In this document: positions 1 to 39,614 of the stretch, one piece after another
Position numbering within the stretch: position 1 is the stretch's first letter
Layout of the letters: every line of letters starts with the position of its first letter
Source of the DNA: Clostridiales bacterium
GTDB lineage: Bacteria > Bacillota > Clostridia > Saccharofermentanales > Saccharofermentanaceae
Assembly (NCBI GenBank): GCA_017550385.1
Contig: JAFZPJ010000028.1
Span: 1-39,614 of the forward strand
Direction: 5' to 3'
DNA length: 39,614 nt
Made by a program: the position numbers and the translations under genes
Notes under the pieces: generated by a model
Told to the model about the DNA's origin: nothing
Seen by the model: the letters and a program-made list of their open reading frames with translations, nothing else
Database searches by the model: none

Positions 1-1
1 C

Positions 2-526
2 TCCACATATCCGGGCGGATACAAGGAGAACGCAGGTATCTTCACGCACAACAACGCATGGATCATCTGCGCTGAGGCTTATGCAGGAAGAGGAGAGAAG
101 GCTTTCGAGTACTATTCGAAGATCGCTCCTGCTTTCACTGAAGAGACTTCCGACATCCACAAGACAGAACCGTATGTATACGGTCAGATGATCGGCGGTA
201 AGGATGCACAGAACTTCGGTCAGGGCAAGAACTCCTGGCTCACAGGTACTGCTGCATGGAACATGGTCGCTATCTCCCAGTACATCCTCGGCGTTAAGCC
301 TGAGTTCGACGGTCTGAGAGTAGATCCTTCCATCCCTTCAGCTTGGGACGGTTTCACGGCTTCACGTCAGTTCAGAGGCGACACATACGAGATCACGATC
401 AAGAACCCCGATCACGTATGCAAGGGCGTTAAGAGCCTCACGGTCGACGGCCAGGCAGTAGAAGGCTGCATCGTACCGGTTAGCGGCGACGGACAGACAC
501 ACAAGGTAGAGGTAATCCTCGGCTGA
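2..526 (+). CDS. Cellobiose phosphorylase, C-terminal part (GH94), cut by window edge
   Basis: The reading frame is open from base 2, so the gene enters from the left and only about the last 174 residues are present. It should be a cytoplasmic GH94 enzyme that phosphorolyses cellobiose to glucose-1-phosphate and glucose. The visible part carries the conserved end of the catalytic domain: [12 protein letters not shown], then [32 protein letters not shown] and the closing jelly-roll region with [13 protein letters not shown] and FRGDTYEI. These match cellobiose phosphorylases better than chitobiose or cellodextrin enzymes. A terminator follows directly, so this is the last gene of its transcript. 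The cellodextrin phosphorylase downstream suggests a shared role in intracellular cellodextrin use. The exact substrate is inferred from similarity and the neighbour. Confidence 0.9.
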
Positions 527-564
527 GAATTGTCATAACTCCCGACTAATTATTAAATTAATGC

Positions 565-613
565 GAAACCCCGCTTTCATCTTTTGAACAGCGGGGTTTC
601 TTGCTATAATTTT
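565..613 (+). terminator. Intrinsic terminator after cellobiose phosphorylase
   Basis: A perfect 11-base inverted repeat, gaaaccccgct at 565-575 and agcggggtttc at 590-600, encloses a 14-base loop. A T-rich but interrupted tract (ttgctataatttt) follows, so the hairpin is strong and the U-tract modest. The position just after the stop codon at 524-526 fits transcription termination. Confidence 0.8.
584..610 (+). promoter_or_regulatory. Probable sigma-A promoter for the cellodextrin phosphorylase
   Basis: An extended -10 element, TG-c-TATAAT, lies at 602-610. A candidate -35, TTGAAC at 584-589, is only 15 bases upstream and sits in the terminator loop, so the extended -10 probably carries most of the signal. 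Transcription would start near 617, giving a leader of about 35 bases before the start codon at 652. Confidence 0.6.
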
Positions 614-651
614 ACTGTTTATTATTTCCAATAATGGGAGGATGTGGCTTC

Positions 652-3645
652 ATGGGTTACAGAGGTGAGAAAGCAAGAGAAGTGCAGCGTACTGCTGCGG
701 AGCTCCTCGTAGAGAAGTTCGGAGGCAAGGTAGAGTTCAAGGGCGGCATGTCTGCCCAGTATGTGGCTTTCGGTACGAAGCCCGTAGTAATCGGCGTTAC
801 CGGTCTCAAGTTCGATTCTCCGCTCGTAAGCGTTATGGCGGGAGACGACAGACTCTATAAGGCATTTACCACGCTTGCATCCAAGAACAAGAGCATCTGC
901 ATCGTTGCAGGCGAAGAGCCCGTGATCTATGTCGAGCTCGAAGGCGAGGTCGAGATCCTCGAAGCAGGAGACAAGATCCTGGGTGCAGTAGCTGAGCTCA
1001 TCAAGGCATCAGAGCTTTGGGGCGGAAGACTCACGGGATCAGGCGATCTCATCTGCGATCCTTCTTCACCCGCACCGGGCCCTCACTACTATACAAACAT
1101 GTTCCTCGGCAACAGGATCGGATTCGACAGACCTCTGCAGTCCACACCCAAGAGCTGCGTAGACAGACTGGGCGGCGGTTCGTTCAGAGCACATGCCGAT
1201 ACACAGGTTCTTGCAACACGCTGGGACTACCTGCCTGAGGAGAACGGTTTCCCCGCTAACAGACAGTTCTATATCGTAGAGAACGGCAAGAAGATCTTCT
1301 GGTCCGGTGCTGCCATCGCAGAAGGACTTGAGTCCGTACGCACCATACATTCACAGAACCGCACGACGATCACTTATGATCTCGACTGCGGTCTCAAGAT
1401 CAAGAGAATTATCTTCATCGTACCCCAGCACGAGGGTCTCCCTCTCGCTACGGAGGCACAGATGATCGAGGTCGTTAACGACGGTTCTGAGGATAAGGAT
1501 CTCAGGATCGTCTGCACGGGCATGTTCGGTACAAGAGAGACACACGCTCTGTCCGAAGACGTCATCTTCACGACGGTAGTACAGCAGTCCGAAGTCTTCT
1601 ATAACGAGGACGGCGAGCTCCGTGCGGTAAGCTTCAATCCTAATCCGAAGTGGACAAAGAACAACATCAGATTTGCTACTCTCATCGCACATACTGATGA
1701 TGGCGCAGTATATCCTGATGAGTACTGTGCCAGATACGGTGACTTCGTAGGTTCCGGCACGCTCGAGAACCCTGAGTTCATCGCACCTCTCGCATGCAGG
1801 GCTTCACGTAAGGGCCCCGGCTTCTTCGCACTCTCCGCTCCGTTCTCCGTTAAGGCAGGCGGTTCCGTAAGAGTCGACAGCTTCACATGCCTTTCTTCCG
1901 ATGCGGTCAACAAGGATTTCGTCATCGAGGAGACACCTGCTGTCGAGATGGAAGCCATCTGCAATTACTACAAGGATCCTGCAAAGCTCGAAGAAGATCT
2001 CCAGACAGTTATCGACTTCACAAAGCAATACGCTTCTTATATGCAGATCGACGGCGATGACAAGGACTTCACCGCTTATGTAAACAACAACCTTCCGTTC
2101 CAGGTCTTCTATCAGACATTCGTATCGAGATCGCTCGACTGGACACAGAAGGGTTACCGTGAGATCGGATTCAGAGAGATCCAGGATATCTATGCTTCGA
2201 TGTATTACTTCGCAGGCATGGGCAAGACATCCTTCATCAAGGAGATGCTCGCAGGCTGGATCGAGAACGTATATGAAGACGGTTATACGAACCACAACTT
2301 CTACTGGATCGGCAAGGAACCCGGCTGGTGGTCTGATGACGGACTCTGGCTCCTCCAGGCTCTCGACCGCTACCTCGGACTCACCGGCGATTATGCATTC
2401 CTCGATCAGGAATTCGTAATGGCAGGCACAAAGAAGACACTTACTGATGAGGGCGTTAAGAGACCTCTGCGCGAGACGATCAAGGCCATCATCACATACA
2501 GCTGCAAGATCTCCGTTGGTAAGCACGGCATTCCGCTCATCGACAGAGCTGACTGGAACGACTGCCTCAGAGTAGATCCCGATTCCATCTCAGGCGAAGA
2601 CAAGATCGCGAAGTACAAGGAGCAGCTCGCGGCAAAGGGCAAGAGCTACGGCGAAGTTCCTTTCGAGTCCGAGTACACAGAGTCCGTTATGAACGGTTTC
2701 CTCCTCAAGGTCGCTATCGATGCGGCTAAGGGTATGTTCGACAAGGTCGGCGACAGCGCATATGCTTCTGAGCTCGCAGGCATGTCCGAGACTCTCGCTG
2801 CATCCCTGCGTGAGAACTGCTGGAAGGGCGACTTCTTCTGCCGTGTCCTCTTCAACAGAGAAAACAAGCCCGAGCTCAAGTATCTCGGTGCAGAAGGCGA
2901 CGGTCTTGCACTCGAAGAAGGCCATCCCGGCGCATACTTCCTGAACAGCTTCTCGTGGTCACTCCTTGCAGAAGTTGCTGACGAGCAGCAGATCTCCACT
3001 ATGCTCGATTCACTCGATAAGTATCTTAAGTCACCTTACGGATTCAGACTCTGCTCGACAGTTGATTATCCGAAGATCGCACCCAAGATCGACGTTGCCC
3101 TCTACTATCCGGGCGACAGAGAGAACGGCGGCGTATTCAAGCATGCAAACATGATGGCATGTTCTGCCATGCTCAAGGCTGCAAAGACAGTTAAGGACGA
3201 GGCACTTGCTAAGCGTCTTGCAGAGACGGCTTACTGGATCATCGACATGATCGTTCCTTTCCGCACTCTCAAGGCTCCGTTCACAGTATGCGGCAACCCC
3301 AGGTGGTGCACGCAGTACAACAACTCCGATTCGGGCGAGAACATCGGACCTACGCTCTCCGGCACATCGACATGGCTCCTCCTGTCGCTGTTCCAGTGCT
3401 TCGGCGTTGAGTTCACATCAGACTATCTGAAGTGCGAGCCGATCCTCAGGGAAGGCGAGACGAAGCTCGACATCAAGGTCAAGAGCGTCGCTGCAGAATA
3501 CGATATCCATATAACAAAGCCCGAGGGCTTCAGAAGAGCTCAGGACGGCGTTAAGATCACAGCTGACGGCAACCCGGTAGAAGGTACGGGCATCCCCGTA
3601 TTCACTGACGGACAGGCTCATGACATCAGTGTTGTTTTTGACTAA
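652..3645 (+). CDS. Cellodextrin phosphorylase (GH94)
   Basis: This cytoplasmic enzyme should phosphorolyse cellodextrins to glucose-1-phosphate and a shortened chain. The predicted 997 residues are close to the 984 or so of clostridial cellodextrin phosphorylases. Recognisable blocks occur along the protein: LLVEKFGGK near the N-terminus, SPAPGPHYYTNMFLGNRIGF, TPKSCVDRLGGGSFRAH, ENGFPANRQFY, QKGYREIGFREIQD and the ADWNDC motif at residues 633-638, which contains the general-acid aspartate region of GH94. YYPGDRENGGVFKHA and SGENIGPTLSGT follow near the end. I place the start at ATG 652, because GGGAGG at 636-641 is a good ribosome binding site 10 bases upstream. An in-frame ATG at 634 overlaps that site and is unlikely. 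hprK begins 13 bases after the stop. Confidence 0.92.
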   Translation: MGYRGEKAREVQRTAAELLVEKFGGKVEFKGGMSAQYVAFGTKPVVIGVTGLKFDSPLVSVMAGDDRLYKAFTTLASKNKSICIVAGEEPVIYVELEGEVEILEAGDKILGAVAELIKASELWGGRLTGSGDLICDPSSPAPGPHYYTNMFLGNRIGFDRPLQSTPKSCVDRLGGGSFRAHADTQVLATRWDYLPEENGFPANRQFYIVENGKKIFWSGAAIAEGLESVRTIHSQNRTTITYDLDCGLKIKRIIFIVPQHEGLPLATEAQMIEVVNDGSEDKDLRIVCTGMFGTRETHALSEDVIFTTVVQQSEVFYNEDGELRAVSFNPNPKWTKNNIRFATLIAHTDDGAVYPDEYCARYGDFVGSGTLENPEFIAPLACRASRKGPGFFALSAPFSVKAGGSVRVDSFTCLSSDAVNKDFVIEETPAVEMEAICNYYKDPAKLEEDLQTVIDFTKQYASYMQIDGDDKDFTAYVNNNLPFQVFYQTFVSRSLDWTQKGYREIGFREIQDIYASMYYFAGMGKTSFIKEMLAGWIENVYEDGYTNHNFYWIGKEPGWWSDDGLWLLQALDRYLGLTGDYAFLDQEFVMAGTKKTLTDEGVKRPLRETIKAIITYSCKISVGKHGIPLIDRADWNDCLRVDPDSISGEDKIAKYKEQLAAKGKSYGEVPFESEYTESVMNGFLLKVAIDAAKGMFDKVGDSAYASELAGMSETLAASLRENCWKGDFFCRVLFNRENKPELKYLGAEGDGLALEEGHPGAYFLNSFSWSLLAEVADEQQISTMLDSLDKYLKSPYGFRLCSTVDYPKIAPKIDVALYYPGDRENGGVFKHANMMACSAMLKAAKTVKDEALAKRLAETAYWIIDMIVPFRTLKAPFTVCGNPRWCTQYNNSDSGENIGPTLSGTSTWLLLSLFQCFGVEFTSDYLKCEPILREGETKLDIKVKSVAAEYDIHITKPEGFRRAQDGVKITADGNPVEGTGIPVFTDGQAHDISVVFD

Positions 3646-3658
3646 GGAAGTGATATAA

Positions 3659-4591
3659 GTGCCCTTTACAAGCGTTTTCCTTTCCGAGATAGTCAAAGAG
3701 TTCAATCTGGAGATCGTCTACGATTCCGGAGACATCGAAGAGCGCAGGCTGCTGGTGGCAGATGCCACCAGACCGGGCCTTCAGCTCGCCGGATACTATG
3801 ACCATTTTGGTCCCGACAGAATCCAGATCATCGGCAACATGGAGCACGCTTATCTGGATCATCTGAGTCCGGAAGAGAGACTGGCTTCGGTCTCAGCGCT
3901 GTTCGAGAAGCAGATCCCTGCGCTCGTTATCACGCGTAACCACAAGATCCATACGGAGATCCTGGAGGCGGCACAGAAGTACAAGACTCCTATCCTGCGT
4001 ACTGATCAGGCTACTTCGGACTTCGTATCCGAGCTGGTTAAATATCTCCGTGTCGAGCTTGCTCCGCGTGTATCGATGCACGGCGTTCTCGTCGAGGTCT
4101 ACGGTGAAGGTATCCTCATCCTTGGAGAATCAGGCGTAGGTAAATCCGAGACGGCCTTGGAGATCGTAAAGCGAGGCAACAGACTTATCGCCGACGACCA
4201 GATCGAGATCCGTAAGGTATCGGAGACGACTCTCGTCGGACGCGCACCTGACGTCATCAAGCATCTCATCGAGATCAGGGGCATCGGCATCCTGGACGTT
4301 AAGGAACTCTACGGCGTATCCTCGGTCAAGCCTCAGGAGGCAATAGACTTCGTCATCAACCTCGAGCTCTGGGATGAGAAGAAGACATACGACAGACTCG
4401 GATTAGGCGATGAGACGACAGATATCTTAGGCATCAAGGTGCCCTCGGTAACCATCCCCGTAGGACCCGGTAGAAACCTTGCGATTATCGTTGAAGCAGC
4501 TGCGATCAACTACCGTGTCAAGAAGATGGGTTATAACGCAGCGCAGGATCTCGTATCCCGCGTGTTCCCGGGGAAGAATACAGATGTCTGA
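3659..4591 (+). CDS. hprK: HPr kinase/phosphorylase
   Basis: This bifunctional enzyme phosphorylates and dephosphorylates a serine of HPr and so drives carbon catabolite control with CcpA in Bacillota. The 310-residue length is normal. The N-terminal domain has RPGLQLAGYYDHF; the C-terminal kinase domain has the Walker A motif GESGVGKS (residues 156-163), the conserved His141 just upstream, and the family signature IEIRGIGILDV (204-214). The start is GTG at 3659, with AAGGAAG at 3644-3650 as ribosome binding site, partly adjoining the stop codon of the phosphorylase gene. There is no terminator between the two, so read-through from the cellodextrin gene is likely. The end overlaps murB by 8 bases. 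Confidence 0.97.
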   Translation: MPFTSVFLSEIVKEFNLEIVYDSGDIEERRLLVADATRPGLQLAGYYDHFGPDRIQIIGNMEHAYLDHLSPEERLASVSALFEKQIPALVITRNHKIHTEILEAAQKYKTPILRTDQATSDFVSELVKYLRVELAPRVSMHGVLVEVYGEGILILGESGVGKSETALEIVKRGNRLIADDQIEIRKVSETTLVGRAPDVIKHLIEIRGIGILDVKELYGVSSVKPQEAIDFVINLELWDEKKTYDRLGLGDETTDILGIKVPSVTIPVGPGRNLAIIVEAAAINYRVKKMGYNAAQDLVSRVFPGKNTDV

Positions 4592-5483
4592 TCCGGCCAT
4601 ACAAAGAGACGTTATCTTAAAGCCGTACACCACGTTCAAATGCGGAGGACCGGCTAAATATTTTGCCGAGCCTTCTTCGGAAGAAGAGCTCGTCAGCCTG
4701 CTCGCATTCGCAAAAGAGAACGGACTCGAGACATTCATATTGGGCCTCGGTTCCAACATCCTCGTATCCGATGAAGGATTCGACGGTCTTGTCATCAGGA
4801 TCGGTAAGAACATGGGCGGAGTCTCCGTTGAAGAAGATGATACCGGTGCGGTAATTACCGCAGGTGCGGGAGCGCCGCTCTCGCTTCTCGGCAACACTGC
4901 CGTCAAGCACGGCCTTGAAGGTGCCGAGTTCTGCTGCGGCATACCCGGCAGCGTCGGAGGCGCGGTGTACATGAACGCAGGCGCTTACGGCAGGGAGATC
5001 AAGGACATTGCAGTATCTGTTACCTGCCTGGATGACGGCGTCGTTAAGACGGTCAGTGCGGAAGAATGCGCTTTCGGTTACAGGACGAGCGCTTTCGAGA
5101 AGGAAGAAGACAAGAGGATAATATTAGGTCTTAAGGTCAGGCTGACAAGAGGCGACCCGGATAAGATCTTATCGTATGTGGAAGAACTCAAGACCAAGAG
5201 GACGACGAGCCAGCCGCTCGATGTTCCTAGTGCGGGTTCGACGTTCAAGAGACCGGAAGGATATTTTGCAGGCAAGCTCATAGACGATTCGGGCCTCAGA
5301 GGATTCAAGTTAGATGAATCCGGCGCGCAGGTATCGCCCAAGCATTGCGGGTTCGTCGTTAACAACGGAGGCACTGCAAGCGCATCGGATGTCATGAGGC
5401 TGATAAAGCACGTGCAGGATACGGTTCTTGAGAAGCAGGGCGTGAAGATAGAGCCCGAAGTAAGATTAATAGGAAAGTTCTAA
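4584..5483 (+). CDS. murB: UDP-N-acetylenolpyruvoylglucosamine reductase
   Basis: MurB is the FAD- and NADPH-dependent reductase that makes UDP-N-acetylmuramate in peptidoglycan synthesis. The 299-residue protein shows YTTFKCGGPAKYF (residues 15-27), the FAD-binding LGLGSNILVSDEGF (53-66), GIPGSVGGAVYMNAGAYG (119-136), FGYRTSAF (164-171), the catalytic-serine block SAGSTFKRP (216-224) and a final PEVRLIG with its conserved glutamate. The reading frame is open further upstream to 4479, but that region lies inside hprK. ATG 4584 is preferred because GGGGAAG at 4570-4576 precedes it at good spacing and the protein then starts as family members do. It overlaps hprK by 8 bases, so translational coupling is likely. 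Confidence 0.96.
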   Translation: MSDPAIQRDVILKPYTTFKCGGPAKYFAEPSSEEELVSLLAFAKENGLETFILGLGSNILVSDEGFDGLVIRIGKNMGGVSVEEDDTGAVITAGAGAPLSLLGNTAVKHGLEGAEFCCGIPGSVGGAVYMNAGAYGREIKDIAVSVTCLDDGVVKTVSAEECAFGYRTSAFEKEEDKRIILGLKVRLTRGDPDKILSYVEELKTKRTTSQPLDVPSAGSTFKRPEGYFAGKLIDDSGLRGFKLDESGAQVSPKHCGFVVNNGGTASASDVMRLIKHVQDTVLEKQGVKIEPEVRLIGKF

Positions 5484-5504
5484 CGGGGAGAAAGGAGTAA
5501 GGTC

Positions 5505-6404
5505 ATGGAAATCGTTTTTGTGACCGGAATGAGCGGGGCCGGCAAGAGCCAGGCCGTGGATTATCTTGAAGACAGAGGGTATTTCTGCATGGACAACGTA
5601 CCGCCGTATGTCCTTCCTGATATCGTATCGAGTTTTGTTAAGAGCACCGGAACCGAAGAGTTCGGAATAGAGAAACTGGCATTCGTCGTGGACATCAGAT
5701 CGCAGGAATTTTTAGACGGCTTCGAAGATGCGCTGAACAGGATAGAAGAGAACGTCGGATGCCCGTATAAGATCATATTCCTCGAGGCTTCCGATAATGT
5801 GCTCATAAGCAGATACCAGCAGACCAGACGTAAGCACCCTCTCGCTGAGAACGCTTCCCTTACGGATGCGATAGCAGAGGAGCGCAAGAGACTCGAGAAC
5901 ATTAGAACGATGGCAACGGGCGTAATCGATACGTCTTTCCTTACACCTGCAAAGCTTCAGCAGGTTTTGAACGAGATGCTGGCGGGCGATGACGGGGAAG
6001 GAATGACCGTGTTCGTCGAGAGCTTCGGATTCAAGTACGGCGTGCCCGTAGACTGCGATTATGTCTTTGACGCCAGGTTCATTCCCAATCCTTACTATGT
6101 GCCGGAACTGAGGAATCTCACCGGCCGAGACAAGGAGATCGGAGATTATCTCGAGACATTCGAGCAGACGGACGGATTCGTATCGAAGATGGCGGATCTG
6201 ATCGAATACACGATCCCGGGCTTCATCCGCGAAGGCAAAGGAAGGCTCCATGTGGGCATAGGATGCACGGGCGGAAGGCACAGATCGGTGTACTTCGCAG
6301 AGAGGCTCTGCAAGGTGTTTGTCGGCAAGGGCATCAAAGCGACCGTCCGCCACAGGGACGTGGATAAGGAAGCTTCCAGATACATGAAGAAGGCGGAAAG
6401 CTGA
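5505..6404 (+). CDS. rapZ: RapZ/YvcJ-family nucleotide-binding protein
   Basis: This is a P-loop ATP/GTP-binding protein of the RapZ (YvcJ) family. In Escherichia coli RapZ is an RNase E adaptor that controls glucosamine-6-phosphate synthase through small RNAs; the role in Bacillota is less clear and has been tied to cell envelope and competence phenotypes. The 299-residue protein starts with the Walker A motif GMSGAGKS (residues 8-15), followed by RGYFCMDNVPP. The C-terminal half has FGFKYGVPVDCDYVFD (174-189), PNPYYVPELRNLTG and CTGGRHRS (254-261), all typical. The start has a purine-rich ribosome binding site (aaggagtaagg). It lies between murB and whiA as in many Bacillota and its stop overlaps the whiA start. 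Confidence 0.95.
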   Translation: MEIVFVTGMSGAGKSQAVDYLEDRGYFCMDNVPPYVLPDIVSSFVKSTGTEEFGIEKLAFVVDIRSQEFLDGFEDALNRIEENVGCPYKIIFLEASDNVLISRYQQTRRKHPLAENASLTDAIAEERKRLENIRTMATGVIDTSFLTPAKLQQVLNEMLAGDDGEGMTVFVESFGFKYGVPVDCDYVFDARFIPNPYYVPELRNLTGRDKEIGDYLETFEQTDGFVSKMADLIEYTIPGFIREGKGRLHVGIGCTGGRHRSVYFAERLCKVFVGKGIKATVRHRDVDKEASRYMKKAES

Positions 6405-7279
6405 TGGAAGAGGCCAGTTTCTCGGTCAAGATCAAGCTCGAGCTGTCACGTGCCAGACCTAAGACGATGAATGCGAGACAGGCGGTCATTGCAGGTCTGT
6501 TCTGCGCTGCTGCCAAAGCCGATACCGCAGAGCCGTCGCTGGAGATAAAGGTCATACCCGAGATAAGGGAGCATGTAGGTGCGCTCCTTAAGGATGAGGG
6601 GCTTGTTTTCGGGCTGGATAAGGAGAGGATATACGTCTCGGCGGAGTCGGGAGAGCTTTTTGCGAGGCTGTACGGACAGTGCTTCACGGAAGACGGACTG
6701 AAGTACCTTCCCGAGGATCACGTGTTCTCCGAAGGCTTCATGCGCGGGGTGTTCCTCGCTTCAGGTTATTGTTCAGATCCCGTCAAGAACTACCGCATAG
6801 AGTTCCATCTTGAGAATGCGGCCATCGTAAGGCTCTGCGAGGGAATGCTCGCCAGGTGGGACATAGAGCCCATACTCAAGGACAGGGACGGATTCACGGC
6901 GCTCTACTTCAAGACCGGCGATATGGTGTCTGACTTTATCGGACACGTCGGCGCGATCAATGCCATGCTCGAGTTCGAGAACATCAGGGCAGGCAAGACC
7001 GTATCCGGCGAAGTAGCCAGGGTAATGAACTGCGATAACGGCAATGCAAGGAGGCTCGCGGACGCCGCCGCTTCAAGGAATAACCTTATAAAGAAGTTAA
7101 TGAAGTCGCCCAAGGCGGCAAAACTAACGCCCGAGCTCAAACAGGCTGCCGAGATGGCATTGGGCAATCCCGGAGCATCCATAGCGGAGCTGGGCGAGAT
7201 GATGGACCCGCCGATAGGCAAATCAGGCATGAGCCACAGGCTTTCCAAGCTTACGGAGTTAGCAAAAACCCTTGATTGA
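6404..7279 (+). CDS. whiA: WhiA-family DNA-binding protein
   Basis: WhiA has an N-terminal LAGLIDADG-homing-endonuclease-like domain without nuclease function and a C-terminal helix-turn-helix. In Streptomyces it is a sporulation regulator; in Bacillus it affects cell division and chromosome segregation. The protein is 291 residues. The N-terminus FSVKIKLELSRAR corresponds to the usual WhiA opening, and the C-terminal HTH region with GNPGASIAELGEMM and IGKSGMSHRLSKL (about 253-283) is well conserved. It overlaps rapZ by one base (TGATG), so coupled translation is expected. The next gene's -35 element lies over the whiA stop codon, which suggests the hprK operon ends here without a visible terminator. 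Confidence 0.95.
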   Translation: MEEASFSVKIKLELSRARPKTMNARQAVIAGLFCAAAKADTAEPSLEIKVIPEIREHVGALLKDEGLVFGLDKERIYVSAESGELFARLYGQCFTEDGLKYLPEDHVFSEGFMRGVFLASGYCSDPVKNYRIEFHLENAAIVRLCEGMLARWDIEPILKDRDGFTALYFKTGDMVSDFIGHVGAINAMLEFENIRAGKTVSGEVARVMNCDNGNARRLADAAASRNNLIKKLMKSPKAAKLTPELKQAAEMALGNPGASIAELGEMMDPPIGKSGMSHRLSKLTELAKTLD

Positions 7280-7304
7280 GTTAATATGTCAGCCGTGTTA
7301 CAAT
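7276..7304 (+). promoter_or_regulatory. Sigma-A promoter for the beta-propeller gene
   Basis: TTGAGT at 7276-7281 and TACAAT at 7299-7304 are separated by 17 bases, and the -10 is extended (TG at 7296-7297). The -35 overlaps the whiA stop codon. Transcription would begin near 7311, leaving a leader of about 40 bases before the start codon at 7351. Confidence 0.7.
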
Positions 7305-7324
7305 AGGTCTTATTTTTTAAGCTT

Positions 7325-7350
7325 GGAGGGGGACCGTAAGGTCCGGGCTG
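7325..7350 (+). promoter_or_regulatory. Ribosome binding site separated from the start codon by a small hairpin
   Basis: GGAGGG at 7325-7330 is a strong Shine-Dalgarno sequence but lies 20 bases before the ATG at 7351. The intervening sequence contains a 5-bp hairpin, ggacc (7331-7335) and ggtcc (7340-7344), closed by a GTAA loop of the GNRA type. Folding it would bring the Shine-Dalgarno to about 6 bases from the start codon. Confidence 0.55.
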
Positions 7351-9255
7351 ATGAAAAAAGGGGAACAGTTTATTGCACCCGATAACAGCTACTATAAGCC
7401 TTCGCGCGATCCAAATGAAGGAACGCTGAAGCTGGTAGTCGTAATGACGGCACTGTTTGTGATCCTCACCGGTGTCCTGGCTGTTGTATATTTCAACCGA
7501 AGTAATATCGAGGAGACATTGATCACCGGAGATGCCGCGGGCGAGTCCGGATATATCTCCGTTGCCACCCCGACGCCTTCCCCGATCCCTCCGCTGGCTG
7601 ACTATCAGAACCCTGTCCTCTATCCCGAGAGCGCTTCCGTCAACACATATACAGAAGATCCTGTCGTATCCGAGTGCGACCCTGCGGCGAGGGGCATTGC
7701 CGAGCAGGTATCCGTTGCCGGTGTTATCGTGGAAGGTGACTATGTCAGGGAGACGCCCATCTGGTTCAGCGATCCTGTTTATTACGGCCAGGCAAAGGGA
7801 ATATTTACTTATAGAGGTAATAACTTCAGGAACTGCGCTTCCTTCGGATATACGGAGCTCATCAACGGCGAGCTGACTCAGGTCTGGGAATATGACGGCA
7901 TTGGCACGATGCTCGCTTCGACCATGAACTTCGAGTGGTCTGGCCTCAGATGGACCGGCCAGCCGCTGTGCATCAAGTGGTCCGACGGCATGAGATCAGT
8001 CATGAACATGTACGACAACGCCAAGCAGCAGATGGGCCTGGTAGAGGTTATCGTAGCTGCGCTCGACGGCAATATCTATTTCTTCAACCTCCAGACAGGA
8101 GACATGACGCGTGACCCGATATACGTCGGTTCTTCCCTGAAGGGTACGCCCGCGCTTGATCCGAGAGGCTATCCTCTGCTCTATGTCGGACAGACGGATA
8201 ACAACGGAGACAACACGACATTCGGATTCTATATCTATTCGCTCATTGACGGAACCAGACTGTATTCCTATGACGGATCTATGGACGGCGCTTACAGGAG
8301 CAACTGGAACGCGTTCGACTCGTCGCCCATCATCGACGGCGCTACGGATACTCTCATCTGGCCCTGCGAGAACGGAATGATCTATACGTTCGACCTCAAT
8401 ACGAACTACACGCCTGAGAGCTCTACCATATCGATAGCTCCGGTCTGCACGTCGTATAAGTACATCTTTGCAGACAACACGAGCAACCGCATGGGCGTAG
8501 AGAGTTCGATCGCCTGCTACGGCAACTACGGTTACTTCATGGACAATACCATGAACCTGTGCTGCCTTGATCTCAATACGATGGAGATGGTCTGGACCAA
8601 GGTTCTGGGTGATGATTCAGATATCACTCCCGTCATAGATGAGGAAGACGGCATTCCGTATGTCTATATCGGAACGGAAGTCGACAACCAGGGCGGTACC
8701 GGAGAGTATTCCGGCGCGGCATATGTCTATAAGATCAACGGCCTCACCGGCGAGACGGTATGGCAGACGTCAGAGCCTTGCTATACATATAACGGAGAGA
8801 CATCAGAGACCGATCAGAGCGGCGGATGCTTCGGCAATCCGATCATAGGAAAAGGCAACATCTCCAACCTTGTCATTTTCTCTTTTAGTATGACAAAGGG
8901 TCTTGCAAGCGGTAATAAACTTGTGGCATATGACAAGGACTTGGGTACTGTCGTTTGGGAATATAATATGAACTGTTACACCTACAGTTCTCCCGTGGAT
9001 TTCTACGATGAGAAGGGTAACGCGTACATTATTATCTGCGACAGCCTGGGTCAGATCCACATGATCGATGCAAGTGCCAACAACGCACTCAGCAACGAAG
9101 AACGAAGGATCACGGTCTTCCAGACGGTGAAGCACTCCGGTACTTCAGAGGAATCCACCTCCGGTATCTGCATCGAAGCTTCACCGATAGTCTACGAAGG
9201 CATGCTGGTAGTCGGATCCACTTCGGGAAGTGTTTTCGGCATCGCGATAAGCTGA
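7351..9255 (+). CDS. Membrane-anchored PQQ-like beta-propeller protein of unknown function
   Basis: The 634-residue protein has a short cytoplasmic N-terminus and one membrane segment at about residues 27-48, then a Ser/Thr/Pro-rich linker (ATPTPSPIPPL). The remainder is predicted to be outside the cell. It contains repeated segments of the kind found in PQQ-binding-like or BamB-like beta propellers, such as ALDGNIYFFNLQTGDM, IYTFDLNTN, CCLDLNTMEMVWTKVLGD, YKINGLTGETVWQT and VAYDKDLGTVVWEYNMN. PQQ cofactor binding is not implied; such propellers often bind proteins or polysaccharides. It has its own promoter, so it is not part of the hprK operon, and the next gene starts 11 bases after it. 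The function is not known. Confidence 0.8.
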   Translation: MKKGEQFIAPDNSYYKPSRDPNEGTLKLVVVMTALFVILTGVLAVVYFNRSNIEETLITGDAAGESGYISVATPTPSPIPPLADYQNPVLYPESASVNTYTEDPVVSECDPAARGIAEQVSVAGVIVEGDYVRETPIWFSDPVYYGQAKGIFTYRGNNFRNCASFGYTELINGELTQVWEYDGIGTMLASTMNFEWSGLRWTGQPLCIKWSDGMRSVMNMYDNAKQQMGLVEVIVAALDGNIYFFNLQTGDMTRDPIYVGSSLKGTPALDPRGYPLLYVGQTDNNGDNTTFGFYIYSLIDGTRLYSYDGSMDGAYRSNWNAFDSSPIIDGATDTLIWPCENGMIYTFDLNTNYTPESSTISIAPVCTSYKYIFADNTSNRMGVESSIACYGNYGYFMDNTMNLCCLDLNTMEMVWTKVLGDDSDITPVIDEEDGIPYVYIGTEVDNQGGTGEYSGAAYVYKINGLTGETVWQTSEPCYTYNGETSETDQSGGCFGNPIIGKGNISNLVIFSFSMTKGLASGNKLVAYDKDLGTVVWEYNMNCYTYSSPVDFYDEKGNAYIIICDSLGQIHMIDASANNALSNEERRITVFQTVKHSGTSEESTSGICIEASPIVYEGMLVVGSTSGSVFGIAIS

Positions 9256-9266
9256 TAAGGAGCGCT

Positions 9267-9677
9267 ATGGATCTTAGCGGTAAGTACAATTCAATAGCCG
9301 TTATCGAGGTCAGGATAATGACACTCGCGAGCGAAGGGTACTCGGTCAAGTTCAACCTTGTCAGCAAGATAATGTCATGGCGCGACTACTACATGTGGAA
9401 CAACAATTTCACCCGTGCGATAAGTGATGATTCATGCGCTCTCATCAAGGAGAGCCTGCCGAAGATCGGCATTATCGAGTGGATGATGGCATATAACGAC
9501 AAGCTTACCGATGAGATCGAGAGCAAGTTCCCTTCTCAGGGCGAGTGGAAGATCAACATTGAATTCGAAGACGGCACGAAGTTCGAGAGCGGTGCCGAGC
9601 AGAATTTCCCGAAGGATTGGAACAGCCTCAGGTCATTGATCGAGAAGGTCACGGGCTGCAGTTTTCTTTTACACTGA
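9267..9677 (+). CDS. Small soluble protein of unknown function
   Basis: This 136-residue protein has no signal peptide or membrane segment. The start is ATG at 9267 with aaggag at 9256-9261 upstream, 11 bases after the propeller gene, so the two are probably co-transcribed. The middle is rich in aromatic residues (MSWRDYYMWNNNF) and the C-terminal third, with FEDGTKFESG, FPKDWNSLRSLIEKVTG, looks like a compact alpha/beta fold. I do not recognise the family. The codon use matches its neighbours, so it is probably a real gene. A role linked to the beta-propeller protein is only suggested by position. Confidence 0.65.
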   Translation: MDLSGKYNSIAVIEVRIMTLASEGYSVKFNLVSKIMSWRDYYMWNNNFTRAISDDSCALIKESLPKIGIIEWMMAYNDKLTDEIESKFPSQGEWKINIEFEDGTKFESGAEQNFPKDWNSLRSLIEKVTGCSFLLH

Positions 9678-9739
9678 AATATAATCTCCTTTTGTGGTAA
9701 AATAAGCCGTACTATATTTATATTTATTAGGAGACGGCT

Positions 9740-10348
9740 TTGGACTACATCGAAGGGCTTTTCCTGGGCAAGCTTTGGAGCGATACCGATTTTGAGAACA
9801 GAAAGCACATTGGTCTTTTTGTCCTTTACGGTCTGCTCTGCGATGTCATCATCCTCTATGCGTATCTTCTCGGAAAGAGCTTTCCGGGGATATTCCTCTT
9901 TGGCGCCATCCAGGTTGTGCTGTTCATCCTTCTTTTTGTAGCCAATCCCTTCATCTGCTTCAGATACTATCGAATGCCCTTGTGGGGCAAAGTATTAGTG
10001 TTATTGGAAAGACTTTTCCATTCATATCTGGTCCTGGACTATACGGTCAGCCTGCTCTTGCCGAAGCTTACGGTACAGTCATCGGATCTGTCGACCTTCC
10101 TGATCGACTATCTCAACGGAACTCTTGAGACCTACACGGACAAGTTTGCCGGAAGCTCGGGATCATTCTCGACGGTAATCGGAGTTCTTGCAGGCGGCAT
10201 GCACGTAGTGCTGGTAGCCTGTCTGGGAGCTGTCATCGCAGTTGCGGTACCCGGACTCATCTACCTGGCTTACCGCTTGATCCAGTTTTGCTGGGACTGG
10301 CTTATGAATGTACTTATCATAAAAAGATTTATACCGGACAGAAGATGA
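9740..10348 (+). CDS. Polytopic membrane protein of unknown function
   Basis: The 202-residue protein begins with TTG at 9740, supported by AGGAG at 9729-9733 at good spacing. Four hydrophobic stretches are visible: about residues 24-44, 50-72, 84-108 and 145-180, the last possibly being two short spans. The C-terminus is basic (IIKRFIPDRR) and likely cytoplasmic. No catalytic motif is visible and I do not recognise the family. The 62 bases before it are AT-rich and include TATAAT at 9680-9685 but no convincing -35, so it may have its own promoter or be read from the two genes upstream. The kinase gene follows after 24 bases. Confidence 0.65.
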   Translation: MDYIEGLFLGKLWSDTDFENRKHIGLFVLYGLLCDVIILYAYLLGKSFPGIFLFGAIQVVLFILLFVANPFICFRYYRMPLWGKVLVLLERLFHSYLVLDYTVSLLLPKLTVQSSDLSTFLIDYLNGTLETYTDKFAGSSGSFSTVIGVLAGGMHVVLVACLGAVIAVAVPGLIYLAYRLIQFCWDWLMNVLIIKRFIPDRR

Positions 10349-10372
10349 TTCCGGTAATTCGGGAGGAATACA

Positions 10373-11383
10373 ATGGCTGAGCTTAGAGACAGACTCGACA
10401 TAACGGTTGAAGAGCTCGAAGAGAGTCTCGGACAGACGAAGCTTCCAAGGTTCATAGCTGAATCCGAGAAACTGTTTTTGGACAGGATAGATGCGATCTG
10501 CGACGAGATCTGCTCTGATCCGAACAAGAGAGCTATCTTTGTGTCCGGCCCCACATCTTCCGGAAAGACAACATTTACATTGAGGCTTTCCGAGGCTCTT
10601 ACCGAGCGCGGAAGGAAAGGATATCATCTCTCGCTGGACGACTATTATTCCTTGAAGGAACTTACATTCGACCGGGACGGGAGACCTGATTTCGAGACGA
10701 TAGATACCCTCGATACGGACCGTATCGTACACGATATCAATGCCATCCTTGCAGGTGAGCGCGTAATCCCGCCTTTCTTTGACTTTACCGTCAGACAGCA
10801 GAAGGAGGGAGATCCTGCTGATGCCATCGAGATGGACGGCAACGGAGTGTTGGTGGTGGAAGGCCTGCACGGCCTGTCCGAACGCATCTCGGGACACGTT
10901 CCCGACGAATCCTGCGCGAAAGTCTTCATCATGCCCTACGGCAACGTCTACTGCGACTCAAAGCTCATGGACAGCACTGAGATAAGGCTTCTTCGAAGGA
11001 TAGTAAGAGATTACCGCCACAGGAGCGCACACGCTCTGGCAACGATCGATTACTGGCCGCTCATCACCAGATCCGAAGAGGAATACTACTCCGAGTATCT
11101 GACGCGTGCGGACTATCACATCAATTCCTTCCTGGCTTACGAGAGTCTCATCATCGCGCCCATGGCACTGCACGACATCAGCGAAGCAATGGACCAGGCC
11201 ATGAAGGGAACGATCGCGCCTTCGGTCTTCATGGAGAGATCCGCGACGGGCAAGCCCTTTGCCGATCTGTCTGCTGCGCTTAACAAGGCGGCCAAGTTGC
11301 AGTCGCACCTCAATAAGATCCCTGTTGTCGATCCGGCCCAGGTTCCTGCCGAATCTATACTTAATGAATTCATAGGAGCTTAA
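10373..11383 (+). CDS. Uridine kinase-like nucleoside kinase (P-loop)
   Basis: This 336-residue protein belongs to the uridine kinase/phosphoribulokinase superfamily. The Walker A motif GPTSSGKTT is at residues 59-67, followed by the substrate-region LSLDDYY (86-92), [13 protein letters not shown] and a Walker B-like strand [10 protein letters not shown] (159-168). The [20 protein letters not shown] segment corresponds to the lid region. It is longer than a simple uridine kinase and resembles the kinase module that follows a threonyl-tRNA synthetase-like TGS region in some clostridial nucleoside kinases; here about 50 N-terminal residues precede the P-loop. The nucleoside substrate cannot be read from sequence. 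The ribosome binding site gggagg lies just upstream, and metA starts one base after the stop. Confidence 0.82.
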
Positions 11384-11384
11384 C

Positions 11385-12356
11385 ATGCCGATCAGAATCG
11401 CAAACAATCTTCCTGCAAGACATGTTCTGGAGCAGGAGAGGATATTCGTTATGGAGGAGGACAGAGCCCTCACACAGGACATCCGTGCCCTGAAGCTCGT
11501 CATCCTCAATCTGATGCCGAATAAGATAGTTACCGAGACCCAGCTCCTCAGGGCTCTGTCCAATTCGCCTATACAGATAGACGTGGAACTTATCTGCACG
11601 GCATCGCACACATCAACACATACAAGCCAGGAGCATCTCACGAAATTCTACAGGACCTTCGATGACATCAAGGACCAGTACTTCGACGGAATGATAATCA
11701 CCGGTGCGCCTGTCGAGAAGCTCCCCTTCGAGGAGGTCGATTACTGGCCGGAGCTCGAGAGGATCATGGAGTGGAGCAAGACTCATGTCTACTCTACGCT
11801 TCATATCTGCTGGGCTGCTTTCGCAGGGCTTTACTATCACTACGGCATACCCAAGTATGTCCTGGACAAGAAGGTCTTCGGCGTATTCGAGCACTCGATG
11901 ACATACGTAAGACCGGTAAAGCTCTTCAGGGGCTTTGACGACCTGTTCTATGTTCCTCATTCGAGATACACGGAAGTCAGAAGATCCGACGTCGAGAAGA
12001 GGAATGACTTAAGGATCCTGTCAGAGTCTGACGAGTGCGGCATCTATGCTGTATCGGATCTTCACGGAAGACAGATATTCATAACGGGTCATTCCGAGTA
12101 TGACAAGGAGACCTTGGATCTCGAGTATAAGAGAGACAGGGCCGCAGGTCTTGATACGGACATCCCGGTCAATTACTACAGGGACAACGATCCGGCCAAG
12201 GAGCCTATCCTTAAGTGGAGATCGTCTGCGACCCTGATGTACACCAACTGGCTGAACTACTACGTATATCAGGAGACGCCGTTCGACATCAACGACATCA
12301 AGTCGATCAACAACGAGAAGCTTATACCGAACAGGGACGAGGAGACACATGGCTGA
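11385..12356 (+). CDS. metA: Homoserine O-acyltransferase (MetA), probably acetyl-CoA specific
   Basis: MetA acylates homoserine as the first committed step of methionine synthesis. The protein (323 residues) has the catalytic cysteine in HICWAA (Cys142) and the His/Glu pair in ITGHSEYD (His236, Glu238). The specificity position in ITGAPVE is Glu111. In the Bacillus cereus enzyme a glutamate here favours acetyl-CoA, while Escherichia coli has glycine and uses succinyl-CoA, so homoserine O-acetyltransferase activity is predicted. The start is one base after the kinase stop and the end overlaps nnrD by 8 bases, so these genes are probably co-transcribed. No other methionine gene is nearby and no SAM or T-box leader is visible. 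Confidence 0.95.
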
Positions 12357-13230
12357 GACGAGGATCCCGGACAGATTTGACTTTCTCTCCGGCAGAAACG
12401 ACAACGGTCATAAGAATACTTTCGGGACCGCGACGATAATCGCAGGTTCTGAATATATGACGGGTGCCGCCGTTCTCGCAGCGGGAAGCGCGCTCCGGTC
12501 CGGCTGCGGTCTTGTGCGCGTGTTCTCGGAGGAGAAGACGCTCGATGCAGTCAGGGCAAACCTTCCCTGCGCGCTCCTTGCACCGAGGGACGGAAGCGAA
12601 GCGGAGACGATCCGCGTGCTGGACTCCTTCTGTAAGGCGGAAGGCGCCATGCTCATAGGTCCCGGCATGCCCCCGGAAGATCCGTATCTCAAGCTGGCCC
12701 TGGACTACGCACTTCGCAATGCACCGCACCTCGTTCTGGATGCGGGCGCACTCACGGCTATGGCGCGCAACAAAGAATATTATTACGGACTCCTTAGAGA
12801 TAGAAAGGATCCTGCTATCCTGACTCCTCATGTCGGGGAATTCGCAAGACTCTCAGGGCTTGATATGCGGGCCCTTACTGAAGAAGAGACCGTTAAAGCC
12901 GTCTCTGATTTTGCAATTAGCAATAATTGTAACGTGGTTTTCAAATGTAGCAATTCGCGTGTAGCGACAAAAGAGGGAAGTAATTATTATATTGGCGGCG
13001 AATTTGCGAACAGCGGCCTTGCCAAAGGCGGGTCCGGCGATGTCCTCGCAGGACTTGTAACAGGGCTTCTCGCACAGTTCGGGCAGATCCCTGAAGAGGT
13101 CTGTCAGGCTTCGGTAAGGATCCATTCCCTGGCCGGAAGACTTGCCGCCGATAAATACGGGGAATACGCGATGATGCCATCAGATATTGCGGAATTCTTC
13201 CCGGAAGCATTCAGGCAGGTAATTGGTTAG
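12349..13230 (+). CDS. nnrD: ADP-dependent NAD(P)H-hydrate dehydratase
   Basis: NnrD repairs hydrated NAD(P)H in the cytoplasm using ADP. The 293-residue protein is a ribokinase-fold enzyme with [14 protein letters not shown] near the N-terminus, [20 protein letters not shown] (a 20-residue helix region), [13 protein letters not shown] and the catalytic loop GGSGDVLAG. In many bacteria this domain is fused to an N-terminal NnrE epimerase; here only the dehydratase domain is present and no separate epimerase is in the window. It overlaps metA by 8 bases and its stop is one base before alr, an association seen often in Bacillota. Confidence 0.93.
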
Positions 13231-13231
13231 C

Positions 13232-14404
13232 ATGGATCATTTGGAAGACAACTGGTGTTCTGATTATTACGACCGGTCCTGTGTGGAGATCGATCTCTCC
13301 GCCCTCGAGCATAACTTTGCCGAGATCAGGAAGGTAACGTCTCCCTCTGCGGGGATCATGGCTGTCGTCAAGGCTGACGCCTACGGGCACGGAGCCTATG
13401 AGGTCGCCAAGACGCTCCTGGACTGCGGAGCCGCAGGTCTGTGCCTTGCCACCATGGATGAGGCTGTCGACCTGAGAAGAAGAGGGATCACCGCTCCGAT
13501 GCTGACACTCGGATATACGGACAAGAGCCGTTATGCCGATGCGGTCAGATACGAGATCGACCAGGCAGTCTACTCATTCGATATCGCGAGAGCTTTATCC
13601 GATGAGGCGGTAAGTCAGAACAAGACCATCAGGTGTCATTTCAAGCTCGATACCGGAATGGGACGCATCGGATTCAAGGCCGACGGTTCTGACACTGAAG
13701 AGATCGTCAGGTGCTGCGAGCTCCCCGGGATAGTTCCCTACGGAGTGTTCTCGCATTTCGCGGTCGCCGATACCGATGACGATGAGTATACGCGTCAGCA
13801 GTACAAGGACTTTGTCGATCAGATAGAGTCTTTGGAGGCGAAGGGCATACATTTTGAGAAGAGGCACATCTGCAACAGTGCGGGCATCATGAGATTCCCC
13901 GAGATGCACCTGGACCTCGTGCGCGCAGGCATCATCCTTTACGGCCTGATGCCGCCCGGATGTCCCGAGCCGCCCGTTAAGCTCGACCTCAAGCCCGTCA
14001 TGACCTGGTATGCGAAGGTCATACACGTCAAGAGGATCGCAGCAGGCGATTCCGTTAGCTACGGAAGGCACTTCAGGGCAGAAGGAGAGACTGAGGTCGC
14101 GACGGTAGGCATCGGATATGCAGACGGATTGTCGAGAAGGCTGTCGAACGGCTTCGAACTGATCGTAGACGGCATCAGATGCCCTATAATAGGAAATGTC
14201 TGCATGGATATGTGCATGGTCGATACGACGGCACTTGCCAAGCGCCCCAAGGTAGGGGACATAGTGATGGTCTTCGGCAAGGACAGGCTCGCAGACGAGC
14301 TGGCGGACTGCATAGGGACCATAAATTACGAGATTACGTGCGTAGTCGGAAAACGTGTAAGAAGAATATACGTCAAGGACGGCGCACCTATTCAAATAAT
14401 CTGA
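13232..14404 (+). CDS. alr: Alanine racemase
   Basis: Alr is the PLP-dependent enzyme that makes D-alanine for peptidoglycan. The predicted 390 residues include the PLP lysine in VVKADAYGHG (Lys47) and the second catalytic residue Tyr277 in SVSYGRHFR, followed by VATVGIGYADGLSRRL. The frame is open from a TTG at 13223, but that codon is inside nnrD, and ATG 13232, right after the nnrD stop, gives a better start. The ribosome binding site is weak (aggcaggt, 13213-13220), so coupling to nnrD is likely. The transketolase gene follows after 19 bases. Confidence 0.95.
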   Translation: MDHLEDNWCSDYYDRSCVEIDLSALEHNFAEIRKVTSPSAGIMAVVKADAYGHGAYEVAKTLLDCGAAGLCLATMDEAVDLRRRGITAPMLTLGYTDKSRYADAVRYEIDQAVYSFDIARALSDEAVSQNKTIRCHFKLDTGMGRIGFKADGSDTEEIVRCCELPGIVPYGVFSHFAVADTDDDEYTRQQYKDFVDQIESLEAKGIHFEKRHICNSAGIMRFPEMHLDLVRAGIILYGLMPPGCPEPPVKLDLKPVMTWYAKVIHVKRIAAGDSVSYGRHFRAEGETEVATVGIGYADGLSRRLSNGFELIVDGIRCPIIGNVCMDMCMVDTTALAKRPKVGDIVMVFGKDRLADELADCIGTINYEITCVVGKRVRRIYVKDGAPIQII

Positions 14405-14423
14405 AAGGAAGGAATTAAGAAAC

Positions 14424-15275
14424 GTGACACAGGAAGAGGAAAAAAAGCTGAAGCTTTTTGCGGCTAATGTCCGCAGGTGGGTAATTGAAGCAGTTTATCG
14501 CGCTAAGAGCGGACATCCGGGCGGATCTCTCTCATGCACAGATATCCTTACATATCTGTACAACAATGCTCTGGAGGTTTCTCCCGAGAACATTGACGAT
14601 CCTAAGCGCAACAGATTCGTTTTGTCCAAGGGACACTGCGCTCCCGCACTTTACTCCGTGCTGGGTCTCAAGGGTTTCTTTGATATAAACGACATGCCTA
14701 AGCTCAGAGCTCTGGGCTCCAAGCTCCAGGGTCATCCCTGCATGAACGAGCTCAAGGGCATCGAGATGAGCACGGGTTCACTCGGCCAGGGCATCGCAGC
14801 AGCTTGCGGCATGGCTATCAACGCTAAGCACCTCGACAAGACAGACTACAAGGTCTACACAGTTCTCGGTGACGGTGAGATGCAGGAAGGCGAGGTATGG
14901 GAAGCACTCATGGCAGGCGCTCACTATAAGCTCGACAACTTCTGCGTTATCCTCGACAAGAACGGTCTTCAGATCGACGGTGAGGTCGAGAAGGTCATGA
15001 ACATCGGCGATATCGAAGCTAAGGCTAAGGCTTTCGGCTATGAGACACGCGTTATCGACGGACACGATTTCCAGCAGATCGATGCAGCCGTTAACGACTT
15101 CAAGGCAAACGCAGGTTCCGGCAAGCCTTTCTTCATCGTAGCAAAGACACACAAGGGTATGGGCGTATCCTTCATGCAGGACAACGCAGGCTGGCACGGC
15201 AAGAACCCTAACGACGAAGAATATGCAAATGCGGTTACCGAACTGGATGCCGCTATCAAGGCTCTGGAGGTGTAA
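14424..15275 (+). CDS. Transketolase, N-terminal subunit
   Basis: This 283-residue protein is the thiamine-diphosphate-binding half of a split transketolase, working with the next gene in the non-oxidative pentose phosphate pathway. Visible motifs are KSGHPGGSLSCTD, SKGHCAPALY, GSLGQGIAAACG and the ThDP/Mg site GDGEMQEGEVWEA. The start is GTG at 14424 with AAGGAAGG at 14405-14412 as ribosome binding site. Codon choice is strongly biased (ctc, atc, aag, ggt), more than in the preceding genes, which suggests high expression. The C-terminal subunit follows 5 bases later. Split transketolases are normal in clostridia and archaea. Confidence 0.95.
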   Translation: MTQEEEKKLKLFAANVRRWVIEAVYRAKSGHPGGSLSCTDILTYLYNNALEVSPENIDDPKRNRFVLSKGHCAPALYSVLGLKGFFDINDMPKLRALGSKLQGHPCMNELKGIEMSTGSLGQGIAAACGMAINAKHLDKTDYKVYTVLGDGEMQEGEVWEALMAGAHYKLDNFCVILDKNGLQIDGEVEKVMNIGDIEAKAKAFGYETRVIDGHDFQQIDAAVNDFKANAGSGKPFFIVAKTHKGMGVSFMQDNAGWHGKNPNDEEYANAVTELDAAIKALEV

Positions 15276-15280
15276 TTACT

Positions 15281-16222
15281 ATGGCAGATATGGCAACAAG
15301 AGAAGCTTACGGCAAGGCGCTTGCTGAAGTAGGAGCAGATACCAAGGTAGTCGTTCTTGACGCTGACCTTGCAGGCTCCACAAAGACAGGAGACTTCAAG
15401 AAGGTTTATCCCGACAGATTCTTCGATATGGGTATCGCTGAGGGCAACATGGTTACCACGGCAGCTGGTATCTCCACATGCGGAAAGACGGTTTTCTGCT
15501 CTTCATTCGCTATCTTCGCTTCGGAGAGAGCTTGTGAGCAGGTCAGGAACTCCGTCTGCTATCCTAACCTCAACGTAAAGGTTTGCGCTACACACGCAGG
15601 TCTTACGGTAGGTGAGGACGGTGCTTCACACCAGTGTCTCGAAGATCTCGCTATCATGAGAACATTCCCCAACATGACGGTTCTCTGCCCTTCTGATGCA
15701 GCTCAGACAAGAATGGCTATCAAGGCTGCAGCAGAGACATACGGACCTTTCTATGTAAGACTCGGAAGAATGAAGGTTGCTGATGTATACGGTGAGTATG
15801 GTGCAGACGTTCCCTTCACTATCGGCAAGGCAAACCAGCTGAGGGACGGTAAGGACCTTACGATCATCGCTTGCGGCATGATGGTACAGGAAGCTCTCGA
15901 AGCTGCTGAGATCCTTAAGGGCAAGGGCATCGAAGCACGTGTCATCGACATGTTCTGCATCAAGCCCATCGACCGTGAGGCTGTTATCGCAGCTGCAAAG
16001 GAGACAGGTCTCATCGTTACTGCCGAAGAGCACATGATCAACGGCGGTCTCGGCGGCGCAGTCAGCGAAGTCGTTTGCGAAGAGGCTCCCTGCAAGGTAG
16101 TAAGATTCGGCGTTAACGATCAGTTCGGCCAGTCCGGTACACCTAAGGCGCTCCTCGAAGCTTACAAGCTTACAAGTGCTGACCTCGCTGACACTTGCGA
16201 GAAGGCATTCGCTAACAAGTAA
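15281..16222 (+). CDS. Transketolase, C-terminal subunit
   Basis: This 313-residue protein supplies the pyrimidine-binding and C-terminal domains that complete transketolase. It begins with REAYGKALAEVGAD and LDADLAGSTKTGDFKK, and has the catalytic-glutamate region in FFDMGIAEGNM. The position after the glutamate, often glutamine in this family, is glycine. HAGLTVGEDGASHQCLEDLA and the C-terminal EEHMINGGLGGAV and FGQSGTPKALLEAY are typical. GGAGGTG at 15267-15273 is a strong ribosome binding site overlapping the end of the first subunit gene. Codon use is as biased as in the partner. A strong terminator follows. Confidence 0.95.
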   Translation: MADMATREAYGKALAEVGADTKVVVLDADLAGSTKTGDFKKVYPDRFFDMGIAEGNMVTTAAGISTCGKTVFCSSFAIFASERACEQVRNSVCYPNLNVKVCATHAGLTVGEDGASHQCLEDLAIMRTFPNMTVLCPSDAAQTRMAIKAAAETYGPFYVRLGRMKVADVYGEYGADVPFTIGKANQLRDGKDLTIIACGMMVQEALEAAEILKGKGIEARVIDMFCIKPIDREAVIAAAKETGLIVTAEEHMINGGLGGAVSEVVCEEAPCKVVRFGVNDQFGQSGTPKALLEAYKLTSADLADTCEKAFANK

Positions 16223-16245
16223 TAACCTGAAGGTTTTAGAATTTG

Positions 16246-16281
16246 AGGCCGGCAGTGATGCCGGCCTTATTCTTTTTGTTT
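16246..16281 (+). terminator. Intrinsic terminator after transketolase
   Basis: Nine perfect pairs form between aggccggca (16246-16254) and tgccggcct (16259-16267) around a GTGA tetraloop, followed by tattctttttgttt. This is the best-formed terminator in the window and closes the operon that ends with the transketolase subunits. Confidence 0.93.
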
Positions 16282-16290
16282 GGAGCCTGA

Positions 16291-16326
16291 TAAAAAAGTA
16301 GCAGCCGTCCCGGGTAGGACGGCCGC
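16291..16326 (-). terminator. Minus-strand intrinsic terminator
   Basis: Read on the minus strand, gcggccgtcc and ggacggctgc form a 10-bp stem with one G-U pair and a 6-base loop, followed by tacttttttatc. On the plus strand the same position is an A-C mismatch and no T-tract follows, so the structure points to transcripts running leftwards. No minus-strand gene is recognised upstream of it, although it could also back up termination of the transketolase operon. Confidence 0.65.
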
Positions 16327-16600
16327 AAATATGGGGATAATAGGAATAGAAAAATGTCTTGTTTAAGTACCTGAAGTATAGTTCATTTTTGCAGGCATTT
16401 CAATAATATTGCTGCAACATCAAATGGACTTAATACTTCTTGCTATTTACATCGAGATTTGGTCGTATCTTGCCCGTGCGGCGCAAAGTTTCCTGTATCC
16501 GCAATATTTTCAGGCCTTTTGAGGCACGCCAAACCTTTTCGTTTCGCAGGTTTCCGGAAGGTGATTTCCGTTAGCGTAAATCTCTCAAAAGAAACTTCTA
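16291..16600 (-). ncRNA. Possible minus-strand transcript, unclassified
   Basis: The only support is a minus-strand promoter-like pair (16608-16635) and a minus-oriented terminator (16291-16326) that bound about 300 bases. I compared the sequence by eye with what I know of 6S RNA, SRP RNA, RNase P RNA and tmRNA and saw no match. Internal pairing such as cgtgc (minus strand gcacg) around 16475-16525 is possible. It could be a small RNA, the untranslated remnant of a broken gene, or not transcribed at all. Confidence 0.3.
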
Positions 16601-16607
16601 CAAGAAT

Positions 16608-16635
16608 CGTATAAGATTTTCTCGCTTTTTAACAA
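16608..16635 (-). promoter_or_regulatory. Candidate minus-strand promoter in the intergenic region
   Basis: On the minus strand, TTGTTA (16635-16630) and TATACG (16613-16608) are 16 bases apart, each matching the sigma-A consensus at four of six positions. The evidence is modest and rests mainly on the matching minus-strand terminator about 300 bases downstream. Confidence 0.3.
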
Positions 16636-16677
16636 GGACTGAGGCGATAAATGCCCTTGTTTGACCCTATTTGGTGC

Positions 16678-16706
16678 TTAATCTTTTATTGCCCTTATGG
16701 TATATT
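16678..16706 (+). promoter_or_regulatory. Probable promoter of the rfbFGH operon
   Basis: An extended -10, TG-g-TATATT, is at 16698-16706. A weak -35, TTAATC at 16678-16683, lies 17 bases before the hexamer. Transcription would begin near 16713, giving a short leader of about 25 bases that contains the ribosome binding site AGGGGG at 16720-16725. Confidence 0.55.
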
Positions 16707-16737
16707 ACTTATATTTATTAGGGGGTATAAGAGCAGA

Positions 16738-17514
16738 ATGAAAGTAGTTCTTCTTGCAGGCGGCTTCGGCACCAGATTCGCCGAGCAGTCAGAGTATAAA
16801 CCCAAGCCGATGATAGAGATCGGCGGAATGCCCATCCTTTGGCACATAATGAAGGAATACTCCTACTACGGTTACAACGAATTCGTCATCTGTGCCGGCT
16901 ATAAGCAGCACGTTATCAAGGAGTGGTTTGCAGACTATTTCCTTCACACATCCGATATCACTTTTGATTTTGCCAACGACAATAAGATGATAGTCCACAA
17001 CAAGCGCGCCGAGCCCTGGAAGGTTACGGTCGTTGATACGGGACTTCACACGATGACAGGCGGAAGGATCAAGCGCATCCAGCCTTATGTCGGCAATGAG
17101 ACGTTCATGATGACATACGGCGACGGCGTCTGCGACGTTGACATCAACAAGCTCGTCGAGTTCCATAAGGAGCACGGCAAGATCGCGACCCTTACGGCAG
17201 TTACTATGAAGCAGGACAAGGGCGTTCTCGATATCGTAGGCAATACCGTACAGTCCTTCCGCGAGAAGAATGCGGTAGACGGCGCTCCCATCAACGCAGG
17301 CTACATGGTCTTCGAACCGGAAGTATTCGATTACATCGATGGTGATTCCACTGTATTCGAGAAGGAACCTCTCGAGAGGCTCGCTTCCGAAGGCCAGCTC
17401 ATGAGCTATATGCATGAGGGATTCTGGCAGTGCATGGACACACAGCGCGAGCAGACATTGCTCAACAAATATCTTGAGACGGGGCATGCTCCGTGGAAGA
17501 AGTGGGAAGACTGA
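16738..17514 (+). CDS. rfbF: Glucose-1-phosphate cytidylyltransferase
   Basis: RfbF joins CTP and glucose-1-phosphate to make CDP-glucose, the first step to CDP-3,6-dideoxyhexoses. The predicted 258 residues match the usual length of about 257. The nucleotide-binding opening LAGGFGTRFAEQSEYKPKPM, the metal-site block TYGDGVCDVDINKL and FWQCMDTQREQTLL are characteristic. The frame is open upstream to 16651, but the extra 29 residues are hydrophobic and unlike the family; ATG 16738, 12 bases after AGGGGG, is the proper start. It opens the glycan locus and is followed after 3 bases by rfbG. Confidence 0.95.
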   Translation: MKVVLLAGGFGTRFAEQSEYKPKPMIEIGGMPILWHIMKEYSYYGYNEFVICAGYKQHVIKEWFADYFLHTSDITFDFANDNKMIVHNKRAEPWKVTVVDTGLHTMTGGRIKRIQPYVGNETFMMTYGDGVCDVDINKLVEFHKEHGKIATLTAVTMKQDKGVLDIVGNTVQSFREKNAVDGAPINAGYMVFEPEVFDYIDGDSTVFEKEPLERLASEGQLMSYMHEGFWQCMDTQREQTLLNKYLETGHAPWKKWED

Positions 17515-17517
17515 TTC

Positions 17518-18600
17518 ATGAGAGATTTCAGCTGGTATAAGGGCAGAAAGGTTCTGCTCACAGGTCACACGGGCTTCAAGGGAACATGGCTTGCAAGGAT
17601 GCTCGTAAACAACGGCGCCATAGTCTGCGGTTACAGCCTTAAGCCCCCGACGGATCCCGCACTCTTTGACATGGCGGGTCTGGAAGGCAAGATGACGAGC
17701 GTCATCGGAGACATCCGCGATATGAAGCAGCTCGCCGAGACGGTGGTAAATTTCCAGCCGGAGATAGTGTTCCATCTCGCAGCACAGCCTATCGTAAGAG
17801 ATTCATACAAGGATCCGAGATACACATACGAGACGAACGTAATGGGCACGGTCAACCTCCTCGAGTGCATCCGCGAAGTGGATTCCGTTAAGAGCGTTCT
17901 TAACGTTACGACCGACAAGGTATATCTGAACGAAGAGCGTGAAGAGGGATACAGGGAAGACGAGATGCTGGACGGATACGATCCGTATTCGAATTCCAAG
18001 AGCTGCAGCGAGCTCGTTACCCACAGCTACAAGAGATCTTTCTTCGATCCGATGCTCGCGAGCGGCGAGAGATTCATCACGGTATCTACCGCACGTGCCG
18101 GCAACGTTATCGGCGGCGGCGATTTTGCAAATGACAGGATCATCCCCGACAGCGTAAGGGCTGCAGCGGCAGGCAAGAAGCTCGAAGTAAGGAACCCTTA
18201 TTCCGTAAGACCTTACCAGCATGTATTGGAGCCGCTCGCGATCTACATGACGATCGCCATGGAGCAGGAACTTGACCCGAAGTACCAGGGCTATTACAAT
18301 GTCGGTCCGGATGACTGTGACTGCGTTACCACAGGTGCGCTCGCTGATATGTTCTGCGAAGCATGGGGTGACGGATTTGCATGGGAGAACAAGTCTGAAG
18401 CGAATGCTCCTCACGAGGCGGGATTCTTAAGGCTCAACTGCGACAAGATCAAGGAGACCTTCGGATGGCAGCCCACATGGCACATCAAGGAAGGTATCGA
18501 GAAGACGGTAGAGTTCTCAAAGGTCTGGCTCGCAGGCGGTGATATCCCCGCAGAGATGGACAGGCAGATAAGCGAATATCTTAGTCAATTAAAGTTTTAA
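17518..18600 (+). CDS. rfbG: CDP-glucose 4,6-dehydratase
   Basis: RfbG converts CDP-glucose to CDP-4-keto-6-deoxyglucose with bound NAD. The 360-residue protein is an extended short-chain dehydrogenase: the Rossmann motif TGHTGFKGTWLA is near residues 15-26, FHLAAQPIVRDSYKDP follows, the catalytic threonine lies in NVTTDKVY, and the YxxxK pair is in YDPYSNSK. AGNVIGGGDFANDRIIPD and RPYQHVLEPL are typical of the CDP-glucose enzymes. It starts 3 bases after rfbF and precedes rfbH by 15 bases, as in known dideoxyhexose clusters. Confidence 0.95.
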   Translation: MRDFSWYKGRKVLLTGHTGFKGTWLARMLVNNGAIVCGYSLKPPTDPALFDMAGLEGKMTSVIGDIRDMKQLAETVVNFQPEIVFHLAAQPIVRDSYKDPRYTYETNVMGTVNLLECIREVDSVKSVLNVTTDKVYLNEEREEGYREDEMLDGYDPYSNSKSCSELVTHSYKRSFFDPMLASGERFITVSTARAGNVIGGGDFANDRIIPDSVRAAAAGKKLEVRNPYSVRPYQHVLEPLAIYMTIAMEQELDPKYQGYYNVGPDDCDCVTTGALADMFCEAWGDGFAWENKSEANAPHEAGFLRLNCDKIKETFGWQPTWHIKEGIEKTVEFSKVWLAGGDIPAEMDRQISEYLSQLKF

Positions 18601-18615
18601 GGAGACTTTTGTATT

Positions 18616-19959
18616 ATGGCAGAGTGGAAGAATGAAGCTGAAGCAAGAGAAGCGATCAAGGCTCTCGTAGCAGAGTACTATCACGACTTCAAGGAGAAGA
18701 AGGAGCCCTTCAAGGAAGGCGACAGGATCTCCTATGCATCCAGAGTGTTTGATGAGAAGGAGATGTGCTCCCTTACGGATGCAATGCTCGATTTCTGGCT
18801 TACAACGGGAAGATTCTCCGATGAGTTCGAGAAGAACTTCGCTGAATGGATCGGCGTTAAGTTCGCTCACCTCGTTAACTCCGGATCTTCTGCGAACCTC
18901 ATCGCTTTCATGGCTCTTACTGCACCCGAACTGGGCGACAGACAGATCCTTCCCGGAGACGAGATCATCACGGTAGCAGCAGGCTTCCCCACGACTGTTA
19001 CACCTGCCATCCAGTACGGCGCCGTACCGGTATTCGTAGACGTTACGATCCCTCAGTACAACATCGACGCTGATGCGCTCGAGGCAGCATATTCCGAGAA
19101 GTGCAAGGCCGTAATGATCGCGCACACTCTCGGCAATCCTTTCAACATCAAGGCCGTAAAGGAATTCTGCGAGAAGCATAACCTCTGGCTCGTTGAAGAT
19201 AACTGCGATGCACTCGGTTCACAGTACACGATCGACGGCGAGACCAGATTCACGGGCACATGGGGCGATATCGGAACATCTTCGTTCTATCCTCCGCACC
19301 ACATGACAATGGGTGAGGGCGGTGCCGTTTACACCAACAACCCGCTTCTCAACCGTATGATCCTGTCTTACCGTGACTGGGGTAGAGACTGCATCTGCCC
19401 TTCAGGCCATGACAACTTCTGCGGACACAGGTTCGACGGTGATTACGGTGAGCTTCCTCACGGATACGATCACAAGTATGTATACAGCCACTTCGGCTAC
19501 AACCTCAAGGTTACAGACCTTCAGGCGGCAGTAGGCGTCGAGCAGCTCAAGAAGTTCCCTTCCTTCATCGAGAGAAGAAGACACAACTGGGACAGACTCA
19601 AGGCAGCTCTCGCTCCCATCGCTGATCAGGTGATCCTTCCTGAGCCTGCAGAGGGCAGCCGTCCTTCATGGTTCGGTTTCCTCATCACGATACCCGAAGG
19701 TTCCAAGCATACACGTAATGAAGTAACAAAGTACATCGAGGACCACAACGTCCAGACGAGACTCCTGTTCTCCGGCAACCTTACAAGACATCCCTGCTTC
19801 GACCAGATAAGGGGCACTGACAAGTACCGCGTATCCGGTGAACTGAAGAACACGGATTACATCATGAACAACACATTCTGGGTAGGCGTTTATCCCGGAA
19901 TGACTGATGAGATGATCGACTATATGGCAAAGACTATAATCGAGGCGGTTAACGCATAA
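18616..19959 (+). CDS. rfbH: CDP-4-keto-6-deoxyglucose-3-dehydrase (E1)
   Basis: RfbH (E1; also DdhC or AscC) is a pyridoxamine-phosphate and [2Fe-2S] enzyme that removes the C-3 hydroxyl with a reductase partner. The protein (447 residues) has the aminotransferase fold, but the PLP lysine is replaced by histidine in SFYPPHHMTMGEGG (His228/His229), the hallmark of this family. A C-x-C-x7-C cluster is at Cys259, Cys261 and Cys269, with Cys197 (VEDNCDALG) as the likely fourth cluster ligand. AAGGAGA before the ATG is a good ribosome binding site. No E3 reductase (RfbI/DdhD-like, ferredoxin-flavin type) is in the window, so electrons must come from elsewhere. Confidence 0.95.
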   Translation: MAEWKNEAEAREAIKALVAEYYHDFKEKKEPFKEGDRISYASRVFDEKEMCSLTDAMLDFWLTTGRFSDEFEKNFAEWIGVKFAHLVNSGSSANLIAFMALTAPELGDRQILPGDEIITVAAGFPTTVTPAIQYGAVPVFVDVTIPQYNIDADALEAAYSEKCKAVMIAHTLGNPFNIKAVKEFCEKHNLWLVEDNCDALGSQYTIDGETRFTGTWGDIGTSSFYPPHHMTMGEGGAVYTNNPLLNRMILSYRDWGRDCICPSGHDNFCGHRFDGDYGELPHGYDHKYVYSHFGYNLKVTDLQAAVGVEQLKKFPSFIERRRHNWDRLKAALAPIADQVILPEPAEGSRPSWFGFLITIPEGSKHTRNEVTKYIEDHNVQTRLLFSGNLTRHPCFDQIRGTDKYRVSGELKNTDYIMNNTFWVGVYPGMTDEMIDYMAKTIIEAVNA

Positions 19960-20912
19960 TGAAAAAGATAAGTGTCATGATCCCCTGCTTCAACGAAGAA
20001 GAGAATGTCAGGGAGATAGCAGCGGCAGTTAAGGAAGTGATCGAGAGAGATCTGTCTAACTATGACTATGAGATCCTCTTCATCGACAATTGCTCAACGG
20101 ATGCGACAAGGGTCTATCTGCGCGAGATGTGCAAGAACGACAAGCACATCAGGGCTATCTTTAATGTAAGGAATTTCGGCCAGTTCAACTCTCCTTACTA
20201 CGGCATCCTTCAGACTACGGGTGACTGCACTGTTACCATGTGCTGCGATTTCCAGGATCCGCCGGAACTCATCCCCACATTCATTAAGAAGTGGGAAGAG
20301 GGCTACATGATCGTCAGTGCCATCAAGACCTCATCCAAAGAGAACCCTTTCATCTATTTCCTTAGATCCGTTTACTACAAGATGATGAAGAAGATGTCCG
20401 ACGTCGAGATGATCGAGCAGTTTACGGGCTTCGGTCTTTACGACAAGTCATTCGTACAGGTCCTCCGTGATCTGCACGATCCGATCCCGTTCATCAGAGG
20501 CGTTGTTGCCGAGCTCGGCTACAAGAGATGCGAAGTCGAGTACGAGCAGCCCAAGCGCCGCGCGGGCAAGACACACAACAACTGGTACACTCTCTACGAT
20601 GCCGCAATGCAGTCGATAACAACGTATACCAAGTTTGGTCTGAGACTCGGAGTATTCGGAGGTGCGGTCATCGCATTCTTCAGCTTCCTGATAGGTCTCA
20701 TCTATCTTGTTATGAAGCTCGTTGACTGGTACGGTTTCCAGGCAGGTCAGGCTCCTGTCGTCATCGGTATATTCTTCTTTGGCGGAGTCATCATGTTGTT
20801 CCTCGGTTTTATTGGCGAGTACATCATGAGCATGAACCAGCGTATCATGAACAGACCTCTTGTAATCGAGGAGGAGAGACTTAACTTCGATGAAGACGAA
20901 GCTGAAGCTTGA
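19959..20912 (+). CDS. GtrB/DPM1-like family 2 glycosyltransferase
   Basis: This 317-residue protein has a cytoplasmic GT2 domain and two C-terminal membrane spans (about 230-255 and 264-290), the layout of polyprenyl-phosphate sugar transferases such as GtrB. Motifs include MIPCFNEEENV (residues 7-17), FIDNCSTDAT, RNFGQFNSPYYG and the metal region CCDFQDPPELI (95-105). KRRAGKTHNNWY is the usual acceptor-side motif before the membrane spans. It would load a nucleotide sugar, possibly the dideoxyhexose made by this locus, onto undecaprenyl phosphate. The start overlaps the rfbH stop by one base. The next gene, a GT87-like transferase, could use that lipid-linked sugar outside the cell. Confidence 0.88.
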   Translation: MKKISVMIPCFNEEENVREIAAAVKEVIERDLSNYDYEILFIDNCSTDATRVYLREMCKNDKHIRAIFNVRNFGQFNSPYYGILQTTGDCTVTMCCDFQDPPELIPTFIKKWEEGYMIVSAIKTSSKENPFIYFLRSVYYKMMKKMSDVEMIEQFTGFGLYDKSFVQVLRDLHDPIPFIRGVVAELGYKRCEVEYEQPKRRAGKTHNNWYTLYDAAMQSITTYTKFGLRLGVFGGAVIAFFSFLIGLIYLVMKLVDWYGFQAGQAPVVIGIFFFGGVIMLFLGFIGEYIMSMNQRIMNRPLVIEEERLNFDEDEAEA

Positions 20913-22176
20913 AGAGAAGCTTAACAAAATAATGCCGGCAAAGCGTCTACAGCTTTTGTCGGCGTTTTTGATATTATTCTCGTTTGCGGTATTCATTATC
21001 TGGAGCCTTAAGGAACCGGGTTATAAGTTCGCGAACATATTCTTCTGGCGTCCGTTCGACAGAGCCGATACCTTCATGGACTTCTATAACAGCGTCTATG
21101 ACACCATGTACGGTCCGTACGAGCACGACGTTATCTACCCGCCTTTGTGCTGCCTGATATTCAAGTTTTTCGGGTCGCTCATACCGGGGACATCGTTCCT
21201 TAAGCCCTGGGCGGCCAGAGGAGGCTTCCGCATAAGAGGATATCAGGAGATCCAGTTTTCTCTGCTGTTGTTCTTCCTGTTCTTCATAATCCTTTTTATC
21301 GGAGCGATGCAAAAGCCTCTGTACAAGCGCGGCTACTTCGAGAAGATGGGCATAACGATGGCGATGATGCTGAGCACCCCGGTGCTTTTTGCGTTCGAGC
21401 GCGGCAACATCATCTTGTATTCGTTCGTGTTCCTTCTTCTGTATTTCATCTGCTACGATGACGAGCGCGAATGGCTCAGAGAGGTCGGATACATCTGTCT
21501 GGCGCTGTCGGCGGCGATCAAGCTGTATCCTGCGATATTCGGACTGCTGCTGATAAGGGATAAGAGGATCAAGGAAGCCGTCCGCACGATCATCTACGGA
21601 ATCGTCTTCACGGTGGGACCGTTCGTGTTCTTCGGAGGCATTAATGCGATAACGAGCATGCTCGGTGCCATCGGCAAGTTCAAGGCAACAGAGAACTACG
21701 GAATATCTTTCTCCAACGGCGTCAGCTTCATCCTTCTGGGTTCGACCGGCTATCACCGCTGGCTCACATTTGCGGGAATGGTGGCTGCTGCCTGCCTCAT
21801 CATCTCGTTCTTCCTGGCCGACAAGAAGCCGGAGAACAGATGGAAGCTGTCTGCTCTGTTGTCACTGTCGATGCTCGGCCTTGTCGAGAACTGCGGCAAG
21901 TACATGATAATCTTCGCGATAATCCCGTGGCTGTTCTTCTTCAAGGAAGACAGGAAGCTGAAGATTATAGATTATGTCTATGCTCTGATGCTGACCGTAA
22001 TGCTCGCGCCTTTCCCGGCAGGGATCTTCCACGAACTCAGGGAATACTACGACAGGAATACGATGATCATCTGCTGGACCGCGATAATAATGTCAGTAGT
22101 GCTAATGGCAGATATCCTGACAACGTTCATCAGGACTCACAAGAAGGAAAACAAAGCGGAGATATCAGCCTCTTAA
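20890..22176 (+). CDS. GT87/DUF2029-like integral membrane glycosyltransferase (first copy)
   Basis: The 428-residue protein has many membrane spans (about nine or more) and resembles GT-C glycosyltransferases of the GT87/DUF2029 type, which use polyprenyl-phosphate sugars. The conserved early acidic loop is RADTFMDFYNSVYD, followed by VIYPPLC, FERGNIILYSF and KLYPAIFGLLLIRDKR. A paralogue with the same motifs lies at 31120-32391. The start at 20890 overlaps the previous gene by 23 bases; ggaggag at 20869-20875 is 14 bases upstream, rather far, so a start at ATG 20932 is possible. The stop region overlaps the convergent minus-strand gene by 12 bases. Confidence 0.8.
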   Translation: MKTKLKLEEKLNKIMPAKRLQLLSAFLILFSFAVFIIWSLKEPGYKFANIFFWRPFDRADTFMDFYNSVYDTMYGPYEHDVIYPPLCCLIFKFFGSLIPGTSFLKPWAARGGFRIRGYQEIQFSLLLFFLFFIILFIGAMQKPLYKRGYFEKMGITMAMMLSTPVLFAFERGNIILYSFVFLLLYFICYDDEREWLREVGYICLALSAAIKLYPAIFGLLLIRDKRIKEAVRTIIYGIVFTVGPFVFFGGINAITSMLGAIGKFKATENYGISFSNGVSFILLGSTGYHRWLTFAGMVAAACLIISFFLADKKPENRWKLSALLSLSMLGLVENCGKYMIIFAIIPWLFFFKEDRKLKIIDYVYALMLTVMLAPFPAGIFHELREYYDRNTMIICWTAIIMSVVLMADILTTFIRTHKKENKAEISAS

Positions 22177-23076
22177 CCAGGCTACCGTATTAGCTATACC
22201 CGTCTCGAAATCAGTCTCAGGCACCCATCCCGTATCGCGGGTAAGGTCAGATATGTCTGCGCACAGATACATTACCTGCTTGTCGCCGTAAGGGATATCA
22301 CCAAGACCGAGTTCTGCGGAAGGATCGGCAGCATCTCTCATCATGAGGATGTAATCAGCCAGAGGCCTTGCAGTACCGCCGCCGAGCGGATAGACCGCAC
22401 CGTCCTTGCCCTTCTCACCGATGAGCTTGAACGCCTTGCCGGCATCTCCGGAATAAAGATAATCCCACTTCTGCTCACCCTTGGTAAACGAAGGTTTAAC
22501 GCCCTCTAAGAGCTTTCTTATGGTGGAAGTTACCATAGAAGCCTCACCGTCAAACGGGCCGTATACGCTTAATATCCTGGGCCAGACATGCTCCATTCCG
22601 AGCTGATGTGCGCGGATCCTGGTCATCTGTCCTGCGCATAGCTTTGCCATGCCGTAACCGTTCTCGGGGAAGGCGGGGGTATCAGGCTTGAGAGTGCCCT
22701 CGACCCTGCCGTATTCAGCCTGGGAGCCTGCACCGACGAATCTCTTGCAGCCGAACCTTGCTGCGCAATCCACAGCATCAAGGGCATACTTTACGTTCTG
22801 ATTCTGCAGGGGCATGTCGTTACGGGCATCACCTGTGGTACCGGCCCACGCGAAATGATAGAACACATCGTAATCCTTGCCGGTATCGTTCGTAAGACCT
22901 GCGAGGTCATCCAGAGAGCAATCCTTAAGTTCCACCAACGGACTTACCGGGATCCTGCCGATCCTCTTTGAACCCTTGTGGCAGAGTACGAGTACCTCGA
23001 CTCCGGCATTGATGAGCTCCCTGATCAGGGCCAGTCCTATGGCGCCGGTCGCACCGGTAAGCATTGCTCTTTTCAT
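22165..23076 (-). CDS. NAD-dependent sugar epimerase/reductase (extended SDR)
   Basis: The 303-residue protein has an N-terminal Rossmann motif, TGATGAIG (residues 7-14), and the catalytic YxxxK in NGYGMAK, as in CDP-abequose/paratose synthases and other nucleotide-sugar SDRs. GAGSQAEYGRVEG and WPRILSVYGPFD are typical of the group. In a pathway with RfbFGH it is a fitting candidate for reducing the 4-keto group or, as YerF does in yersiniose synthesis, a ketone on an added branch. An ATG at 23082 exists, but ATG 23076 has AGGAG at 23088-23084 at the better spacing. It is last in a four-gene minus-strand operon and overlaps the HAD gene's end closely. Confidence 0.85.
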   Translation of the reverse strand: MKRAMLTGATGAIGLALIRELINAGVEVLVLCHKGSKRIGRIPVSPLVELKDCSLDDLAGLTNDTGKDYDVFYHFAWAGTTGDARNDMPLQNQNVKYALDAVDCAARFGCKRFVGAGSQAEYGRVEGTLKPDTPAFPENGYGMAKLCAGQMTRIRAHQLGMEHVWPRILSVYGPFDGEASMVTSTIRKLLEGVKPSFTKGEQKWDYLYSGDAGKAFKLIGEKGKDGAVYPLGGGTARPLADYILMMRDAADPSAELGLGDIPYGDKQVMYLCADISDLTRDTGWVPETDFETGIANTVAWLRG

Positions 23077-23078
23077 TG

Positions 23079-23738
23079 TCATACTCCTGCGTAAGAAAGT
23101 ATCTCTTCGGGTGTGGAGACCATATATGAGGGGCCTGCACCTTCAAGTTCTTCGATGGATCCGAAGCCGTATGTGACTGCGAGCGAATCGATGCCGGCCT
23201 GCTTTGCTCCGTCAATATCGTTGCTCTTGTCGCCGATCATGAGGCACTCGCTCTTATCGAGATTATAGGTATCGAGGATATAGTTGATGACCTCGACCTT
23301 CTTGGATCTGGTGTTATCGAGGTTGCTTCCGATAACGGCTTCGAAGCAGTCCGTGATACCGAACTTCTCCACGATCTTCTCTGCGAAAGGTGTGGGCTTG
23401 GATGTCGCAACGAATATCCTTACGCCGGCATCTCTGAGCTTTCTTACGGTCTCGCAGAATCCGGGGTAGGGATTGCACTCCATGACTCCGGTCTTGGAAT
23501 AGTATTCGCGGTAGATCTTAACGGCTACGACAGCTTCGTCTTCTGTCATGCCGTAAGCCTTCATGAGAGATCCGGTGAGCGGAGGTCCCAGGAATGTGTG
23601 CATGACATCTTCAGGAAGTGCGGGTATGCCGATCTTCAACGCCATATATCTGAGACCGTTATAGATGCCTTCAGATGTATCTGCTATGGTGCCGTCCATA
23701 TCGAACAGCAGGCAGGAATAAGTCTTGTTATCACTCAT
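23079..23738 (-). CDS. HAD-family phosphatase
   Basis: This 219-residue protein is a subfamily IA HAD hydrolase similar in layout to phosphoglycolate phosphatase. The nucleophile motif is LFDMDGTIADT (residues 11-21), motif II is FVATSKPTP, and the acidic motif is MIGDKSNDIDGA. The cap region sits between motifs I and II. It overlaps the aldolase-like gene by 8 bases, so it is translated with it. The substrate is unknown. A sugar phosphate or phosphorylated intermediate of the glycan pathway is a reasonable guess, but repair phosphatases look the same, so the assignment stays general. Confidence 0.85.
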   Translation of the reverse strand: MSDNKTYSCLLFDMDGTIADTSEGIYNGLRYMALKIGIPALPEDVMHTFLGPPLTGSLMKAYGMTEDEAVVAVKIYREYYSKTGVMECNPYPGFCETVRKLRDAGVRIFVATSKPTPFAEKIVEKFGITDCFEAVIGSNLDNTRSKKVEVINYILDTYNLDKSECLMIGDKSNDIDGAKQAGIDSLAVTYGFGSIEELEGAGPSYMVSTPEEILSYAGV

Positions 23739-25344
23739 TGAAAAAACTCTCTGTAAGGAAGTTGATCTTCTGCTTGCCGTCTACGGAAGCCTTGTAGTCG
23801 GTGAACATATCCTTGATCTCTTCGTTGAGCTCATCCCACTTTCCGTCAGGATTGAGGGTAGGGAGTGACAGGTCAGCATAGCTCTCGTTGTATGAGGTCT
23901 TGAAGCCGTCGAATCCAGCAACATTGACTTCGGGAAGCTTGATCCTGCCGGTGAGTCTCAGAGCGAGGATCATGGCATTGTCGAAGTGCTCCCAGCCTCT
24001 CTTGATGACGCTGTTGAAGTTAATGACAGCAGCACCTTCGGAAGCTTCGGATGTGATGTTGGACAGAAGGATCTTGGCGATGCCGTCAAGCTTGTCACCA
24101 TATACCTCCTTCGCATATTCATAACGTACTGAATTGGTGAAGAAGAGGTAGTCGTAATCATACTTGTCGCAGTATGCGTTTACACCGATAACGACAGGGT
24201 CGTTCTCAGCGATGAACTGCTTGATCTTGGCTTCTTCCTCGATGATGGACTTGCCGGGAGCAAGAAGGAGGATCTTACGGTCAGCGAACTTGTTCTTGAG
24301 CTCTTCGATCGCTGCGGAATCGTCGACGATCCTTCCCTGGTTCTCAAGATACTTGTTCTCGAGCAGATCGTAATCGTAGTGTCTTCTCTCCTCTGTGCTG
24401 AGGGATGCGAAGATGTTCCTCATGTCACGGGAATTCGTGCGGTGATTCTTGAGGAGGTAAGCTACGTTGTTAACGTGTGTCTGATACATACCTGCGATGA
24501 AGTAAGGAGTGGAGTAACCCCATTCGAACTTCTCCTTGAACTCTTCCATGTACATGTCGATGGCATCGAGGACTGCGTTCATGTCGTAGTCGCCGTGCTC
24601 CTTCTGGTTCAGGTAGCTCGTGATGAGTTCTGTCGTGGTATTGCCTGCGCCGCGTCCCATTCCGCAGAGGCTCGCATCAACGATGCCGCCGCGTCCGAAC
24701 TTCTTCATGAGTTCGACGAACTTGATGGACAGAGCAAAAGACAGCTGCTGGTTGTTGTGAGAGTGGAATCCGAGCTTGATATCCTTGTCGACATAAGCGT
24801 CGAGAACAGTGGAGATCCTCTCCAGATCTTCGGGATACATAGCGCCGAAAGTATCAACGATGGATACAGCAACAGGCTTGAACTCATTGATGCACTGAGC
24901 GAGATCATAGAGATCTTCATTGCTGTAAGACAGAGTGTTAGCAGCCTGGAGATACACCTGGTATCCCTTCTCGCGGATCTTCTTACCGACTTCCATTCCT
25001 TCCTTGTGCTTTCCGTGAGGGAAGACAACGCGGATGGCGTCAATGGACTTGCCGTCATACTGAGGCAGTGCAGAAGTGTCATATCTGTCCCAGTCGATCA
25101 TAGCGACATATACTGCATCTTCCTGCTTGTCGATGAGATACTTCTCGAGGTCGGAAGGAACGTGGAAGTATGTTGTGCCTTCCGTATACTCCTTATCCTT
25201 GAGCCAGCCGCACTCGATGACTTCGATGTGTGCGTCCTGCATCTTCTTGATGATTCCCTTGATGGCAGCTGCGCCGAACTCGGAACCCGTGATGTAAGAT
25301 CCGTCGCGCAGTGTGCAGTCTAACAGTTCGATTAGTTTGGACAT
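23731..25344 (-). CDS. DRE-TIM aldolase-like domain fused to an unrecognised C-terminal domain
   Basis: The 537-residue protein has two parts. Residues 1 to about 300 are an HMGL-like TIM barrel of the DRE-TIM superfamily (HMG-CoA lyase, isopropylmalate synthase, 4-hydroxy-2-oxovalerate aldolase). The metal ligands are present: the DCTLRDGSY motif (9-17) with Arg13 and Asp14, and His194/His196 in GFHSHNN. The family signature GMGRGAGN is at 228-235. Residues about 355-490 form a second alpha/beta domain with LLLAPGKS (359-366), VVIGVNAYCDKYDYDYLFFTN and VAGFDGFKTSYNES. This may be related to MptE-like or Maf-like nucleotide-binding folds, but I am not sure. Its place beside a ThDP enzyme in a sugar locus suggests carbon-chain work on a nucleotide sugar. 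The ribosome binding site is gaagagg. Confidence 0.8.
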   Translation of the reverse strand: MSKLIELLDCTLRDGSYITGSEFGAAAIKGIIKKMQDAHIEVIECGWLKDKEYTEGTTYFHVPSDLEKYLIDKQEDAVYVAMIDWDRYDTSALPQYDGKSIDAIRVVFPHGKHKEGMEVGKKIREKGYQVYLQAANTLSYSNEDLYDLAQCINEFKPVAVSIVDTFGAMYPEDLERISTVLDAYVDKDIKLGFHSHNNQQLSFALSIKFVELMKKFGRGGIVDASLCGMGRGAGNTTTELITSYLNQKEHGDYDMNAVLDAIDMYMEEFKEKFEWGYSTPYFIAGMYQTHVNNVAYLLKNHRTNSRDMRNIFASLSTEERRHYDYDLLENKYLENQGRIVDDSAAIEELKNKFADRKILLLAPGKSIIEEEAKIKQFIAENDPVVIGVNAYCDKYDYDYLFFTNSVRYEYAKEVYGDKLDGIAKILLSNITSEASEGAAVINFNSVIKRGWEHFDNAMILALRLTGRIKLPEVNVAGFDGFKTSYNESYADLSLPTLNPDGKWDELNEEIKDMFTDYKASVDGKQKINFLTESFFNE

Positions 25345-25379
25345 GGTTAAAACCTCTTCCTTATATATTTTCCCTATCT

Positions 25380-25406
25380 ATTATAGCCCACAGGGGCAGG
25401 TCTTAA
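25380..25406 (-). promoter_or_regulatory. Weak candidate promoter before the aldolase-like gene
   Basis: On the minus strand TATAAT lies at 25385-25380, with TTAAGA at 25406-25401 only 15 bases upstream. It sits in the 58-base gap between the ThDP-enzyme gene and the aldolase gene. The -35 is poor, so this would be at most a secondary start inside the operon. Confidence 0.3.
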
Positions 25407-27202
25407 TTCTTCTCAAAGAGAGGAATGATCATATTCTCGTTGAACTCGTCCTCGGGGAGCGGCGGGTTCATGTATTCGAGAGGGAGTGACTCCATCTGAC
25501 CCTTGCTGTTCTTGTAAGATACCTGCTTCGGTCTTGCGGTAAGTCCGATCGGAGTGAATACCTCGCATACGACGGGACCTTCGGACTCGAGCACTTCGGA
25601 TACCTTATCCTTAAGCTCGGAGTTGTTGTTGATTGCAACGGTCTTGAAGCCGTATGCTCTTGCGATCGCTCCGATGTCAGGGATCGTGAGACCGGATTCG
25701 GGATCGCATGCGACGAAATGCTTGTTGAATATGTTCGTCTGTGTTGCCTTGATGGCGCCGTATCCCTTATTGCGGATGATGAACAGCTTGATGGGCAGGT
25801 TCAGTCTGTGGATGGTCTCGAGCTCCTGGATGTTCATTACGACTCCGCCGTCGCCCGTAACGCAGCAGGTCCTGGCGCCGTCAGCGGCAAGGCAAGCGCC
25901 GACTGTGGAGGGAAGCCCGTAACCCATCGAAGCAAGACGCTTTGTGCAGAATACTCTCTGGCCCTTCTTGACCTTGAATGCCTGCATGGAGATATCGATA
26001 CTCGATCCGGAGCTTCCGGATACATATACGTCGTCGGGCTGCATGAGATCCGAGATGGTATCGACGAGGCAGTATGTGTTGACGAAGTCCTTCTCCTGCC
26101 AGCAGTCCTCCGTGACCATCGGATACTTCTCCTTGAGTCTCTTGCTGTAATCGAGCCAAGCTGATCTGTCCTTCTTCTCGATGCGGTCCTGATACTTGAG
26201 CAGTGTCCTGATGAACTCTCCTGCATCGCCGCAGACCGGGATATCGGGACGGACGTTGATCTTCATGAGCTCGTTCGGGTCGATGTCGACGATGACCTTG
26301 AATGCTTCTCTTGCAAATCCGTCAAAGTTATAACCCGTCTGCAGAAGGTTCATGCCTGCGCCGATCGCCATGAACAGATCGGAGTTCTGCTGGATGAAGT
26401 TTGCATATCTGTGTCCGAGGCCGCCCGGTCTTCCGAAGTAGAGCGGATCGTTCTCGGGAACAAGATCAAGGCCGTTCCATGTCGTGAGGACCGGGATGCC
26501 GAGAGCCTGCTCGAGCTTTGCAAAATCCTCGATCGCTCCTGCGTGGCGGATGCCGCTGCCTGCAAGGATAACGGGACGCTCCGACTTGTTGATCTTCTCG
26601 ATTATCTGGAGGCAGAGCTTATCGAGGGATCTCGCGGGGGCCTCGAAAGGCTCATATCCTACGAGCTCGTCCTCTTCTACCATGGATGCCTGGACATCGA
26701 GCGGGATATCGATCCAGACAGGTCCCTTCCTGCCGTGGGTCGCTTCGTAGAGCGCACGCTCAACGTGATATCTGATGAGGTTCGGCTGATCTACGAGTGC
26801 GGCATACTTTGTGATGGGCTTTACTACCGATACGATATCGAGCTCCTGCATGCCCTGCTGTCTTAAGTGCTGGTCCCTGATCATGTCGAGTCTCTTGACC
26901 TGACCTGATACGACGAACATAGGTGTGGATTCCTGGAATGCACCTGCGATGCCCGTGATGGCATTCGTTCCGCCGGGACCTGTCGTTACCATGAGAAGTC
27001 CAAGACAGTTGTTGACTCTCGCATAAGCTTCTGCAGCGATCGCAGCGCCCATCTCCATCTGAGAGCAGACGAACTGTATCTTCTCGCTCTTGCCGAGCGA
27101 ATCGTTCAGATGCATCGCACCGCCGCCCGGGAGCATGAACATATGCTTTACGCCGGTCTCTTCAAGTCTTTTGATCACATAATCTGAAACTTTGATAAGC
27201 AT
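25403..27202 (-). CDS. Thiamine-diphosphate-dependent carboligase, acetolactate-synthase-like
   Basis: The 599-residue protein has the three-domain layout of the acetolactate synthase family. The cofactor-activating glutamate is Glu50 in CSQMEMGAAIAAEAYAR, the region TTGPGGTNAITG follows, and the ThDP/Mg motif starts at GDGG (450-453) and ends with Asn478 in RNKGYGA. No regulatory subunit gene (ilvN) or other branched-chain amino-acid gene is near; instead the gene opens a minus-strand operon in a dideoxysugar locus. YerE, the ThDP flavoenzyme of yersiniose synthesis, belongs to this family and adds a two-carbon unit from pyruvate to CDP-4-keto-3,6-dideoxyglucose, so a similar role is inferred. 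GAGG lies 7 bases before the ATG. Confidence 0.88.
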   Translation of the reverse strand: MLIKVSDYVIKRLEETGVKHMFMLPGGGAMHLNDSLGKSEKIQFVCSQMEMGAAIAAEAYARVNNCLGLLMVTTGPGGTNAITGIAGAFQESTPMFVVSGQVKRLDMIRDQHLRQQGMQELDIVSVVKPITKYAALVDQPNLIRYHVERALYEATHGRKGPVWIDIPLDVQASMVEEDELVGYEPFEAPARSLDKLCLQIIEKINKSERPVILAGSGIRHAGAIEDFAKLEQALGIPVLTTWNGLDLVPENDPLYFGRPGGLGHRYANFIQQNSDLFMAIGAGMNLLQTGYNFDGFAREAFKVIVDIDPNELMKINVRPDIPVCGDAGEFIRTLLKYQDRIEKKDRSAWLDYSKRLKEKYPMVTEDCWQEKDFVNTYCLVDTISDLMQPDDVYVSGSSGSSIDISMQAFKVKKGQRVFCTKRLASMGYGLPSTVGACLAADGARTCCVTGDGGVVMNIQELETIHRLNLPIKLFIIRNKGYGAIKATQTNIFNKHFVACDPESGLTIPDIGAIARAYGFKTVAINNNSELKDKVSEVLESEGPVVCEVFTPIGLTARPKQVSYKNSKGQMESLPLEYMNPPLPEDEFNENMIIPLFEKN

Positions 27203-27345
27203 GGGAAAACCTCTTATTTATCTTTTGTTATTTTCAACCGTTGCGAGTTTATCATACTTATTATTATAATTCTATCTGTACAATTGACCGAAACTGATAC
27301 GCACGGTTATAATAATTCGGTTTATCTTTCAAAGGATCGGGCATA
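27203..27345. promoter_or_regulatory. Divergent AT-rich control region between the two glycan operons
   Basis: This 143-base gap separates the minus-strand ThDP/aldolase operon from the plus-strand transferase/flippase operon, so both must start here or be read from within it. A good plus-strand promoter is at 27284-27313 and a second plus-strand pair, TTGCGA (27241-27246) and TATAAT (27265-27270), has an 18-base spacer. On the minus strand TATAAT occurs at 27268-27263, but I see no good -35 for it. Confidence 0.6.
27284..27313 (+). promoter_or_regulatory. Sigma-A promoter of the transferase/flippase operon
   Basis: TTGACC at 27284-27289 and a perfect TATAAT at 27308-27313 are 18 bases apart. 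Transcription would start near 27320, and AAAGGA at 27331-27336 is 9 bases before the ATG at 27346. Confidence 0.8.
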
Positions 27346-28971
27346 ATGAATCTTATCGACAGACTTATCAGAGCGGTTATCAATCCATTTCTGAAACTGT
27401 TTCACAAAGAACTTACCGAGAAGCAGTGGGAATCATTGCTTCAGTTCATCAAGTTCTGTATGGTGGGCGTGACCAACACGGTCATCTCATACTGTCTCAA
27501 TGCCCTGACGCTGCTCCTGCTCGCACCGACTTCTCTCTCGCAACAGGCTTCCATCGGCACTTTCGTATTCTCGCCCGATGTCATGATCGGCATCGCCGTA
27601 TCATTCACCCTCAGCGTTCTCTGGTCCTTCTACTGGAACAACAGGCTCGTGTTCACGCTGAAGGACGGTCAGAAGAGGAACTGGTTTGCTGCTCTCATCA
27701 AGACATACTGCTCATATGCTTTTACAGGAATAATCCTGGCGGCAGTCCTCTCATGGCTGTGGGTAGACGTCCTGAACATCAACAAGTTCATCGCGCCCCT
27801 TCTTAACCTCGTGATCAGCATCCCCGTCAACTTCCTTCTCAACAAGCTCTGGGCATTCAGGAGCAAGGATGACAACGGCGGCGACAAGACCAAGAACGAA
27901 GTGGTAACAGAAGACCTCAACATTGATGCGGCCCTCTCGAGAACACCTGTTCCCGGTGAGCCTTTCATCAGCGTTACTTTCACTTGCTACAACTACGCCA
28001 GATATGCCAGAAGATCTCTCGATGCCATAAGGAGACAGAGGTTCAAGGACTATGAAGTAGTCATGTGCGATGACTGCTCCAGCGACGATACGGTAAAGGT
28101 CATCCGAGAGTACATGGAAGAGCACCCGGAGATGGACATCAAGCTCCTCGTAAACGAGCACAACATGGGTGTCTTCGAGACCAGGAACAGACTTCTCGAT
28201 GCAGCAAAGGGAAGATACATCCTTCTCTGCGATTCGGACGACTGGATGGATGACGACTGCCTCGAGGTACTCGCAGGCGCCGCGCTGAAGTCCGATGCCG
28301 ACAGGGTCATCGCCCAGTTCAGGGACGTCAACGAGGAAGGCAAGACCATACAGTATCAGGATCTTCCCGCCAACCCCTCGAAATGGATCTGCGGCGTCCA
28401 CCACGGAACCATGTACAGAAGGAGCATCTTCATCGACAACGGCATCAGGTTCAAGGAAGTATACCCTGATGATGTCTATATCAATGTCTTATACAACCAG
28501 TACTGCAAGAAGGTCGAGTTCGTTCACAAGACCATCTACAACTGGTTCGTACATACCGATTCCCAGTCGAGGAAACAGAAGAAGAATTCTCCCTGGCAGG
28601 GCCTGAGGCTCTTCGAGTCGTCATGCTCTTTCCTCGTACCGGTACTCGACAAGCTCAAGGAGAATAAGGATGAGGATGCGGCTATAGTCGAGCTCATGCT
28701 GATCAAGCTCTACACACTGTCTTTCTACTGCGCGTACGGAAGACCTTTTGCAGACTTCCTCAGAGAGTATGACAAGATCCGCAAGACGATGGAGAAGTAC
28801 GATCCCGACTTCAGGAAGAACAAGTTCCTCAAGTTAGGCGTGGATTCCCCGATGAGAGATTATGCTACCAAGATCGTAAGGATGACGGTCATATTGGAGA
28901 AGCTCCATCTTATCAAGCCTGCATTGATCGGATATAAGATCGTATCCAAGTTCCACTACTTTGACCTGTAA
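27346..28971 (+). CDS. GtrA-like membrane domain fused to a family 2 glycosyltransferase
   Basis: The 541-residue protein joins two domains usually encoded apart. Residues about 31-174 are a GtrA-like four-span membrane domain (FIKFCMVGVTNTVISY, SFYWNNRLVF, NFLLNKLWAF), the kind thought to flip undecaprenyl-phosphate sugars. Residues from about 207 are a cytoplasmic GT2 domain with ISVTFTCYNYARYARRSLDA, DDCSSDD and the metal motif DSDDW (296-300). No break between them is visible: the linker (about 175-205) is charged and in frame. The combination suggests that sugar transfer and membrane movement of the same lipid-linked intermediate are coupled. It opens a plus-strand operon with its own promoter; the next gene overlaps by one base. 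Confidence 0.88.
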   Translation: MNLIDRLIRAVINPFLKLFHKELTEKQWESLLQFIKFCMVGVTNTVISYCLNALTLLLLAPTSLSQQASIGTFVFSPDVMIGIAVSFTLSVLWSFYWNNRLVFTLKDGQKRNWFAALIKTYCSYAFTGIILAAVLSWLWVDVLNINKFIAPLLNLVISIPVNFLLNKLWAFRSKDDNGGDKTKNEVVTEDLNIDAALSRTPVPGEPFISVTFTCYNYARYARRSLDAIRRQRFKDYEVVMCDDCSSDDTVKVIREYMEEHPEMDIKLLVNEHNMGVFETRNRLLDAAKGRYILLCDSDDWMDDDCLEVLAGAALKSDADRVIAQFRDVNEEGKTIQYQDLPANPSKWICGVHHGTMYRRSIFIDNGIRFKEVYPDDVYINVLYNQYCKKVEFVHKTIYNWFVHTDSQSRKQKKNSPWQGLRLFESSCSFLVPVLDKLKENKDEDAAIVELMLIKLYTLSFYCAYGRPFADFLREYDKIRKTMEKYDPDFRKNKFLKLGVDSPMRDYATKIVRMTVILEKLHLIKPALIGYKIVSKFHYFDL

Positions 28972-29837
28972 TGAGCAACATCTACGGCGTAGTTACCCTC
29001 TATAATCCTGATATCGGCGAAGCGGCAAGAAACATCAACCGCTATCTTAACGATATCGGAAGACTTCTTATCTGGGCCAATTCCCCCATAGAAGATAAGG
29101 AGGCTTTGCTCGACCAGCTCTCAGACAGCAGCAAGGTCGAGTTCGTCCAGAGCGATAAGAACGCAGGCGTGGTCAAAGCTCTCAATGCCGCGCTCAGAAG
29201 AGCCCGCGCAGGAGGATATGAATACCTTCTGACGATGGATCAGGACAGCACATGGGATGACTTCAGATCTTATCTCGAGAAGGCGATGACGGTCCGCGCG
29301 AACGACGGCAGCGTCACGATAACCGGCCCGTATGCAGTGGAGACCGAAGAGGAAGCGCTCAGCGCTCCCGGCGGCGTCATGTATCTGGATTATGTAATAG
29401 TGTCCGGAGCACTCTTCGACATTACGATGTTCGATAAGACCGGCGATTTTTCCGAGGTATATTTTATCGATGCCGCAGACGAGGAATTCTGCCTGAGGGC
29501 ATCGACTTACGGTTTCAAGCACGCGGTCATCGGAGATTCGATGCTGGTGCACAGATTCGGCGAGAGGATAGAGCACAGATTCCTCGGTCTAAAGATAGTA
29601 ACTCACAATTATTCCGCATTAAGGTATTATTATTCTGTCAGGAATCATATCTGGCTCATAAGGTCCGGTTATTCGCCGGCCTCAAGGAGCTTCAGATTGT
29701 TCGGAAGATATGTGGTCAAGACCTTTATCAGAGCTTTATTCTTCGAGACTGACAGGAAGGATAAGGTGTCAGCCGTATTCCGCGGTATTAGGGACGGATA
29801 TTCGAACGAACACAGGAACGAGTGGAGAAGATGCTGA
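28971..29837 (+). CDS. Rhamnosyltransferase-like family 2 glycosyltransferase
   Basis: This 288-residue cytoplasmic GT2 protein resembles bacterial rhamnosyltransferases (RfbN/RfbF-type transferases). It starts with YGVVTLYNPDI and has WANSPIEDKE, NAGVVKALNAALRRAR and the metal motif LTMDQDS, then VSGALFDITMFDKTGDFSEV, YFIDAADEEFCLRA. The last residues of this type of transferase bind the membrane or acceptor. The donor sugar is not certain; rhamnose genes (rmlABCD) are absent in the window. The start overlaps the previous stop by one base and the flippase gene begins before this gene ends, so translation is probably coupled. Confidence 0.85.
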   Translation: MSNIYGVVTLYNPDIGEAARNINRYLNDIGRLLIWANSPIEDKEALLDQLSDSSKVEFVQSDKNAGVVKALNAALRRARAGGYEYLLTMDQDSTWDDFRSYLEKAMTVRANDGSVTITGPYAVETEEEALSAPGGVMYLDYVIVSGALFDITMFDKTGDFSEVYFIDAADEEFCLRASTYGFKHAVIGDSMLVHRFGERIEHRFLGLKIVTHNYSALRYYYSVRNHIWLIRSGYSPASRSFRLFGRYVVKTFIRALFFETDRKDKVSAVFRGIRDGYSNEHRNEWRRC

Positions 29838-31123
29838 GTAGATTTCTTATCGGTAAAGATACTGCGATAGCCAGAGACAGTTTTATCTACAATACTGCCA
29901 GCGGTCTTATCAATGCTGCCCAGTCTGTCCTGATCCTGATGGTTATCTCAAGAGTATTAGGCGACTACGATGCGGGCGTGTTCAACATCGCATGGGCTGT
30001 CGGCAATCTCTTCCTCAATGTGGGCAAATACGGAATGCGCGAGATGCAGGCAACTGACGTCGGACACAAGTATTCCTTCAAGACGTATCTTAATTCGAGG
30101 ATCATCTCCACGGCTGTCATGATGGCCGTCTCACTGGGTTACATATTCTATTCGGCCGTAACCATCGGCTACGAGACATCCAAGACGGTGATCATCATAC
30201 TGGTCTGCCTTCTCAAGGCGATCGATTCCGTAGAAGATATCTACCAGGGTCAGCAGCAGCTTAACGGCAGGCTCGATGTTGCCGGCAAATGCTACTCGAT
30301 AAGGCTTACGGTCACGATAATCGCTTATGTGGTTACGCTGTTCATCTGCAAGGATCTTCTTATCGCCACTGCCATCTCTCTGGCTATATCTGCCGTGGCT
30401 TCCATATACCTCCTGTTCCTGACTTCTTCTGTCGCGAAAGGTGCGCAGGAGCCGGGAGAGGGCGAGGGCGTCATGACGCTCTTTGCAGACTGCTTCAGAT
30501 TATTCCTTGCCACATTCCTGTCCTTCTACATGATCAATGCGCCCAAGTTCGCGATCGATGCACAGATGAGCTCTGAAGCACAGGCAGACTACGGTTATAT
30601 CGCGATGCCGGTATTCCTTATCGGCGTATTCGGACAGTTCATATACATGCCGATCATCAAGGGCATGGCTGACTCTTATGCAAAAGGCGACAGGAAAGCG
30701 TTCCACAAGGAGATGATCAAGCAGACCGTCTATCTTGTGATCCTTACGGTGCTCATCATGGCGGGAACGTATCTTCTCGGAATACCGCTCCTGTCACTGT
30801 TCTTCCATAAGGATCTTACGATGTATAAGACAGGACTTCTCATACTCATGGCGGGCGGAAGCCTTCTGGCGTACAGCAACTTTGCAAGGATAGTGCTCAC
30901 CATCATGCGCAGGCAGGGCTGGGTCATCGCAGCTTATGTCATAGGCACGATCTTCGAGTTCTGCCTTGCAGGCAAGTTCATCGAGAAGGACGGCATCTTC
31001 GGAGGCTGCACCATCTTCCTTTATTCGATGATGGTATTAACTGTTATAATTACTGCAGGAATGATAATCTGCTCGGCAAAGATGCCGAGTCCGAAGGATA
31101 TTGAACAGGATAAGAAGGCATGA
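29822..31123 (+). CDS. Wzx-type polysaccharide flippase (MOP superfamily)
   Basis: The 433-residue protein has about twelve membrane spans and the layout of oligosaccharide flippases of the polysaccharide transport family. It begins with FIYNTASGLINAAQSVLILM, typical of Wzx proteins, and has NVGKYGMREMQATD in the second segment. It should move the lipid-linked repeat unit across the membrane. GTG at 29822 gives the longest form; ATG 29831 is an alternative start because the ggag at 29824-29827 lies close before it. It overlaps the GT2 gene by 16 bases and the GT87-like gene by 4 (ATGA). No Wzy polymerase is clearly visible in the window. Confidence 0.85.
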   Translation: MEKMLSRFLIGKDTAIARDSFIYNTASGLINAAQSVLILMVISRVLGDYDAGVFNIAWAVGNLFLNVGKYGMREMQATDVGHKYSFKTYLNSRIISTAVMMAVSLGYIFYSAVTIGYETSKTVIIILVCLLKAIDSVEDIYQGQQQLNGRLDVAGKCYSIRLTVTIIAYVVTLFICKDLLIATAISLAISAVASIYLLFLTSSVAKGAQEPGEGEGVMTLFADCFRLFLATFLSFYMINAPKFAIDAQMSSEAQADYGYIAMPVFLIGVFGQFIYMPIIKGMADSYAKGDRKAFHKEMIKQTVYLVILTVLIMAGTYLLGIPLLSLFFHKDLTMYKTGLLILMAGGSLLAYSNFARIVLTIMRRQGWVIAAYVIGTIFEFCLAGKFIEKDGIFGGCTIFLYSMMVLTVIITAGMIICSAKMPSPKDIEQDKKA

Positions 31124-32391
31124 ACATCAAACCGGTCTTAGGCAATGACAAGCAGACAGGCATGAGACGCATCGCAGCAGCTGCTGTGGTACTGTCCTTT
31201 GTAAGCTTTGTCCTGGTCGCGATGTTCGACAGGGGATCTCTCATAGGTCAGCTCTTCTTCCGCGATATGACCGATACTTTCATGGATTATTTCAACTGCC
31301 TGCCCGGCGTTGCCATGAGGCGTCCTTACGATACGCAGAGCATGTATCCGCCGCTGTCGGAAGTCGTCTTCTACCTGTTCTCGAAGATCCTTCCCGATAC
31401 GATGCTTTTCGAGATGGCTCCGCGCGACATGAGAACGCAGCAGATCCCGATACTGTCCCTGATGCTGTATCTTGCGATTCCCATCGCAGTCACGGTGATC
31501 GCCCTGTCGGACTTCATCAAGACCGGCAAAGCGGAGAAGAGACTGGTGATAATCGCATTCCTTGTATCATCGCCGTTCATCTATCTTCTTGAGCGCGGTA
31601 ACGTTCTCATCTACAGCTTCGCGGCAGCAGTCATCTTCATCTGCTATTACGACAGCGACAAGAAGTGGCAGCGCGAGATGGCGCTCATCGCACTGGCGGT
31701 CAGTGCAGGCATCAAGCTCTACCCGGCGGTCCTCGGCATACTCCTCGTAAGGGACAAGCGCTGGAAAGAGACCGTAAGATGCGTTATATACGGAGTATTC
31801 TTCTTTATTGCACCGTTCTTCATGTTCGGCGGCCTGTCTAACCTGATGGTCATGATCAATGCCCTGATAGGCAACTCCGGCGGATTCGGACACACGGACT
31901 TCAACTGCAAGATCAATTTCTCTGCGATATTCAACATCATCGGAGTAATGTGGTTCGGAAGGACTGAGGCATTCACATGGGGACAGCCCGTGGCATACAT
32001 CCTCTCGGCACTTCTCATCGCAGCGGCTTTCATCACGCGAAAGAGATGGAAGAGCGTTCTGTTCCTGACACTCGTCATGATCGGCGCACCGGCATTCTCT
32101 TTCTACTACACGGGCGTGTTCATGCTCCTGCCGTTCCTCTGGTTCATCGCGGGCGGCGAGAAGGAGGTAAAGTGGACGGACATCATCTACCTGTTGGCGT
32201 TCATTGCCTTCCTGTCACCGATACCGATCCACGCATGGCCAATCTACGGTTCAGCCGACATCAACATCAACCTTGAGATCTGCGGCGTCGCCATCCTGGT
32301 AATGGTGCTCTGGGGCCTGATCGATGCAGGGCTGGATGCGTTAGCAAGGATCAGGGAGCGCAAGTCTCCCAAAGCCGAAGTCAAGGTCTGA
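31120..32391 (+). CDS. GT87/DUF2029-like integral membrane glycosyltransferase (second copy)
   Basis: The 423-residue protein is a paralogue of the one at 20890-22176. Shared features are DTFMDYFNC for the early acidic loop, MYPPLSE, LERGNVLIYSF, IKLYPAVLGILLVRDKRWKE and a following IYGVFFF span. About nine or ten membrane spans are visible. It would transfer sugars from a polyprenyl-phosphate donor on the outer face. It is last in the plus-strand operon. The 3' end, KSPKAEVKV, is basic and probably cytoplasmic. Only a weak, imperfect hairpin (aaggcataaagccctttt) separates it from the strong rpmH promoter. Confidence 0.8.
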   Translation: MNIKPVLGNDKQTGMRRIAAAAVVLSFVSFVLVAMFDRGSLIGQLFFRDMTDTFMDYFNCLPGVAMRRPYDTQSMYPPLSEVVFYLFSKILPDTMLFEMAPRDMRTQQIPILSLMLYLAIPIAVTVIALSDFIKTGKAEKRLVIIAFLVSSPFIYLLERGNVLIYSFAAAVIFICYYDSDKKWQREMALIALAVSAGIKLYPAVLGILLVRDKRWKETVRCVIYGVFFFIAPFFMFGGLSNLMVMINALIGNSGGFGHTDFNCKINFSAIFNIIGVMWFGRTEAFTWGQPVAYILSALLIAAAFITRKRWKSVLFLTLVMIGAPAFSFYYTGVFMLLPFLWFIAGGEKEVKWTDIIYLLAFIAFLSPIPIHAWPIYGSADININLEICGVAILVMVLWGLIDAGLDALARIRERKSPKAEVKV

Positions 32392-32412
32392 TAAGGCATA
32401 AAGCCCTTTTCC

Positions 32413-32442
32413 TTGACAAAACGGCGCACCCCATAATATAAT
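32413..32442 (+). promoter_or_regulatory. Strong sigma-A promoter of rpmH
   Basis: A perfect TTGACA (32413-32418) and a perfect TATAAT (32437-32442) are 18 bases apart. Transcription should begin near 32449, leaving a leader of about 70 bases with a self-complementary tgccgcggca at 32472-32481 that may fold. GGAGG at 32507-32511 is the ribosome binding site for rpmH. Confidence 0.92.
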
Positions 32443-32520
32443 CTACAGGCTTATTTTGTATAACTATGCACTGCCGCGGCACGAGCGGGTGTGCGTGAAA
32501 GATAATGGAGGAACATAGAT

Positions 32521-32658
32521 ATGAGCAAGATGACATATCAGCCTAAGAAGAGACACAGAGCAACTGTTCACGGTTTCCGTGCAAGAATGCAGACAGCTAG
32601 CGGACGCAAGGTCCTCGCTGCAAGAAGAGCAAAGGGAAGACACCAGATAGCAGTCTGA
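32521..32658 (+). CDS. rpmH: 50S ribosomal protein L34
   Basis: The 45-residue basic protein reads [20 protein letters not shown] and continues with [20 protein letters not shown], the usual L34 sequence. It is a structural protein of the large ribosomal subunit. The ribosome binding site GGAGG lies 9 bases before the ATG. An ATG three codons downstream would give a form starting MTYQPKK, also plausible. It is the first gene of the block that includes rnpA and yidC, and has its own strong promoter. Confidence 0.96.
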
Positions 32659-32674
32659 TACGGAGGCGCGCAGC

Positions 32675-33046
32675 TTGAAGCCCGAAGCACTCAGATTCAA
32701 TTTTGAATTCTCAAGGGTGTACCGGTGCGGCAAGTATGCTACCGGGCGTTACACTACGGTCCACGTAATGAGACGCTACAAGGGTGTGAGACAGAGCTGC
32801 CGTACGGTGGACCCCGCAGTCATAAGGCCGGGGTTCTGCGCGAACAAACGGGAGCTCGGGGCAGTAGGAAGGAATAGGGCCAGAAGGCTTCTGCGCGAAG
32901 CGTTCAGGACATATGAGAGCATTCTTCCCCAGGGGATAGATATCATTTTTACATACCGTGGCGGCAAGGATATCCCGCCGTATCAGGTCCTACTCTCAGA
33001 TATTGATTCCTGTATGGCCAGACTTCATTTAAAGGGTGACAGGTAA
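32675..33046 (+). CDS. rnpA: Ribonuclease P protein component
   Basis: RnpA assists the RNase P RNA in cutting tRNA precursors. The 123-residue protein begins at TTG 32675, with GGAGG at 32662-32666 upstream. The region [20 protein letters not shown] matches the usual N-terminal part and the RNA-binding RNR motif is [14 protein letters not shown]. The C-terminal [11 protein letters not shown] corresponds to the end of the conserved fold. It lies 16 bases after rpmH and overlaps yidD by one base, the normal arrangement in most bacteria. Confidence 0.93.
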
Positions 33047-33258
33047 TGATCTCCAAGATCCTGATCAGGCTGGTCAGATGGTATCAGAAGTACATATCGC
33101 CTGCTATCGGCCCCCATTGCAAGTATCAACCCACATGTTCTCAATATATGATCGATGCCATCACGAAGTATGGCCCCATAAAGGGTACAGCTATGGGCAT
33201 CTGGAGGATATTGAGATGCAATCCGTTCTCTAAGGGCGGGTACGACCCCGTAAGATGA
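33046..33258 (+). CDS. yidD: Membrane protein insertion efficiency factor YidD
   Basis: This 70-residue protein is YidD, a small membrane-associated protein that assists YidC insertion. The sequence starts with a short amphipathic segment and contains [20 protein letters not shown] and [12 protein letters not shown], with the three conserved cysteines in HCKYQPTC and RCNPF. It starts in the stop of rnpA (TAATG) and precedes yidC by 19 bases. Confidence 0.95.
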
Positions 33259-33277
33259 TTTTCGGAGAGACAGTTTA

Positions 33278-34369
33278 ATGGAGAATTTTATCATTCAGTT
33301 AGCGACAATGGCATTCGATCCGCTTGCCCCGCTGAGCAACCTCTTTGGTTGGCTTACAAGGATCCTCTACGGATTCTTCGGCAACTACGGTGTAGCCATC
33401 ATCATGCTGACTATCATAATCAGAGGACTTCTTATACCTCTGAACGTTAAGAGCCAGAAATCCATGCTCAAGATGCAGGCCCTCTCAGGCAAGCAGGCCG
33501 AGCTCCAGAGAAAGTACGGCGACGACAAAGAGAAGTATCAGGAAGCTCTCATGGAGATGCAGAAGGAGAACGGTGCCGGCGGCCTGTCGGGATGCCTGCT
33601 CCCCTTTATTCAGATCATCTTCATCTGGCCTATCTGGCGTATCGTATCGGGACCTCTCATCTATCTGTCACAGATATCGATCGAGAACATGGAGTCCATG
33701 ATCGCTCTTGCACAGAAGCAGGAGCTCATCGCCAATACTGTTACGGCAACAAATCACATCGGTCTCATCCAGGTCCTTAACAACAATGCAGCCTTCATGA
33801 AGGAGTGCATCGATAAGGGCTTTATCGCAATGGGACAGATGATCGATCTTCACTTCCTCGGCTTGGATCTCACGATCACACCCTGGAACATCCTGTCAGG
33901 GAATTTTACATCACCTCTGATGTGGCTTCCTTACATGATCCTTCCCGTTCTGGTCCTCGTACTGAACTTTGCTTCGATGCAGCTCACAAAGATCCTGAAG
34001 CCGGGCTATAAGGAAGAGCAGGAAGCAAAGAAGCGTGCAAAGCTCAATCCTGCACGTAAGGATCAGGCTGCAGTAGATTCCACAACAGAACAGACAATGA
34101 AGATGATGAACTGGATGATGCCTCTGCTCATGGTATGGACAACATTCACGCTTCCTTCCGCGATGGGTCTTTACTGGTTCGTCGGCGGACTTATGGGCAT
34201 CATCTCACAGCTTATCGTATACGTTCTCTTCTCAAGACCTTACGAGAAGAAGAAGGCAGAGCTTGAAGCTAAGAAGGATGCCGTATTCAAGAAGAAGCCG
34301 GCTCTCGAAGCTGCAGGCGCAGGAGAAGAAGTAAGCGGCAACGGTAAGAAGAACAAGAAGAAAAAGTAA
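33278..34369 (+). CDS. yidC: Membrane insertase YidC/Oxa1
   Basis: YidC inserts and folds membrane proteins. The 363-residue protein is short, as in Gram-positive bacteria, and lacks the large periplasmic domain of Escherichia coli YidC. The first main span has the hydrophilic-groove arginine in MLTIIIRGLLIPLN, then a coiled cytoplasmic loop follows (QAELQRKYGDDKEKYQEAL). FIWPIWRIVSGPLIYLSQI starts a later region, and MMNWMMPLLMVWTTFTLPSAMGLYWFVGGLMG is split here into two overlapping membrane segments near the end. The C-terminus ends in a lysine-rich tail (KKNKKKK), typical of YidC forms that bind ribosomes. I see no lipoprotein cysteine at the N-terminus. GGAGA precedes the ATG. Confidence 0.95.
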   Translation: MENFIIQLATMAFDPLAPLSNLFGWLTRILYGFFGNYGVAIIMLTIIIRGLLIPLNVKSQKSMLKMQALSGKQAELQRKYGDDKEKYQEALMEMQKENGAGGLSGCLLPFIQIIFIWPIWRIVSGPLIYLSQISIENMESMIALAQKQELIANTVTATNHIGLIQVLNNNAAFMKECIDKGFIAMGQMIDLHFLGLDLTITPWNILSGNFTSPLMWLPYMILPVLVLVLNFASMQLTKILKPGYKEEQEAKKRAKLNPARKDQAAVDSTTEQTMKMMNWMMPLLMVWTTFTLPSAMGLYWFVGGLMGIISQLIVYVLFSRPYEKKKAELEAKKDAVFKKKPALEAAGAGEEVSGNGKKNKKKK

Positions 34370-34395
34370 TCAACCTTTCACGGAGGATCTCAAAT

Positions 34396-35109
34396 ATGGA
34401 AAAGACAGTTACAAAGACAGCAGCAACAGTCGATGAAGCAGTAGAGGCTGCACTCGCAGAACTCGGATGCGCTAAGGAAGATGCAAAGATCGAAGTCATC
34501 AGCGAAGGTGCTGCAGGCGGTTTCCTCGGTGTAGGTAAGAAGGATGCTGAAGTAAAGGTTACTTTCGATGCACCCGAAGAAGAGGCAGCTCCTGCTGAAG
34601 AAGAGGATGACACATACTACGGCGACGACGAGAATTTCGAGGGTGACGCCGTATCCGAGGCAGAAGATGCTGCAGTCAACTTCGTAGCTGAAGTCCTCTC
34701 CGGTATCGGCATCCACGGCAACATGGATTCTTACAGAGAAGAAGACACCATCTATATCTCAGTATCAGGTTCTGACTGCGGCGCTGCCATCGGCCGCCAC
34801 GGTGAGACACTCGAGGCTATCTCTTACATGACCAACCTCATCGCTAACAAGCACAGCGAGGGCAGAGTACACGTTCACCTCGATGTAGGCGGTTACAGAA
34901 AGCACAGAGAGCAGGTCATCAAGGGTCTTGCAGACAAGGCTGTATTCAAGGTAAAGAAGTCCGGCAAGAGATTCATCATGGAGCCCATGAGCCCTTCCGA
35001 GAGAAGGATCGTTCACTCCTATCTCCAGGACGTAAAGGGTGTTACGACACACAGTGAGGGTGACGAGCCTTCAAGATCAGTAGTCGTAGAGCCCTCTTCC
35101 GAAGAGTAA
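34396..35109 (+). CDS. jag: RNA-binding protein Jag/KhpB
   Basis: Jag (KhpB) is a cytoplasmic RNA-binding protein that, with KhpA, affects cell division and elongation in some Bacillota. The 237-residue protein has the Jag_N domain at the start (VDEAVEAALAELGC, GGFLGVGKKDAEVKV), an acidic linker rich in Glu and Asp (about 55-95), a KH domain with the GxxG loop in IGRHGETLEAI, and a C-terminal R3H motif (ERRIVHSYL). It follows yidC after 26 bases with GGAGG at 34382-34386 as ribosome binding site, its usual neighbour. Confidence 0.95.
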   Translation: MEKTVTKTAATVDEAVEAALAELGCAKEDAKIEVISEGAAGGFLGVGKKDAEVKVTFDAPEEEAAPAEEEDDTYYGDDENFEGDAVSEAEDAAVNFVAEVLSGIGIHGNMDSYREEDTIYISVSGSDCGAAIGRHGETLEAISYMTNLIANKHSEGRVHVHLDVGGYRKHREQVIKGLADKAVFKVKKSGKRFIMEPMSPSERRIVHSYLQDVKGVTTHSEGDEPSRSVVVEPSSEE

Positions 35110-35133
35110 TACGAAGTCCGCTGGCCGTAACCG

Positions 35134-36567
35134 ATGTACGCGTATGACGACGAACCGATTTGCGCCTGCTCGACACCTGCGGGTATCTCAGGAATTGCAG
35201 TAATCAGAGTATCCGGCGACGGATGCGGAGTATTGGCGGACAGGTGTGCCCGCATAATAAGATCCGGCGGCGAATATAAGCTCCTGTCGGAACTTCCCGG
35301 TTATTCCTGTGCATACGGCGAGGTCATCGACCCGACTAACGGCGATACTGTCGACGAAGTAGTATTTACCCATTTTACAAATCCGCACTCATATACGGGT
35401 GAAGAGATGATAGAGATCTCCTGTCACGGATCATCTGCCGTGAAGCAGGAGATCTTACGCTGTCTGGGCATCTGCGGCATAAGGCTTGCATATCCCGGAG
35501 AGTTCTCGAGAAGAGCTTTCATCAACGGCAAGATGAGCCTGGCTTCGGCAGAGGCCGTCATGGATGTCATCAATTCCGAATCGGAGCGCCAGCTGAAGGC
35601 TGCAGACAGCCTTATGACCGGCAAGCTCGCCAAGACCATCAAGACTATAGAAGACGAGCTCTACGGAGCGATGGCCTTGATCGAGATGCTCGTGGAATTC
35701 GACCATGACGAAGACGATACCGAGAGCGAGAAGGAAGATATCGGCAAGGTAGTAAAGACCATGAAGGAGCAGCGCGAGGTCCTCTATAACCTCTGCGAAG
35801 GCTACACCAAGGGAAGGATCTTATCCGAGAGGATGAGAGTCGCCCTGATAGGACTTCCGAACAGCGGCAAGAGCACGCTGCTTAATACCCTTACGGGATT
35901 CGACCGCGCGATCGTAACCGAGGTCGCAGGCACCACGAGAGATACGATAGAGACCGCAGTCGACGTTGACGGCATTCCCGTCACGCTTATAGATACTGCA
36001 GGCCTGCGCAAGACGGAAGACTTCATCGAATCGATCGGCATAGGCCGTGCGATGGATGCGGGAAGAAGTGCAGACCTCGTGTTCTACATGATAGCTCCCG
36101 ACATATCCGTCGAGGATGCCGTCATCGGCGTATCAGAACTCGCTGAAGACATCGGCGGAGAATACATCACAGGCGTATTCACCAAGAGCGACGAAGGCGA
36201 GAATCCGCGTGAAGAAGAGATAAGAGATGCCCTGGAAGACATGGGCATTACGAGGTTCATCTCAGTATCGGCTGAAGAGGAACTCAACATAGACAAGCTC
36301 GAAGACGTCATCAGGGAATACTATGAGTCTCTGGGCGGAAGACAGGAAGAAGGTCTTCTCATTACTAACAGCAGACATTACGACAGGCTTAAGTCGGCAC
36401 TTAAGGACCTTGATACCGCGATAGATGCCATGGCAGATTCCGCAGGTATCGAGATATGTTCGGCAGTCTTAAGATCTTGTCTTGATGAGATAGGTGAGGT
36501 TACGGGCAAGACGGTATCGGCATCTCTGGCAGATACCATCTTCTCCAGATTCTGCATAGGCAAATAA
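35134..36567 (+). CDS. mnmE: tRNA modification GTPase MnmE
   Basis: MnmE with MnmG modifies the wobble uridine of certain tRNAs using tetrahydrofolate and GTP. The 477-residue protein begins with an N-terminal folate-binding domain (ACSTPAGISGIAVIRVSG), followed by helical regions and the G domain with IGLPNSGKSTLLNTL (about 238-252), TRDTI, DTAGLRKT and FTKSDE. The C-terminal FCIGK motif is present at the end. Only ATG 35134 suits the family start. No convincing ribosome binding site precedes it, so translation may be coupled or depend on an unusual signal. mnmG starts one base after the stop. Confidence 0.95.
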   Translation: MYAYDDEPICACSTPAGISGIAVIRVSGDGCGVLADRCARIIRSGGEYKLLSELPGYSCAYGEVIDPTNGDTVDEVVFTHFTNPHSYTGEEMIEISCHGSSAVKQEILRCLGICGIRLAYPGEFSRRAFINGKMSLASAEAVMDVINSESERQLKAADSLMTGKLAKTIKTIEDELYGAMALIEMLVEFDHDEDDTESEKEDIGKVVKTMKEQREVLYNLCEGYTKGRILSERMRVALIGLPNSGKSTLLNTLTGFDRAIVTEVAGTTRDTIETAVDVDGIPVTLIDTAGLRKTEDFIESIGIGRAMDAGRSADLVFYMIAPDISVEDAVIGVSELAEDIGGEYITGVFTKSDEGENPREEEIRDALEDMGITRFISVSAEEELNIDKLEDVIREYYESLGGRQEEGLLITNSRHYDRLKSALKDLDTAIDAMADSAGIEICSAVLRSCLDEIGEVTGKTVSASLADTIFSRFCIGK

Positions 36568-36568
36568 C

Positions 36569-38518
36569 ATGACTGTTGAAGAAGCGCTCTCAAAAGAACT
36601 GAGCTATCATGCCGGCGATTATGATGTAGCGGTCGTAGGTGCGGGTCATGCCGGCTGCGAAGCTGCACATGCGTGCGCCAAGCTGGGACTTAAGACGGTC
36701 CTGTTCACTCTCGCGCTCGACAGTCTCGCGAACCTCCCCTGCAATCCCAGTATCGGCGGTACATCTAAGGGCCAGCTCGTAAGAGAGGTCGATGCCCTGG
36801 GCGGCATCATGGGCAAGATCGCAGACAAGTGCGCAGTCCAGATGAGGATGCTCAACCGCACTAAGGGCCCCGCGGTATTCTCTCCAAGAGCCCAGATGGA
36901 CCGCAGCATGTACTCGGTCGAGATGAGATTCGCATTGGAGAATACGGATAACCTTACGATAAAGCAGGGACACGTTACCTGCCTTCTTACTGACGGCAAC
37001 GGCGCAGCTGCAGGCGTAATGACTGCAAGCAATGCAGTGTACAGCGCGAAGGCCGTGGTCATATGTTCGGGTACGTATATGGAGTCGCGCACGATCAGGG
37101 GCGAAGTCATAACGGAGAGCGGCCCCGACGGTCTTCCCAGATCAGAAGGCCTCTCGGCAAGTCTTGCCGCACTGGGTATACCGATCCTGAGATTCAAGAC
37201 GGGAACTCCCGTAAGGGTCAATTCCAGAAGCTGCGACTTCACGCAGATGACAAGACAGGACGGCGAAGACGACGTTCCGCCCTTCTCATATGACAACGAG
37301 ATGAACGGCATACGCCCTAAGCCTTCAAATGAGCAGATCCCGTGCTGGTCCGTGTGGACCACGGAAGAGACCAGGGAGATCATAAGCTCGAACATGTCCA
37401 GGTCTCCTCTGTACAGCGGCGTCATCAAAGGCATCGGTCCCAGATACTGTCCTTCGATAGAAGACAAGTTCATGAGGTTCAAGGATAAGCCCAGGCATCA
37501 GATCTTCGTCGAGCCCATGGGCGCACATACGAATGAGATGTACCTGCAGGGTTTCTCCACATCGCTTCCCGAGGAAGTCCAGGTGAAGATGGTGCATTCG
37601 CTTCCCGGTCTCTCTGACGCCGTGATACAGAGAAGCGCCTACGCGATAGAATACGACCTCGTCGACCCGCTCTCATGCAAGGCGACGCTGGAATCCAAGA
37701 TAGTTCCCGGCCTCTTTACCGCAGGTCAGATCAACGGCTCCTCCGGTTATGAGGAAGCCGCGGGACAGGGCATAGTCGCAGGCATTAACGCCGCCATGAA
37801 GGTTCTCGGCAGGGATCCCGTGATCATCGACAGGTCGCAGGGATACATCGGGGTCCTCATAGACGATCTCGTTACCAAGGGTACTAACGAACCCTACCGC
37901 ATGATGACGTCCCGCGCCGAGTACAGGCTGTTCCTCAGGCAGGACAACGCAGACTCCAGGCTTACGCCCGTAGGACACGACATAGGCCTCATAGACGATG
38001 AAAGATACGCGCGCTTCCTCTCGAAAATGGATGCCGTCCGCCGGGAGACGGAGAGGCTGAGGAACGTTTTCGTGGCGCCGACGGAAGAACTCGGGGCGAT
38101 GCTCGAAGCCAGAGGCCAGAACATGCCGAAGTCCGGTGTGTCCCTCGCGGAGCTCATCAAGCGTCCGGGAGTAACGTATGAGGATCTGAAGCCTTTCGAT
38201 AAGGACAGGCCGGAGCTTCCTTCCGACGTCGTGTTCTCATGTGAGACGGACATCAAGTACGAGGGCTATCTGGCGCTCGAGGAAGAGAAGATCAAGAAGT
38301 TCAAGGGACTGGAGAAGATCGCGCTCCCTGAGGACGTGGATTATTCGCAGATAAAGGGATTGAGGCTCGAAGCCGCACAGAAGTTGAACGACATGCGCCC
38401 CGAGAACGTCGGCAGGGCGTCGAGGATATCAGGCGTGTCGCCCGCTGACTGCGAGGTGCTCATAGTGTGGCTCGAACAGAGGAGAAGGAGATCAGGAGAT
38501 GCAGGAGAAACCGTTTAA
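36569..38518 (+). CDS. mnmG: tRNA uridine 5-carboxymethylaminomethyl modification enzyme MnmG
   Basis: MnmG (GidA) is the FAD-dependent partner of MnmE in modification of tRNA wobble uridine. The 649-residue protein has the FAD-binding motif VVGAGHAGCEAA at residues 22-33, followed by NLPCNPSIGGTSKGQLVREVDALGG (two motif segments read together) and the tRNA/cofactor regions KTGTPVRV, GPRYCPSIEDK and TAGQINGSSGYEEAAGQG. RASRISGVSPAD and QRRRR close the C-terminal domain. It is 20 residues longer than the E. coli protein, mainly from a short N-terminal extension (MTVEEALSKELSYHAGD). It overlaps rsmG by 20 bases. Confidence 0.96.
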   Translation: MTVEEALSKELSYHAGDYDVAVVGAGHAGCEAAHACAKLGLKTVLFTLALDSLANLPCNPSIGGTSKGQLVREVDALGGIMGKIADKCAVQMRMLNRTKGPAVFSPRAQMDRSMYSVEMRFALENTDNLTIKQGHVTCLLTDGNGAAAGVMTASNAVYSAKAVVICSGTYMESRTIRGEVITESGPDGLPRSEGLSASLAALGIPILRFKTGTPVRVNSRSCDFTQMTRQDGEDDVPPFSYDNEMNGIRPKPSNEQIPCWSVWTTEETREIISSNMSRSPLYSGVIKGIGPRYCPSIEDKFMRFKDKPRHQIFVEPMGAHTNEMYLQGFSTSLPEEVQVKMVHSLPGLSDAVIQRSAYAIEYDLVDPLSCKATLESKIVPGLFTAGQINGSSGYEEAAGQGIVAGINAAMKVLGRDPVIIDRSQGYIGVLIDDLVTKGTNEPYRMMTSRAEYRLFLRQDNADSRLTPVGHDIGLIDDERYARFLSKMDAVRRETERLRNVFVAPTEELGAMLEARGQNMPKSGVSLAELIKRPGVTYEDLKPFDKDRPELPSDVVFSCETDIKYEGYLALEEEKIKKFKGLEKIALPEDVDYSQIKGLRLEAAQKLNDMRPENVGRASRISGVSPADCEVLIVWLEQRRRRSGDAGETV

Positions 38519-39359
38519 GAGAAAGCCGCTTACGAAGGCGGATATAGAGAGGCTCAGGAAGACCCTTCCCAAGAGGGTCGAGATCAAGGCTGACGGACAG
38601 ACGGAAGTAACGGAGAAGGAAGAGCCCGCGCAAGTAGCTCCCATCTTAGAGTCGCAGGCTCCTGAGATCAGCGTGCCGCTCTCGGCCGAGGAGATACGCT
38701 CGTTCCAGATCTACGCTTCGATGTTAAGAGAGAAGAACAAGGTGATGAACCTTACCGCGGTGGATGACGAGCAGGGCATAGCGATGAAGCATTTTATCGA
38801 TTCCCTGACGCTCTGCCCTTATATAAGAGCCGAAGAAGAGCGCGCAGGCGGCAAGACCATAAGGATCGCCGACGTGGGAACGGGCGCGGGATTCCCGGGA
38901 CTGCCCCTCAAGATATCCATGCCCGAGCTAGATGTAACGCTCATGGATTCGCTCGCCAAGAGGCTTAATTTCCTCGGAGAGGTCGTCGAGAGGCTGGACC
39001 TTAAGAAAGTATCGCTCGTGCACACGAGAGCCGAAGACGGCGGAAGAGACAAGAGATACCGCGAGAAATACGACGTGGTAACCGCGCGTGCCGTGGCAAG
39101 GCTCCCGGTCCTGGCTGAATACTGCCTGCCCTTCGTGAAGGTCGGAGGAGTATTTCTGGCCATGAAGGGACATGCGGAAGAAGAGGTGGCAGATGCTGCC
39201 AAGGCCATCGCCACGCTCGGAGGCACGATCGAGAAATCCGATACATTCACTCTGCCCGGAACGGACATGGAGAGGACCATCGTGGTAATCCGCAAGGTGC
39301 GCCCGACGCCTCCCAAGTACCCCAGAAAAGCAGGCACTCCGGCCAAAGAACCCCTTTAA
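38499..39359 (+). CDS. rsmG: 16S rRNA (guanine-N7) methyltransferase RsmG with N-terminal extension
   Basis: RsmG methylates G527 of 16S rRNA with S-adenosylmethionine. The SAM-binding motif VGTGAGFPGLPLKI, the LLREKN-like LREKNKVMNLTAV and the later AVARLPVLAEYCLPF identify the family. The protein is 286 residues, against about 240 usually. The extra part is a basic, then acidic N-terminal stretch of about 55 residues (KPFKRKPLTKADIERLRKT and on). AAGGAG at 38485-38490 precedes ATG 38499. A start further in would remove much of the extension, but no better site is visible. gyrA follows after a 118-base gap. Confidence 0.93.
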   Translation: MQEKPFKRKPLTKADIERLRKTLPKRVEIKADGQTEVTEKEEPAQVAPILESQAPEISVPLSAEEIRSFQIYASMLREKNKVMNLTAVDDEQGIAMKHFIDSLTLCPYIRAEEERAGGKTIRIADVGTGAGFPGLPLKISMPELDVTLMDSLAKRLNFLGEVVERLDLKKVSLVHTRAEDGGRDKRYREKYDVVTARAVARLPVLAEYCLPFVKVGGVFLAMKGHAEEEVADAAKAIATLGGTIEKSDTFTLPGTDMERTIVVIRKVRPTPPKYPRKAGTPAKEPL

Positions 39360-39477
39360 TTCAAAATTGCCTTTTATATTATAATATTTACACGCGCGTA
39401 CGCGTTTAATTATGATATAATACTAAAGTTTATGTTATATATTGTTCCGTTCTTTGAGCGGAACGCGGAGGTTAGAT
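39360..39477 (+). promoter_or_regulatory. Promoter and leader region of gyrA
   Basis: An extended -10, TG-a-TATAAT at 39413-39421, is the clearest signal; no good -35 sits 17 bases before it. Transcription would begin near 39428. The leader can form a hairpin between gttccg (39444-39449) and cggaac (39459-39464), immediately before the ribosome binding site GGAGG at 39467-39471. A GC-rich palindrome, cgcgtacgcg (39395-39404), lies in otherwise AT-rich sequence about 10 bases before the -10. Confidence 0.7.
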
Positions 39478-39614
39478 ATGGCTGAAAGTGATGATAAGAA
39501 GCTCGCCAGACAGGCTCAGGAAGCCTCGATGGACGAAGCTTTCAAGTCGGAACAGACAACGATAGTTCCGGTAGATCTCGACGGGGAGATGAGGAAGTCA
39601 TTCATTGACTACGC
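39478..39614 (+). CDS. gyrA: DNA gyrase subunit A, N-terminal fragment (cut by window edge)
   Basis: Only the first 45 residues are present. After a charged opening of about 28 residues the sequence reads IVPVDLDGEMRKSFIDYA, which is the highly conserved start of type IIA topoisomerase A subunits and matches GyrA more closely than ParC. The opening is a little longer than the usual few residues before this block. GGAGG lies 6 bases before the ATG. gyrB is not visible; in many bacteria it directly precedes gyrA, here rsmG does. Confidence 0.85.
   Translation, partial: MAESDDKKLARQAQEASMDEAFKSEQTTIVPVDLDGEMRKSFIDY

Follow-up and report, generated by a model that had tools for sequence, protein, structure and literature searches.

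A gut clostridial locus with a fused aldolase and a YerE-like carboligase, a probable source of a long-branched CDP-3,6-dideoxyhexose

The window analysed here is the whole 39,614-nt contig JAFZPJ010000028.1 of a gut clostridium, and the feature under study occupies positions 16738..32391. According to our open reading frame check, the genes named below are all intact open frames and lie at or near the positions which an earlier note on this DNA had given them.

16738..17514, plus strand: rfbF, glucose-1-phosphate cytidylyltransferase (TIGR02623, 369.8 bits, cut-off 300.25)
17518..18600, plus strand: rfbG, CDP-glucose 4,6-dehydratase (TIGR02622, 415.7 bits, cut-off 278.45)
18616..19959, plus strand: rfbH, PLP/iron-sulfur C3-dehydratase of E1 type (NF011936, 707.1 bits, cut-off 423)
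19959..20912, plus strand: GT2 of polyprenyl-phosphate (ArnC/PgfS-like) type (NF047588, 172.1 bits, and NF007986, 120.5 bits, both under cut-off)
20890..22176, plus strand: GT87 membrane glycosyltransferase (PF09594)
22165..23082, minus strand: extended SDR (PF01370; motifs GATGAIG and YGMAK), proposed reductase of the side-chain ketone
23079..23738, minus strand: HAD phosphatase, phosphoglycolate-phosphatase-like (PF13419), proposed to remove phosphate from the aldol product or from a precursor of it
23731..25344, minus strand: fused aldolase (PF00682), proposed maker of a 2-oxo-3-deoxy-4-hydroxy acid
25403..27202, minus strand: YerE-like ThDP carboligase (JanthE, 8rph, 362.9 bits over residues 3-598)
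27346..28971, plus strand: fusion of a GtrA-like membrane domain and a GT2 domain (PF04138, PF00535)
28971..29837, plus strand: rhamnosyltransferase-like GT2 (TIGR01556, 121.4 bits, under the cut-off of 200.55)
29822..31123, plus strand: membrane protein, probably a polysaccharide flippase (hydrophobic sequence, no family match)
31120..32391, plus strand: second GT87 membrane glycosyltransferase (PF09594)

RfbF, RfbG and RfbH were called by NCBIfam equivalog cut-offs, which all three exceed, and the earlier note's description of them as clear is borne out. The rfbF frame is open from 16651, the TIGR02623 model begins at residue 30 of this long frame, and 16738 is the likelier start. RfbH carries a PPHHM motif, in which we take the His to stand at the position of the aminotransferase Lys, and Cys197, Cys259, Cys261 and Cys269, which we likewise read as marks of the E1 type. 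We found no RfbI (E3) reductase gene in the locus; a search of the 85%-complete genome gave a single FAD_binding_6 match, in a frame of 260 aa. Because this classical reductase is absent from the locus, RfbFGH by themselves are perhaps insufficient for the dideoxy step, and another electron donor may serve RfbH; the expectation that the three yield CDP-4-keto-3,6-dideoxyhexose thus stands as to the genes and may be incomplete as to the step.

The ThDP protein, in which a domain search finds three TPP_enzyme domains, looks like a YerE-type ketone-accepting carboligase and not IlvB, as far as sequence comparison can tell. In these comparisons JanthE (PDB 8rph, described in the accessible part of PMC12188165) was used as a stand-in reference for YerE; it is the nearest solved relative, matched over the full length, and the runner-up among solved proteins, a plant acetolactate synthase, reaches 244.6 bits with the same query. 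The protein stays under every NCBIfam cut-off among the best 25 of 53 matched models, with the best acetolactate synthase model listed at 362 against a cut-off of 538, and in the tree it falls within 56 rows on the JanthE side, 3 rows lying on the IlvB side (support 0.938). An IlvB-like acetolactate synthase was rejected on these grounds, and firm grouping with IlvB, named by the earlier note as what would speak against its reading, is not what the best match and the tree give. The genome's own IlvB-like protein scores 197 bits against the window protein. The window enzyme is 33% identical to JanthE, which is close to the 28-31% that it shares with two IlvB-like proteins. The catalytic Glu50 is aligned in 56 of 56 rows, and the ThDP motif is GDG in 53 of them and CDG in 3; the window enzyme has GDG, from residue 450, where JanthE has CDG. 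Two of eight JanthE active-site residues, Y297 and K567, are kept (as Y291 and K559), whereas V121, Y268, P293, H494, S498 and F564 are replaced by M, L, L, A, N and A. No match to the protein was found in the viral contigs scanned, nor in plasmids at E 1e-80.

The aldolase joins a DRE-TIM (HMGL-like) half, about residues 1-290, to an MptE/SteA-like domain at about residues 330-537, and bears the motifs LRDG at 12, HSHN at 194 and GMGRGAGN at 228. The Arg-Asp pair and HxH metal motif that mark DRE-TIM metallolyases are invariant in 16 aligned members of the family, and the best solved relative is a 'putative aldolase', 3dxi (E 4.5e-25). It shares the fold family and the LRDG and HxHN motifs with 4-hydroxy-2-oxovalerate aldolase (TIGR03217, DmpG type), and differs from it by a score of 68.3 bits, which does not pass the equivalog cut-off of 286, by the extra C-terminal domain, and by Tyr after LRDG-x (LRDGSY) in place of His. 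The two gammaproteobacterial aldolases over that cut-off read LRDGNH, and this His we take to be catalytic in canonical aldolases. Similarity of the C-terminal domain (about 200 aa) to SteA/MptE is weak: profile searches matched 9hmz (SteA-like) at E 0.023 and 8sd5 (6-HMP pyrophosphokinase) at E 0.78, and across 31 members the domain was MptE-like in 4 and matched the SteA model in 25.

On the minus strand the SDR and HAD genes share 4 bases, the HAD and aldolase genes 8, and 58 bases separate aldolase and ThDP genes, so that the four form, by layout, a single operon. The closest relative of the locus (L197 in genome G907) has identical gene order, and dN/dS against it is 0.022 for the ThDP gene, 0.067 for the aldolase, 0.097 for HAD and 0.050 for SDR, which places all four under purifying selection. 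Promoter and terminator scans stayed at chance level (18 found against 17.4 expected; 11 against 11.6). The PF13419 and PF01370 matches agree with the HAD phosphatase and SDR which had been noted here. HAD-like frames occur in only 17 of 48 ThDP loci, and a phosphate-removal step is therefore not general; in one relative (L042) HAD is fused to the aldolase. The ArnC-like GT2, which likely takes the sugar off CDP and loads it on a lipid carrier, recurs at 55% identity or more in 24 of the 48 ThDP loci and in 2 of 59 others.

Co-occurrence was counted in 188 genomes of the window's order. ThDP enzyme and aldolase fusion are both present in 42, while 5 have only the enzyme, 5 only the fusion and 136 neither; for ThDP enzyme and RfbH the counts are 43 together, 4 with the ThDP enzyme alone, 3 with RfbH alone and 138 with neither. 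Relatives of the SDR (at least 50%) occur in 42 genomes, and the ThDP enzyme accompanies them in 41; in G001, G017, G022, G887, G898 and G905 the SDR is located away from a ThDP enzyme or occurs without one, and RfbH adjoins the SDR in most. One ThDP-only genome, G868 (99% complete), has the enzyme beside RfbFGH and no aldolase; in another, G914, an aldolase is present but cut at two contig ends. The 107 aldolase loci divide into 49 with a CMP-ulosonate-type cytidylyltransferase only, 46 with the ThDP enzyme only, 2 with both and 10 with neither. In the non-ThDP context, CMP-Kdo/Pse-type (KdsB- or PseF-like) cytidylyltransferases adjoin the fusion, often with a KdsC-like phosphatase, present in 24 of 59 non-ThDP loci against 0 of 48 ThDP loci. 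These later genes are the same as in NeuB/KdsA-based ulosonate synthesis; the difference is that none of 51 CMP-cytidylyltransferase loci of the aldolase holds a NeuB-like frame, NeuB being the synthase searched for.

Because the ThDP and CMP-ulosonate contexts both need a 2-oxo-3-deoxy-4-hydroxy acid, the aldolase most likely makes one from pyruvate and an aldehyde. Among the roles which the earlier note had offered for it, supply of a keto acid is the best supported, by the CMP-ulosonate contexts, and nothing specific speaks for its removal or for action on the sugar.

Three known systems resemble the locus. Yersiniose A synthesis (YerE/YerF, Yersinia pseudotuberculosis) shares an RfbFGH-type precursor, a ThDP carboligase and a reductase, and we know of no aldolase in that pathway. 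Its donor is pyruvate and its branch has two carbons, according to the accessible text of PMC12247030. ErwE of Pectobacterium atrosepticum, a YerE-like ThDP enzyme of erwiniose synthesis, is described in the same text as refusing pyruvate, preferring 4-hydroxy-2-oxo acids, and grafting the decarboxylated chain of a hydroxylated donor onto C4 of CDP-4-keto-3,6-dideoxyhexose (the glucose form as substrate); the same reaction and preference over pyruvate are attributed there to the caryophyllose enzyme. We compared ErwE by description only, and the window differs in its fused aldolase of another family and in its HAD. Caryophyllose (MMAR_2332 of Mycobacterium marinum, likewise compared by description) is a C4-branched 3,6-dideoxyhexose with a 1,3,4,5-tetrahydroxyhexyl branch (accessible text of PMC5706390), whose CHOH-CH2-CHOH unit is what aldol, ThDP and reduction steps would be expected to give; it belongs to a mycobacterial lipooligosaccharide, and the accessible parts of PMC12247030 and PMC5706390 name no aldolase for it. 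The parts of the yersiniose comparison, a ThDP and SDR pair, are thus present in the window, and erwiniose and caryophyllose, given their preferred donors, are the more apt models.

It would be logical to suggest, and we consider it probable, that the product of the locus is a 3,6-dideoxyhexose, activated with CDP, whose C4 bears a long hydroxylated branch. We infer the reactions, their substrates and their order from the gene families, linkage, co-occurrence and selection described above. RfbF, RfbG and RfbH would form CDP-4-keto-3,6-dideoxyhexose with an RfbH electron donor encoded outside the locus; the aldolase would condense pyruvate with an aldehyde to R-CHOH-CH2-CO-COOH; and HAD may strip phosphate from this acid or from its aldehyde. 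The ThDP enzyme would then decarboxylate the acid and add R-CHOH-CH2-CO- to the C4 ketone, giving a tertiary alcohol, the SDR would reduce the side-chain ketone, so that the branch takes the 1,3-dihydroxyalkyl form known from caryophyllose, and the ArnC-like GT2 and GT87 proteins may bring the sugar to the surface of the cell on a lipid carrier. The branched, carbon-extended 3,6-dideoxysugar anticipated by the earlier note appears to be the best reading of a JanthE-side ThDP enzyme with RfbFGH, an SDR and their co-occurrence.

The complete yersiniose part set, RfbFGH with a YerE-like enzyme (its reaction in the accessible text of PMC12247030) and an SDR, also admits a yersiniose-type route, in which the ThDP enzyme adds acetyl from pyruvate for the SDR to reduce, and aldolase and HAD belong to the synthesis of a different sugar. 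Five of nine gammaproteobacterial YerE-like loci hold no aldolase in the stretch taken, and a sixth stretch is a 5-kb contig, which suits such a route. The near-constant presence of the aldolase with the ThDP enzyme counts against a pyruvate donor, as do the adjoining of the two genes in the operon and the existence of two unlike aldolase clades, each paired with a ThDP enzyme, and we hold this route to be unlikely. Two gammaproteobacterial loci (L163 and L165) combine rfbFGH and a YerE-like enzyme with a 4-hydroxy-2-oxovalerate aldolase that passes the TIGR03217 equivalog cut-off (386.2 and 388.5 bits), which, by these sequence assignments, is an independent parallel of the pairing.

It could also be argued that the product of aldolase, HAD and ThDP enzyme is a ketose, free or phosphorylated, or a unit derived from an ulosonate, and that it is never attached to the CDP-dideoxysugar, the genes sharing a locus only because they serve a common polysaccharide. 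Sixteen of the 46 ThDP-only aldolase loci have no rfb gene at 45% identity or more, AroB-like or transketolase genes taking their place in some, and in G001, G017, G022, G887 and G898 the ThDP-aldolase pair lies at least 50 kb from RfbH-SDR or on another contig. However, both sets still co-occur in those five genomes, contig ends cut several of the sixteen loci, ThDP enzyme and RfbH are rarely found apart, and the tree groups the enzyme with a ketone-accepting one; such a separate unit seems quite improbable to us. Class II aldolases are reversible, and this general property is all that favours action on the nucleotide sugar itself or as a lyase removing keto acid, which we regard as very improbable, since the fusion recurs in the 49 cytidylyltransferase loci that have no rfb gene.

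Several points weigh against the long-branched sugar we propose: the modest identity of the ThDP enzyme to JanthE with its few common active-site residues, the missing RfbI and the Tyr of the aldolase, all read from sequence. To these are added the patchy HAD, the SDR that sometimes stands apart, the rfb-less ThDP loci, and G868 without aldolase.

More tentatively, and as a possibility we would rather doubt than assert, the fused aldolase may serve generally to produce 3-deoxy-2-ulosonic acids from pyruvate in bacteria whose locus has no NeuB, and may have been recruited to a ThDP carboligase twice, on different branches; an ulosonic-acid-like chain would be decarboxylated and grafted onto the dideoxyhexose as a C-C-linked 'double sugar' of at least ten carbons, with the MptE/SteA-like domain taking part in the same step through catalysis or substrate handling. 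The pathway type, a rare branched-dideoxysugar route, is known, and the window appears to hold a variation on it; the novelty lies in a family of fused aldolases, in its having become linked with the ThDP enzyme twice, separately, and in a cassette that is swapped at a single site in the chromosome. If the long-branched sugar we propose is right, long branches on the surface sugars of gut clostridia could be read from the genes, an aldolase/HAD/ThDP cassette setting the branch and being exchanged among relatives with the remainder of the locus kept. The fused aldolases may then also be a way to ulosonic acids that has been overlooked, and matched aldolase-carboligase pairs may be used for chiral tertiary alcohols. 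In the literature we found no paper that links an aldolase of this type to a cytidylyltransferase, and on YerE together with an aldolase only one review and one further entry; subscription journals lay mostly outside this search, so absence is unproven. The accessible parts of PMC13354803, PMC4703794 and PMC4403928 give no enzyme names for the caryophyllose genes.

Plasmids searched with the aldolase gave 29 records, and in no record was 80% of it matched at a single place. The Priestia match lies in a catabolic-looking locus and the Streptomyces one in a stretch without annotation; a Desulfobaculum plasmid carries RfbH, a split transketolase and an aldolase, and a Leisingera plasmid an aldolase with an annotated KDO cytidylyltransferase and HAD.

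The genes of the window are arranged as follows.

Plus strand: rfbF, rfbG and rfbH, each above its curated cut-off
After rfbFGH, plus strand: ArnC/PgfS-like GT2 (19959..20912) and GT87
25403..27202, minus strand (read from 27202): ThDP enzyme
23731..25344, minus strand: fused aldolase
23079..23738, minus strand: HAD protein
22165..23082, minus strand: SDR
Beyond the minus-strand genes, plus strand: GtrA-GT2, rhamnosyltransferase-like GT2, membrane protein, second GT87
Directly after the locus: rnpA, yidC, jag, mnmE, mnmG, rsmG

The four minus-strand genes overlap or almost touch. Genome G907 (locus L197) has the same gene order, with dN/dS of at most 0.14 for each gene tested between both, and same-genus genomes repeat the order rfbF-rfbG-rfbH-aldolase-HAD-ThDP-SDR-GT2 on a single strand, some without HAD or with an extra gene. 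The split transketolase directly before the rfb genes (14424-16222) is conserved in loci L044 (96-98%) and L053/L054 (72-73%), and is thus probably a housekeeping gene rather than a part of the cassette. The gene at 634-3645 encodes a protein of 1003 aa carrying a GH94 domain, of the cellobiose phosphorylase-like superfamily.

Across 188 genomes of the order, the ThDP enzyme and the aldolase are both present in 42, each is alone in five and neither occurs in 136. For the ThDP enzyme and RfbH the counts are 43 both, four ThDP alone, three RfbH alone and 138 neither; SDR relatives (at least 50% identity) occur in 42 genomes, 41 of them with the ThDP enzyme (six ThDP alone, 140 neither). The genomes are related, so the Fisher values are too small to serve as probabilities. 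In four of the five ThDP-only genomes the aldolase is split across two contig ends (G914), the contig is just 3.3 kb (G949), the genome is 69% complete (G913) or the shorter paralogue of about 560 aa alone is seen (G876). G868 is the true exception, with the one good ThDP and rfbFGH locus without aldolase (L209, 11022-14592); its neighbours there are a synthase of the NeuB family and a fused PseF-PseG protein. Since NeuB yields a 2-oxo-3-deoxy acid, it could feed the ThDP enzyme there; alternatively, a separate nonulosonic acid could be made. The aldolase-only G036, G050 and G955 are remote relatives of the window's genus, the former two in a CMP context.

The top solved relative of the ThDP enzyme is JanthE (8rph; 362.9 bits, residues 3-598), followed by a plant acetolactate synthase (244.6 bits). 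PMC12188165 describes JanthE as a YerE-like enzyme coupling 2-oxo acids with ketones. FastTree, run on 59 rows (frames limited to 480-680 aa), groups the window enzyme with JanthE and rfb-linked enzymes (56 rows) against three IlvB-like rows, with support 0.938. Pairwise identity gives little separation (33% to JanthE; two IlvB-like proteins reach 28% and 31%). All 56 rows keep the catalytic Glu, and GDG is present in the window enzyme. PMC12188165 names eight active-site residues of JanthE; two of them (Tyr297 and Lys567) are retained in the window enzyme, and the other six differ. A shorter paralogue (559-576-aa frames; 315-350 bits against the window enzyme) is located away from the aldolase in G874, G876, G880, G881, G897, G910 and G912-group genomes.

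The N-terminal half of the aldolase is HMGL-like (PF00682). Its top solved relative is the 'putative aldolase' 3dxi (E 4.5e-25), followed by 4-hydroxy-2-oxovalerate aldolases, and it falls far short of that family's cut-off (68.3 bits versus 286); after LRDG-x it has Tyr, whereas they have His. The C-terminal domain (~200 aa) weakly matches SteA in 25 of 31 members and MptE-like proteins in four of 31. In L042, from a single genome, aldolase and HAD are fused in one 752-aa frame.

We examined 110 loci, 30 from genus and phylum searches and 80 from a genome scan with the aldolase alignment (the best 80 of at least 566 relatives, a sample biased toward the window; L038 and L106 are one record). 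Among the 107 with an aldolase frame above 300 aa, 49 have only a CMP-Kdo/Pse-type cytidylyltransferase, 46 only the ThDP enzyme (30 of these with rfb genes), two both and ten neither. One of the two, L100, has a ThDP protein that is IlvB-like on the tree, and L104 remains: at 4917-11623 it carries a KdsB-like protein, the aldolase and the ThDP enzyme in two frames, the sole exception to the split of contexts. Representative cytidylyltransferases match KdsB models (one above TIGR00466) and, at scores under its cut-off, PseF. The small phosphatase matches KdsC above the subfamily cut-off and KDN-9-phosphatase below cut-off. One NeuB query found no NeuB-like frame in the 51 CMP loci. In a 103-row aldolase tree, built without frames below 480 aa and without L106, ThDP-context rows form two clades, of 31 (29 ThDP, two neither) and 19 (17 ThDP, two neither), requiring at least two switches between the contexts, whose direction the unrooted tree does not give.

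According to PMC12247030, pyruvate is not a substrate of ErwE, which favours 4-hydroxy-2-oxo acids. A 2-oxo-3-deoxy-4-hydroxy acid is the starting compound both for CMP-ulosonate synthesis and for a YerE-like reaction of such preference. A pyruvate aldolase yields just this acid, and it would be logical to regard the aldolase as the donor maker. A parallel case lends support: nine of 369 gammaproteobacterial genomes have a YerE-like enzyme, and in L163 and L165 it accompanies rfbFGH and a 4-hydroxy-2-oxovalerate aldolase (386.2 and 388.5 versus the equivalog cut-off 286); of the other loci, one (L083) has the fused aldolase, in five none is seen, and the last is confined to a contig of 5 kb. 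The caryophyllose branch, given as 1,3,4,5-tetrahydroxyhexyl in PMC5706390, contains CHOH-CH2-CHOH, the pattern expected from aldol reaction, carboligation and reduction. We propose that the aldolase would supply the acid to the ThDP enzyme and the SDR would reduce the new side chain, the predicted product being a 3,6-dideoxy-4-C-(1,3-dihydroxyalkyl)hexose, with branch length left unspecified. The branched 3,6-dideoxysugar pathway proposed in the earlier note is supported and can be refined: an erwiniose/caryophyllose-like route is favoured over a yersiniose-like one, with the aldolase as the proposed donor maker; this likeness is one of described chemistry, the sequence having been compared to JanthE.

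Remoter SDRs (35-38%) lie beside RfbH where both ThDP enzyme and aldolase are absent, in G911 (rfbFGH, SDR, RmlC-like) and G908 (rfbFGH, split transketolase, SDR). This fits, without proving, that these would be ordinary ketone reductases and the window SDR a side-chain reductase. The SDR and RfbH are encoded far from the ThDP enzyme in G001, G017, G022, G887 and G898, although each of these genomes has both sets. HAD, found in 17 of 48 ThDP loci, is not general, and an electron donor for RfbH is missing.

Some ThDP-aldolase loci contain an AroB-like cyclase and FGGY kinase, or a split transketolase and LuxC/LuxE-like genes, so the module has other partners. In L067, L070, L092, L038 and L060 the aldolase and ThDP enzyme are accompanied by an AroB-related (TIGR04425-like) cyclase, FGGY kinase and short SDR, possibly for a carbocyclic branch or sugar. 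L034, L037, L073, L083, L085 and L212 combine the aldolase and ThDP enzyme with a split transketolase, most also with LuxC/LuxE-like or AMP-ligase genes, and have no window-type RfbFGH at 45% or above. RfbH with split transketolase occurs in L146 (4846-9014, Desulfobaculum plasmid; also an aldolase-like protein) and L214 (209-6113, G908), perhaps serving to attach a transketolase-type branch to the same precursor.

The DNA of G006 (L044) is 91% identical to the window over 12480-16222, 91% over rfbFGH (16564-19947) and 93% on the rnpA side (32369-33788), and its GT2 shares 94% protein identity. Between these flanks identity is 32% for the aldolase, 41% for the ThDP enzyme, 35% for HAD and 53% for the SDR; the G006 cassette follows rfbH and precedes GT2, on their strand, whereas that of the window is inverted and comes after GT87. 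Conserved flanks around dissimilar cassettes indicate one chromosomal site holding two unlike branch cassettes, as expected of a variable surface sugar.
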